DNA from: Crossaster papposus
Taxonomy: Eukaryota > Echinodermata > Asteroidea > Velatida > Solasteridae
Length of the DNA: 64,000 bases
Assembly (NCBI GenBank): GCA_037893245.1
Contig: JBAIAA010000693.1
Span: forward strand, 682,001 to 746,000
Reading direction: 5' to 3'
Below are positions 1-64,000 of the stretch, in pieces. Position numbers and translations under genes: made by a program. Positions within the stretch are counted from its first letter, which is position 1, and every line of letters starts with the position of its first letter. The notes under the pieces are model-generated. The model worked only from the letters and a program-made list of their open reading frames with translations. It did no database searches and was not told where the DNA came from.

Positions 1-720
1 TTCTCCATGACTCTGGACATCAGGGGCATGAAAAGCAATGTTTCTATCGCTGATGACATCACAGCCAAAGAGGGGTAATTCTGGTTGACATGGCATAATG
101 AGAATCTTTGCAGTTTTTTGGCAGTTAATTCGATCACCTCTTTTGCGAGTTCCAAAATAAGCGATTACAACAGGAATTTATGCCATAGAATTTGGCTTTG
201 TTAAAACCTCCAGAGAAACCAAAATACCCCAGGTTGAACATGTCATGGTCAAAGTGATTAGTTAAGCACACAAAACTGCAAAGATTCTCATAGTGTAGAG
301 GCACTGTCCATGATTTGTCCCTGATTTTTTCTAGAACAAAACACCACATCTAAAAACTTCACAAAACTACATTCTTATGCGCCATCATTGTTCCAGAAGC
401 ATTTATAGTATTGTTTAAATATTGTCATTTCTGGGAACCTTTATGTTAAATTAAGGTTTCCTGGTTATAGTTTCAAAAGTTGTACAAAAACACTTCCCTA
501 TTTTGAATTAAGAGAATGATTTAAAATGTGTATCTTAAATACAGAATGATCAGATGTCTTCTACCAACATTATACAGCAATAAATCACCTAAAATCAACT
601 TCACTCTTATTAGAAGTTAACACTCAAATTCCATGTTTTGAAATCCGAAAGCTTCAAATGTGTAAACACCAAACTAAAAGAAAAAGATACTAACAATGCT
701 TCCAACTCTCCATTTAGCAC
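1..720. other. Non-coding stretch, nothing beyond the inverted repeat
   Basis: Apart from the inverted repeat at 98-291, this AT-rich stretch shows no ORF with coding character. It lies beyond the stop codon of the minus-strand SAMD3-like gene and probably holds its 3' untranslated region. Confidence 0.5.
98..291. repeat. Inverted repeat, 20-bp perfect arms (MITE-like)
   Basis: Bases 98-117 (ATGAGAATCTTTGCAGTTTT) are the exact reverse complement of 272-291, with a 154-bp loop. This is the layout of a short hairpin or MITE-like element. No target duplication was recognised and no family is assigned. Confidence 0.6.
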
Positions 721-3700
721 TCACAGTACCTTGAGTGCCCTGGCTATTTCAGTGACTCGTGGTGGCACTTTTCCTGAATATTTCAGTCCGTATATCTGAG
801 TTTGCAGGTAGACAAAGAAGTTGGATAGTTGAGCGGAATATTCAAGGTTGAAGGTGTAATGGCTCTTGAAGAGTATATCCACAGCTGATGTGATGTTCGA
901 TGATGGAAGGGGGAAGCCATGGTTCTCTATCTTCAAAATTATCTGATGTATCTGGGGGAAAGGGAAGGGGGTGGGGGGATGGGGGTGGGGGGAAGGGGGT
1001 GGGGGAAAAGGGGTGGGGGAAAGGGGGGTGGGGATTCCCAACATGTAACCCTTATGTTTGGATGAAAATCCAAAAGTTTAAAGGAATGCCGGCAAAGAAG
1101 GTCAAGCTTTCTGGCACAAGTTCAAAAATTGTGGTGCTTTTAAATACCACTATACTCAGGCATGTACTTTGGGTAGACATACATCAGGCTACGTCAGACT
1201 AAGGGAGTGAAACATTATTAGGTGTACATACAAATTACATGACATACATGTATACAAAATTACCTCATAATGTTTCAGAAGCAGATCGTTGGTGTCTTCT
1301 GCCGACACACGGCCCTTCCCGCGAGTATTGTATGACGGGAGAAGACGGAGTAGTGCAACAAATCCATACAGTGCCGTGAGCTCTGCAAAAACAGAATCGT
1401 CAATAATTTATGGGAACTGCAAACTTTAAAACGTCTGCTTTTTAAAAATTTAGTCATAACAAAATAGTGGCGAATAACTGTTTTGCTGATACTTTGACAC
1501 AAGTTATGATATGTTAATATAAGCTGGGACAGTTCATCAATTGGGGGTGTGTGGCTCGCTGTTGACCTCATCTAAGTTTGCTTGTTCAGTTAACAGTGCA
1601 TGCTCCTCAAAAACAATTAAAGCCACTTTGCCTCAAACCCAACGTCTTCCTCAGTCCAGAGACCACTCAGTGTCAATGAACATGTAGTTCCTGTGTGCTC
1701 TGTGCCCGACTGGACTATTGGGCCAGTTTGTGATGCAACTTGTGAATGGTTCACCTGGGCTTAGCGTCTATATAGTGTGCTACAGCGAACCCAGCAAATA
1801 ACTACATGTACTTAACGTTCTTGCTACAACTTAATTGCCACACTTGCAATACATCCAACCAGCATGTCTATGTGCACTATGAACTAGCATCACCAACCCA
1901 GCTGAACACATTCATAGGCATTAGTCATGAACATAATTATTCGTAGCGATCCCAAGGAAGATGGGTGGGGGGGGACGGTAGTGACCATGATGACAATGTC
2001 CCACCCACAAAATTCCAGCCCTCCAAAACTGGTATAAGGGCCTTAGCTTTTGATCCAAACCGTACCTTTGTTAGAGGCATGTACAACAATGTATACAACA
2101 ATAGGCATTTTTAATGTTATTTTATATTAATTACATGTGCTCAATTTGAGTCTATTTAGGATTGCCCTGTAAAAATCTTCCTGGGCATAAAGCGGCAAAT
2201 TGTGTAAATGAAACTTCACAGTTTTTGTGTGAAATATATTCAAAAACTTGTTTGAGGGTAAATACATATTTTTGGGCAGTTGATTGTTTTGGCGTGGGGG
2301 TAGTGGGGTCAATAATGGGGATAGGTATAAGTCAGGGTCAGGTCAGGTCGCACCCCCTTCCCCAAAAAAGATCGCCGCCGCCACTGCACAGCATCATGGA
2401 ATGACTTTCCAGTACACAAATTTTCAAATGTGCAGCCATGTTTACCTTTATTTTCCTCTTTGCTTTGCAATTTGTACTCCCTGACAACCTTGAGAATTCT
2501 TTCTTGCTGACAAGTCGAGCAGTACTTGAGCAGAGCCTCGGCGTGACTAGCCCATCTGCGCAACAAGCAATCAGAAGAATCCCTGTGCAAGGCTTTGAAA
2601 TCTTGATCGATCTGTTATATGGACAATTCAATAAAACCGCAATTAGTATAATGCATTTCAAATAAAAAAAGAGCGGGATGGTTCTCTTATGAAGTACTGT
2701 TTTTAAAAGGAAATCTGATTAAAATTTACAAACAGCTCAAATTTATAATTTAATGACACTCTGTTGGAAACAGTTTGTTTCTTTGGTGCTGAACTATGCT
2801 ACTGCATAACCAGCTGATGATTATCGTCCTAACCATTTTGGGAAGGCGAATTGCGTGGGAACAATGGCAAAAGCTATATCCATCCTCCAAGAAATTCCAT
2901 TAACTGTCCAATAATAATGTTCAAACATTGAGAAAACCTGAGGGAGTATAGCGCTGTGCCTGTTGGTAGAGCATCTGCCCGGAGTGGCAGGGGTCTTGGG
3001 TTCAAATCCCAATGAGGACCATTTGATTTTTCTTTCATCCCATGTTTGGTTATTTCACTTCTATGGTGATTAGGCACCATACCAAATATTGTGTTCAATA
3101 ATAATGATGTAAGACAGCTTTGCGAATTATTTAGGCTGTAGCTACCGTCTCCATATCAGTTGTTGGAGATTGCTGCTACGGATTTAAGTTAATTAAAACA
3201 GTTGTATCAACATAAAACTCACAATTTCTGGCATATCCAAATACCGTGGGTACCTCTTCAGAATGACCGATAGAAAAGGTTTCTCTGCCTCTATCCAGGT
3301 TCGCCTGTTCGATGCACATCTGCTCATAGCTCTCATCACTGCCTGTCTGTTTCTATCGCCAGTAGCATTTTTACAAAATGACTCAAGTTCGTTTGCCTCA
3401 GCATCGGGTAGTAAGTCATCAGGACTGAATTCGTCAGGGCTTCCAGATGGAGTAGTGCTCTTGCGGATGACTGTCTTCTGCTCTGCTGAAGGAGGGAGAC
3501 TTCGGCGCATATTCTTCAGTTTATCTTGGAAGTACCCACTTTGTCCAGCCGACGAGCTGTAAAAGTGGTCCTGTGGGAGGGCGGGTTACTGTGGTTAAAA
3601 GTTAGCTAAGTTAAAAGTTACTGGGTGTCCATCTTTTCAGAAATCAGAGCACTAAAGGATATTTAAACTTTTTACACTGAAAATCATTTTTGATGAATGT

Positions 3701-6256
3701 TAACATTAGTTCAGAGAATCCAGAACGAGTACAAGTACAGAAGTATAAAACTCCCAGTTTTTGTTGAACCCATTAGCAATTTACACTATTTCTGCGATGG
3801 TCACAACTGCATGTACAACACTGCTAGAAAAAGGTTGAGGATGGCTACTTTTAAAAAAGTTTAAAGGGAACTTGCCAAATGTTTATCACTGCAAAAAATC
3901 ATGAACAAATATGGTGTAAGATTTGCTAATGCTGTATACTGGAAAAAAATAGTTGGATCGGTTTTGATTTTATTAGAACAGAAACTTATCGAGACCGAGA
4001 CCATTAGGTACAGCAAGATCAGCAAAAACAGGTAATTTTTTAGACTAAAACACCGACAGAAACCCCACAAAACATATTTATCCAATTGTTGAAGACTTTA
4101 TTTTAAGAGAGAATTAAACGGCCCAACAATGCACATTTTCACAGAAATAAAAAAAACCAACTGATTCAGTCAGCGGAAGGGCATGAAATGAAGGCAAAGA
4201 TATATGATGTACAGTATCTGCAGGTTCATTGAATACCACTTACATATCCTGTGACTCCGCTTGGATCTTTGAGGTTTGGAAATGAGTCGATTACAGCACG
4301 TCCCATTGCATGTTTATCCTCTATGTCTGGGTAACTAGAAAATGAAGCACATTTGGATAAAAATTGATAACAAAATGATATTGACAAAAATGTAAGCATG
4401 CCTGATGTTTTGATCCCCAAAAGAATAACACAGAATGAAGAGGACAATGGGGGTTTGAAAATGGGAGGTGACAACAAGAGTGGCAAAGGGAGAGAGCAAG
4501 CGAACGAGTGGCTTATGAAGTTACTCCAGTCTATAAGCAGGAACAAAGAGATAATGTGACAGATTGGAAATGGGAGGTGACAACAAGTGGAAGCATATAA
4601 GTCGGTGGGGACAAAGGGAGAAACATTTGTGATGGGACAAATTTGGCCATGAACACAATATTTGGTATGGTGCCTAATCACCATAGAAGTGAAATAACCA
4701 AACACAGGATGAGAGAAAAAAGTCACCGTGGACTTGGAAATGCTATCGTTAACGCATTGTTCACGTTGTTGCACGTCCCCCGTACATGATGCGGTGAATG
4801 TGGGCAGTTCGCGACTCACAAAATGTCACAATTTTGAAGCTGCATTCATAAAAAAAAAGGTTTTTCAAAACTGTGTGATTTCTTTGTCTATGTGACATTC
4901 CGCAAGGGTAGGTATAAACCCTCGCTTTTTCCAACGCTCTTTTCTTTTACCATGATTTACATTACAAGCATTATATTGGCTGTCCTTGGTCTGTTGATTG
5001 CTAGTACCGGCACGCAGCGCACTACGCTACCACTGCAGACCTAAAAAAACACCTCCTTTGTTGTACAATACTGGTAATTTATGAAACAGGAAGGTGATTT
5101 GAATCAATATCACAACAGCCAATGTTAATCAAGTGACTTAGTAACTGAACTTAAGTATTATTTACTAAAAATAAAGCTGACTGTTGGTGTACTCGCAGTC
5201 ACAGCAATGGTGACGTAATCCCCACCTCAAGTCACATGATGACATGTAAACCTTGGTCGCGCAATCGGTCTATTCACAAGGAGTTTTGTTGATTTTTAAG
5301 ATGGGAAAATACATCACACTTACTTTCCACATTTTGCAACCAGTTCTGCTACAAGTATGCTCACAAGAGATATTCTTGATGCCGGGCAGATGTATCCATT
5401 TGTATTGTACTCTTCCAAAATTGCACATCCTTTAGGGTGCTTCTGCAAAGTACTTCCAGCGTCAAAAACCAAAGGCTATGATATTTGGTAAACAGAAATG
5501 GAGGATAAACAGTAATGTTGCCAGTTAAATTTCTATAAAAGGTGTGCTTGTTGTATGTGGAGCCCACATAACATGCTTCGTAGTAGAGACTGAGAGGGCG
5601 CCCTTCTGAAAAGGGCTCTTCCGCACTTAGTCTGAAAGAGGTAGATCCGCGTGCCAGTGGTCCAATCTTGGCAGGATTGAGTGTAAATACACTGTGTTGG
5701 GAATTTAATATGAAATTAATTCACAAGCTCTTGTACATGTATTTTCCCCATATTTTGCCACTATAATAGTGCCAATGAAGATTAAAGGTGGCAAACATTT
5801 CAAACTTTGTAGGAGCATAAAATCCATTTCTTTCAGATAATTTAACCAAATGTAAATTGCATCAATCGTAAAACAACAGAAACCTGAATTTGAAACAGCC
5901 TGATTCTATACACAATGAGGTAACTACATGTATAAGAAACTTGTAATTGAGACACTTGAGCTGAGTCAAATGAGCAAGTCCTCATTTATATCATCTCAAA
6001 TGCCTCAATTACCAAATGTTAGTTTGTGCTTGGAATCGGACAACTCTATACTAACCTTGGTTGGTCTTGGTGTTGTAGATGCTTGCTGTGATCCAGGAGG
6101 GTTGCTGCCACTTGCCTGTGATGAAGCAGGTGATGAAACCGATGGACAATAATTTTGTTCTGTCTCAGGATTAGGTGATCCAAGTGCAAGCTGAACGACA
6201 AATTTTTTTTCAAATTCACTGAAAATTCTTTCTAAGATCAACCCAAGTGACTGCAT
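721..6256 (-). CDS. SAMD3-like uncharacterised protein, seven exons
   Basis: I assemble seven minus-strand exons: 6256-6056, 5442-5324, 4334-4244, 3570-3223, 2611-2446, 1382-1264 and 951-721 (stop TGA). Every junction has GT/AG sites, and the phases (0, 2, 0, 0, 1, 0) keep one frame of about 424 residues. The N-terminus holds a helical LERIFSEFEKKF segment and a Ser/Pro-rich linker. Then come ILEEYNTNGYICP, YPDIEDKHAMGRAVIDSFPN, GYFQDKLKNMRR, WIEAEKPFLSVILKRYP and a C-terminal segment ending PPRVTEIARALKVL. From memory, this series matches the body of proteins annotated as sterile alpha motif domain-containing protein 3-like in fish and invertebrates; their function is not known to me. No SAM domain is visible. 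The ATG at 6256 is uncertain because an acceptor (tatatgcag) sits right at it, so an upstream exon is possible. The gene lies on the same strand as, and downstream of, an EnSpm/CMC-like transposase and may belong to the same transposon. Confidence 0.75.
955..1035 (+). repeat. G-rich tract, quadruplex-prone, opposite a splice acceptor
   Basis: About 80 bases on the plus strand are almost entirely G runs of 3-6 broken by A or T. On the minus strand this is a C-rich polypyrimidine tract ending in cccccag, the acceptor of the last exon of the SAMD3-like gene at 951. Confidence 0.8.
2943..3115 (+). mobile_element. tRNA-derived SINE (family 1)
   Basis: The sequence carries a tRNA-like RNA polymerase III promoter: an A-box-like TTGGTAGAGCATCTG near 2959 and a perfect B box GGTTCAAATCC at 2999-3009. 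A non-tRNA body follows (ccatgtttggttatttcact). Part of that body recurs in reverse orientation near 4646-4725. It lies in an intron of the minus-strand SAMD3-like gene (between exons 3570-3223 and 2611-2446). Ends were not defined. Confidence 0.7.
4646..4725 (-). mobile_element. 5'-truncated SINE tail (family 1)
   Basis: This is the reverse complement of the body of the SINE at 2943-3115. The shared stretch includes the complement of tttggttatttcacttctat and of ggcaccataccaaatattgt. It lacks the tRNA head, as expected of a 5'-truncated copy. Confidence 0.7.
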
Positions 6257-6697
6257 ATACCCAATAAGTTTTCAGACCATGCTATTCAAAAGGGACGATG
6301 ACCAGCAGCCAAGCACACCCAGGAGAAGTTGACCTTGATTTTTTATTTTTTTTTAATTACTTGGCAAAGTTTGTACATGAGAAGTTTGTACACTGAATAA
6401 CAAATAACTGGGAACAATATGTTACTGTAGAATTTGTTTTAGATTTCAATTGTCCAGTGAGCGGTGTGTATACCAAGTGCCTGTTTACAAAATCAGTTTA
6501 GGAATCTCCTAGTCCTAAGACTGAAGCTGCAAATAATAACTTGAGTGTCAATTGAGACCCCAATGAAAGCCAGTTCTATTTGGGGAAATATACATGTTGT
6601 ATTTCTTTTTAACCAAATATCAGTGTTTTTATAATCAAAGTATAGCAATGTTAAAGAAGGAGCAGCAATGAAGGCTGTTGTTTGCTACACATGTAAT

Positions 6698-9170
6698 TCA
6701 ACAAATATAGTTTCTGGGTGTAACAACATTTTTGTTTCCATGCTTATTGACATGAAGAGGACGAAAGTTTCTCAACTTATCTGGCTTAAGAAAGAATGTT
6801 TGATTTGAATCATGTACAACATAGCTATGAATATGTTCATCAAAACATTCAGCTTCCAACAAATTTCCTGTCAGGAGGACATTGTGTCCCACAATAATGG
6901 CATGAGATATTCGACCAAATTGTGGAATTTCATCATCAGCCATGCCCAGTGCAACTATTGTATCAGTCCTATACACAGTGCCCCAGATCGTTATCTTTTG
7001 TGTCAAGAAAACATCATCTTCGGGAAGGAGTCCTGGAACTTCTTTCAAAAGAGCTGGATAATTCTCCACTTCTTTGACAGACAAATTAACACCTTCACCA
7101 GCTTCAAACCCAAGACTTCCTTGATTATGTTGGGACCATTTGCAGCAATGGCTAATCTGGTGTCTGGTAGCTGCAGTCTTACAGATGTCCTTGAAGCAAC
7201 CTACCACACTTGCCAATCTTTTAGTCACATTGTGTTTAGCTTCAAACCTCATGCACCACACATTAATTAGTGGTCCAACATCTCTCATGGCCATTGGGTA
7301 GTGTACTAAAACGTGGTGCTTAGGAAGAAGCCTGACTGTAGGAAATAACTGCACAAATAGAGAGTGGTGATCCTGGATGAGGTATTTCAGGTACAGGCTC
7401 AGGCTATCTGTGACAGAATCTGCAAAAATTATGTCTACGATAGTTCTTAGTTTCAACATGAGGATCCAATACAAATTGTTCTTGGGGATCAAGGAACCAA
7501 TCAAAAGCGATAAGACACGCAGAAGGCACCACATTTGACAGGCATGTTGTTTTAAGGAATTATCTTTTCCCTTAAGGGTGCATTCAAGAATATGAGATGG
7601 TTTGTTCTTTTTGTCACAGTACCCATAGCTGTGGCATGACATGAGGGCATTGAAAGTGTCAAGTGTGAAAAACCTTTCCTCATAGATTAACCTATAGAGA
7701 ACTAACTTGACTTCCATGGGAACTACTCCTTCTAACAAGTCGTGCATAATATCTGGAGCTACATTCCTTGTTACATGAAAATAAGAAAGTGAATTTAAAA
7801 TGCTATCTTTCTTGACACCACTCATTGATACTGCAGCGGGATTATGAAGAGATTCTTCAACATGAACACTGTGACTATCTCGATCTCTAAGGTCAAATTC
7901 TTCTCCAACAAATTTTGTCTGGAACTCCTCTCTATGACCCAAACAGACACGGCATGGTTTATTTGCTGAAAAGCTTTCAACAAAGCCAAACAATCCATTA
8001 ACCCCCAGGTTATCTCCACAAACATGGGACAGTGTACCACGAACAATCTTCACAGATCCATCTGGAAGTTTAATTTCTGCACCTTCTGCGGATTCCAATT
8101 TCTTCACTTCAGTTACAAATGGAGCCAAGACAGGATCAAATCCGTACTTCTTCCGGTCAAGGCAATTGCAAAATGCCAGCAAGTGAATGTTGTCCAATGA
8201 CGAATTTAATCTTGTAGGCACATTTTTCAATGTGTAGTAGAATGCTCCGACTTTGTGAATTCCTCTCTTCGAACCTAACGGATTTACAACCTCAAACTCA
8301 TCGAAGTATAGGCAAATCTGCATTGCTTGTTGGTGGGCAGAAAAGGGTTTTGCATTGGTGACCATCACAGAAATCACGCAAGACATTATCACTGCTCACA
8401 TGTCCAACTTCAATTTCATGACTTACACTCTCATCTCCTAAAATCATCCCCAGAGTTGATAACATTGAAACATATTGAAACGTCTCTGGTACATGCACAT
8501 GCTTTGACTGGCCGGATTGGCGATCGGTCTGAACATCAGTACGAAAGCCAAGAAAAACTGTTTGAGGTTGAATTACACCCAAATGTGCTTCAAGGAATTT
8601 GTCCTGCTTGTACCTAGTATCGAGCCCCTCAAACAGTGACTTTTCATTGTCAAATTCGGCTAATAGTTTCCGACAGTCTTCATTTCCTTGTTCAACACCA
8701 ATCTCTTCCAAAGTACTGATAACTTTACTCTTTAAATCTTTGACAATTTCATTATTTAAAATTGAAGTTGCAGATATAACCCTGTTCATGCTTGAATGGG
8801 TCATATTAGTGTCGGACAGAAGTGAACCAATAAATACAGCAGTCTGCCGTGCAATGCTCAATGTGTCTCCCATTTCCACATCTTCTTCCATGTTATCTGC
8901 AAATTCATTGTCATCATCATTAACATATATCTCCCTATTGACATTTCTATACAAATCATCAGCTTCATCAGCTTGTAGATGTGGATGCTGTTTTGCCACA
9001 TGTTTCCTAAAAGAATTAAATGTGCTAAATGACGATGGACACCCCCCTTGACCACATGTTAAACGTAAATCTTTCATATCAAAAAGAGCATGTACCATGT
9101 GTAAATGGCTTGTTAATTTAGAAACAGGCCCTGGAATGATGATATGGCATTCAAAGCAAGTATACCCCAT
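6698..9170 (-). pseudogene. EnSpm/CMC-like transposase with C2H2 fingers, one frameshift
   Basis: A single long minus-strand coding block starts at ATG 9170 and stops at 6698. The N-terminus has two C2H2-type fingers: C-F-E-C ... H-L-H-M-V-H, then C-G-Q-G-G-C ... FRKHVAKQH. After an acidic stretch comes the transposase body: YFDEFEVVNPLGSKRG, VGAFYYTLKN, CGDNLGVNGLFGF, a C-R-V-C-L-G-H motif and a conserved D-I-M-H-D-L-L-E-G-V-V-P. From memory this set matches metazoan EnSpm/CACTA-type (CMC) transposase-like proteins. The block is split in two frames that overlap at 8298-8392; the break lies near 8335-8350, within a run read on the minus strand as aaaacccttttc, so one inserted or lost base explains it. 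A longer 5' reading from 9377 is rejected because it runs into SINE sequence. A possible acceptor (ttctggcag) lies near 9257. The frameshift may be real decay or an assembly error. Confidence 0.8.
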
Positions 9171-9351
9171 GTTTTCCACGTTTTCTCTTGGGAGGGGAGG
9201 GTCTCCGGGGAACTTCACTCTATCAAGGTGACCTCTTTCTGTAATTTGTTTCTGCCAGAAAAATAGTAAGCAAAGGAAGTAGCTCCTGGAAAGAAAATTT
9301 GCCTGTATGGATCTAACAGAAGCACATTTAAATAGATGCAATTCTATTATG

Positions 9352-9480
9352 AGGGAGGTCTTGGGTTCGAATCCCACCCGAGTTAGTTAGCCTGTGTTTA
9401 CTTTTCACAGGACTCGGGAAAGCAGTATATATACGGTGCTATCACACATTGGTGTAGGTTAAACCAAATTGTTATTCATT
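9352..9480 (+). mobile_element. tRNA-derived SINE (family 2), 5'-truncated copy
   Basis: It contains a B box GGTTCGAATCC and then a body shared with the copy at 10306-10470: agttagcctgt, cacaggactcgggaaagca, acggtgctatcacacat and ggtgtag. The A-box half is missing. It lies just upstream of the minus-strand EnSpm/CMC-like gene. Confidence 0.75.
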
Positions 9481-10305
9481 ATTCCAGATGCCCCCAAAAA
9501 ACTAATAGTAATAACAAAATAAAAACATCTATTTAACTGTACGCAGTACCCACTGCTCATATTAACTAGAAAACCTGCGCTCAGTAGAGCACAAACCACC
9601 GCCAGGGAGAAGATTAGAACAGAGCGTATTTCTATTTTATTAGTCTTGTGTGAATATGGACCTAGTACAATACAAAAACATTCACTCACCCCATTATAAC
9701 GTTGCGGGACGTGTACGTGTATTCAGTTTTTTTGCGCGTGAAACTATACAGCGCATGATAACAGCAGGTATTTCTATTTGATTTAGTCTTGTGTGAATCG
9801 TGCATACGTTTTTGTTATGATGTATACGTACATATATATGACATAGGAATTTTACATAGGACCCTCGGTGCCTAAGCTTGGTGCCTTGAAATGACGACTA
9901 TTGGCTTAGTCTTGCTCGATGCTCATTCGCAAGAGAGCGTACGTTTTGTTATGATTGAAATACGCCCACATGGGTAATAATGGCGCCTTGAAATGACTTA
10001 GTGGTGTTATTTGCTCTAAAACTATGTCTTTCTTAATTCGGATCATCACCAAAATCTAATCGATTGGACTTTGCGCTAAAACAGACATAGGCACAATATT
10101 AGAATAGCCCGCAACTCTATTTGCTAGTCTATTTCAAGACTGCATAAACACCCACCTGAGGTTTAAAGGATTTTTTTCATAGGGAAAGAAAGTCCTGTAA
10201 CCGATATTGCAAAATAGACTTGACAAAGACTAGTTTTGGGGTAAAATCTTGAGTTGTGGGGTATTCTGCAATTGCTCCGGATTCGGAATGACCTCTTAAC
10301 CCTTA
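9481..10305. other. Non-coding stretch with short diverged repeats
   Basis: No coding ORF is seen. Short phrases recur, such as tattagtcttgtgtgaat (about 9637) and tttagtcttgtgtgaatcgtg (about 9782), and gtacgttttgttatgat and acgtttttgttatgatg, suggesting a diverged duplication. Confidence 0.4.
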
Positions 10306-10470
10306 GGGCGCTCGGTGGTCAAGGGGTTTAGACATCTGCTCCAGTATGCGGGAGGTCGTGGATTCGAATCCCACACAAGTCAGTTAGCCTGTCTTAATTT
10401 TTCACAGGACTCGGGAAAGCACCGAGTATACGGTGCTATCACACATCGGTGTAGTTTAAATCAAGTTATT
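10306..10470 (+). mobile_element. tRNA-derived SINE (family 2), fuller copy
   Basis: It begins with a tRNA-like head: A box TGGTCAAGGGG and B box GATTCGAATCC about 40 bases later. The same body as the 9352 copy follows (agtcagttagcctgt, cacaggactcgggaaagca, acggtgctatcacacatcgg). These are direct matches visible by eye. The source tRNA was not determined. Confidence 0.8.
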
Positions 10471-10855
10471 AGTTTAACTTGCACAGGAGGGTACACAAAA
10501 AAATGGGCTACAAAACGTGCACTTACCTCTAAAACGGCCACCACCTTGGAATCGAAGTGGATTCCCACGACACAGGCCAACTGAAACTTGCGTTTCCTAT
10601 TGAAGAACGAAATAGGGCAGGGTGAAATAAATGGTTTTAATGGCCTAACATGTTTTGGCCATAAAAACTAACCATATGATTTGTTCCTGTCATTTATTGG
10701 TGGTCATTTTAAAAGTCAAACTAGATAAGCTACATTTTTGCTTCATTTATATCATAATTTGGACGTTAGCTGTGTATTCCTGTAGCTATTTCATGAGAAA
10801 AAGAGCAATAAATGATAAAGAATTCTTTTTGCCATTCGCCATTTTTTTATAAGAC

Positions 10856-10928
10856 TAATCAACCTGAGGTTTAGCTGATGTTATCCTCTTATTAAGAGGA
10901 TAACATCAGCTAAACCTCAGGTTGATTA
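10856..10928. repeat. Perfect 73-bp palindrome (36-bp arms, 1-nt spacer)
   Basis: Bases 10856-10891 are the exact reverse complement of 10893-10928, with one T at 10892 between them. The arms include AACCTGAGGTTTAGCTGATG. There are no mismatches in 36 pairs, so the duplication is recent or maintained. A run of 16 G follows at 10955-10970. Confidence 0.95.
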
Positions 10929-10954
10929 TGTGATTCTATAGTATGGGTATTGTA

Positions 10955-10970
10955 GGGGGGGGGGGGGGGG
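10955..10970 (+). repeat. G16 homopolymer
   Basis: Sixteen consecutive G residues, 26 bases after the palindrome. The length is likely to be unreliable in any assembly. Confidence 0.9.
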
Positions 10971-12479
10971 AGTAGAAACACTTTTGTTACTAAATCTATG
11001 ACTGAATTAAGCAGTAAATAAAATTGTTGAGTTGGGATTTATTGACATTAACGTTAGAAATGAATTTGGAAATGAATTAGGCCTAACCTGCTATTGCTAC
11101 GTAACTGAAGCCCCATGTAACATCAGGCTAGGCCTAATTAATTAATTAACTAGTTAATTCATTGCCTAACCTTAATCCTATATGCACCATTTGCACGCTA
11201 GCCTTCAAGCTGATGAGACAATCTGATGACATTGGCCTAGCCCTTACATGCCAAAACATGCTAGGCTTAAGTTATAGCCTAGCATGGTTTGGCATACATC
11301 ATTATGTAAATACACTGTGTGACTCAGGGGGGGGGGGCGGAGGGGGGGCCCTTCGAGGCTGTGATTGCGCAACGCTGTGGTACCGTCCATTCTCAAAATA
11401 GGGGGGAACAATTTTCTCACTCGAAAAATAAAGAGTTTTTGGCATCCAATCTTAACATCTTGTCTTTTGTAGTTGTACAAGGTTATTATTTACCTTAATT
11501 TTTATCATCCAATGACAAAAATTGTATTGAAAATGAAAAAAGCAGTCGAAAAAATTAAGCGTTGACGTACCGTTGATTCGCGTGGAGATTGTGCACAAAT
11601 ACTCAAACGACGTTAACAAATACATCCCCTAAAAAGGGCAATAATAATCGATAAATTGTGAAAAATCGTGCTTTGACCCCACTCATTTTTTTCCATGGAT
11701 ACGTTAAAAAAGGATGTAGCAGTAATATACTGAATTTTTAAAAAAATCTGCCTGTGACCCCCTTGCGTTTTATCGTGTTGTTTTCTAACGAAAATGGCAG
11801 AAAATGACATCGCCCCAAAACAAATTCGTGTAGATCGTGCCTGTGTACCTGGCTTTGCGGACGTTATATGAATCACTGAATTCGGGGAGCGAGCGCGGAG
11901 CAAATTTGTACGTGTTTCAATGGCGCGCTTCGAGAGGGCGATCTATACGTATTTACTGTGTGAGATGTGCGACTCATGAGCGTGGAAGAACGAATGAGAT
12001 ACATTTCAACGTTGGTGGCGCACTTTGTTGGGCCCCCCTCCGCCCCCCCCTGGTGTGACTGTGACTAACGCGTTAGACCTAACCTACATGTAGGTTTAAC
12101 GCGTCGACACGCGAGTCATGGCCTCCATGCATGCTGCCCACGCATGTCATGCACGCGGTGTGCACGTGCACATGATGCATATATGCCTAAACAATGTTGA
12201 ATCAGAACAGGCCTTTTCACTAGACGAAATCGTTTAAAATATTGTCATCAACGAAAGCAGTGTGACTTCAGTGTGATCCATGCATGATAATAAAACCATC
12301 TCGGGTATAATAATCAATTTATTGTTGCTTACCTTGTCAAATTTGCTGCCGATCGTGTAAAGTTATACAGGCAGGGAATACATGCGTCAACATGGCGGGC
12401 GAAAGTTTCGACGCGTGATCGCCTCACATAATTGACCAATCAAAAACAGTTTTGCATAACACCGAAGAAAGGTGCTAAT
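10971..12479. other. Non-coding stretch, no gene recognised
   Basis: Only short ORFs without family resemblance are present. There are G/C runs at about 11328-11350 and 12035-12050 (ggggggggg, ccgcccccccc) and taggcctaa-rich AT sequence. I see no promoter, RNA gene or transposon end that I can defend. Confidence 0.4.
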
Positions 12480-12850
12480 TGTATTTGCTAATTCAGTTTA
12501 CGAAGTGTTAATTCGACACCTCAGGTGCACGCTCAGGTGCGCGCTCACAAGTAAAATGTAATAATTTTACACAGAACGGCAATCTCACGAAGTGCATATA
12601 ACAGTATACAAACGTACGAATAAAAAGTGAAGGCTCCGCGTTTTATGTTCTCACGAAGTGCAAAAACAGTTGTAGAACAATCTCACGAAGTGCATACAAC
12701 AGTATACAAACGCACGAGTAATGAGTGAAGGCTCCGCGTTTCAAATTCTGTTACTGCAAATTAATCGAAAATGCCTTGTGAAAAAAGGACCAACTTCAAA
12801 TATTTTCCAGATTTAGAGATTTTTGTCACTTCGTGAGATCATCGTCGATA
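12480..12850. repeat. Orphan array of CACGAAGTG motifs with a 98-bp direct repeat
   Basis: The nearly self-complementary motif CACGAAGTG/CACTTCGTG occurs at least four times (about 12589, 12652, 12688, 12826). A unit containing ctcacgaagtgcatayaac, agtatacaaac and gaaggctccgcgttt is repeated at about 12585 and 12684. The same core motif is found near the ends of transposon elements 1 and 2, so this may be the relic of an end of a related element. No TIR was found here. Confidence 0.6.
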
Positions 12851-13128
12851 TATCTCATGAGATATGGAGGATTTTATTGTAGATTTCTGCACAGATTTAT
12901 GTGATGGTGAATATTTTTTGGGCAGATTTTTTTAAAAGTCGCATATTTTTATTTTAGATTTCAAGTTCTGCGCAGATTTCTTAGTACGCAAATTTGTGCG
13001 ATGTCGCACGGGTGGGCACTACATGTACATGTTCATTGCACATTTAATTCTGCGCAGCTATGTCGCACTCACGTACAGCAGATTTATATGCAGATTTATG
13101 TGCACATTTCTGCCGCGATGTCAGCACA

Positions 13129-13315
13129 TACGACGTTTTTATAGAACCACGACGTTTTGAAAGTACGACGTTTTGAAAGTTTTGAATGTTATGGTGTTCT
13201 AAACCGGACAGGCAACGTCGTGGTTCAACTTTCAAAATGTCGTGGTTCAACCATTCAAAACGTCGTACTTCAACTTTTAAAACGTCGTGGTTCGACATTC
13301 AAAATAAACGTCGTA
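13129..13315. repeat. Array of CGACGTTTTGAAAGT motifs in both orientations
   Basis: About eight variants of a 15-base motif (acgacgttttgaaagt or its complement actttcaaaacgtcgt) are packed into about 185 bases in mixed orientation, immediately outside the left TIR of the Harbinger element. One more copy (actttcaaaacgtcgtg) sits at 20580-20596, immediately outside the right TIR. The motif may therefore be part of the element's true terminus. Confidence 0.75.
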
Positions 13316-13329
13316 CTAGGGTTCTTGCG

Positions 13330-13709
13330 TTTTAGACCGTCAATTACCGTTGTACGTAAGCCAAGCCAATCAACACTTGCGAGTGTTCATGAGGTCAGCG
13401 GTGCTTACGTCCCATCCAATCAACTGTCGGGACTGTACCGTAGCCTATTGTTATTCATAATAAGGTCTGGCATACGATCTACATGATTATTCTAATCATT
13501 AGTATACACACCCTTCTCTCGCTGGTGACTGACACGCCAGATATGTACATGTACAGTGGCGTTTGCAATGACTCCCCGCTTCTATTGTTCCAAGGCTAGG
13601 TACAATGGGATACGTACATAGCGGGAATTTCAATGGTATTTGCAACACTGATGCGGGTTGTCAGGATCAAACCATTTCAAATGCAGGGAACACGAACGCC
13701 TGCCAGTTG
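13330..13709 (+). repeat. Left terminal inverted repeat of the Harbinger element
   Basis: Reads ttttagaccgtcaattaccg and continues through tgttcatgaggtcagcggtg, aaggtctggcatacgatcta and aaatgcagggaacac. Each of these phrases recurs, inverted and with few changes, in 20191-20579. The arms differ by scattered substitutions and small indels. Confidence 0.9.
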
Positions 13710-14304
13710 TTTACGCAGTGTCAGTGTGGTAACATTGTACCGTAAAGTGGGAAACCTTGGTAAATATTTTTAGACAATTTACAATATATATCTGCATATC
13801 AAACAATAACGTTATATTTTCCGTGTTGGGTTTCAGAGTTGGGTTTGAGCCAACATATATTTTTTGACCCTAAAAAAAAATCCGTTTTCACACAACAACA
13901 AAACAAATATATATGTGTTTCGACTGAATGTAGATTTGGGATAACTTTGGCAACCACCGTATTATAAATCAAGCTAAAATATCGATTTGATTCCTCAAAC
14001 ACCCCAGAATTTTCTGAAAAGCTAAAATTGACGATTGCCCTCTATAAACACAATGAAATTCAGGGTTGATCCTTTCCATAAATAAACCCCCCCAAATGTC
14101 CACAAAAAACAAGTAAAACCATCAACAAAAAATTATTGGCATGTAGTGGCCAAAGTTACACGTACAGCATGACAAAGTTGCCTCATTTTAGGGTATGTTT
14201 GGGGTGGGGTGTACGTGTATGGGTTCTGATGTGAGTTAATATACCCCAAGTTTTCTCTCCCCGGGGTGGAAATGGAATAGGCTACACCAGTTAATGCATC
14301 CCTG
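13710..14304. other. Harbinger 5' non-coding region
   Basis: AT-rich sequence between the left TIR and the transposase ORF. It presumably holds the promoter and 5' untranslated region; I cannot point to a clear TATA box. Confidence 0.4.
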
Positions 14305-16005
14305 GTGCAGATGTGCGTCTTTTACCATGACCATGTGCTTGAGTTGTACATCTTGACATTGAACCTTGACATTGAAACCTTACAGTTTCTGCAAATTTCT
14401 GTGACGGTTAAAGCAAAAATGGATCTGAACGTGGTGTTTATGTTCATAACCCTTGTTTATCAGTTTCTCTTCTTTGTTCACGCCCCACCGGGGGGATATT
14501 TGGCCAGCGAAGACGAGTGCTTCCTTTGGAATTCATTTTTCAGCATATTCGCGCTTTTTTTAAGTTCATGTATATTTGGTTTGCCAGCTCCCGTTACAAG
14601 ACTGTACTCTTTGCTTTTTCCTGATTTTGCTGGACAAGATGATATTAACCCACGATATTTTTTCGCCGAAGTCATCCAAGATCCTGCTCGATTTTTTCGT
14701 CTGACTGGAGAAACTCCGGAATCTCTAGCAAGGATAGTTGTTGCTTTACAACCATACATGACCAACGGTGGTCAAGGAAGAAGGCATCGACATCAGGGAA
14801 GGAACCGGGTGCTAATGGCTATCATGTGGCTCAGACAATATCCCACATATGACATTCTTGGATCGATATTTAACATGTCTGGAACAGCGGTTTCGCGAGA
14901 CATTTATGTAGTCGTCCCCCTCCTGTGGTACCACTTTAAATCACATATTACATGGCCCACCACGCAGGAGTGGCTAACTTACAGTGGCAGATGGGAAATG
15001 TTCCCAAATGCAGTAGGCGCTATTGACGGGACTCTTCATGAAATTGAACGCCCTCAAACAGAGCCGCAACACAACTTCTATAGTGGATACGCTCACTATC
15101 ACTGTTTGAGCACCCAGGTAAATACACTTTAAAATGCATCAATTTGACATTTCCCATTTAAAAGCTGTTGTTGAGATACAAACATGTAGGTTTGTTGTGG
15201 ACAGTGTAGCCTATGCACGTATATTAATTTATTGAAGTGGGACATGCAGTTTTCTATATTTGTTCACAGGGTAATTTTGTTTAGATTTGAGACTGTTAAA
15301 AGGAAAAAAATAAATAAAAAAATGACAAATTAGACAGAACAGTCTGTTTTGATATGCTGTGAATCCCCAGTACGTAATCGTTTAGTGTTGTACACATTAT
15401 TACTGAGTGGGTTTTTCGACGTCTGTCATGCCCTCTCCTTATAGTTCTATGTTAAAAAATGTTATGTTAAGACTAATTATTTGGAAGTTTGTTTGACTTT
15501 AATATGAGGACAACTAAGTAAGGTCTCATGAAGCTTGTCCTGTACATGCATTGATAACAAGTATTATTATTATTTTTCCATGCAGGTCATCATCGACAAC
15601 AGAAGAAACATTCGTTATGTTCAAAGCGGGTTCATGGGACATCTTAATGACGCTGGACAATACTTGTTGTTGCCTAGCATTGGACCTGGCCGTGAGCTCG
15701 ACTTTCCGGCGGACGTGTATATTCTAGGGGACAACGGGTACGCCAACCGATATCCAGTGATGACCAAGTTTAGACGAGACCAGATAAGACGGGCAGAAAA
15801 CGAGGACGAGCGACTGGCCATGACAATGTTTAATCAGGAACATTGCAGCTGCAGAGTTCATGTGGAACATGTGATCGGATACCTCAAGACATACAGAGCT
15901 GTAAAAGAGGTGTACCGGCACCCACGTTGGCTAATGCCCATCATATGTGAACTATGCGCCTTTTTAGCACAGAGGCATATTGTCCTTACTGATACACTTC
16001 ATTAA
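14305..16005 (+). CDS. Harbinger DDE transposase, two exons
   Basis: Exon 1 is 14305-15117 (donor CAG|GTAAAT) and exon 2 is 15586-16005 (acceptor tgcag|GTC); the junction is phase 0 and gives about 410 residues. The PIF/Harbinger nuclease motifs are in place: first Asp in AVGAIDGTLHEI near the end of exon 1, second Asp in ILGDNGYANRYPVMT, and Glu in RVHVEHVIGYLK near the C-terminus. A helical region before the catalytic part (RNRVLMAIMWLRQYPTY ... FNMSGTAVSRDI) looks like the usual helix-turn-helix. Family knowledge: the enzyme cuts and pastes the element and works with the MYB-like partner. An internal Met (MDLNVV) about 38 codons in may be the real start. No internal stop was seen, so the gene looks intact. 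Confidence 0.9.
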
Positions 16006-18355
16006 TTCATTGTATTTATTTCTGACGAAATTTAGACATTGAATTAGTCTCAATACTCAAGATCTATAGCAGTTTCTATGGATATATGTGAAGTTTTGTG
16101 TTGCTTCAGTTGGTCTCAATTTGATATTAGTGACGATCACTTTTAAAGCTATTTTATTATCTCATATTTGCGCATGATTTAGTTTGCGCATGTGCTTCAT
16201 GTTATTAAATGTTTGGGATGACCGACGTAATCACCCTTCAAAATAATAAGATATTGAACAAAAATACCTACCACGGATCAATTACAGAACAGCAAATATT
16301 GTGCTCCTCACACAAAATCATTTTTGCAATTAGTTACCCTGTTATTATTTCTGGATAGATGTTTTCGTTAGACATCTTATTCAAAAAAAAATACATTCAT
16401 CCCACATAAATAGCAATTGGCTTCAGCACTGATCATTCTGAAATGCCTTGTTTGTAAATTGATTTGTTTGAGGAAGGGGTGGCAACAATCATTTGTTTTT
16501 CTAATTTCATTTTTATTTCTGTTTAATTTTCAACAATATGAGCCACTTCCTTTACGTGTTTGTTTTTAGTATTGCTCTGAACATAGATCTCAAGAAGTAC
16601 GATGACGTCGGATGAAAGATAAGTGGGCTTAATGGGGGCCCATTATGTACTTTTTGGTACACTCTTTGAAACTTTCAGGGTCACACATGGATACACTAAC
16701 AAGTTCACGCACACTTGATGCCATTTTTACGACCCTTTTATTAGCGGAGCCATGGCGTTAACAAGTTGGGCTTGTTGTCAAAACAAAATCTCGATAATTT
16801 TAGTTTTCTTTTTACATTTGGACAGCTAACCAAATGTTGCACCAGATACAAAAAGCAACTCCAGAACTCCATGCCTCTTTTGGGGTGGGGCCACATTTTA
16901 CAAAAGTAGGGGGTGGAAAGGCAAAAGCGTAATATTTACTTGAAACAGACTATTTTGGTGCAGTTTTTCAATCCAATATATTAAACTGATTGACAGAATA
17001 TCTACATGTCAAATTGAGCAGATTTTGTTCGCTTTTGGGGGCGTGTCACAATTTTGTTTTATAAAATATATTTCCATATTTTATATGTTATATTATAACC
17101 AAAAAAACACAATCTAACCCAATTTTGATTTGTAAGGTATTAAAGAAACACAAATATCAAGCTTTGTAGGCCTAATGGTTATATTTCATTTTAGATGATG
17201 TTCCTTTGATTTTAGGCGAAAAGCTAAATTTCCAAAAACGCTTTATGAAAAAAAGTGATTTCTTATTAAAGACCAGTTTTAAGTCATTTATTCTCTGAAA
17301 TCAGTAAAAAATTAAAGTTTATACAAGAAATGTATACCTTTACGTGTATCCCAAACTATTTGACAACTGAAATGTACATAATATTTGAATATTCTATCAT
17401 ATTTACCCATTTTCTGGTTTTTTTCCCCTTTCCTTAAATCCTTTAAACATTTTGCTACAATCATCCGCAAGATTCCAATTTGTGTGCCGGATCATGATTA
17501 AAAGAATAAAAACATAAAAAGAATTCCTGAGAATCCGCGAACAATGGTCACCACAACTGAGAGAACATCGCATATATATTTCTTCATTAAAAAGTGAGAT
17601 TTTTATATAGGAAAATATATGAAAATTAAATTCCAAGTTTTCTTAATCAATTCTAGTCCCATATTCCTAGATTTTCGTTCCCCTCCCCTGTCCGTGGATA
17701 ACTACAAAAACATACAAATAAACTCTGTTGTCAATGTACAAGCATTTACAACTCCAAAATCTTTCTTATAATAAGATCCATGCTTAAGCCAATTTTACCT
17801 ATTAAATGCAAATGTTGAATTGCTATTTTTTAGGATGATCAATAATTGTCACTTTCAAATAGATATCGAACGAAAAATAATTACAGAGCCACCTATGTAA
17901 AAGGGAATTGTGTGTTACACATAAACAAATACTCTAATTAATAAATTACTGCCATTATTTTGTTTGATTTTTTAGGGGTTCGCTATCTCAGTCATAGCAA
18001 TTCAACATTTGGATTCATTTTTGCAAGGTAAAATGGGTTTCAATACGGATTATATCTTTTTGAAATGTTCACTTGATGCGACTCTAAAACAATTGTTTGT
18101 GTGTAACACTATTTTAAGATTAGGGTTTAAAAAGATTAGCTTAAAAAATAAGCAAATGTTTAAAATAACGCACATGGCTCTCTCGGCAAGGTCAGAAAAT
18201 GTTACAATAAAAAGTAGGCCTATACATCTTTCTGTTTAGAATATCTTTTGGCAAGAAACGCAATACATGTATATTCAATGCATACAACTGGTATAAATGT
18301 TTTAGACAACACATAATTCGAAAAAAGGTACTCTCTTGGTAAAAACGTTAATACA
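16006..18355. other. Harbinger internal non-coding region between convergent genes
   Basis: About 2.3 kb of AT-rich sequence between the 3' ends of the transposase and the MYB-like gene. No ORF with coding character, RNA gene or nested element was recognised. Confidence 0.5.
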
Positions 18356-20015
18356 TCACTCCTCTTGTTCATTCCGGTTGTCTCGCATGTAATCGTTGAG
18401 GGCATGCATGGTGCGCATCAGCTCACGTGTTACCATGGGGAGAGTCTGCTGAACATAGGTTCTGAATGCAGTGTGGCTTTCACGGATAACTTCATGTAGA
18501 GGTTGTCTCCCGTGGTTGGCTCTTGGAGGGGGTATGTGATTCTCAGCTGGCACAGGTTGTGGTGGAAGTGGACGGTCACGAAACTCTCCGTGTTGTGGCT
18601 GTGGCTGTGGCTGTGGTTGAAGTGGACGGTCACGCGGCTCTTCGTGTTGTGGCTGTGGCTGTGGTTGAAGTGGACGGTCACGAGGCTCTTCGTGTTGTGG
18701 CTGTGGCTGTGGTTGAAGCGGACGGTCACGAGGCTCTTCGTGTTGTGGCTGTGGCTGTGGTTGAAGCGGACGGTCACGAGGCTCTTCGTGTTGTGGCTGT
18801 GGCTGTGGTTGAAGCGGACGGTCACGAGGCTCTTCGTGTTGTGGCTGTGGTTGAAGCGGGCGGTTATGAGGCTCTTCGTGTTGTGGCTCTGGCTCTGGCT
18901 GTGGTTGTGGTTGAAGCGGACGGTCACGAGGCTCTTCATCACGAGGTTCGCCTTGTTGTTGTTGCTGTGGATGTGGCTGCGGCTGTGGAGGAAGCGGACG
19001 GTCACGAGGCTCAGCATGTTGTTCAGGCTGCGGCTGTAATGCAGGTAGGGCTTGCACAAAGCGCTGTCGTCTTTCCTGCGGGTTTCCCGGTGCTGCGTAC
19101 CCCGGTGCTGCGTACCGCATCTCTCTTTGTCTCTGATCTTGGAGTCTGTAAAAGAATGAAACGACATAAAATATAAAAAAATAACAATAATAACATGTTA
19201 CAGGCTATCAGACGTGTTACACTTTAGCATGGACAATATATACTACGAAATCTGTCTATATTTCAATATTATGTGCCCTCTTTGCTCTCCCTCTCCCCCC
19301 CCCCCCCCTCCTCCTCTCACACACACACGCACACATGTTTGTACATGCACACGCTATAGAGTATACACTTGGCATGCCGAGGGAAAATAAGACCTTAATG
19401 TTGTCTCAGCTGTTGTGATAGGAATTAAATTTGACCTTAAACATTTCTACGACCACTTGCATAACATTATATAAGTTAGATCTAAACTTTTAATCGTATC
19501 ATTTTGATACCAGTGTATTTTTGAAAATTCGGTAGCATAGGCATATAACTTTAAAATTGCTACGTTACAGGTTAAATAAAATATGTTTAGAACCACACAT
19601 TGCATAAACTCACATACAGACTTATAAAGCGATGTTTAAAATTATCTGTAAACGTCCGGGCGGATGGGCTAACAGATCAACGGGCAGATCGGACAGGGCT
19701 ACGAAATAATACAAAATCGAGTTCAACCGCCCTAAAAACAGATATGCAATTTCTTTTAACGATGTCAGAAAATGAATGACAAGAGCGACAAAGAAATTTT
19801 ACTGGGAACACCTACCGTACTACATCGCGAAAGATCACCTCTCGAACTCTCCTCCGCAGTTGAACGTTGTTCCTCTGGATGTAAAAGCCCCGGAGGTCAT
19901 CATCCGAGTTGTTTCGGACGTGCTCCACCACCATGGCCCAGTTATTGCCATGCTGCTGGTAGCCGTCTACGATGTGCCTTCGCTCTTCTGGGGACACAAG
20001 GAACCGAGCTGCCAT
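18356..20015 (-). CDS. Harbinger MYB/SANT-like accessory protein, two exons
   Basis: Exon 1 is 20015-19816 (donor CG|GTAGGT) and exon 2 is 19145-18356 (acceptor tttacag|ACT); the split Arg codon is completed correctly. The N-terminus (FLVSPEERRHIVDGYQQHGN, then W-A-M-V-V-E-H-V) looks like a MYB/SANT or trihelix DNA-binding domain. A long Pro/Gln/Glu-rich region with a 16-residue tandem repeat (EEPRDRPLQPQPQPQH) follows, then a helical C-terminus (HEVIRESHTAFRTYVQQTLP ... LMRTMHALNDYM). Family knowledge: Harbinger elements usually carry such a protein, which helps carry the transposase to the nucleus and to the element ends. In exon 2 all reading frames are open across the repeat, so the antisense ORFs there are shadows. 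Confidence 0.85.
18600..18930 (-). repeat. 48-bp coding minisatellite, about 6-7 units
   Basis: A 48-base unit (gaagcggacggtcacgaggc ... ctgtggctgtggtt on the plus strand) is repeated with little divergence. Some units lack a ctgtgg hexamer or carry an extra one. It encodes the 16-residue repeat of the MYB-like protein, and the length differences keep the frame. Confidence 0.9.
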
Positions 20016-20190
20016 TTTTGTTGCGCTTCAATGCTGTTTTCATTCATTTCTTATTTGTTTGGTACGTCTGACAGTAGGCCCCCCTAATAAAAAAAACCAT
20101 ATGGGCTTTGCGTGGACGGCACGAATAATCATCAGGGACAAACATTCCCTGTGGAAGCTTGATTTATATACTCTATACTTGGTGTAAGTA

Positions 20191-20579
20191 ATTACCAGGC
20201 CTATGTGTTCCCTGCATTTAAAGTGGTTTGATCCTCAAAACCAAAAGCCGCATGTTGAAAATATCCCATTGAAATTCCCGCTATGTATAGTACACGTACG
20301 TATTCCATTGTACCTTGTAACAATAGAAGCGGGCCGGGCGTCATTGTAAGCGCCAGCGTACACATATAGTGAGTGTGTCAGTCACTAGCGGGAGGGCGTG
20401 TGTATACTAATAATTATAATAATCATGTAGATCGTATGCCAGACCTTATTACGAATAACAATAAGCTACGGTACAGTCCCGATAGTTCATTGGATGGGAC
20501 GTAAGCACCGCTGACCTCATGAACACTCACAAGTGCTGATTGGCTAGGCTAACGTACAACGGTAATTGACCGTCTAAAA
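20191..20579 (-). repeat. Right terminal inverted repeat of the Harbinger element
   Basis: Inverted copy of 13330-13709. It ends outward with cggtaattgaccgtctaaaa. Differences are mainly substitutions plus a few short indels. Confidence 0.9.
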
Positions 20580-20920
20580 CTTTCAAAACGTCGTGCGCTT
20601 TTACCTGGCTCAAGGTAGCCGCGTATTCGGCCGGATCTCTCCGCGCGGATTCAGTCCGCATTCACCAAAAGGCGACAAATATTTAATACATGCTGCAAAA
20701 GGTGATGCATTTTCTAAAAAGGTTTATGTAAATTTATTTAAATAATTTTTCGAAATAAACCGTAAATATAACAATACTTTTTCAAACCCTTTCAAATCAT
20801 ACAGCATATTAGCCACACTTGTTTAACCTTTCCTGTAATTTTGATGAAAAATTACAGTTAAATTAGCTGCCTAATAAACTAAGTAATCCTACTTCGAGTT
20901 ATTTTTATAAATTTGGAAAT

Positions 20921-21275
20921 GAGAATGCAACATTTAAAACAAAATATACCTCAGATGTTATCAAAAACTCATACTTTTATTTCATCATCTTATTTCATAA
21001 TCTACAAGATAATGTTACTGGGCAAACTTAATGTGGGTATAGGCTTCAGCCGAACACTTATTAGTGCCTAATTAGCCCGTTAAATAAATCTCCTGTTCAA
21101 TGCAGCATTGTAATGCGTTTTTTGGCTTCGAGTATATCTGCCTCTTTAAAACAAAGTGTACATCACCTGTTATTCAAACCTCATATTTGTATTTCATGAT
21201 CTACGAGATCATGTTTCTGGGCACACTTAATTTTGGTATAGACTTCAGCCGAACAGTAATTAGTGCACTCGCACT
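20921..21275 (+). repeat. Diverged tandem duplication, about 150-bp units
   Basis: Phrases recur in order in 20921-21075 and 21120-21270: ttaaaacaaa, tttatttcat, tctac(a/g)agat(a/c)atgtt, ctgggca(a/c)acttaat, ggtatag(g/a)cttcagccgaaca and attagtgc. No coding content was recognised. Confidence 0.7.
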
Positions 21276-21548
21276 TGGTTGGGCTTATTTGCAATGTTCT
21301 CGGTGAATCAGTTTCGTCAATCAACAATTTCAACAATTAATTTCACCACGCCAGATTTTATGAGAACGATAACTGTTACTTTATTTAATAACACAACAGC
21401 CCTTTAACTAAGTTCTGCATCATTAAATGGATCCTAGTTGTTTGTCAGCTTAGATCGTTAGGTAAAAGACGGTTTCAGACCGTGTCCATAATTTTTTTTT
21501 TTTCCACCTAATATCGCCCCATAATTCTTTGCGATACATAGCACACTT

Positions 21549-22140
21549 CGTCAGCGTCACCACGAAGTAACCTTAACCTGCTAAAGCGGCAATTTTAACA
21601 TTTGTAGAAAACAGCCTCTAAAGCTCAACGCATTTTGTAACGGTGATTTTAACTGCTTTTAGGAGTTCAAATGTTTATATATTATGAAGAGTGGAAAAGT
21701 ATGATTTAAATTAGGTATATTCACAATTTTTTTAATCAGAGATACTGTTAACACAACATTATAAACACATTAATGTTTACGTCACTTCGTGAAAACTCAG
21801 AAACAGGATTGGTAATCTTGTGCGCGCTTAGAGTTACTTCGTGAAAACTAGAAAGCTGGAAGGTCATTATTTTGTGTGCATACACAGAGGTTTGTGTTAC
21901 TTCGTGAAAACGCAGAATCACCGTCACCGCGAAGTAAACACAAATCGATACGCGCGACCCACTTCTGGCGTTTTCACGAAGTAACGCAAAGCCCATAGCT
22001 AATACACATGAATAGCGTCACTTCGTGAAAACTCGAAAACAGCGTACCTGATTTTGTAAGTTTTTACGAAGTGACGCTATCCGTGTGTATTAGCTATGAG
22101 GTTTGCGTTACTTCGTGAAAACGCCAGAAGTGGGTCGCGC
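21549..22140. promoter_or_regulatory. Element 1 left end: TIR plus ACTTCGTGAAAAC array
   Basis: After the TIR, the motif ttacttcgtgaaaac or its complement gttttcacgaagtaa occurs about eight times between 21780 and 22125. Two longer arms (about 21950-22015 and 22065-22145) are themselves inverted (gcgcgacccacttctggcg / cgccagaagtgggtcgcgcg). Such arrays are typical of transposase-binding subterminal sites; binding is inferred. Confidence 0.75.
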
Positions 22141-22629
22141 GTATCACATTATTGTGTGGAATAATATAATTATTGATAACAAACAGTCAATTATGAACTT
22201 TTAAAGTTTGATTTATTGAAGGTTTTCGTATAATCGTTCTTTTCTTTCCGAAGTGTGACCTCTTAGTATACCCCAATGAGTAATAAAAAGCCCGGCGTAT
22301 GATTTACACCAAAAACCGTAGAAGAAAAGATAACGATTTGGTCATGATTTGAAACTCGAACATTTATTGTAATATATAAAATTGACAATTTCAACATTTT
22401 ATTTCATTTACGAACTATTTTACAGTATACTTTGTTCACAAAATTAATGTCCACAACGTTGTCTTACAACAAAAGTCAAAGCTCAACACAGGTCAAGTTA
22501 TCCTTTTTCAAATTAAATGAATGTAATAGTTGTCGGTTGAACAAATTAAAATTGTACAATTCGTATATTTTGTTTTAAATTACATTTCTCGATATCATTA
22601 CTACAATATAGTCTGACCGCCATATAAAT

Positions 22630-22945
22630 ACTTCTTTGTAAAACAAGTCTAAAATTAAGTCCAATTTATGGTTTCTTGGCTGTAATTGGTTTTAAATCGA
22701 CGTTTAAATAATAAATAATTCATTTTAAAAGTTCATTGTAAAACAAGTCCAAGTTATGGTTTCACGGCTGTAATTGTTTTAAATTAACGTTTAAATAGTT
22801 CACTGTAAATAGTTCATTGTAAAACAAGTCCACGGTATCGCTTGGCGCTGTTTTTTTAAGTTAACGTTTAAATAGTTCATTGTAAACAGTTTATTGTAAA
22901 AGTCCATGTTATAGTTTCAAGGCTGTAATTTGAAATTAACATTTA
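22630..22945 (+). repeat. Degenerate tandem repeat (gttcattgtaaaacaagtcc units)
   Basis: Four or five diverged units share attgtaaaacaagtcc, gttatggtttcacggctgta and attaacgtttaaata. The array is interrupted by a foldback element at 22954-23620 and resumes with a further unit at 23691-23770. Confidence 0.7.
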
Positions 22946-22953
22946 AAAAAGGT

Positions 22954-23620
22954 AAGTTGTTCGCGGTAACACCATGTGGTTATTCTCTTTAGTGAGTTTT
23001 GTGGTTCTGAAAAGAACTATAGAAGAAACTCGACGTTTCGGACAGTATGCTCTGCACGTAGTCAGAACACTGAGCAATTCCAATGGTGAAGTGGAGCCTA
23101 GATACGGTCAAGTGTAAGGAAGGATGCAACGCATGGGTACTCATGCAGGACGTGAAGGATGATGAGTGATCAACTAGGCGTGTCAGCGAAAGAAGGGAGC
23201 GAAGGGGAATGCTGCCAAGGGTATAGCGGACGAGGCGGACTGGGTTGTGATGATGGGACGCCAGACGACGCTGATGGGGAAACCGATGTCTTGGGGAACC
23301 GCGTTGACATCGGTTTCTCCATCAGCGACATCTGGCGCCCCATCATCACCTTCCAGTGAGATGGGTCCCCTATATACCCCACAATACTTAGTTCTCCAGC
23401 CTATGGGTCCCCTATACCCTTGGCAACCTTCCTCTTCGCTCCCTTCCTTCACACTGACACGCCTGAGTTCCATTCTTCTTACGCTTCACCGTTTCATAAC
23501 CCAACTTCACCGTTGGATTCCCTGTCTCCTGACTGCGGACAGAACATGCTGTTCAAAATGCGGAGTTTCCTTCAGCTCTTCACTAAAGACAATTACCACA
23601 TGGTGTCCCGCAAACAACTT
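22954..23620. mobile_element. Nested 667-bp foldback (MITE-like) element
   Basis: The left arm reads AAGTTGTTCGCGGTAACACC then atgtggttattctctttagtga. The right arm read inward is AAGTTGTTTGCGGGACACC then atgtggtaattgtctttagtga. A second inner hairpin (gatgggacgccagacgacgc ... gcgacatctggcgccccatc, about 23250-23345) makes nearly the whole element self-complementary. It interrupts the degenerate tandem repeat of element 1. No clear TSD. Confidence 0.75.
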
Positions 23621-23910
23621 ATCATACTTGTTTTGCCTTTTCGCCATGCAAACCTTTCAATCTCATCTGACATTAAATAGTTAATCGAAAACAGTTCATT
23701 GTAAAACAAGACCAAGTTGAGGTTTCACGGCTGTAATTAAAAGTAACATTCTAAATAGTTCATATGAACTGTTTTCTTCTACCCATACACTTTGGCGCGG
23801 CACTTTCGTAAATCCGATTGACTTCAGACTTGGCACACGGATTGGTCAAGTTACATCACATAAAAGGTGCATAATTTGAAGTAATTATCTACACAACTAA
23901 AGAAACTTTC

Positions 23911-26900
23911 TTAGTGTGGAAGCTGAAGATAAAAGGCTTGGTAGTCAGGGTGGGAAATGACGGGGGTATTACCACGGCACAGAGCTTCAAGGTCTTTGTA
24001 CTTCCCAGTTGCCAGTTTTGGTCTTGATAACGCATATAGCGGTTGGCAAGAAACTGAATCGGCCTCGGAGCTTCTCCTAGAGGTACCCAACTTGACAACT
24101 GAAAACGATGGATCCGTATGGGAATATTTAAACCCGATTTGATTTGGTTTGTCTTTCCTTACTTGTATTTGTTTGAACTTAGTCCAGTCAACAGCCTTCA
24201 TGTCTTCCGAGATGCGCACCCTTAGGATACCCTGCTTTTGACTGAAACTTTTCCAGTCGTCAATATCAGATGATTTAACTGGAAAGACATTGTAGGGCCT
24301 AGGGTTTTTCCTCGCCATTTTGAAAATGGTCAACAGTTGGGAAGGTACCATGATTTCGTTGACTTGACTGATAGCTCTTTCTATGACACTATGCATCGAG
24401 TCTCCCTCGGACTGTCCGTGATTTGTCTCAAAGAAGTGCATTGTTACAACATTCACGGACAGCGATTTTGCAACAAAAGAGAGAAGCATCGATGGCAATA
24501 TGGAATTTTTGTTCTGGCCGGAGCACCCATCTGAAAACAGGTCAACTTGACGAACTCCCTTTTTGTCCAATCCTTTTAAATAATGGTGCACGTGCGATGC
24601 AACCTCGGATGATCCCCGACGTGTTTGACCTTCATGGGATGCATAGCAATGTCCTTCTTTGCCAGCAAGCTCATAGATGGTGAAATTATAATTTGCCAGG
24701 CGGCGTTTGTAAAAAAGTTCGGATCGTGTCGACTTCGGCAGGTAAATCACCTGCTGAAGGTCGAAGACAGCTGCATTGCAGGTCTTGTCTCGAGATGCCC
24801 TGTCTTTAGCAAGCCCTTTTAGTCTCCGAACTTCTTTCTTCTCAGTTATGTGCCTTTCATATTCTTCTTTGATTGTCTTCTGCTTATCTTCTGTCCCACG
24901 AAGGTAAGTGTCGCACAAGCCACACATGTCCTTTTTCGGATGATGAAATTTTAGATTGAGGGACGAAAATACCTTCTTATACAATGAAAGAGACGCTGCA
25001 GTGGGGTGGTCCATTTTATACATGTTGTACATGATCACAAAGTTCAAGTCGGGAGACAAGAACTGACACTTACTGTGGAGTCTACAATAGTGGGATTCCA
25101 TGCGTGGGAATCTGTCTATATGACGTATTACTTCTTCCCTTAGAACGTCGTCCCTCTCTTTTTGCTGCCTGCCACCTCTTTTTTCCCCCTCCAATACTCC
25201 GTAGGGCCCCGTTTTCTTCATGACCGTGCGCACTTGTGCGTCAGAAATTCCGAGAATACCTAGAAACATTCCCTTGCACACTCTTCTGTTTTTCATTTGC
25301 AAGTCAACGCTGGGAAGGAAATACTTGAACTGTTGTCTCTTATCCGTGGTGTTTACCATCTCTATGTACTTACTTAGCCATTCTCTTTGATACGACAACG
25401 TCCCAATGTCATAATAGGTATTTCGTATTTGTTTACCTTCTGCCTCTGATATCTTTTGGCAGTCAAAACCTTTGCTCTTGCACAACACACATCGACTTGT
25501 ATTCATGCATTCTCTCTTTGAAGGCATCGGCCTATTTGTTTTCTCCGTGTAATAAGGTTCACCTCGGTTTCGCTTTTCCTTAACCAGGGCATTTTTACTT
25601 CTAATTGGTTTAGCTGTCTTCGACGAAAGTGGTCTTGCCTCACCGGCACCATCAACTGGAAAGTCTTCTGGGTTTGCCTTTTCAACTATTTCCAGACTCC
25701 CTCTCCGATTATCAAGCTTTTCGACGGAAATGCGGAGCGATGCACCCATCGGGCTGACAACTGACTGTACATTAGTCTGACCATCCATACTGAGAGCAGG
25801 ATATGAAGGCGACATCGTGCCATCAACTTGCGCTGCTGCATGCATTTGATTATCGGGATTGCCTCGAACTTTAGATGAAGAAGACACCAGGCTTTCCACT
25901 GATGCATTCATCTGACTGTTAAAAGAGCCTGGAGCTCTGTATGAAGGGGACAACGGACTGTCAACTGGCCCAGCTGCATTCATCTGACTATTAGGATTAC
26001 CTGAAGCTCTGAATGAAGGAGACATCGGACTGTCAACTGGCCTAGCTGCATTCATCTGACTATTAGGATTACCTGGAGCTCTGAATGAAGGAGACATCGG
26101 ACTGTCAACTGGCCTAGCTGCAATCATCTGACTATTATGGTTGCCTGGAACTTGGTATGAAGGAAACCCCGTACTGTCAACTGGTGCTGCTGCATTCATC
26201 TGACTATTATGATTGCCTGTAGCTCTGTATGAAGGAGACATCGGACTGCCAACTGGCCCTGCTGCATTCATCTGACTATTAGGATTGCCTGGAGCTAGGT
26301 ATGAAGGAGACACCAAACTGTCAAATGGCCCTGCTGCATTCATCCGACTATTAGGATTACCTGGAGCTCGGTATAAAGGAGACATCGGACTGTCAACTGG
26401 CCCTGCTGCATTCTGACTATTAAGATTGCCTCGAGCTCTGAATGAAAGAGACATCGGACTGTCAACTGGCCCTGCTGCATTCTGACTATTAGGATTGCCT
26501 GGAGCTCTGTATGAAGAAGACATCTGACTGTCAACTGGCCCTGCTGCATTCATCTGACTATTAGGATTACCTGGAGCTCTATATGAAGGAGACATCGGAC
26601 TGTGAACTGGCCCTGCTACATTCATCTGACTATTAGGATTGCCTGGAACTTGGTATAAAGGAAACACCGGATTGTCAACTGGCCCAGCTGCATTCATCTG
26701 ACTATTATGATTGCCTGTAGCTCTGTATGGAGGAGACATCGGACTGTAGACTGGACCTGCTGCATTCATCTGACTATTAGGATTATCTGGAACTAGGTAT
26801 GAAGGAGACACCGAACTGTCAAATGGCCCTGCTGCATTCATCTGGAAATTGGGTTTGCCTGGAGCTCGGTATAAAGGAGACATCAGACTGCCAACTGGCC

Positions 26901-29900
26901 CTGCTGCATTCTGACTATTAGGATTGTCTGGAGCTCTGTATGAAGGAGACATCGGACTGTCAACGGGCCCTGCTGCATTCATCTGACTATTAGGATTGCC
27001 TGGAGCTCTGTATGAAGGAGACATCAGACTGCCAACTGGCCCTGCTGCATTCTGACTATTAGGATTGCCTGGAGCTCTGTATGAAGGAGACATCGGACTG
27101 TCAACTGGCCCTGCTGCATTCATCTGACTATTATGATTGCCTGTAGCTCTGTATGAAGGAGACATCGGACTATCAACTGGCTCTGCTGCATTCATCTGAC
27201 TAGGATTGCCTGGAACTCGGTATGAAGGAAACACCGGATTGTCAACTGGCCCAGCTGCATTCATCTGACTATTATGATTGCCTGTAGCTCTGTATGGAGG
27301 AGACATCGGACTGTAGACTGGACCTGCTGCATTCATCTGACTATTAGGATTATCTGGAACTAGGTATGAAGGAGACACCGAACTGTCAAATGGCCCTGCT
27401 GCATTCATCTGGAAATTGGGTTTGCCTGGAGCTCGGTATAAAGGAGACATCAGACTGCCAACTGGCCCTGCTGCATTCTGACTATTAGGATTGTCTGGAG
27501 CTCTGTATGAAGGAGACATCGGACTGTCAACTGGTCTAGCTGCATTCTTTTGCCTATTAGGATTGCCTGGAGCTCGGTTTGAAGGAGACATCGGACTGTC
27601 AACTGGCCCAGCTGCATTCATCGGACTATTGGGATTGCCTGGAGCTCTGTACGAAGGAGACATCTGACTATCAACTGGCTCTGCTGCATTCATCTGACTA
27701 TTATGATTGCCTGGAGCTCTGTATGAAGGAGACACCAGACTTTCAACTGGCCCTGCTGTATTCATCTGCCTATTAGGATTGCCTGGAGCTCGGTTTGAAG
27801 GAGACATCGGACTGTCAACTGGCCCAGCTGCATTCATCGGACTATTGGGATTGCCTGGAGCTCTGTACGAAGGAGACATCTGACTATCAACTGGCTCTGC
27901 TGCATTCATCTGACTATTATGATTGCCTGGAGCTCTGTATGAAGGAGACATCGGACTTTCAACTGGCCCAGCTGCATTCATCTGACTATTAAGATTGTCT
28001 GGAGCTCTGTATGAAGGAGACACCGGACTTCCAACTGGCCCTGCTGTATTCATCTGTCTATTAGGATTGCCTGGAGCTCTGTATGAAGGAGACATCGGAC
28101 TGTCAACTGGCCCTGCTGCATTCATCTGACTATTAAGATTGTCTGGAGCTCTGTATGAAGGAGACACCAGACTTTCAACTGGCCCTGCTGTATTCATCTG
28201 CCTATTAGGATTGCCTGGAGCTCGGTTTGAAGGAGACATCGGACTGTCAACTGGCCCTGCTGCATTCATCTGACTATTAAGATTGTCTGGAGCTCTGTAT
28301 GAAGGAGACACCAGATTTTCAACTGGCCCTGCTGTATTCATCTGCCTATTATGATTTCCTGGAGCTCTGTATGAAGGAGACATCGGACTGTCAACTGGCC
28401 CTGCTGCATTCATCTGACTATTAAGATTGTTTGGAGCTCTGTACGAAGGAGACATCTGACTATCAACTGGCTCTGCTGCATTCATCTGACTATTAGGATT
28501 GCCTGGAGCTCGGTTTGAAGGAGACATCGGACTGTCAACTGGCCCAGCTGCATTCATCTGACTATTATGATTTCCTTGAGCTCTGTATGAAGGAGACATC
28601 GGACTATCAACTGGCTCTGCTGTATTCATCTGCCTATTAGGATTGCCTGGAGCTCGGTTTAAAGGAGACATCGGACTGTCAACTGGCCCAGCTGCATTCA
28701 TCTGACTATTATGATTTCCTGGAGCTCTGTATGAAGGAGACATCGGACTGTCAACTGGCCCTGCTGCATTCATCTGACTATTAAGATTGTTTGGAGCTCT
28801 GTACGAAGGAGACATCTGACTATCAACTGGCTCTGCTGCATTCATCTGACTATTAGGATTGCCTGGAGCTCGGTTTGAAGGAGACATCGGACTGTCAACT
28901 GGCCCAGCTGCATTCATCTGACTATTATGATTTCCTTGAGCTCTGTATGAAGGAGACATCGGACTATCAACTGGCTCTGCTGCATTCATTTGACTATTAT
29001 TGCCTAGAGCTCTGTATGAAGTAGACATTGAACTGTCAACTGGCCCAGCTGCATTCATCTGACTATTAGGATTTCCTGGAACTTGGTATGAAGGAGACAT
29101 CGGACTGTCAACTGGCCCTGCTGTATTCATCTGACTATTAGTATTGTCTGAAGCTCTGAATGAAAGAGACATCGGACTGTCAACTGGCCCAGCTGCATTC
29201 ATCTGACTATTAGGTTTACCTGGAGATTTGTATGAAGGAGACATCGAACTGTCAACTGGCCCTGCTGCATTCATCTGACTATTAGTATTGTCTGGAGCTC
29301 TGAATGAAGGAGACATCGGACTGTCAACTGGCCCAGCTGCATTCATCTGACTATTAGGTTTACCTAGAGCTCTGTATGAAGGAGACATCGGACTGTGAAC
29401 TGGCCCTGCTGTATTCATCCGACTATTAGCATTGCCTGGAACTTGGTATGAAGGAGACACCGAACTGTCAACTGGCGCCGCTGCATTCATCTGACTAGGA
29501 TTGCAAGGATCATAAGTTGAAGATATTCGGCTTATAAATGACCTTGCCCTACTAACATGGTCTTCTGAAGAATTGGATGGAATCACAAAGGCATTGTGTG
29601 GAAAACAACTATCATTTAAAAGAAAGTTATCATAACATAAAAAACATAAACATCTACTGCATGCAGCCCAGATTTCCTTGTTGCATACAAAATCTTCACA
29701 TGTCGCCGCTTGGGAGTTAATTTCGACTACTGCTGACGACTTTGGAGTATCTGTAGAAGAGGCAATAATATAAGTGTACATGTAGTTAATTACATGTATA
29801 AAAGTTTATTTTATTAAATCCTGTTGTGCAGTATTACAACTAAATTTTGATTTTGTGTTGCTGCAACCAGCTGCGTAACTAGGGTGTATAAACAAAAACG

Positions 29901-30461
29901 GATTAATCTTTCAACAAAATGTTTACATTATTTTGGAGTCAGTTACATTAGTAATGTATCTTCTTTCATGGTTTTCTGGACACAAAAAGTGTTTGTTATG
30001 TCTTTACATCATTTGATTATATAGATACAGCCACAGCAAATAAAGAAAAAGAAAACTGATATAGTAAAGCTCAGTCAATTTTGTGGTTGAACAAAGTGTT
30101 CTATCTCAATAATGTGTAAAAAGCATTAGAAATTGCGAGACAATTATTTATGTGTTAAGATATTAAATTTGTTAAGATATTGATTTTGGAGGATTGGGGA
30201 CTGTTAGGGTTACTAAGAACACACTAACCTGTGTTCTTCAGTAGCTTAGCAAGAGGTACATCATCTGAATCAGAGTCGGACGAAGACTGATCTCCCTCCA
30301 TAGCTACCACGCGGCCCGTCCATGGTACTCCTTCCCACTTCATGTTGACTTTGGCCCCCTTCCTTATGGGTTCGGTGTACTGTAGATCTTGCAAGGAGAC
30401 AACATTTGATGTTCCATCCTGATCCCACACAACTAGAACATCGTCATCAGTCACAACCTCT
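23911..30461 (-). CDS. Element 1 transposase-like protein (SH3-like, 50-unit repeat, catalytic core)
   Basis: Exon 30461-30229 joins exon 29750-23911 in phase 1 (donor ACAG|GTTAGT, acceptor ctacag|AT). Upstream exons are unknown, so the N-terminus is open. In order: an SH3/Tudor-like module (DVLVVWDQDGTSNVV ... VNMKWEGVPWTGRVVAME), a Ser/Asp stretch, a Cys-rich cluster (CEDFVCNKEIWAACSRC ... C..C), about 50 copies of a 24-residue repeat, then a Cys-containing region (CVLCKSKGFDC) and the core: KKDMCGLCDTY, FDLQQVIYLPKSTRS, LFSDGCSGQNKNSILPSMLL, FFETNHGQSEGDSMHSVIER. From memory the core belongs to a large uncharacterised animal family often found in repeats (I believe DUF7869-like). The Asp in SDGC and the Glu in FFETNHG or IER are catalytic candidates; that role is inferred. 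No stop breaks 1940+ codons, so this copy looks intact. Confidence 0.8.
25880..29515 (-). repeat. 72-bp coding minisatellite, about 50 units
   Basis: The unit encodes 24 residues built around SQMNAAGPVDSPMSPSYRAP plus G-N-P-N. Variants such as units lacking one Met codon (NSQNAA) keep the frame. Blocks of several units recur as larger blocks (for example about 26640-26890 and 27220-27470), showing that higher-order duplication occurred after the basic unit expanded. Confidence 0.9.
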
Positions 30462-30551
30462 CTGTTTAAAACAAACAAATGTTTAATATAAAAAAAAACT
30501 AAGTTTCCAGTTGCAAAAGAGTTTTCATTCCACCTTTTTTTCTTTTTTAGA

Positions 30552-31175
30552 GCACCAGCAGCCGATTTCACGAAACCTTACGCAATTGCGTAAGCCCTCT
30601 TGCGCCACAATTTATTGCGTAAGCTGCGCTACTTTTGTTTGCTGCGCAACATTTCGCTTACGACAGTTACACGAAAGTTTGACAGTGCGTAAGTCCGTGG
30701 CTTGCGCAACAAATTATGGCGTAGCTTGCGCAGTCAATTTAGGTGGCGTAAGATATGGCGTAGCGACTGAAAATGACATTTTTTACCATCAAATCGTAAT
30801 TCACGTGGAGCCCGTCATTGCTCAACTTATTAAGCTTGATAAAGGACACTCACAGTTTCATGATTGAAGTAAAAGAATCACTATTTTACCCGTGACAGAA
30901 TTGTTAATGTTGCCACGCGATTTCGCGGAAAGTCGGACAAAACTATTTTTAAAATGGTGGGCGAAGGTGATACAACGACGATTTTGTGAAAGAACACAAT
31001 AATACGCAAACAGTCGTCGTAAACGATGTTTAAAACGTTGCGCAGCTACGCCAAGTTTCGTGAAATGCTCCGTAAGGAAATGGCGCAGCTACGCAACATT
31101 TTTGTTGCGTAAGCCTTACGCCACTTTTGAAAATGGCGCAAGCTACGCACTTTTCATGAAATCGGCTGCAGGTGC
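30552..31175. mobile_element. Nested 624-bp MITE with GCACC(A/T)GCAGCCGATTTCA ends
   Basis: Left end GCACCAGCAGCCGATTTCAC; right end read inward GCACCTGCAGCCGATTTCAT. The interior is packed with ttgcgtaagc / gcgcaagctacgc motifs in both orientations, so each half can fold on the other. It lies 90 bp upstream (in the sense of transcription) of the SH3-like exon of element 1, in an intron or the promoter. TSD not resolved. Confidence 0.8.
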
Positions 31176-31649
31176 CCCCCTACAAATTCCACCCTAGCTA
31201 TGCCAGTGGTTGGTTATTAATGCCAAAGAGTCAATTTACCTGGTTTGTCTCCTTTTTAGTCGCATTTCATGTACATGTAAATGTTCTTCTTCATCGGAGA
31301 AAGAGTGGTCTTCAGGTTATGTCAGCTTCATCGGACAATTTCTGAAGTAAAACAAATTAGTTCTTTGTAATAACTTCTGCCGTATATTTGTTTTTGTAAA
31401 CAAGAATTCATGGTCATTATTTTTTTCATTTTGCACAAATAAATGTATAAATAATGCAAAAAAATAGGGCAGTTACTTTTTGTAGGTCATAATCCCTGGC
31501 TGTTTGTTGCAGTAAAATATCATGATCGTGTGTATACAACTGAAACAGGGCATGCTCACTATATTGTGCAAAATTGTGCGAAATAACCAATATTTTGTTT
31601 GTTATACTAGAGGCATAGATAGTAATAAGCCTGGCTAGGGCAGCTTGGG

Positions 31650-31677
31650 TATGAAGGAGACATCGGACTGTCAACTG
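31650..31677 (+). repeat. Stray copy of the element 1 coding repeat
   Basis: Twenty-eight bases starting tatgaaggagacatcggact and ending gtcaactg match the 72-bp array exactly, but lie 2.1 kb outside it. The preceding gcctgg...agcttggg resembles the neighbouring part of the unit. It is not in frame with an obvious gene. Confidence 0.85.
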
Positions 31678-32261
31678 TATCACGTCTTCATCGATACAAA
31701 AGTTGGATTTCAGTTCACACATTTTGAGACAAATTACACAAGACAAAAAGTCCTAATTTTGGCGAAATATCGATGAGCTACTCGTGTGGAGGGGCAAAGT
31801 AGTACGGCTGCCTAGGCCTAAAGTCGTACACTATTAAGTACTACTAGCCCCAAACACAAATTCACGTTACGAATTGTACGTGTATTTAACAACTAACAAG
31901 GACCTTTATCGTACATTTTGTCGTCCAGTATTTGATGTCAAACAACTCTCTAATGTTATAAATTTACGGTAGTACATGACTGTTTTCGCCATAACTATAA
32001 ACATTCAACGAACACACCAAGTCAAAAATGTGACTGTCAGTCACTTACCATGCATGTCCACTGGGGCGCCATGTTGACTGCATGTACGAAAGATACGATG
32101 TTGTACGTGTACGTGTGCATATGCCGGTCTGCCTGCAAAGCACACACTGCATGTGCGTCTAGTCCAGGCCTACGTACGTAGTGCGTACGCTCAAGGCTAT
32201 TCCACCCCTGAGAAAGAGGTTAATACGTGGAACCTTTCTTTTCGTTTGGGTCAGCATATAG

Positions 32262-32566
32262 CGTTTTCACGAAGTAACGGCTAAGTATGTGTTACTTCGT
32301 GAAAACTTCTATGGATGGTTAAATATAATAGTTGATTTCCACGAAGTGAAGCATAGGTTAGCGATACTTCGTGAAATCAAAAATAGCTTGTTTACACAAT
32401 CATAACCACAATGCTAATTAATGTATTTACAAAACTAATTAATTTTAAGCGTTGTCAGTTTGTGTAATGACAGATTATGGATAGTTAATCACAAATATTA
32501 AAAAAAAACGAAATGTGAAAAACACCAATATATTGCCCTTAGTGTCACTTCGTGGTGACGGTGACG
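32262..32566. promoter_or_regulatory. Element 1 right end: ACTTCGTGAAA array plus TIR
   Basis: Copies of the motif occur at about 32266 (gttttcacgaagtaacg), 32289 (gttacttcgtgaaaac), 32339 (ccacgaagtga), 32369 (acttcgtgaaatc) and in the TIR at 32546 (cacttcgtggtgac). This mirrors the left end. Confidence 0.75.
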
Positions 32567-32570
32567 ACTT

Positions 32571-32652
32571 GTGTCAAATGTAAGTTTCTAAGGTCGCATG
32601 CAAATAAGCAGATATTATCAAAACTACATAAAATGTAAACAAAGAACAAAGG
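32571..32652. other. 82-bp spacer between element 1 and element 3
   Basis: Between the right TSD of element 1 (32567-32570) and the left TSD of element 3 (32653-32656) only AT-rich sequence is left. It contains no recognised feature and is presumably former host DNA. Confidence 0.6.
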
Positions 32653-33384
32653 TTATGGGTCATTCTTCAGTAAGTGTCTACTTTCGTGTCCCGATACTTT
32701 GACGCCGTATAGACGGAAAATTCGTTATTCTCTGATTTGTGTTTTTATTTAATTTATGCTAATAAACATAATTCTTATAATAAACGATCATAAAAAGCTA
32801 CAAAATAAAGTGTTTAATGTTATTTATTTCCTGATGCGCGATGTCGACCCCCGGAAAACCCATGTCCCGATCGCACTATGTAAAAATTGTGATCGTTATA
32901 TTTATTTGGTGGAGAGACTTTTCTTCAAGAAAATACTCTTAAACACTAGGTATTTATTACCCAAATCTATTCAATCCCTCAAAATATGCCATTATAAACC
33001 GATTAAGTCCTAAATTTTATCGTTTTTTCCGAAAAATTTTGTCCCGAGGATTTCAGTCAGATACCGTCACTAACCTGTGCAGCGCCCTCAATAGTTGATA
33101 AAAATCGCTTAGTCCCGCTGTTCTGGTCTTTTTACACCCGCGAAATACAACAGTGGCTGGTGTACTTAGTTTCTCCGGATTGCGTGACTAAACATCCGTA
33201 AAAATCAGGGTTTTCGCTCAATGACAGGTACGTACCTTTATTCAGTGTCATATCCGAACGCTATAGAACCCATTAAATAGAAACAATTATTGTTTTTTTG
33301 TGACTAGTAGTGCAAATAGATTCGTGACTTGTGCAACGTCCCGAAGCTTCGCGCCAGGCATCGTCTGAACCGCGAAGCCATGGG

Positions 33385-33485
33385 TTAAAGGTCAAAGCCA
33401 TCATGTCCGTCACGCTCAGTTCCGTCACATTACCCTCGGTTTCCTGTGTGACGGAGATTACAGGCAGTGAAACGGATATGACATT
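33385..33485. promoter_or_regulatory. Element 3 left subterminal TCCGTCAC motifs
   Basis: The stretch contains catgtccgtcacgctcagtt, ccgtcacattaccc, gtgacggagatta and aacggatatgac. The same words recur at 38760-38830 (catctccgtcacattaca, catatccgtcacatgac) and 39168-39183 (gtgacggatatgac), close to the other end. They are candidate transposase-binding sites by analogy with elements 1 and 2. Confidence 0.6.
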
Positions 33486-34090
33486 TAATCATAATGTTTG
33501 TTTTTGTCAGTGTTTTGTTAAACAATAATTAACTTTAAGGTAAGATTTTACTTTTACCCCAACTGTATTTTCCTTATAACAGCTGATAACCACCCACAAG
33601 TGACATTTTATAAGAATTCATGATTTTAACGTGGAAAAATGTTAACAAATTTCTTGATAGGAAAAAAGTTGATTTTTTTGGACGAGATCCATAGGGTTTG
33701 TGCATAGGGTTAAAAGTGGGGGTATTAAACTTAAGTAAAATCTTTCCAAATTTAATTTTAGTCTTAAGTTGGGTCAAATTAGCGGCCATTTTGATCTTTC
33801 GCTGCCATTTTGGTACACTTGCAATGCAACATTAAATAACAATGTCAAATTCAATAACTGCAAAGTCTATGCTTTTAAAATATGATGGGAATTTATTTTG
33901 TTTTGTAAGTTTAATTTTAAGGTACTTGCTTGACAGGTTTTGGATTTGGTCTGGTAATTAATTCATAAATTTAATTGTATGTTGTTGCTGAACCGATACT
34001 TGGGCTTTTGCAACTTAATCATTGTTTATATAATTCTAGCATTACGCAATTTATTAGAGTAAGTTTTCAATTTAATTTTCTTATCACAGA

Positions 34091-37000
34091 ATGGCTCTTA
34101 CAGCAGCAGAACGCGCCAAACGATATCGTAATCGTCTGAAGAGTGACCCAACACGGAAATCCCGGTACATGGAAAAGGAGCGGGTTCGCAAGAAAACTAA
34201 CTATGTTCCTATGGCAGAGAGGACTGAGCGACATCAGAGGATAACAAGAAGAAGTTGGCGAGCAAGTACAAAGAAATATCGTGATGCCAAACATGTCTAT
34301 GACGTGCTCCCAGACAGTCCTCCATCAACACCAGAGGTCCCAAATGCTGCAAATCTGCCTCCACCCACTCCACGACGACCAGTTGATCGGAGGACCGACA
34401 GAGGCCGTAAGAAGGTCAAGAGAGATCGAGCGAAAGCCTACAGACAAGTAGAAGCCTCAAAGAGAAAAATAAAGCAACAAGAAAGACTGGTTGCGAGGTG
34501 GAAGAAGAGGTACAACAGGATAAAAGAACAGTTGCTTGAGATGGGAGATTCACCACGCTCGAAAACGAGGAAGCTCCTAAGACATTGTGTAGTGGACAGA
34601 GATGTCACAAAAAAACTTGTCTTTCACCATGTTCTCCTTGATGAATTGCGTGAGAAGTATCGGCAGAGCAACGTGCTTCGAGATAAGCAGAAGATCAGAC
34701 GAGTCGCCGCAAGCAACATAGTTAAGAAATACAGGATGGTCAAACGCTTGTCATCGACGCTTGGCATTAATGCTCATCGCCTTATCCGGAAGGATATGGG
34801 CAAAAACCTGAACTATGCAAGGGTCCAGAGAAGCGACAGGGTGAACGACGAAACAAATCAGTTGCTAAATGACTTCTTTGAACGCGATGACAACAGCCGA
34901 CAGATGCCAGGCAAGAAAGACACAATCACGAGACACAAGGTAAAGAAGCAGAAACGGCTGTTAAATGACAGCCTGACAGTACTTCATGCAAAGTTTTTGT
35001 ATGAAAATTCAACGATGACAATGCATTACTCCACGTTCTGTAGGATTAGGCCCTGGTGGGTAGTGAAACCAACGCTCAGCGACCTGGACTCTTGCATGTG
35101 TAAGAGATGCACCAACATGGACCTTATGAATCAGAAACTAGCTGCGGAACGGGTAACAACTACTGTTGCAGAATCAATGAAGTCGGCCGTTTGCGACATC
35201 CATAACAAAGCATGTATGTATGGAGAGTGTGAAGCATGCCAGGGGAAACGAGTAAATTTCCAGCTGCCTGCACATGACAAGCAAATTGAATATCAGCAGT
35301 GGGTAACAAAGGAAAAGCTGTATGGTGATGGAAAGTCAACCAATGTAACTGTGAAAGAGACTTTCGAGATAAGTCTTTCCTCACTGAGTGAGAAATATGA
35401 AGCCGAACTGAAGCATCGCTTCACAACCCATCACTTTAACATTTTTCATCAGTATGCAGAGTTGCGAAAATTAAAGGCTAATCTGGATGGCAGTTCTGTT
35501 GTAGTGCATATAGACTTCTCTGAAAACTATGGCTGCAAATATTCTGAGGAAATCCAAAGTGTCCACTTTGGTGGATCCCACCAACAGGCGTCATTACACA
35601 CTGGCGTGTATTACACGTTAGTTGGATGCCATGCATTTTGCACCATATCAGCTTGTACCAGACATGACCCCCCTGGGATTTGGGGACATCTTGTCCCAGT
35701 CTTGCGGGACATAAAAGAAAAAAACCCAGTTGTAACGACAGTGCACTTCATTTCGGACGGGCCCACAACACAGTATAGAAACAAAAAGAACTTCTGGCTT
35801 GGATCAACGATCCCGAAGACCATGGGGTTTGATAAAGTGACATGGAACTTCATGGAAGCAGGACATGGGAAGGGAGCACCTGATGGTGTAGGGGGTGTTT
35901 TGAAGAGAACTGCGGACTCGCTTGTGTCACAAGGAAAAGACATCCCGAATGCATATGAACTGTACGAGTCCCTCAAGCCAGCGACAAGTATAAATTTGAT
36001 TCTGGTGGGAGAGGAAGAAATCAACAAGTTTGATGAAAAAATACCAACAGACCTGATCAGCATCAACGGAACTATGAAAGTACATCAGGTGGGTTTTTAA
36101 AATTATTTTTACATGTATTTACATTTTTTAATAACATAAACAGCATGCCTGAAGTATCTGAACTGCAAGAACTGAACTAAACCTCTCCTTTTCTATTAAA
36201 TGAACCCAGTTGTTTTATTTGAGCAAATAAAAGCGTTCTTGTTTGACAAGTTCATTTAAAACGATTTGAAATATGTTTTGAAAACAGGTTTTTATATAAA
36301 GAATTTTTTGCACATAAAATAATATGATATAACAAGAAACTTTGGGTGATTTTCGAAACCTATAAGCACGTTTTTACAACTGATTTCTGTTAATTTGAAC
36401 ACATACACTTTTCAAGCGCTTTCCAAAAGGCGTAAACTGAAGCACAATCCCAAAATGTATGGTTAAAAGTTTCTTCGCAATGACCAAGATGGCACTTTTC
36501 ATCATTAAAAATGTTAACATTATTTTGATTATTTAATTTTGTGTGTATGATCCAAAGGTCCTGTTCACCGATGATCCTGAGGTAGTTGACCATCGAGAGC
36601 TAAGTTGCTTTTGCAATGGCATGCCCTGCTTCAAAACAACACGGGCGAGGTTAAGACGAACGGAGGAACGGAAAACCAAGAAAAAGACCACCGAGGAAAG
36701 GGCAACGGAGCGAAAGACAACCGAGCAAAAGACAACCGAGCAAAGGACAACCGAGCAAAGGACAACCGAGCAAAGGACAACCGAGCAAAGGGCAACCGAG
36801 CAAAGGACAACCGAGCAAAGGGCAACCGAGCAAAGGGCAACCGAGCAAAGGGCAACCGAGCAAAGGGGGACCGAGCAAAGGGCAACCGAGCAAAGGGCAA
36901 CCGAGCAAAGGGCAACCGAGCAAAGAACAGTAAGACCTCAAAACAGATTTATGAAGCCTGTGACAATCGCGAATGCCAAGATTGGTGAATTCTGCGTTGT

Positions 37001-37244
37001 AGTATATGAGGGCGAACCGTATCCGGGCGTAATGGGTGATATAGATGAAGACTCAATAGAAGTGAGTTCCATGGCAAGAGTGGGGAAAAATAGATTTTTT
37101 TGGCCACTGAGGGAAGACAAGATATGGTATAAATATGACGATATCGTCACTTGGATACCGCCACCCGAGAAGGTGACTAACAGGCATCACCAGGTTGCTG
37201 TAGACTTCTGGAAAGAAATTGTTGTAAACTTAAATGTTGAATGA
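34091..37244 (+). CDS. Element 3 transposase-like protein, two exons
   Basis: Exon 34091-36088 (donor CAG|GTGGGT) joins exon 36558-37244 (acceptor ccaaag|GTC) in phase 0, giving about 894 residues. An acceptor (tatcacag) lies two bases before the ATG, so a 5' untranslated exon is likely. The N-terminus is very basic ([19 protein letters not shown] ... KERVRKK) with coiled-coil-like Lys/Arg/Gln stretches, consistent with DNA binding. The core has [40 protein letters not shown] and [20 protein letters not shown], with Asp/Asp/Glu candidates. Exon 2 adds [11 protein letters not shown], 14 pentapeptide repeats ([10 protein letters not shown]) and a C-terminal SH3/Tudor-like module ([20 protein letters not shown] ... 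[14 protein letters not shown]). From memory this matches a widespread animal repeat-encoded family. The SDG...(E)xGHG order parallels elements 1 and 2. No stop or frameshift was found. Confidence 0.8.
36718..36927 (+). repeat. 15-bp coding minisatellite, 14 units
   Basis: The unit caaccgagcaaagga (variants caaccgagcaaaggg) encodes TEQRT or TEQRA. The array is flanked by diverged units ([10 protein letters not shown]). The antisense frames are also open across it and are shadows. Confidence 0.9.
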
Positions 37245-37263
37245 TTGAAATAAAAAAAATATA

Positions 37264-37380
37264 CAGTGGAACACTGATAAGAAGAGTTGAAAACAAAGAA
37301 AAACAAAGACTTGGGACCTAAACTGTTCCTTGTTGTAAGCAGGATGTTGTAGTAACAGTGCTCTTATCAGTGTTCGACTG
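37264..37380. mobile_element. 117-bp Tc1/pogo-type MITE with TA target duplication
   Basis: The ends read CAGTGGAACACTGATAAG and, inverted, CAGTCGAACACTGATAAG (one difference). It is flanked by TA on both sides (37262-37263 and 37381-37382). Termini starting CAGT(C/G)GAAC with a TA duplication are typical of pogo/Tigger-type non-autonomous elements. It is nested in element 3 just after the transposase stop. Confidence 0.8.
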
Positions 37381-37390
37381 TATTCATTGC

Positions 37391-37860
37391 AGAAATGTAG
37401 ATTCTCGAAACACACATCCATGCGGGTGTTTTTTAGAAACAAGATGCAGTGCAATTCCTCTGGAAAAAAATGTGTGGCCTACTGGGAGACACACAAACGT
37501 CTTCTTGGGCCATTTAAGAAAAAATGTTTTCTTGGCATTATATCCAATACATGTAAATGAAGTAACAAATGACTCAAATATGGTGCTCAAATATGAATGG
37601 TGCTTAATTTAAAAACAAAGTGTGTAGAAATGTAGCTTCTTGAAACACACATTCATGCGGGTTTGTTTTAGAAACATGGTGCAGTGCAATTCCTCTGAAA
37701 AACAAAATGTGTGTGGCCTACTGTGAGACACACAAACGTCTTCTTGTGCCATTTAAAAAAAGATTTTCTTGCCATTATATCCAATACATGTAAATGTAGT
37801 AACAAATGACTCAAATATGGTGCTCATATGAATGGTGCTTAATTTAAAAACAGTGTGTGC
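37391..37860 (+). repeat. 235-bp tandem duplication
   Basis: 37391-37625 and 37626-37860 are near-copies. Shared phrases include acacacat(c)catgcgggt, tgcagtgcaattcctctg, gagacacacaaacgtcttct and aatacatgtaaatg(a/t)agtaac. No coding role is seen. Confidence 0.9.
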
Positions 37861-38111
37861 TGAAAACAGAAAAACGAGGCTGATAACTGTGCTGACATGT
37901 GCTTACACATGTACAATGTATGTGACTACCATCCTGATATTTCCAGTGATTTGTTTCATGAAATATGTACTCCTTACTTTATTTCCGGACACACTAGGAA
38001 ATACATGTATTACATTTTACACTAATACAAGAATTGGTTTTCCACCTGTATAAAAGATTTATTTAAGGTTCAAACTAGAGCATTACAAAATATAATGGTC
38101 TCTTGAAACTA

Positions 38112-38178
38112 AGGTCTGGCTCGCATTATTAAACGGGCGAGTCCCAAAACATGCTTTAAAATAATGCGAGCCAGACCT
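38112..38178. repeat. Hairpin with 19-bp perfect arms
   Basis: AGGTCTGGCTCGCATTATT (38112-38130) and its exact complement (38160-38178) enclose a 29-base loop. It could be a MITE remnant or a structured transcript element inside element 3. Confidence 0.85.
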
Positions 38179-38289
38179 AACCAAGATACCATTTTGTTCA
38201 AGTAATGGTCTAGTTCTCACACTTAATCTAATACAGAAATGTGCTGGTGATTAGCTTGTAATAGAGTTGAATTGTGTTAAAAATTGTTG

Positions 38290-38580
38290 TGTTGAAAACT
38301 GTTGAAAATTGTTGCATTGAATACCGTTGAAAATGGTTGCATTGAATCAACACAATGATGACTGAATACTGTTGAAAATGGTTGCATTGAATCAACACAA
38401 TGATGACTGAATACTGTTGAAAATGGTTGCATTGAATCAACACAATGATGACTGAATACTGTTGAAAATGGTTGCATTGAATCAACACAATGATGACTGA
38501 ATACTGTTAGAAATTCAAATTGTTGCATTGAATACTGTTTCAAATTGTTGCATTGAATACTGTTGAAAAAATGTTGCATT
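38290..38580 (+). repeat. 45-bp satellite, four full units plus diverged edges
   Basis: The unit contains gttgaaaatggttgcattga and atcaacacaatgatgactga and is repeated four times between about 38324 and 38510. Shorter variants of the tgttgcattgaatactgtt core lie on both sides. Antisense ORFs across it are shadows. Confidence 0.9.
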
Positions 38581-39376
38581 GAAAATTTTCACTAACCAGC
38601 TGTAGCATTGAAACATACAAAATCTGTGCATTCTAGAAGGTCAAATGGCAAATTATAAGTTGTGGAAATATATATATAAACTTGTTTTGACAATCTTATA
38701 TTGAGTATTACATCTTGTTCTCAACCATAACAAACTGTTGGAGCCTGATGATAGTTGAAGTCATCTCCGTCACATTACACTCCTGAACTTGATCATCTCC
38801 GTCACGGCTAGTCATATCCGTCACATGACTATTGTATGCCAATAATGTGTGAAATAATACAAGAGTGAATAAATTTATCAGTTGTAATTGATAAATGAAC
38901 AGTGTGCATCTGCTAATTCATCTGAAGTTTATGTTGTTTACGAGGAAGTTGGTGAAAAATAATGTCACAGTCCCCGTTTTTTGCTGAAAATCACCACTTG
39001 TTGAGGCAGTAAACTGTTACGAGGGTCTAAAATCGGTACGTTATACTGAGACAATAAAATATTTGGATTTATTTGAGGACAATACTCTATAGTTTTATAG
39101 ACTGGGACATAAACGTGGATTTGTAGTCTAAATTCGGTTATATTTTCCAGGGTTGTTTGTCCCAAAAATGTGACGGATATGACTAAATGCAATGACTAAC
39201 CTGGAAAAAGATGAGGACAATTGAATATACTCTGGTAAAGATTGCGCCAAACATGGTTTTACCGTGCTAGAGATGTTCATCTATGTGAAAAAATATTCTA
39301 AGCTGCAAAAATTAAGTTTTTAAAATCGGTTTTCCATAAACGTGAAAGTAGACACTTACTGAAGAATGACCCTTAT

Positions 39377-39601
39377 ATGTCAAAATTAGCATATAAAAGA
39401 ATCTTGGAAACTCCGTACTGCCACTCGTGCTTGAAAGAACACTTGCCAGATAGAAAGAGTGGGACGCGGAAAGATTGTCCTTGCAGGTGTGCTTTACAGA
39501 AATGCACAATTGCAATTGATGTGACAAAAGGAAAAGAAAGTACAGCAATGATAAAAGCAGGTCTTGAATTTGTAAAACCACACTGTTGCCGTATTGTTTG
39601 A
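39377..39601 (+). CDS. Small Cys-rich ORF next to element 3 (unknown)
   Basis: A 74-codon ORF starts at the ATG right after the TTAT target duplication of element 3. It has a CHSCLKEHLPDR ... CPCRC ... C cluster that looks coding. I do not recognise a family. It could be a fragment of a host or repeat gene that element 3 entered. No continuation was seen across the 82-bp spacer on the other side. Confidence 0.25.
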   Translation: MSKLAYKRILETPYCHSCLKEHLPDRKSGTRKDCPCRCALQKCTIAIDVTKGKESTAMIKAGLEFVKPHCCRIV

Positions 39602-39670
39602 AATTGTTTGACAAATAACTGGAAGTAGAATTACTTCCATTAAGCAGCTAATTTAACTGTATATCACGGT

Positions 39671-40182
39671 TGTTAGAGCCAGCGAAATAACACGTCCGCT
39701 CATCCTCGTTTCTGGTTTCGAATTGATTTATTACTGTCCAAATTCCCGCTCCCACTGTTATATAATCATGGAATTTAAGTAACAAAAGGGAACAAATAGT
39801 TGGCTCCGGGTTGCTATACAGTAGTCTTCTTCGAAGGGAAACTTAGAATAACAAAAGGAAATAAATAACACTAACATCTGTCCTTATTATATACAGTAGC
39901 TTGTAGATGACCGTACATTACCCCCCTCCTCCCTTTAGTTCTCATTGGCTAAACATTCAGCCAAACAGTGACTGAGAACTAAACTTTGTTTACAGGTCAG
40001 TCACAAGAACCAACTCCACTTTGTCGACATCAAACTCCAATTCTACCATAACTGGGTTCACATCCATATATCACAAATACTGATATGATTTATCAGCATA
40101 CATAAAATAGAACAGAGTTGATAACTTATTTCATATTGGTCAACACAAATTGTCAATAAGCAATATTCAAAAATAGGTAACA
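39671..40182 (-). repeat. Candidate 3' LTR of the gypsy retrotransposon (512 bp)
   Basis: On the minus strand it starts TGTTACC right after a purine tract (AGAAGTGAAAGG, 40194-40183), about 50 bases beyond the RNase H stop, and ends ...GCTCTAACA. The TG...CA ends lie in 5-bp inverted termini TGTTA/TAACA. A TATA-like word (TATATAATAAGG) lies near 39882-39893. No second LTR was found upstream of gag, so the assignment rests on position and end structure only. Confidence 0.55.
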
Positions 40183-40245
40183 CCTTTCACTTCTACATAC
40201 ATATACGACCCCACTTATAAGAGTACTTGTACATACTTGAAACCA

Positions 40246-41998
40246 TTAATTGACAAGTCTGCTCACAAAATCACAGTTAGCACTGGCTTTTCCGCTACGG
40301 TGCTCCACCGTAAACTGGTATTGCCGAAGCAGCATAGACCAACGCATAAGTCTGCAGTTTTGGTTTTTCATTGTCTGCAGCCACGCGAGCGGTTTATGAT
40401 CTGACTGAACCAGAAAATGACGACCATAAACATAGTATTTGAACTGCTCTATGCCAAAAACAACCGAGAAGAGTTCGCGTTCAATAGTAGACCATCTTTG
40501 CTGGGTCTCAGTGAGTTTCTTTGAGCGGAATGCAATAGGATGTTCCTTGTCACTATACTTCTGGGAAAGAACTGCCCCCACAGCTTTAGATGATGCATCT
40601 GTCTGGATGTAGAATGGTAACGAGTGGTTAGCAATACGCAGAACAGGAGCTCTCGTCAAATCCAACTTCAGGGTGTTGAATGCACTCTCACACTCTGGAG
40701 TCCAAATGACTTTGACTGGTTTGGTCTTTTTCAGCAAGTCTGTAAACGGGGCTGCCTTCATAGATAGATGTTCGATATGGTCTTTGTAATAATTCAGCAT
40801 GCCGAGGAACCTCCTCACTTGTGTCTTTGTCTGCGGTTTGGAAAATTGTTGGATAACATCAACTTTTTCTGTGATAGGGCTGACTTCACCCTCACCCACC
40901 ATTTTGCTAAGGTACTCTGTTTGCGTCATGCCAATCTAGCATTTCTTTGGGTTTGCTTTCAGTCCAGCCTGTTCAAGTTTCTCAAGCACTTCATTTAACT
41001 TAGCTAGATGTGCTACCCAAATGTCGCTGTAAATAACAACATCATCCAAGAATGCCTGTACTTGTTCCGTGCCTTCCAGTAACTTATCCATCGTGCGCTG
41101 GTAACACGCCGGGTCATCTTTAAAACCAAACGCCATTCTGGTAAACTGAGACTGACCAAATGGCGTAATGAACGCACTTTTGGGTCTCGCATCTTCCTTA
41201 ATTGATTGGTATTTGGTAATACCCTTTTGTGAGATCAAGCGTGGATATAAATCTGGACTGTCCAATTTTGTCAATGATTTCTTCAATTAACGGCATCGGG
41301 TAGGCGTCGAACTCTGTCACTTTGTTGAGCTTGCGATAATCTTGAACTAGTCGTAAATGCCCCCCCTTCTTGCTTTATTGGAGTTTCGTCTTCGACCTTT
41401 ATGTCAAATTCCGCCAAATCAGTTAACCCAGGGTTCCCTGAAAAGACATCATAGTATGACTGAAGCACATCTTGACACTGTCGGCGCTTCTCACTTTCTA
41501 GCTGGTCATTGATATAGACTGATCGCCATTCACCGCTTGTGCCATCTGTGTGAATCCCAACCTCTGTAAAACACATGTTGATATTCAGAGAGTCCGACTG
41601 TTCACGAGTTCTCCATTTTCGTAGCAAGTTCACATGATAGGTTCTATATCGTTTTCGAGCTCTGCCGGTGTCCACTAGGTAAGTCACCATTCCAAATCGC
41701 TTGAAAATCTTATAGGGGCCTTGCCACCCAGCAAGCAGTTTGTTGGCTGAAGTCGGTAATAGCACAAGAACATCTTCACCTACTTCATACTCCCTATCTC
41801 GGGACTTTTTGTCATACCATTGTTTCACCTTGCCTTTGGTGATTTCATCCTCATGTTGCTTTATTTCCATCACTCTACGAACCTTGTCAGCCAAAGACAG
41901 TACAAACTCAACAATACTATCTTCCTGTTCTATTCGGTTGGTCATCTTGTCATAGGCCAAAGTAAGTGGTCCTCTCACCTCTCGACCATACAACAATT
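40246..41998 (-). pseudogene. Gypsy pol 3' part: integrase C-end, RT, RNase H (broken)
   Basis: Reading along the minus strand from 41998: the integrase C-terminal part (YGREVRGPLTLAYDK, then WQGPYKIFKRFG and YHVNLLRKW), a linker (YYDVFSGNPGLTDLAEFDI), then reverse transcriptase pieces in different frames (QDYRKLN, LDLTKGYYQIP, AFITPFGQSQFTRMAFG, FLDDVVIYSD, RRFLGMLNYY), and RNase H (FYIQTDASSKAVGAVLS, TIERELFSVVFG, QSDHKPLAWL). Frames change at about 41390 and 41230, and a stop lies between 40929 and 40936. The usual N-terminal RT stretch between ETPIKQ and the QDYRKLN motif is mostly missing, so a deletion of roughly 45-50 codons is likely. The copy is dead. Integrase lies upstream of RT here. 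Confidence 0.85.
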
Positions 41999-42214
41999 CG
42001 TCGATCGTACCACGATCTGACCTATCTCATTTTTTGTTATTTCGAGAAAAACGCGTTTAAAGTTGGGCTGATTTTGCATCCTTATTTTCCCCTATAACAG
42101 TAATGTGAATTGACTCAATTTGTATACATATTAAATTTGGATAGTTAAATTATGACATTAAATTGTTGCCAAGGCAATATCTCATCAGTAATGGGTTGGA
42201 AATAAGCGCTAAAG

Positions 42215-42400
42215 TCATAAGTCGCTTCGTGAAATTTAAAATTTCATATTTCAGGCGCGCGAACAGCGACCTATCAAGATAGGTCACTTCGTGAAATTTT
42301 TATTTTCATATTTCAGGCGCGCGAACAGCGACCTATCTAGATAGGTCACTTCGTGAAACGAAAATTTTAATTTATTGCCAGACTGACAGCGACCTATCTC
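42215..42400. promoter_or_regulatory. Element 2 left subterminal repeats (GATAGGTCACTTCGTGAAA)
   Basis: Two to three units of about 62 bases each carry (t)aggtcacttcgtgaaa, tttcatatttcaggcgcgcg and aacagcgacctatc. The words gacctatct and agataggtc also occur in the TIR itself. They are candidate transposase-binding sites. Confidence 0.75.
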
Positions 42401-43273
42401 TTGTGCGCATGCGCGATGCTAGTTCTTTCGAAATAAGACCGTCAAGTTCGTATATGCTTCATTATTTCATTGATATTTTTTCTCGGAATGGACCAGTCTG
42501 CTTAAAAAGGTCAAGATACTATACAATGATAGCCTCCTAAATTTACATGCGATGATTGTTTTCGCCACTATATTCAATAATTATATCACCTTATTAAAAT
42601 CACCCTTAAGGTGGCATAGCTACCATCAAAAAAGATCATATTGTTATTATTATTATTATTTTTATTTGGTAGGGTTTGAACAATAATTCGTGGTCCGTGG
42701 AAAGGAAGTAAAAAATGATGTCACAAACAGAAAAATCGACACTTCGTTTCAATTCCATCAAAATTGTAATTTTAATAACTTATTATCATGAACATTGAAA
42801 TCCAATTCATTAGTTTACAACATCAACGTAAACCCCTTACAATTTTCAATTGCATATTCACCCATTTTACAAATTGCAGATAAAAGTGGTGCCAATGTAC
42901 AATTTAAAATTTACATCAACATTATACACCTGTGGACTATAATGTTTAGTATCCAAAGTACTTCACCATTAGCTCTCTTTAATAAAAAGGGAAGATAGTC
43001 ATGTAACTGCATGTGTCGGTACTTTATTACGTATACCTTGATCTATTTCTAAATGATGGAATTCTTGCAATTCATTTTTTCTTCATCTGCTCACTTAAAG
43101 TAGTTACCACAAAATAAATTCGTTATTTTGGGACTTAAATAAAGGAGGTCATGTATACGGGAAATACATCAATTGTACTTTAAGTGACAATTTTCACACC
43201 TTAGTTAGGCCTTGTGGAATAATCTCTTGACAGTTGAAAATTTAACTGCAAGCACCAAGAAATCACGAATTCT
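42401..43273. other. Element 2 left internal non-coding stretch
   Basis: AT-rich sequence downstream of the transposase stop. It includes a short att microsatellite near 42640-42665. Nothing else was recognised. Confidence 0.4.
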
Positions 43274-46200
43274 TCAATGGGGGAGATTTTGGTAGAAGAC
43301 AATGTGATCTTGATGGTTTATAACCGGAGTTGGGCCCTCACACAGACTCATCAGGTCGTTGTACTTACCCTCAGCAAGTTTTGGCGGGCCTTTAGCATAG
43401 ACTGATGGGGGATATTCCATGTGACTAGGAAAAACGTGCCTTGAATTTCTCTCTTCCAAATCAATTGTGTCAAAGTTGTCTTCCAAGTGTGAAAATTTCA
43501 CCATGATCTTTTTGGGTCGATTTTTTGGCACTTCAACTTGCATCACCTTTTTCCAATCTACACTCTTACCCTCTGTAGTTGTACGCACTCTCAAAATGTG
43601 CATTGTTTGACTGAGTGCCTTCCAATCACGAATGTCTTGCGTTTGTACTTCTGTGACCTTATACTTTTCAGGAGCCTTTCTAGCACCCGTAATCAATGTT
43701 GCCAGTTGACAGGGAAGGAACAGATCTCCAGCGCCCTTTAGGGCCCGCTCAATTGTGCTATGCATCGAGTCACCCTCGCTTTGACCATGGCTGGTCTCGA
43801 AGTAATACAGTGTAATTTGGGTTACTGACAAAGACTTCTCCAGAAAGTACATTATCATGGCTGGTAAGATAGAATTTTTATTTTGTCCTATGCACCCATC
43901 GCTGAAAAGAGCAACTTCTTCTTTTCCTTGTTTGTCTAGGATTGACAGATATTTGTACAAATTCGATGCAATTTCGTTTGCACCGCGTCTGGCAATTCCT
44001 TCATGATGAAGGAAGCAGTATCCTGATCTAGTGCCTAGTTCGTATACCGTAAAGTCATAGCAGGAAAGCCTTCGTTTATAAAATAGCGATCCTCTTCCAG
44101 ATTTAGGGAGGTATATAACCTGTTGGAGGTCGTACACGGATGCTTGGAATTTCTGTGGATTTGAGGCAGCCTGTGTTTTTTTTGTTTTCTTTATTTCTCT
44201 TACAGCACATTTTTCTTAGGTGTGTCTAGTATAACCCTCATTGAGCTTGATCATTGCCTTTGTGATAAGTTTCACATATCCCGCACAGATCTTTTTTTGG
44301 CTTGTGAAACTTGAGTTTCATGTTATGCAGCGTGTTTGCATAGAAACTTAGAGAAGCTCTTTTCTTAGGCATCTCTGCCAGGTACAATTCATACATTTTG
44401 TGTATGTTCAGATCACTTGACAGATACTGAAATGTTGTAGCTTGACGACAATAATGAGACTCTGTGTTTGGAAATCTCTTAATATGAGCTTCAACTTCGT
44501 TTTTGAGAAGTTGATCTTTGGCCTTGGATTGCCTCCCTCCTCTTCTATCTGCTTCAAGAATGCTACACGGCCCAATTTTATTTATAACCGTTCTTACCTG
44601 GCGGTCTGAAATTCCTATTGTGTTCAAAAACATAACTTTACAGACCTGGCATGGTAAGTTGTCTTTACCCTTGGGAAGGTAAAAACGTGTGACCCTCTTT
44701 TTGCGAGTACTGCTTTGTGGGGTCGTTGTTTCAGTGTGTCGTGCAATCCATTCTCTTTGAGCCTGTAAGTTATTGATAGCAAAATATGCACCCCTAATGG
44801 AGAGTCGCTCTTCTTCAGAAAACTGATCACACTCACGTTTTCTTACGCTGCAGAACAATAAATCACACCTCGGCCTATTTTTTGTTTTTCTTGCTTCCTT
44901 GAATCTATGTGTCTTCTCTGTGAAGTAACCATCTCCACTGTTTCTCTTTTGCTTCACTGTTTTATTTTTGGCTTGACTAGTTTGCTTTTCAGTAATTTCT
45001 GTTGGCTCATTGACTTCCATTTTTGGTCCCCCTTCGACTTCAAAACTTTCAGGGTCTTGAAAAGCAAATCCTGTTACTGAATCATTTGTTTCAACGCCTG
45101 AACAACCTACATCTGTGTTCAACTCATCACCATGCATGTCGTCAGAGGACATGTTTACTTCATGTAGGGCTTGTTCTTTAGTGCAATTTATGTTCGTCCC
45201 CTTGCTAGCATTAGAAAGTAGGGCAACATATGCATTGTGTGTTTCACAGGAGGATGATCCTACTACAAAATGTTCAAAACATAAGAGACATGAACAAGTA
45301 CTACATGCAGCAAATATATCTTCGTGGCAGCTAAAATCTGAGCAGATTTCACCTCTCTCATGCTGCAGAGCTGTCCAATTTGACAGGGCTTTCGATCTTG
45401 AGATGTCTGATCTTGTGGCTGCAGGAGTATAAATAAAAGAGTATAAATCAACATTATTTTTCAAAATATGCAGCAGTAGCAACAAAGTCTAATATTGTAA
45501 TCTCAAATAAGAATTCTGAAAATGACAGGCTATAAACCTTACCGGTGAATGGGGTAGCCACTGGACTACTGGCACTGGTGAATGGGGTAGCCACTGGACT
45601 ACTGGCACTGGTGAATGGGTTAGGCACTGGACTACTGACACAAGTGAATGGGTTAGCCACTGGACTACTGGTACTTGTGAATGGGTTAGGCACGGGACTA
45701 CTGGCACCGGTGAATAGGGTAGCCACTGGCACTGGACTACTGGCACCAGTGAATGGGTTAGGCACGGGACTACTGGCACCGGTGAATGGGTTAGCCACTG
45801 GACTACTGGTACTTGTAAATGGGTTAGCCACTGGACTACTTGCACCGGTGAATGGGTTAGGCACGGGTCTACTGGCACCGGTGAATGGGGTAGCCACTGG
45901 ACTACTGGTACTTGTGAATGGGTTAGCCACTGGACTACAGACACCAGTGAATGGGTTAGGCACTGGCCTACTGGTACTTGTAAATGAGTTAGCCACTGGA
46001 CTACAGACACCGGTGAATGGGGTAGCCACTGGACTACTGGTACTTGTGAATGGGGTAGCCACCGGACTACTTACACTTGTGAATGAGTTAGCCACTGAAC
46101 TACTGGCACCGGTGAATGTGTTAGGCACGGGACTACTGGTACTTGTGAATGGGGTAGCCACCGGACTACTGACACTTGTGAATGGGGTAGCCACTGGACT

Positions 46201-47540
46201 ACTGACACTTGTGAATGGGTTAGCCACCGGACTACTGACACTTGTGAATGGGGTAGCCACCGGACTACTTACACTTGTGAATGGGTTAGCCACTGAACTA
46301 CTGGCACCGGTGAATGGGTTAGGCACGGGACTACTGGTACTTGTGAATGGGGTAGCCACCGGACTACTGACACTTGTGAATGGGATAGCCACTGGACTAC
46401 CGACACCGGTGAATGGGGTAGGCACTGGCCTACTGGTAGTACTGGTGAATGGGGTAGCCACTGGACTACTGGTACTTGTGAATGGGGTAGCCACTGGACT
46501 ACAGACACCGGTGAATGGGTTAGGCACGGGACTACTGGTACTTGTGAATGGGGTAGCCACCGGACTACTGACACTTGTGAATGGGATAGCCACTGGACTA
46601 CTGACACCGGTAGATGGGGTAGGCACTGGCCTACTGGTAGTACTGGTGAATGGGGTAACCACAGAAGTACGTGCACCTGTAAATAATTTAGACAAAATAA
46701 ATGAATAGCAAAATGGTAGGCCTGACTTAACTGTTGAAATATGTGCATGCAGATTGATCTTTCGTATCAAAATTCTTGCATACTTTTCTGTCCCTCGTAG
46801 AGTAGCATTGGTGATATTATTTTCTTTGAAATAAAACTCCGCAAAAGACTTTGCCTGCACATGCAAAAGAAACTACAACAAAAAACAAAAAACTAAAAAC
46901 TTGTTTCTGTTAAACATGTTTGAAGGCGACAAATTTGGTTTTATAGGCCAAGCTACTTCTGTGAGTTATGGCATCCTTTAAAAGATTCCTGAAGATTAAA
47001 ACATTTACTGTTTTGTAGCCTAATGTTTATGAATGAAGACACTTACATTTTGTTACTGTGACCAGCCTACTAAGTGGCAGTTCATCTGTGCTGTCGCTGT
47101 CTTCATCTACACTGCTCTCTTGAGGAAAAAGGAAAAACAAAACAAGGGGCGTGAACAAATAATTATAAACAAAACATTAAATACACAGGAAATAAAAGAC
47201 CACATTTAGTATGCAAAACAATGCAATTTTCATACATCAAGAACTATTACTTTCCAATGTACCTTCCTCCCAAGGATGAGAAATTTGCTTTCTTGGTCTA
47301 TTGCATGAAAATGTTTTAAAAATGCACCCAGCAATATATGTTCAACAACGTTGTCTGTCTGTTATCAAGGTTGTACTTACTTGCTCTTTCCTCGAAGTCA
47401 ACAACATTCCCTCTCCACAACACCTTCCCCCACTTCATCTTCACATTCAGGTTTACCTGAAGTGGTGGTTTGTATTTGAGATGAGCTGAATTGACAACAT
47501 TCCTGCTACCATCAGACCACAGGACAAGAACATCCATACT
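43274..47540 (-). pseudogene. Element 2 transposase-like gene, multi-exon, broken
   Basis: I read these minus-strand exons: 47540-47381 (SH3/Tudor-like: MDVLVLWSDGSRNVV ... VKMKWGKVLWRGNVVDFEE), 47118-47047 (Ser/Asp-rich, as in element 1), 46676-45543 (about 34 copies of an 11-residue repeat), and 45418 onward (Cys cluster FSCHEDIFAACSTCSCLLC, then the core). Junction phases agree (1, 1, 1). The core runs KKDLCGICETY, YDLQQVIYLPKSGRG, LFSDGCIGQNKNSILPAMIM, YFETSHGQSEGDSMHSTIER and stops at 43274. It aligns by eye along its length with the element 1 protein. Between 44137 and 44260 the reading is broken: a frameshift near 44255 and an in-frame TAA near 44216. Upstream exons before 47540 are unknown. 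The copy is probably inactive unless the breaks are assembly errors. Confidence 0.8.
45543..46676 (-). repeat. 33-bp coding minisatellite forming a whole exon, about 34 units
   Basis: The unit encodes 11 residues of the form P-F-T-(S/G)-x-S-S-P-V-(A/P)-(T/N). The exon is exactly bounded by gtttacag-type acceptor and G|GTAAGG donor sites and consists almost only of repeats. Long antisense ORFs here are shadows. Confidence 0.9.
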
Positions 47541-48890
47541 CTGTAATATTAAATAATACAAAAAAAAACATCAACTGATGTTTGATCGGTGGGTTACAGA
47601 TGGGTCAGCAAATTGAAAAATTGATTTATAAGCATATTTTGTGTGCAAAAGCCTACATTGTGTTGTTTATAATAGAAAGACATTCAGACTGGGCCCTGTT
47701 GGTAAAATATTTACATTTTCTTCCTAAATCTTTTACAAGAAAAAAAGGCTAGACTCTCAACAACATTAGTGACTGTAGCCATAGCTAAAAAAGTAAGTAA
47801 AGTAAAGTAAAGTAAAACAACCAAAAAACCTTGAGGCTTAACACCTAATATTTTTAAGAACATACCGGTAGGCCTAGTGTGATCGTTACAACAGCCATAA
47901 TGAGATGTTCAGTATCCTTACGGTACTGTAAAATGCATTACTAATCTATAACATATGCCTGACTAAGCAGAACGCTTCAGTAGCTTATTTACTAGTTAAA
48001 CGTTCAATTAGTGTGCCAGATCCGGGTTAAATTCTTGGTCCCTTTTTTGTCTATAGTTTCATGTTTTTAATCAAACCATTCTTTTTATTTAGGCCCGAGT
48101 AGATTTCATTTTGTTCTATTTAATCCATGGCTTTAGAGGGTTTGTGGAAAGGAAATATGTCAGAGAACCATCCAGTTGAATACAAGTTTAGTTCCAAAAG
48201 CTCTTGATGTTGAATGCATTACGGCTGCCGTAACAATAGCCACTGTATTTTAGACATTTGGCGATGAAACTGAGTGATAGGCCTAAATGTACAACTTCAT
48301 TCTTCAAGCAGGAAAGTCACCTTGTGTGCGTGGAATGATCTCAATAGTTCAATAAAGATACCATGTTGAATACATTATCAGCTAGCTTTAACGTTTGTAG
48401 AAATATGGCAGGGTTTTGAACGGGGCTTGTAAAATATTGACTCTATTTTTAATAAAGTTAGGCTAGACCGAGGCCTAGACTAGTGTACTGCGTATTGCAT
48501 GTATTGGCCTAGGCCTTACCATGCTTACGCAATCATGGCAGTGTTGGCAGAAATAGGCCTCGGTCAAGCGTGACTTATGTGTTCCGAGCTCAATTATTTA
48601 CTTGTGTCCATATCTACTGTTCACGAATATCAAAATAAAGAGTTTAACAAAACTATGGAGTAATTACTGCCCTTATATTAGTTAAAATACTTACAGAATG
48701 ATGCGGTCTATGTTGCTGCGTTCTCTGCCTAGGCGCCCTGTACCTGCCTACTACATGACATGACATACTGACACTGTACACGTACATGTAATGTATGTAT
48801 ACATGTTGCGTTAACTGCATTATATTTTCATGCGGGTTTTCTATTGCGTCCAGTTACCAGACATGACCTCGTAGTTTTTTTCCCGTGTAA
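47541..48890. other. Element 2 right internal non-coding stretch
   Basis: It presumably contains the first exon(s) and promoter of the element 2 gene. A fragment at 48221-48245 (acggctgccgtaacaatagccactg) resembles one arm of the foldback element at 55313-55514. No other feature was recognised. Confidence 0.4.
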
Positions 48891-49199
48891 ACAGATAGGT
48901 CACTTCGTGGTACGTTTTATCGTAACAATATTGCCCAATTGGTTGTGTCCGTTCGTGAAAACTTGGCGCACGAACATAATATTTTCACGAAGCGACCTAT
49001 CTCAATGCGTCGTTTTGTGAAACTAACTTTTCAATTTTTTCGCAATGCGTCGTTGTGCTAATTAGCAAAATTAGCTAATAAGCAACTTAATTTCTTCCAA
49101 AGTTTCAGAAATTGAAGTGTTTATGTATATATCACAATTGAACCCAAAACCCATTTTCGCCAAAAAATTGAGATAGGTCAGATCGTGGTAACGAAGACG
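48891..49199. promoter_or_regulatory. Element 2 right end: subterminal motifs and TIR
   Basis: It contains agataggtcacttcgtggta (about 48892), gttcgtgaaaacttggcgca (48951), ttttcacgaagcgacctatctc (48983-49004) and the terminal ttgagataggtcagatcgtg. These match the left end words in inverted order. Confidence 0.75.
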
Positions 49200-49203
49200 A
49201 ATT

Positions 49204-49905
49204 CAAATGGAGAGAACCCAAGGTGCTCGTGCGGAGAATCTCTGTAAGCAAAACATACATATGGGATGTAATCGTCCCAGTCCTGGGCATCTTTGTCAGC
49301 ACCTAAGCGACGAAGCATGGCTTTTTTCATTGTGCCATTGAAGCGTTCAACGATTGCATTGGTCTGCGGATGATACACTGAGGCTATAACGTGCTTGACG
49401 TCGAGTAGCTCATACAGCTGTGTCATCACTTCACTCATGAAATTGGTTCCCTGGTCGGTCAGTATTTCGTGAGGAATGCCAACCAATGCCAAATATTCCA
49501 CCATGGTTTTGGAAACCGTTGTCGCTCTCATGTCAGGAATCGGTATTGATTCAGGAAAGCGAGTACAGTGGTCGACGATGACAAGGACGAACCGATTGCG
49601 TCTGTGACTCAAGCAAAGTGGTCCAACGATGTCTGCGCCAACTCTGTAAAAAAGGTTCACGGCGTGTTAACCAACTTAGCACGATCAGCTGTGAAGTTGC
49701 GAGCCGATTTCTGACAGTTTGCACAAGTCCGGCCGACACCATCGCTTTATGTCTTTAACAACGTTCGGCCAGTAGTAGTGTCTCAGAATTTTGGCTTTGG
49801 TTTTTGCAATACCAAGGTGTCCCGCGAGGGGCACCTCATGAGAAAGTTTCAAGATTGTCTCCCTGTACTTCACCGGTATAGGATTTGATGTTGTACCAAC
49901 TTAGG
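49204..49905 (-). pseudogene. Gypsy integrase N-terminal and core domains, interrupted by element 2
   Basis: A zinc-binding N-terminal part is visible (HEVPLAGHLGIAKTKAKILR, YYWPNV ... C ... C, 49873-49685). It is followed, after a frame change near 49660-49700, by the core with its acidic residues: GADIVGPL, LTDQGTNFMSE and AIVERFNGTMKK. The coding then runs into element 2 at 49199 just after SPFE. The missing C-terminal half lies at 41998-41400. Frame breaks on the 5' side show that decay goes beyond the insertion. Confidence 0.85.
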
Positions 49906-50300
49906 CCTTCCATCAGGTTGCCACTTCCTACAAGTATACAGCAGTTCATTTTCACATAGAAACAATACGTTTTCTCAGCGATGTCCGTGTAGGTGATGGC
50001 ATTGGTCCATGCAGCAGCGAGAGATGTATCTAGCTTCTGTTCAACCCTCAATTTGTCAGGGTCAAGTTCAAACACATCGTATTTTCTCAACTGTTCTTCA
50101 CATTTTTCGTTCGGCAACTGGGTCCGATTCCACACCGGTGCATGTGGATTCAACATACTCGACGAGTCTGGATCTGGCTGTGATACACCTTGTTGTCAAT
50201 TTGTTATGGCAATGAGAGGTGCAGCTTTAGGACAAAGATTACATTTCTCTTCCTCTGCATGTCTCTGAGCATCCTCCTGCGTACGAGTCTGGGCTCTGGT

Positions 50301-50715
50301 TTAGACAGATGCGCATAAATGTTCCAAGTTGTTTCCCAACAGGACATCATATGGGCAGTCCATTACTAACACATTTGATTCAACTTGATGGCCATTCAGT
50401 TCTATCAGCACTCTAGCTACAAGAATCTCTTCCACAACACCATTGGCAAATCTAACGGTTTCAACGTCTCCAAGCAACTGTTTATCTCGAATGCATCTGG
50501 GATTGACGACTGTCCGCTGTCGCACCGGTGTCTATATACAGTGTAACAGGCTTACCATCAACAGTACCCTGGTACATGTACTTGCGGAGATACAGTGAAG
50601 CACCAACATCCACAAAGTTGATCCCCTTCTTTGGGCATGATCTAGCCAAATGTCGTTTCTGTGTTAGAAAAAGATGAATTCGGTGTCGACTTTGATTCGG
50701 TGATTGGTTTGCCAT
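50301..50715 (-). pseudogene. Gypsy aspartic protease region (frameshifted)
   Basis: The active-site motif YIDTGATA lies in the frame open at 50715-50482, preceded by GKPVTL and a short CPKKG remnant that may be a zinc-knuckle relic. The rest continues in another frame at 50525-50301 (RFANGVVEEILVARVLIELN ... CPYDVLLGNN), the LLG segment typical of retropepsins. The frame change is near 50510. Confidence 0.75.
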
Positions 50716-50817
50716 AGGTTGAGTTAGTGACGACTGATGGTTTGGGTTGGTTTAGCCTCGGTTTGCTTTCTACACGTAGGCAGTCGTGTGCACGACCAAA
50801 TCTGTCCGCAGCTAGAG

Positions 50818-51715
50818 TCATTTCTTTGAGGTTGTCAAATTCCCTCTCCTTAATCCAGATCGCGAGTTGAGCATTGGTATTTCGAAGGAATTATATTGTT
50901 CTTCAACAATGAGTTCCTCAAGTTTTTCCCGGGTTGTCACGCCACGTGATTTGAACCACCGCTTACTCTCCAATTCCATGCGCAAGACCCACTCGGTGTA
51001 AGACTCGGTATCTGCCTTACGTGATGATCGAAACTTTCTGCGGTACTCTTCAGGGGTAAGATTGTATCTGTCAAGAACAGCAATTTTAATTGTGTCATAA
51101 CTTTTTGTTTCTTCAACCTTCAATCTCATTAAGGCTTCCTTTGCCTTGCCAGTGAGCAATGTGTGAATATAAACAGGCCAGTCTTTTTTGGGAATGGACT
51201 GAGTTACTGCCCACCTTTCAAACTGTTCTAAATAAACTTCAATTCTTTCACCAGCCCTAAGCGGTTGCATTTTGGTCAGCAAAGATTGCATTAGTTTTTT
51301 CTTTTCACTTTCAAGTTTACTAACTAATGTCTCTTCATGCTGCTTTTGTTTTTGCTTCAGGATTTCCTACCTTTAACCTTTATCTATCTAATTCTAACCG
51401 TTTCCCTTCAAGTTGTCTATGTTTTTCATTTTCTTCTCTTTCTTGAGATTTTTGCTCTGTCATAAACTCATAATACAACTTTGACTGTTCTAAACTCCCG
51501 AAAGGTTTTAGGTGTGTCGGGGTCTTGTGAATTGTACCCCCATCATCAGAATCTGAACCGGTCCCCAGCTTCTTACTGTCAATTTCATTTGCATACAAAT
51601 CTATAATCATCTGATCGTTACTTTTCCCCAAAGAATCCATACCTCTGGTACTTAATTCATCTTTCAATTCAACAACTGTCATCTTGTGAAAGGGTATATG
51701 GTCGGCAGCTGCCAT
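50818..51715 (-). pseudogene. Gypsy gag region with SAP-like N-terminus (broken)
   Basis: ATG 51715 starts a 111-codon stretch with a SAP-like helix pair (MTVVELKDELSTRGMDSLGK). After a stop at 51380, a second stretch (51291-50818) reads as retrotransposon gag: RIEVYLEQFERWAVTQSIPK, HTLLTGKAKEALMRL, LDRYNLTPEEYRRKFRSSRK. The pieces are separated by short breaks. No LTR or primer-binding site was recognised upstream of 51715. Confidence 0.75.
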
Positions 51716-51744
51716 TTTGACTAAACCTCAACTTAGTTTAATGC

Positions 51745-51870
51745 AAACTCAGGCCTCGACCTTAAGAAAAAAGGGGCAGGCCACTTTGGCTTCAGCGATA
51801 TCAAATGTTCAAAGGGCACCGAGGCCAACTGAAGGGGCACCGAGGCCAACTTCGTTCCAAGTATTTTAAT
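51745..51870 (-). repeat. Short dispersed repeat (GGCCTCGAYCTTAA family), copy 1
   Basis: The stretch aggcctcgaccttaagaaaa ... aagggcaccgaggccaact resembles, in inverted orientation, 61680-61800 (gaaagggcatgcggccaatg ... ttaagatcgaggcctg). It carries internal repeats of ggggcaccgaggccaact. Its nature is unknown to me. Confidence 0.5.
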
Positions 51871-52393
51871 TCCTTATTTTTCCATATTTGGTAGTGGGGT
51901 CTACTGCCATCACCAATAGCATGTGCAGCGAGGGTCAATTAGTTTAATTTCCATTGTTTACACATTATCATAAAGATACCATAAAAGATGCACATTACCA
52001 AAAAGATTTTACACACACTGCGTTTATTTTATTTTTTCAACATTACATGCACAACCACTCATTCTGTTAAAGTATTAATTTTCAATAACGGTTATTTGCG
52101 AGTTATCAATATAAACAAGTATGTTTTTTTATCATGACAATGGGTTTTGACAGTGTATCTACACTTCGTGTTAACTTAAATAATAATGCTGACGGTGGTA
52201 CTATCTATTTCAGATTGTTATCTCAGCTGAAGCGTTGAGCCTGGAACAACTGTAGACAAGTAGAAGTAGACAAGTGAATTTTGTGGCTGGAACATACAGC
52301 AGGTTAAAGAAAGAACTGTCCAAAAAAGTTTGTATTGATCATGTATTCAGACAACAATGGTCACATCGTTTTACATACTGTTTACTTTGGTGC
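51871..52393. other. Non-coding stretch between gypsy and hAT-like gene
   Basis: AT-rich, no coding ORF. I looked here for a copy of the 39671-40182 LTR and did not see one. Confidence 0.4.
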
Positions 52394-55300
52394 TTAAAAG
52401 TCACTGTCTGTCTCATGGTCTGTGTCTGTACCACTGTCGATGTCACCCTCCTGTTCATTTGCCTGAGGCAAGCTGTCAGAACTATGATGAGAGCTAGTGT
52501 CGGTCTCACTGTCAGAGTCATCTTCTGATGAGGATCCACCTACATCTGACACAACTCTCTTTTTGTGGAGGGGCTTTGTGTCTGGCCGTCTACTTCTGGT
52601 ACCATCTTGCCACCACTTGTGAACTGCCGACCTTGGAGCGAAGTCTTCTGGCTCTGGACCCTCAGTAGAAATCCTCAACAATGTTTCTATGGTTCTCAGT
52701 CCAAGGCTCAGACGCCAGTCCCCAAGAATTATCTTGATTGCTGAAAACTGACGCTCTACTTGGGCGCTGGCATACCAGAAGGATGTGAATCAAGTGGAGA
52801 AAATTGGGATACTCTGCTGTCTTCTGTGAAATCATCTTTTGCCACAGTTTGTTTGCTGGAAGACGAGTGTGATTTCTACTGATGTGTAGTTTGGCCTTGG
52901 ACCATTCCAAGGGGATTTTGTCGACATCACACCCCTGCTTGATTAGAAGCGGTTTGAAGTGATCTGTTAGGGTCTGAACATGGTCATTGCCATATTCCAT
53001 GAGATCATCTTTGTCAATCCGGGAGGGGTAATTGGTCGGGTCAAGTATGTCAGCTGCTATAAAGATATCATCTTCTGCAAATGAGCGGAGTCGTGAGTCT
53101 ACACACGTTACGACACGATCGATGATATCTTCTCTAAGCTTGTGGAATCCTGTGTGATCAGGAACATCTCCCATTCTACTCTGGGTGTGTCCTCTGAATG
53201 TTCCATCATCTGTGTCGAGTTCCTCAAGCAGTTTTTGGAGCCTTTTGCCAGGTTGTTCCTTCTGCTGTCTGATAGAATTCCAAGTGACCTCAGTATTGGC
53301 ACGAACTGCAAAAACTGGTGTATCATTCGACTGGAATATGAGGGACAGCTGAGCCAGATCTTCAAGAATGTCAGCGTAGACAGCCAAACAAAAAACAAAC
53401 TTGGTTGACTTGATCTTCTTTAGGTATCCTTTCATCTTGGCTTGATCCTCTGCCTTGACATCTTTGCGCTGTCCTGATGCCATATCTTCAAGGAGACTGA
53501 CATTGACACTGTAGTTGTGATCCACAGCATGCACTGCATTCTTCCTGTGTGCTACCCACCGTGTACCATGACCTCTGGCCAGCTTTTTTTACCTGTATTC
53601 CGAGTGTTTGTCCAAGTCGTTTTAGCTCCCTCCACTTCTTAGAAGATCTCTTAAACATGTAGTACAGATCCACCATTATTTTGTCAATCTATGCAAACAG
53701 AGAAAACAGTAAACCAAAATAAAAATGTATTGGTGTCATGAACTGAAGTGTTGACTTCTCGGGGTTTTTTTCAGGTTAGTTTTGAACAATAGAAGGTGCT
53801 TATACCTGGCTAAAGTATGAGTTGTGGAATGCATCTTTGACCCCTAACTCCATACGATGTGGAAGACAGTGGACTTTAAGCATCCAGGGACATCCAGCAC
53901 TTGCAAGCTTCGTAAATACGCCGTTATACTGCCCTGTGTTGATGGCTGCTCCATCAGCGGCTGCTGCAACTAAAGAGTCCTCTGGTTTCAATCCATGCTC
54001 CTTGCATTTATTGAGAATTGATTGGTACACACCTTCTGCGTTGCTGTTTTCAGGTTCTGAAATTCTAGAAAATCAAGATTAAACCAATTCATATAATTAA
54101 CCATAATTTTGTTGATTTGTTTATTTCAGGTCAATCCAGGAAGCAGGTTGCAGCAGTTTAATTCATAAATAAACAGGAAAAGTTGGCAAACCATTTTGTT
54201 ATTCCGATTCGATATTAATAAAAAGATTGCTTTCATACAAAAAACTTGTTCTTACCCAAGTAGTCTCATTTCTGGCAAACCGTTGTTTAGAAGCTTTACT
54301 GTTACAACTTCCTTTTCAGAAAAAGCCTTATCAGAACTCCCATCAAAAATGAGAGAAACGTAGAGTGGTTTCTCGTGACCAAGAAGGTTGTTGTTCAGAT
54401 TTTCCGTCATAGTCTCACCTATGGCATCAATGAATCGTCTGCATGCTTTATCATTGTTATATGTCTGGCCAAGGTTGATTCCATGTTTTTTTCCCAAAGT
54501 TACTAATGTTTGATACATCGTGAAGGGAAGTTCCCGTTTTGCAACGGTATAAGCAATGTCGAACAGTTTGCACATCTTGTTTTCCGTTTGTGAATCCATT
54601 GTGACAAGCTGTTCCCTGACGTCATTCTGTTTGGGTGCAGCTAATTGATGGTACTCGAGTTCCTCACATTTTGAGTGAAAGTTTGAGAAATGATGCCCCA
54701 TCGCTGTAACTTTTTTCACATTGCTTGTGCCTACTACAAAGGCTTCAACTTCGCAGAGTTGCTTCTGACCAGGATTTATCATATGTGGCACTGAAGTTGA
54801 GTGCTTGCGGCAGATGGTACACCAGACCTTGGTGACATAGCCATCCTCTTCCTCGAAGTCTAACCATTTCAAATTCCACCCTTTCACTGGGTCATTTCGG
54901 CATTTTCGTTTCTTTTGTACTTGTGGAGGTTTTATCGGCTCAACCGTGCTTGTGCTGGGATCATCAGCTGCTGAATTTGTTGGTACCCTTTAAAAAAAAA
55001 AAAATGGTTTTAGTACACCATCAATAATTTTTTATGTGAAAGAGAAACAGATTTCAACTAACCATAAGCAACAATTTTTATTTATTTTTAAAGAAAGCTT
55101 TGCATGCAACTTTAATTTTATGGGGTTGTTAAAAAAAATAAAAAACTGTATATAATTATAATAATAAATATAAAAATATAAAAAATTGCCTAGCTTTTAA
55201 CTTGCTAGCCTAATATTAGCTACAACTAATAGAAAATGTGAATTTAAGTGGGGTAGTGTCCTCCAAAAAGGCTAAAATAAACCTTTTTTTAAGGCCCTTA

Positions 55301-55766
55301 AACCAAATTATGCAGTGCCTATCGTTTACGGCAGTTGACGATCTGATTCCCCGACTTATGCCCAGCCTGACATTGACAATACTCTGGACCTTTCACTCTT
55401 GAAACCCGACTTTCAAATAGTCTGGTTCCAAGAGTGAATAGTCCAGAGTATTGTCAATATGAGGTCGGGCAAGTCGGGAAATCAGATCGTCAACAGCCGT
55501 AACGATAGCCACTGCAAAAAACATTTAAATGCCCGGCTAACGTTAACAATAACAATAGGCCTAATTATAATAATCCCTACCCGAGGCTGAAACTGAAAAG
55601 TGGGGTACTGTGCCCTCTAAAATTATTGATCTAAACAATAATAATTGTGTAAATGCTTAATTCCCTACCTTTTCTTCGAAAACAAGTTATCAAGCTTGTG
55701 GCATGTTGCAGCTTCTTTTGCAAAACCATCCGATTTTTGTTTTTTATTGCGACCGTGAGACGGCAT
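52394..55766 (-). pseudogene. hAT-derived ZNF862-like protein, multi-exon, with indels
   Basis: Exons on the minus strand: 55766-55669 (basic N-terminus MPSHGRNKKQK), then from about 54988 to 54256, 54064-53806, and 53688 onward to the stop at 52394. The second exon has a TTF/BED-like zinc motif (WCTICRKHS ... H..NFH). The hAT fold follows: LIFDGSSD, AAADGAAINTGQYNG, CLPHRMELGVKDAF, WVAHRKNAV, LDPTNYPS and the C-terminal dimerisation motif AQVERQFSAIKIILGDW. The tail is acidic and Ser-rich. From memory the order matches ZNF862-like hAT-derived proteins. Two single-base breaks occur, at an A7 run near 53583-53590 and near 52765. The exon 1/exon 2 junction is ambiguous: one acceptor (ttaaag|GG) gives the wrong phase, whereas an internal one (cccag|C) gives the right one. 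It may be a domesticated gene or a dying transposon; no TIRs were found. Confidence 0.75.
55313..55514. mobile_element. 202-bp foldback MITE with CAGTGSCTATCGTT ends
   Basis: Arms of about 90 bases: left CAGTGCCTATCGTTTACGGC then agttgacgatctgatt; right read inward CAGTGGCTATCGTTACGGC then tgttgacgatctgatt; both continue to tattgacaatactctggac / cattgacaatactctggac. Related ends occur at 48221-48245. TSD not resolved. It lies in the first intron of the hAT-like gene. Confidence 0.8.
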
Positions 55767-55919
55767 GGTGAACGAACATGACGAAAATGTTGCTGCAATA
55801 TAGACTTGGCTCGTGACGTGAAAGGTCAGAACTTTTTCATTTCACTGGTGTTCCACCCATTCATCGTTTTATTACCAGTACACGTAGCTAGCTGTACGCT
55901 ATCCATACACACACATATT

Positions 55920-56097
55920 TCATTGGGTTGGGCCTGAACAGCAGGCTAGTCCACTGGACAGGTTCCCTGACTGATGATCCTACACATTTCGTCAGAGTCG
56001 TCCAGGCCGTGGAACCAGACTACACGTGGTTGTGTGAACCCTGTAAACATGGAGACCGTGGGTGTTTCAGGTCAAAATGTTTTGTTGTGATGTGAAC
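55920..56097 (+). other. Possible PHD-like finger fragment upstream of LINE ORF1
   Basis: One plus-strand frame reads without a stop through VHWTGSLTDD ... PDYTWLCEPCKHGDRGC. The WLCEPC ending resembles the last part of a PHD finger, which some CR1-type ORF1 proteins carry. It ends at a TGA before the ORF1 ATG. The fragment is short, so this is tentative. Confidence 0.3.
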
Positions 56098-56215
56098 AAT
56101 CATTCTTACATAATGACTATAATTATCATATCTATTGTTCAACTTTCGTTCGATTTCTGGAGCGCGCAAGCGATAGCGAAGATAAACAACCATTGACCCC
56201 CTTCATACAATCACA

Positions 56216-58132
56216 ATGGCAGCCAACGGACAAGACGTGTGTTGTGTCAGCTCTCCGAGTTTTCTATCAAAACTCGACACTAAGATACAGGATATCGTGT
56301 CTAAATTCCAAGTGTCGCCGCCTATGCCATTGCGGTCAGTGCTAAGTAGTGATTTTACCATTGATGAATTGTTACAAGCGAGGATTGTGATTTTTGAAGC
56401 TGCGATGGAGAAGAACCGTGAAGACGTCCAAGATGGCGACGAAACGGGCGACTCGTCAAAAAAGCTAAGTACCGTTTTTTCACTTAAATCCCGTAGATCT
56501 AATCAAACAGCATCCGATGACATCAAGGACCTATGTCTGTATATTTTTGGTCATCGGAACACTTTTCCCATGTCTTGTCTTAGTTCAGCTTGTCAGATAA
56601 ATTACAAGCAAACAAGGCATACTACAGATCGGGACTTAACAGGTGTCACAACCCCCGATCAAGTCCCCGAACCCACCCCACAGGTCATTTATCAAGCCAT
56701 CATACAGGTCCAAAATGACATAAAATTACTTGATCAGAAATTTTCAGACCAATTTGCAACACTATCTGGCCAGATTTCCCGATCTTCTTGTTCCCAAAGG
56801 GAAACAATAGACCACCTGAAGAAGGAATGTGACGCTCTCCATTCTACCATTGATATGCTGATGAGTCCTTCTTCTCGTGAAGCCCATGATGATTCAGAAC
56901 GCCCGCCGAGTGCTCTGAGCCGGAACCACCCATGGACGCCCACAAGTCTAGCCAGTCCAGCGAGCCACCGTACAGCGGATCTCAGTCCAGCGAGCCACTG
57001 TACATTGGATGTCGGCCCAGCGGTTCTGGTACCGACAAGCAACCGCTTCGCTGCATTGGCGACAGAGGATCCCGTCATCACCGACGCCAGCACCGGTGAT
57101 TTCCGGACCGAGGCCGAGTTGGTGATCGACACGTACTTCGAAGTCTTGCAGCTGAACAGCCAGCCTGACACCGAGGAGCAGGGATCCTCCCCAACCCCAA
57201 ACCAATTGCCCCATCCCTCAAAAACTAAAATGTCCTTAGAATTTGACGAGCAGCTGAATCAATACCGGAAAAAGCACAAGAAGCTGACCACTGCAAAGGA
57301 CAAACCGGCACCTAAAGTAAAACAATCAGCATCCACACCAACGGAACACCACTGTGCAGATGTGCTTCTAATCGGTGACTCGATGATAAAACGGCTTCAG
57401 CCCAGGAGATTGAGCAGGCAAAAGAAAGTGATGTGCCACACCATGCGTGGAGCAAAAATCCAAGATCTTGCTCCCCACGCCATACAGCTGTCGACCAAGC
57501 ACGACGTATCTCGGGTAATTCTCCATGTTGGGACCAACAACACATCCGACAACCCGGAGACTATTGCCGCTCAGATCACCTCCCTCGGCGAGTCACTACA
57601 ACCAAGATCAGTGACGATATCTTCGATCATACACCGTAAAAACCAAACGGTGCCACAGTGCAAGAGAGTAGATGATTCTAATAATCTGCTCAAGTCCATA
57701 GCAAAGCGAAATAACTGGGGCTTCATTGACAACGGTAACATAAACTCAAACCACCTTGTGTCGGACGGTGTGCACCTCTACTCAGCAGGAGTGCGCCTAC
57801 TTGCCACGAACATTATCCAACACATCAAAGGACCACCAAAGACCTTTGATAGTCGCATTCCACATCAGAAAACCCCTTTCGGTCAGAGTTTGTACTCTGA
57901 TGTCCTGACGAAGCGGACTACAGCGACCCGTGATGTTCCGACGGGTTTTCTAATGGCCAACCAGTATTACCCGCATCCCTATCAGAAACGGCACCAAATC
58001 AACCTCAATCAACGACGGCAGCCAGTATCCCAGACCAGAGCACCCCCGACACATTATCGAGGTCAGGAGTGGAACCAACATCTGAAAATGGTCAGGGAGC
58101 TGCTCAACCCACAAGGCAAGGTTCTAAAATAG
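56216..58132 (+). CDS. LINE ORF1 protein with SGNH esterase domain
   Basis: A 638-residue open frame from ATG 56216 to the stop at 58132. The first half is polar, with a possible coiled coil (about residues 160-220). A Ser/Pro-rich region with a short internal repeat follows (SPASHRTADL / SPASHCTLDV). Residues about 380-545 carry the SGNH hydrolase blocks: LLIGDSMIKRL (catalytic Ser), VILHVGTNNTSD (Gly/Asn block) and VSDGVHLYSAG (Asp/His block). Such esterase ORF1s are known from CR1-type LINEs; they bind membranes or lipids in cited models, and their role in retrotransposition is not settled. The C-terminus is basic and Gln/Pro-rich and may bind RNA. ORF2 overlaps the last 64 bases in another frame. 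The frame is unbroken. Confidence 0.85.
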   Translation: MAANGQDVCCVSSPSFLSKLDTKIQDIVSKFQVSPPMPLRSVLSSDFTIDELLQARIVIFEAAMEKNREDVQDGDETGDSSKKLSTVFSLKSRRSNQTASDDIKDLCLYIFGHRNTFPMSCLSSACQINYKQTRHTTDRDLTGVTTPDQVPEPTPQVIYQAIIQVQNDIKLLDQKFSDQFATLSGQISRSSCSQRETIDHLKKECDALHSTIDMLMSPSSREAHDDSERPPSALSRNHPWTPTSLASPASHRTADLSPASHCTLDVGPAVLVPTSNRFAALATEDPVITDASTGDFRTEAELVIDTYFEVLQLNSQPDTEEQGSSPTPNQLPHPSKTKMSLEFDEQLNQYRKKHKKLTTAKDKPAPKVKQSASTPTEHHCADVLLIGDSMIKRLQPRRLSRQKKVMCHTMRGAKIQDLAPHAIQLSTKHDVSRVILHVGTNNTSDNPETIAAQITSLGESLQPRSVTISSIIHRKNQTVPQCKRVDDSNNLLKSIAKRNNWGFIDNGNINSNHLVSDGVHLYSAGVRLLATNIIQHIKGPPKTFDSRIPHQKTPFGQSLYSDVLTKRTTATRDVPTGFLMANQYYPHPYQKRHQINLNQRRQPVSQTRAPPTHYRGQEWNQHLKMVRELLNPQGKVLK

Positions 58133-60964
58133 ACATAACAGATGGTATTATCTGCAATCAAAGTTCCGAGGGTTTCTCATTCGCCCATCTTAATGTAAGA
58201 AGCCTCATAAACAAATTTGACCATTTTAAGATTGTAATGTCTAAAAATCCATTCGACATCATCTGTCTAAACGAAACTTTTTGCGACGCCTCAATCTCTG
58301 ATGACGAAATAACTCTACCAAATTATTCTATTGTCAGAAAAGACAGAAACCGACATGGTGGCGGTGTTGCAATTTACATTCGAGATACCCTAATGTTCTC
58401 TCGTCGTGAAGATCTCGAAATATATGATGTCGAGTGTATATGGGTTGAAATTAAGTGCAAACAAAGACAGCCTGTGCTTATCAGTTCTATTTATAGGCCT
58501 CCTTCAAGCTCTGTCGAATTTATGGGAAAACTGAGTGATATCCTTAATAAGGCCTCGTGTGAATGTAAAGAAATTATTACAACTGGGGACTTTAATTGTG
58601 ATGTTTCAGAGGAATACGATAGTATGCAATCAAATCCAATTATTTCTTGCTTTAGTTTGTTCCAAATGGCGCAACTCATACATGACCCAACACGTGTCAC
58701 TGAATCTACTAAAACTACCATCGATCTCATTTTTAGTTCCCACCCAGAGCTCATAAAGGACTGTGGTGTTTTACCAGTCATAATCAGTGATCATTATCTT
58801 GTTTATGGGCTACACAGTTGGAAAACACCAAAAATGAAAGGTCGTTCAATAAATTTTCGATACGGACGATCTCCGTAATGCACCATGGCAAGATGTTTTT
58901 GGTTGTTATGATGTGGATAATGCATGGTCTATATGGTACTCCATATTTATGAGTATTATTAACCTCCATGCGCCAGTCAAAACCAAACGCATTCGGGGTG
59001 CCTCAGTACCGTGGCTCGATAGCGAAATTCTTAAACTTATGCGGCAGCGCGATCGTGTACACAAAATTGCAAAGCACACAGGCTTACAAATTCATTGGGA
59101 TTCATACAAAAACCTGCGGAACAATGTTACTAATAAAATCCGCAGTAAAAAGAGTAATTACTACACATCCGCCATAGAAGAAAATAAAAGCAACTCTTCT
59201 ATGCTGTGGAAAACTCTGAAGGAGGTACTCCCTAAGAAACAAAAAACTGTACCAAATTCGATTACTTCCCCAAATGGGGAAAATATTGACAATATCGCCG
59301 ACATTGCTGATACATTAAATGAACACTTTTCAACAATCGGCAAGCGTACTGCTGGAAATTACCCTTTGCGTGAACTTGAAATAGATGACAATACTGACGC
59401 CTATATATTTGATTCTGTTGATGAAGATTGCGTAGTACCTAACATTACAGAAGAGTTTGTTCGAAAGCAAATATCATCCATGTCGGTTGGGAAAGCAACA
59501 GGTCCGGATGGAATTAGTGTTAAAATGATTAAAATTGCTTCACCTTATATCATTAAATCTTTAACTCATATTGTTAACCTGTCTATAAGATGTGAGCGAT
59601 ACCCTAAAGATTGGAAACATGCTTTAGTAACGCCAATTCACAAGGGAGGAGATACATGTAGTACAGGTAACTATCGTCCAATTTCTATACTGCCAATTAT
59701 CTCTAAGATTTTAGAAAGATGGGTGCACTCATCGGTATATAGATATCTTGATGAAAACAATCTGATTCCTAGTTGCCAGTCGGGATTTAGACCCCTGCAC
59801 TCAACTGAAAGCACCCTACATGACTTAACAAACAAGTGTTTTGCGGCCATGGAGAATGGACAAGTTACAGGCAGTGTGTTTATAGACCTCAGTAAAGCAT
59901 TTGATTGTGTTGATCATGAAATCTTACTAAAGAAACTAGAAAGGATGAACATGTCATCTTCTGTAATAAATTGGTTTAAGTCGTACCTAAGTGAACGTAG
60001 TCAGTCTGTGAATATTGGCGGCACCATATCAAAGGTCCTGTCCGTAAACACTGGTGTTCCACAGGGGTCGATACTAGGTCCACTTTTATTCATTGTTTAT
60101 ACTAGTGACCTTCCATTTTGTATTGCCCCAAACTGCAACTTATTTATGTATGCAGATGACTCCACATTAACGTGTAGCTTCTCCAACATTAATATAATAG
60201 ACAGTAGCTTAAATACAGCTCTTACTAGTTTTCACAACTGGTGCGGAAGAAACAAGCTAGCTTTAAATGCCACCAAAACCAAATGCATGCTCATTGGTAC
60301 TAGGCAGAAAATATGTATTGTTAATTTAAATGTATGCATTGCTGGTAGTCGTATTGAAAATGTGAAGTCTTATAAATGTTTGGGTGTAATTATTGATGAA
60401 GCATTAAGTTGGGGCCCACATGTCGAATACGTAAGAAAAAATGTGGTGTCTAAATTAGGTATACTAAGAAGAATCCGTGATTGTATTCCTCAGAACAGCT
60501 TGCACACACTATTTGTAAGTCTAGTTATGCCAACATTAGAGTATTGTTGTACTGCGTGGGGAGGAAGGTACATATCTCACGATAATATGTTAAACAAATG
60601 TCTCAAAAGAGCCGCGCGGATAATCCTTAAATGTACCTTCCTCACCCCTTCAGAGGATATGTTTGCTCGTCTTAATTGGGCCCCTTTTTCAAAAAGAGTC
60701 AAGTCAAAAAAGGCTATTCTTGTCTTCAAAAGTATCAACAAAATGACTCCTTTGTACATGACAAATATTTTCAAACCACTTACAGTAATTCGCAAAACAA
60801 GGCAATCAACCCACACGGCACTGAAAGTTCCTTTCGCCAAAAAAGAATGCTACGCCACAAGTTTCGCTGTGAGTGGTGCAAATATTTGGAATAATCTGCC
60901 CGAACAATTGCGAACATTGGACTCATTAAGCACATTTAAATCAGAGCTCCGACATGCCATCTGA
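58069..60964 (+). pseudogene. LINE ORF2: AP-endonuclease and reverse transcriptase, one frameshift
   Basis: The frame opened at 58069 gives the endonuclease: FAHLNVRSLINK, ICLNETFCDASI, GGGVAIYIRDT, SSIYRPPS, TTGDFNCDVS, and the final SDHYLVYG block. It stops at 58878. A second frame from about 58860 to the stop at 60964 gives the RT: ATGPDGISVKMIK, WKHALVTPIHKGG, NYRPISILPIISKILE, SGFRPLHSTEST, FIDLSKAFDCVDHEILLKKL, GVPQGSILGPLLFIVY, FMYADDSTL (catalytic YADD), then WGPHVEYVRKNV and the Cys/His-poor C-terminus. The shift is near 58862 (tacggacgat), one base in size. Apart from this break the copy appears intact, which suggests recent activity or a sequencing error. Confidence 0.85.
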
Positions 60965-61264
60965 GTGTTAGATATTATGCCAATTGCGCTGATCTACGGA
61001 GTTAGAACTTGGTTGCCACTATAATGTGGAGCCGGATAGGAATTTCCCCTTCTTATTTTTCACCTAAAAGGTTTTTTTTATTTGGCGGGTTTTCGCCTAT
61101 CTCGTAAATCAGAATTAGTATTAATGTTTAGAATTCCTGTAATATCCTTGTATTTATAATATGTACTGTTATTTTATTTGATGATGTATGCAGGGCCCTA
61201 ATGAAAACCAGTTTTAAACTGTTTGGGCACACCCTGGGTAAAGAAATGGAATAAATAAATACAG
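60965..61264 (+). terminator. LINE 3' untranslated region and short repeat tail
   Basis: It runs from the ORF2 stop to gaataaataaatacag. It includes a short hairpin (ctaaaaggttttttttatttggcgggttttcgccta) and AATAAA-like signals at the tail. Confidence 0.5.
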
Positions 61265-61282
61265 ACGGGGAAACCCGTGAAC

Positions 61283-61397
61283 CATGAAGCCGTTTTCCAA
61301 ACCCCAGCTACTTCTGCGTTGGCTTCGTATGTGCATTTTGGCAATGGAGATGGAGCCATACACGGAGCCTGAGCTGGTTTCGGAAAACGGCTTCATG
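61283..61397. repeat. Hairpin, 16-bp perfect arms extended imperfectly
   Basis: CATGAAGCCGTTTTCC (61283-61298) is the exact complement of 61382-61397. The pairing continues imperfectly (aaaccccagct / agctggtttc). It lies right behind the LINE tail. Confidence 0.8.
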
Positions 61398-61422
61398 AGC
61401 ATTCATTCATAAAATCACGGCA

Positions 61423-61520
61423 CGTACATGTACATGTACATGATATATTATGTACATGTACATGTACGTATACGAACGATGTGTATGTACGAACGTACAT
61501 GTACGTACGTACGTATACAA
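61423..61520. repeat. (TACATG)n / (ACGT)n microsatellite
   Basis: The strings acatgtacatgtacatg, tatgtacatgtacatgtacg and cgtacatgtacgtacgtacgta form a self-complementary purine-pyrimidine alternating tract. Confidence 0.85.
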
Positions 61521-62700
61521 AAGACTGAGAATCGCCGAGTGTCAGATTTGTAATACTCATTACTGTACGTTATTAAGCGTCATTTTCGCGACGGGCAGAT
61601 TTTTGGGACTGAAAATAATTGTGTACATTATGTTTTTCTGCCGTGAAATTCGGGGCCTCGTATTAAATGTCTGTTGCTTTTTGCAAAAAGGGCAGCTGGC
61701 CAACTTGGCCGCGGTAAGGGTAAATTTTGAAGGGGCATTGCGGCCAAATTGAAAGGGCATGCGGCCAATGGCCGCGGTTAAGATCGAGGCCTGCTCTACT
61801 ACTAGTGGTACACTAATTAAACTTGATGACTTGACCTGAGTCGGAATTGAATAATCGGATAATCTAAACAAATATAAACACACTGGTGTATTAATTAAAT
61901 ACTTTAAATATTTACACTAGGACTCAGTTCAAACTTAAATACTGTTCTTGGCAAAGTTAGATCCAGCCTCAAGTTATTCCTCCACTCCAGTCATTGGTGA
62001 GTTAAGCTGTGTGTGCATGGAGGAAGGAAAACAGACCTCCATGGTGTATGCAACAGTCTAACGTTACACAAAGCTTTGCAAATTAGTTTTATCACGAACT
62101 CGGATCGGAAATACGACTCTTCTCCAATCATAAAACAGAAAACTCACAGTTTATAAGCTCAGAAAGTCCTGCAACTGTCCGGAGAATCACTGCTAGATAA
62201 ATTCAGCAACGCAAATGGTGTACAATCATGACAATCTGGGCGAGAAGCACGACATGAATGCGTACGACGCGTGTCGTAGAATGATTGTCATGTTCGGCGT
62301 GTAGTTCTCGTGCAGGGGAAGCAGTCTATTCACACATTGTACGTATAGTGAGGTAGCTTAGCTTAGGACCAGATTTGAGAAGGATGGGGACAAGCCGGAT
62401 AAAAGTACAATATTTTTTCCACATGCCCTCCATCACCATAGCTTTCAATTTTTGATGGGAGCCACTTCATCAAGATGGCGGATGGCAGCCATCTTGGATT
62501 TCCAAGATGGCCGCCATGCAAAACCTATAAGTGCAAATATCTTAGCTTCCAAGCCACTTAGAAGGTCAATCTTAGGGTCAAAATCTACATTTTCTGGGTC
62601 AAGGAATGCATTAAAGCTATTAAGAATATCACTAGATGACTATTTGTGCCGAGATCAAATCAATATGTTCATATCAAGTTCCAACATACATGTATAATCA
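61521..62700. other. Non-coding stretch with dispersed repeat copy 2 and CAAGATGGC repeats
   Basis: 61680-61800 is related (inverted) to 51745-51870. Around 62470-62515 the words tcaagatggcgg, ccatcttgga, tccaagatgg and ccgccatg form a small inverted cluster. An inverted pair atgacaatc(tgg) / (gaatg)attgtcat lies at 62228-62292 with cgacgcgtgtcg inside. No gene was recognised. Confidence 0.45.
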
Positions 62701-63041
62701 AATTATCTGTCACATTTGCATTGATAAGGTTTCTCTTTGGTATGAATCATTTCATGTGTAGTCTTGTGACTTGAGTTAATGAAACTCTTGTTGCAATATT
62801 GACATTGGTAAGGTTTCTCTTTGGTATGAATCATTTCATGTGTAATCTTGTGACTTGAGTTAATGAAACTCTTGTTGCAATATTGACATTGGTAAGGTTT
62901 CTCTTTGGTATGAATCATTTCATGTGTAGTCTTGTGACTTGAGTTAATGAAACTCTTGTTGCAATATTGACATTGGTAAGGTTTCACTTTGGTATGAATC
63001 ATTTCATGTCTAGTCTTGTTAAATTATCTGTCACATTTGCA
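62701..63041. repeat. 21-bp direct repeat flanking the zinc-finger array
   Basis: aaattatctgtcacatttgc (plus a following a) occurs at 62701-62721 and, exactly, at 63021-63041. On the minus strand each copy encodes the last residues (KCDR) and stop of one ORF: the zinc-finger array and the XPG-like gene. The array is thus bracketed by a duplicated C-terminal coding segment. Confidence 0.9.
62703..63002 (-). CDS. C2H2 zinc-finger array, three near-identical fingers
   Basis: The open frame reads three 28-residue Kruppel-type fingers of the form YQCQYCNKSFINSSHK(T/I)T-H-E-M-I-H, with TKEKPYQ linkers, then a fourth start (EKPYQCKCDR) that stops. The DNA units are 84 bases and differ at only a few positions, so the array arose by recent tandem duplication. 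Identical fingers would recognise a repeated DNA triplet (family knowledge). The N-terminus is open at 63002; upstream, after a short gap, comes the Cys-rich gene at 63024. Both end in the same codons (KCDR-stop). It could be the last exon of a larger ZNF gene or a fragment. Confidence 0.7.
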   Translation of the reverse strand: MIHTKVKPYQCQYCNKSFINSSHKTTHEMIHTKEKPYQCQYCNKSFINSSHKITHEMIHTKEKPYQCQYCNKSFINSSHKTTHEMIHTKEKPYQCKCDR

Positions 63042-63989
63042 ACTGCAAAGCTCTGTGCATTTCCAGTGCGCCTTCTTGCATGAGCACCTTGCACCACAGC
63101 CACTCGCGCTTTTGCAACCGCACTTGACCAGTGCACTGCAGGCTTTCGAAGCCATCTGTAGAATGCCCCACACAGGAAGCCACACCTGGCTGTCTTTATC
63201 TAATGTCCACCCACATCCTTCTGGACTGGGTGTCGGCTGCTGGGCCAGTTCAGATGTCGCCCAGATCCCAGCCTGATAGGCAACTCGCTTTGAGTGCTGC
63301 AGCAGGGAATCTTGAGTTGGTGGAATATGTTCCATTGTTTTGTTCTTCTGGCAGAACAACTTTCTCCGTGCTTCATTGACAGATTCCAGATCACTCGTCT
63401 TGTCGTAAAGCCGGACGACTGTGTAGCGCTCCAAAAGTTGAAAGTGTTGGTCATCTATGGTCACGGTAGTGTGCGGATTCGCTGCCATGTAGTTGAACGC
63501 CTGGGTGACCTCGGGGTAGGAATTCCAAGCCTCCCATGCTGACTTCTTCCCCTTCCCGCAGAATGCTGAGGTTGTGTCACAGCCTGTGTAACAGTGAAAC
63601 AGGGGTAGTGCTGTGGACTTGTCTTTGCCCAGAGCATGGCAGATGGTATTTATATGAAGATATGTGTAGTTCTTGCCAGTGCCAAAAGCGACCCAGATGT
63701 CTGCAGCTGGATACTTGGTGAGCAGGGCATGGAACTTGCCGATGAGGATAACAACAACATCCGTATCCACAGTGCGTACCAAGCATGTAGAAGAGCCATG
63801 CTCCAGGGCATCAAGCAGGTGAATCAGTATCCTGGTGTCGGCCTCTTCATGGTTGCATGGCAGCATGGAGTGGCTTGTGTCTGTGCCGACCACTCTGATT
63901 CCAGACGTAATGAAGACCTGCTTGCCATCTGGCCAGTCAGTGGATGCAATCTTACTAGAGAGGAAGGCAAAGAGTTCTTGCTTGTTCAT
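63024..63989 (-). CDS. XPG/PIN-like transposon protein with Cys-rich tail, partial (window edge)
   Basis: The frame is open to the window edge region. ATG 63989 (MNKQELFAFLSSKI) is an internal Met in relatives I remember, so the N-terminus is probably outside. Visible blocks: CNHEEADTRILIHLLDAL, VRTVDTDVVVILIG, WVAFGTGKNYTYLH, PLFHCYTGCDTTSAF, GKGKKSAWEAW and a C-terminal Cys cluster (KCGCKSASGCGARCSCKK, W.C..LCSCKC). The E-A-D...D-T-D spacing recalls the acidic I-region of XPG/FEN or PIN nucleases. An XPG-like nuclease with a Cys8 finger has been described for Academ transposons; that assignment here is inference. The family is common as an uncharacterised repeat-encoded protein in fish and invertebrates. 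No break was seen. Confidence 0.65.
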   Translation of the reverse strand: MNKQELFAFLSSKIASTDWPDGKQVFITSGIRVVGTDTSHSMLPCNHEEADTRILIHLLDALEHGSSTCLVRTVDTDVVVILIGKFHALLTKYPAADIWVAFGTGKNYTYLHINTICHALGKDKSTALPLFHCYTGCDTTSAFCGKGKKSAWEAWNSYPEVTQAFNYMAANPHTTVTIDDQHFQLLERYTVVRLYDKTSDLESVNEARRKLFCQKNKTMEHIPPTQDSLLQHSKRVAYQAGIWATSELAQQPTPSPEGCGWTLDKDSQVWLPVWGILQMASKACSALVKCGCKSASGCGARCSCKKAHWKCTELCSCKCDR

Positions 63990-64000
63990 AGGGTCACGCA

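Follow-up and report, generated by a model that had tools for sequence, protein, structure and literature searches.

The 64-kb window, that is, the whole stretch of DNA analysed, contains three complete DNA transposons, and each of them encodes an SDG-type core, a tandem array and a small module, as the preliminary description had claimed. The coordinates of the elements and their parts are given in Table 1.

Table 1. Coordinates, in window numbering, of the three transposons and their parts
Feature	Position	Strand	Basis or remark
Element 1, family A transposon, 11.0 kb	21549..32566	-	inverted ends; termini CGTC.../...GACG
TTTCACGAAGTRAC subterminal copies, candidate transposase-binding sites	21781..22120		7 matches here and 4 at 32265-32376
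Element 1 main exon with zinc finger, array and core	23914..29750	-	within 1964-aa open frame
Element 1 DDD core (SDGCSGQNKN ... HGQSEGDS)	23914..24843	-	fold from model of homologue P0003
Element 1 coding array, 50.3 units of 72 bp (24 aa)	25899..29497	-	TRF
Element 1 zinc finger	29596..29700	-	pattern scan
Element 1 exon: N-terminal SH3/Tudor-like module and acidic tail	30229..30461	-	splice motifs, phase, alignment
Element 2, family B transposon, 6.7 kb	32657..39372	+	inverted ends
Element 2 exon 1, DDD core (... HGKGAPDG)	34091..36088	+	splice motif; fold from model of homologue P0027
Element 2 exon 2, holding the array and the C-terminal module	36558..37241	+	splice motif
Element 2 coding array with units of 15 bp (5 aa)	36659..36929	+	TRF: x 15.7 at 36690-36925
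Element 2 C-terminal SH3/KOW/PWWP-like module	36970..37200	+	predicted model, Foldseek
Element 3, family A transposon, 7.2 kb	41999..49199	-	inverted ends
Element 3 zinc finger and DDD core exon	43277..45418	-	finger 45344-45237 by pattern scan
Element 3 array exon, 1134 nt, without stop	45543..46676	-	phase 1-1; 11-aa units
Element 3 acidic exon, 72 nt	47047..47118	-	phase 1-1
Element 3 SH3/Tudor-like module exon	47381..47540	-	donor motif fixes the 3' end; 5' start approximate

Ends and domain order of the three elements

The elements are bounded by inverted repeats of 32-41 bp, located at 21542-21576/32539-32573 in element 1, 32654-32685/39344-39375 in element 2 and 41995-42035/49163-49203 in element 3, and each is flanked by a 4-bp duplication. 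The duplication TTAT at element 2 was found using a duplication scan, while ACTT at element 1 (21545-21548 and 32567-32570) and AATT at element 3 were identified by visual inspection of the flanking sequence; the scan requires six exact terminal bases and did not list the ends of these two elements, ranking other end pairs instead in the case of element 3. The insertion site of element 3 is the integrase frame of a retroelement, with rve on one side and Integrase_p58_C on the other. CGTC termini with a 4-bp duplication of the A..T form were detected by the scan in 9 of 20 loci examined, where L021 and L024, which share flanks, count as one. No end pair was obtained by the scan in nine of the 20 loci, and the sole pair in L029 and L030 falls within the array. 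The flanks of L023 read TGCAATT/AATTGCA, so its exact duplication is ambiguous. Scanning the window for Rfam families and tRNAs gave no matches.

The motif TTTCACGAAGTRAC was matched 19 times in the window, compared with 1.16 expected, and 18 of the 19 matches fall in the terminal regions of element 1 or element 3. The end motif is not common to all family A elements; a scan with a shorter motif gave no match in L021-L024.

Every splice predicted from splice motifs in the DNA of elements 1-3 preserves the reading frame. In element 1, the module exon would be joined to the main exon (30461-30229 to 29750) in phase 1; this module exon has 91 matches in its own genome. The predicted join of element 2 (36088 to 36558) is in phase 0 and is also present in P0017 of Patiria miniata, which matches exon 1 with 93% identity over 96% of the query. 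The predicted joins of the module, acidic, array and finger exons of element 3 are all in phase 1, and the end of its array together with the donor motif recurs in copies L002 and L003. The element 3 core frame is broken near 44215-44241 in the window copy and is open in L002, a 99% identical copy.

The array is placed between the zinc finger and the core in element 1 and between the SH3 module and the zinc finger in element 3. The three-part plan of the preliminary description stood for core, array and module but overlooked the zinc finger of elements 1 and 3. Its account of domain order was borne out, the module being N-terminal in two elements (1 and 3) and C-terminal in one (2), as was its report that the linker repeats are unlike between elements: 24 aa repeated 50.3 times in element 1, 11 aa (33 bp) repeated 33.5 times in element 3 (TRF, 45545-46662) and 5-aa units in element 2. 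The count of 14 units reported for element 2 was too low because TRF gave 15.7 and about 18 were counted by eye when degenerate units were included; the paralogue L046 has 20.

Predicted catalytic core, zinc finger and predicted SH3-like modules

The earlier expectation of a catalytic fold was upheld by the models of homologues, in which the cores of both families are predicted to be RNase H-like DDD domains. The nearest structures were retroviral integrases, Mos1 and TnsB, with Z to the integrases reaching 10.2 for family B and 11.7 for family A. The triads, D482/D559/D602 in family A (P0003 numbering; invariant or at least 90%) and D479/D560/D602 in family B (P0027 numbering; at least 90%), occupy strand 1, a position immediately following strand 4, and the last helix of these models. 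Comparison of the family A core (elements 1 and 3) with the family B core (element 2) gave 93.5% in hhalign, and the families appear to share a diverged core related by profile alone. The elements had been described as one family, but two families are present, and their modules show no clear homology. A common origin of these modules was considered and not retained, their comparison giving a probability of 3.8% and an E-value of 0.011.

When the core profiles were compared with the sequences of solved structures, no match was found for family A and one match of doubtful meaning (E 0.0042) was found for family B. The family A cores of the window matched DUF7869 (PF25273), a Pfam entry that states no function, with 22.9 and 24.6 bits, under the cut-off of 26, while the relative P0015 passed it with 37.1 bits. 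Tc5_C (PF04236; cut-off 27.4) scored 20.9 with the finger exon of element 3, under the cut-off, and 28.3 with the homologous finger in P0014, over it. Module, zinc finger and core are encoded together in one unbroken frame at 5 of the 20 loci (L017-L020 and L022); these five were chosen because earlier matches already put both parts in one frame. Moreover, repeats and core occur in one predicted protein in P0014, an NCBI entry from Cyamophila willieti, and in P0017 of Patiria miniata, where the repeat is short and was identified by eye.

The SH3-like fold expected of the modules was well predicted in family B and suggestive at best in family A. The family B module, modelled with pLDDT > 90, is well predicted as an SH3/KOW/PWWP-like barrel: Foldseek returned SPT5 KOW5 with a probability of 1.00, 2.3 A and a target TM of 0.79, and PWWP with probabilities of 0.89-0.99, the E-values of these matches being 0.08-0.3. 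The best Foldseek rows were herpesvirus terminase and NurA nucleases, and none had E ≤ 0.001. A Pfam scan of 13 family B module sequences gave scattered sub-threshold matches, one of them chromo-like, with no SH3 family ranked first. A stretch homologous to the module of element 2 was recognized by eye in 25 of the 49 rows of alignment A3. The family A module was modelled with four strands, mostly at pLDDT < 50. Five of its six matches among structure chains (E up to 10) were Agenet, BAHCC1 or PHF1 Tudor proteins, with E-values of 0.63-1.9. In Pfam, several of the 10 families listed for 12 members were of Tudor/SH3 type (E 0.05-0.22); the best match was DUF7141 (E 0.0028, one member), and the others were unrelated. 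These sub-threshold matches are only suggestive of a Tudor-like module in family A. The VIA-align rows for this family showed no match across the module, a result that does not count as absence.

Coding tandem arrays in the linker

Among the family A matches listed in this genome, 20 of 127 lie within frames of at least 900 aa. One clade of family A cores (13 rows, 94/95) includes six kinds of long arrays, with units of 24, 21, 22, 25, 35 and 53 aa. Family B carries its own array kind, as does a psyllid homologue, and other linker arrays are present in L045, P0007, P0014, P0015, P0055, P0062 and P0070. The distance from the zinc finger to the conserved DFxVDG motif is 29-143 aa in short forms and 686-1461 aa in array forms, and linker length differs among four insertions of one subfamily (767, 925, 925 and 1015 aa). 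Long arrays are tolerated and not essential for spread, because copies with linkers of 74-82 aa at separate sites are 97-98% alike. A non-repeat linker exists as well.

The pN/pS ratio was 0.84-1.56 in 9 of the 14 frames examined, corresponding to five of nine array kinds; it was 0.91 in element 1, 0.73 in element 3, 0.60 in element 2, 0.64 in L031 (shifted frame) and 0.41-0.42 in L029 and L032. With values of at least 0.84 in five of nine array kinds and about 0.4 in two, it therefore appears that an open frame and hydrophilicity last better than unit sequence. Unit sequence is weakly constrained in five array kinds and clearly constrained in two, and selection of the linker for flexibility, as proposed earlier, would go beyond these values.

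These values bear on the reading that the arrays are neutral passengers, in which an unconstrained linker gathers coding minisatellites as any disordered region does and selection keeps the frame open, nothing more. Besides the high ratios in five array kinds, this reading, which we hold possible but somewhat doubtful, agrees with the short-linker copies being as mutually alike as the array copies and with a repeat detector having been passed by only 6 of 136 proteins (134 of them database matches; in family B, the top 120 of 240 were considered). However, long arrays occur across six subfamilies within one clade and again in element 3, family B and other homologues, which may be more often than expected by chance.

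The coding frame had the lowest content of order-promoting residues among the three sense frames in all ten arrays (once tied). By a disorder index, it ranked first among the sense frames of 8 of these arrays and first among all six frames of only 4. The expansion of an already hydrophilic linker would account for this result without further selection. In seven arrays, about 10.5 stop-making changes were expected among the distinct variants and none was present in the coding frames, while 2 distinct variants would make stops on the consensus. The indel-run counts from this test reflected its simple gap model and were disregarded. Little weight is given to the stop-codon result because the copies were chosen partly for open frames; many of the loci were chosen for long or joint open frames, so the absence of stops is biased.

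The arrays could instead act as DNA, providing repeated binding sites or structural spacers, and be coding by the accident of a period divisible by three. At no more than 1 stop per 100 codons, several frames are indeed open in some arrays (3 of 6 in element 3 and 6 of 6 in element 2), but the coding frame alone is open in the arrays of element 1 and L026. Moreover, splice motifs in matching phase bound the array of element 3, and TTTCACGAAGTRAC is found at element ends and not within arrays; the idea is considered extremely improbable.

Family A units are rich in S, P, T, A and G, and those of element 2 and L045 (family B) are rich in K, E, R and T, as judged by eye. Such compositions, together with the constraint in L029 and L032, would suit repeats that form a functional multivalent region, used for self-association, condensates or host-factor docking, with unit number tuning the concentration or activity of the transposase. 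However, units of different subfamilies mostly show no sequence relationship, and we regard this role as very unlikely. Array homology between subfamilies was tested for 21 pairs of consensus units, and the lowest p-values, for element 1 and L032 (peptide 0.02, DNA 0.003) and, in DNA, for L032 and L036 (0.003), L026 and L029 (0.01) and L033 and L036 (0.013), are not clearly significant after 21 tests. Consequently, either six births or one ancestral array with turnover would fit these values in the clade with six array kinds. The array of element 3, at another position, and that of family B look separate in origin.

Probable superfamily and proposed role of the linker

Sola transposons have been described with 4-bp AT-rich target duplications, a DDD core and inverted ends (PMC10741241, PMC3627910); the inverted ends are 11-1124 bp long and the elements are mostly 2-9 kb, some being larger (PMC10741241), and Sola2 has AWWT-type duplications (PMC3627910). 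As far as these descriptions extend, the elements found here resemble Sola, of which Sola2 may be the nearest group, in their 4-bp duplications, DDD triad, inverted ends and sizes of about 5 to 11 kb. With respect to the AWWT pattern reported for Sola2, the family A duplications AAAT, ATTT and AATT fit, while ACTT (element 1 and L018) and TTAT of element 2 do not. The 4-bp duplications suggest the Sola superfamily, to which the elements most likely belong, as judged from duplications and published descriptions. The elements differ in their coding tandem-array linkers, which are absent from the passages on Sola in PMC10741241 and PMC3627910. Such linkers in transposases were likewise not described in the titles and abstract openings searched, a scope that excluded most subscription journals and probably the original Sola description.

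The likeness to retroviral and LTR-retrotransposon integrases lies in the RNase H-like core and, in family B, in the SH3-like module that likewise follows the core. Unlike in the integrases, the family A module is N-terminal, the linkers reach 1461 aa, and the elements are DNA transposons without reverse transcriptase. The coiled-coil region of LINE-1 ORF1p is hypervariable and polymorphic in repeat length; it differs from the arrays here in being a coiled coil of a retrotransposon protein and not the inter-domain linker of a DNA transposase.

On balance, we lean towards these elements being cut-and-paste DDD transposons with a modular transposase, whose linker is a permissive slot that expands into coding minisatellites. 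The slot would be permissive because an open frame and hydrophilicity are its sole requirement. The elements would represent one diverged DDD superfamily, in which the RNase H-like core cuts and joins the element ends, probably helped in family A by the zinc finger binding to these ends. The SH3/Tudor-like module would sit beyond the disordered linker, by analogy with the SH3-like C-terminal domain of retroviral integrases, and, with the core held in the synaptic complex, may contact target DNA, chromatin or a partner; the tethering role given to the module in the preliminary description is of this kind. In-frame duplications in the linker may expand by slippage and unequal exchange, and the resulting coding minisatellites would turn over and change length between copies.

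A stronger version, which we think rather unlikely, is that two sister DDD families repeatedly and independently turn the inter-domain slot into coding minisatellites, or admit whole domains, because it is favourable to have core and chromatin-reading module tied by a disordered stretch that is long and quickly renewed. Such a tether could, for example, give access to far-off targets, broaden target choice or evade recognition by the host, and linker length would then be an evolvable rheostat of transposition.

Nature supplies here linkers of graded length and varied chemistry on related cores; therefore, part swaps can probe the roles of the linker and the SH3-like domain in integrase-type enzymes. 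As every array subfamily examined has its own array, the elements also allow coding minisatellites to be followed from birth through turnover. Transposases are commonly regarded as compact and conserved; the open transposase frames found here extend to about 2,100 residues, and two thirds of the longest case consist of linker repeats.

Element limits, insertion sites and terminal motifs

The preliminary description had placed three DNA transposons in the window, and these were borne out as complete elements, at the coordinates given, by inverted ends and 4-bp flanking duplications. As element 3 sits within a retroelement integrase frame, between rve and the p58 C-terminal domain, its empty site could be read directly. 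The split retroelement comprises, in order, a SCAN-like stretch (below cut-off), the integrase core, the integrase C-terminal domain, reverse transcriptase and RNase H; the integrase thus lies ahead of the reverse transcriptase, an order known from Gmr1-like Gypsy elements.

Features of the window and of two related loci
Feature	Coordinates	Strand	Details
Element 1 (family A)	21549-32566	-	ACTT duplication (flanks, by eye)
Element 2 (family B)	32657-39372	+	TTAT duplication (scan)
Element 3 (family A)	41999-49199	-	AATT duplication (flanks, by eye)
Element 1 SH3-module exon	30461-30229	-	joined in phase 1 to exon starting 29750
Element 2 exon join	36088 to 36558	+	phase 0
Element 3 SH3 exon	ends 47381	-	phase 1
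Element 3 acidic exon	47118-47047	-	72 nt, phase 1
Element 3 array exon	46676-45543	-	1134 nt, stop-free, phase 1
Element 3 finger/core exon	from 45418	-	phase 1
Element 3 interruption	near 44215-44241	-
Split retroelement	40246-42026; 49178-51366	-	divided by element 3
Isolated TTTCACGAAGTRAC copy	12825-12838		one mismatch
Inverted repeat in element 1 end	21947-22145		87 bp, 94% complementary; bears subterminal motif
Inverted-repeat insert in element 1	30552-31173		beside SH3 exon (by eye)
Element 2 3' part	37391-37859; 38267-38583		235-bp duplication and 45-bp/25-bp arrays
Tandem array outside elements	18558-18970		48-bp units x 6.4
Tandem array outside elements	62719-63019		84-bp units x 3.6, 97% matches
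Family B relative	L045:1-2772		1472-aa frame
Frameshifted copy	L031:5195-8074		long open frame retained

Twenty related loci were fetched from the same genome at 10 kb as a chosen set, many of them selected because their open frames were long or joint. Nine had CGTC termini and 4-bp duplications of the pattern A..T; L021 and L024 represent one site with common flanks, and L023 leaves the exact duplication ambiguous. The sole terminus pair of L029 and of L030 falls within the array, and the scan detected no terminus/duplication pair in the remaining nine. The motif TTTCACGAAGTRAC occurred 19 times in the window with at most two mismatches, compared with 1.16 expected, and 18 of these occurrences fall within an end of element 1 or element 3. 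Judged from sequence, the copies are candidate transposase-binding sites. A shorter form was present in L017, L018, L020, L026 and L028 but was not found in L021-L024 by motif scan; therefore, the motif is not family-wide. The only window copy beyond elements 1 and 3 may mark a small non-autonomous relative. The insert beside the SH3 exon of element 1, which carries many TTGCGTAAGC-like motifs, looks like a nested MITE.

Two sources (PMC3627910, PMC10741241) define Sola by a DDD core together with AT-rich duplications of 4 bp. Since the elements have such duplications and a predicted DDD core, they are best filed as Sola-like on these traits.

Protein parts and small modules

As all its joins are of phase 1, the element 3 array exon is symmetric. 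Both the array end and the splice donor motif were present in the copies L002 and L003, and no array was found in the approximately 250 bases examined upstream of the finger exon in the more distant L006. L002, 99% identical to element 3, is open where the window copy is interrupted.

In the 1.02-Gb assembly, at least 127 places matched the element 3 core and at least 91 the element 1 module. Module, zinc finger and core occupied one uninterrupted frame of 804-884 aa in five of the 20 chosen loci (L017-L020 and L022), and a Patella caerulea protein (P0003, 759 aa) has the same order. Repeat array and core were joined in one database protein of Cyamophila willieti (P0014). The element 2 product was 93% identical to P0017 of Patiria miniata across 96% of the query, which makes a sea star the probable source of the DNA; a short repeat after the core of P0017 was seen by eye but did not pass the repeat detector.

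The small modules had been described as SH3-like. Structure prediction upheld this for family B, whose C-terminal module gave a high-confidence model of a small beta barrel; for the N-terminal module of family A, pLDDT was mostly <50 and the prediction is suggestive only. Foldseek matches of the family B module included PWWP domains (probability 0.89-0.99) and SPT5 KOW5 (1.00, 2.3 A); their E-values were weak, starting at 0.08. Thirteen module sequences scanned against Pfam gave scattered sub-threshold matches only. Retroviral integrases likewise have a core followed by a C-terminal SH3-like domain, parts and order that the family B model would match. Some integrase alignments cover both jointly at an rmsd of 15.8-17.8 A, and therefore show common parts and order only. 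The module of family A shows conservation, with 12 columns invariant across 14 rows (several near-duplicates among them); its matches were sub-threshold, several being Tudor-like. Clear homology was not found between the two modules. The family A zinc finger is related to Tc5_C.

Linker lengths and array evolution

Linkers spanned 29-143 aa in short forms and 686-1461 aa in array forms, counted between the zinc finger and the conserved DFxVDG motif. Four copies of one subfamily, with linkers of 767, 925, 925 and 1015 aa, have alignments that stop at the element limit and hence lie at different sites. Among the 127 listed core places of element 3, 20 lie in open frames of at least 900 aa (up to 2107), two of them with a stop within the match; for family B, 6 of 65 own-genome matches lie in frames of at least 900 aa.

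Linker lengths and pN/pS between units one period apart
Measure	Values
Short linkers (aa)	L006 29; element 3, L002, L003 63; L023, L024 74; L017-L020 80-82; L022 143
Array linkers (aa)	element 1 1310; L025 1015; L026, L027 925; L028 767; L032 1029; L033 1461; L035 686; L036 712
pN/pS	element 1 0.91; L025, L026, L028 0.85-0.95; L033, L034 0.84-0.85; L035, L036 1.28-1.56; L045 0.85; element 3 0.73; element 2 0.60 (few changes); L031 0.64 (shifted frame); L029, L032 0.41-0.42

Between subfamilies, the unit consensus sequences were mostly without similarity beyond chance. One core clade (13 rows; 94/95, just below the program's starred level) holds units of 24, 21, 22, 25, 35 and 53 aa, while the 11-aa array of element 3 falls in a separate clade. 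A third clade contains L017, L022 and L023, short-linker forms from among the fetched loci. Family B carries arrays of its own. The 5-aa units of element 2 numbered 18 by eye, and 20 in its paralogue L046; the family B relative in L045 carries two different coding arrays in succession. The repeat detector was passed by 6 of 136 proteins (P0007, P0014, P0015, P0055, P0062 and P0070), 134 of which were database matches, with family B represented by the best 120 of 240. In P0034, a family B homologue, the linker contains a sub-threshold OTU-like stretch (PF02338, E 0.013), and a similar motif was seen by eye in that of P0083, likewise of family B. P0015 has an N-terminal Herpes_teg_N-like stretch slightly below its cut-off.

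According to the pN/pS values, two of nine array kinds show clear constraint on unit sequence, and five show weak constraint or none. The coding frame had the lowest share of order-promoting residues among the three sense frames in all ten arrays (once tied). On a disorder index, it ranked first of three sense frames in 8/10 arrays and of six frames in only 4/10. This composition would also follow if each array had arisen from an already hydrophilic linker.

In the proposed mechanism, the core would act on the element ends within a synaptic complex, aided by the zinc finger, and the SH3-like module would reach chromatin, target DNA or a partner via the disordered linker. The linker may be a permissive slot, in which in-frame duplications would expand into minisatellites and then be replaced. 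Alternatively, the arrays would accumulate as neutral passengers in an unconstrained linker, with no selection beyond an open frame. Copies whose linkers measure 74-82 residues lie at separate sites and are 97-98% alike; hence long arrays are unnecessary for spread, and this alternative therefore remains strong. In L031, the array frame is shifted relative to its sister L032.
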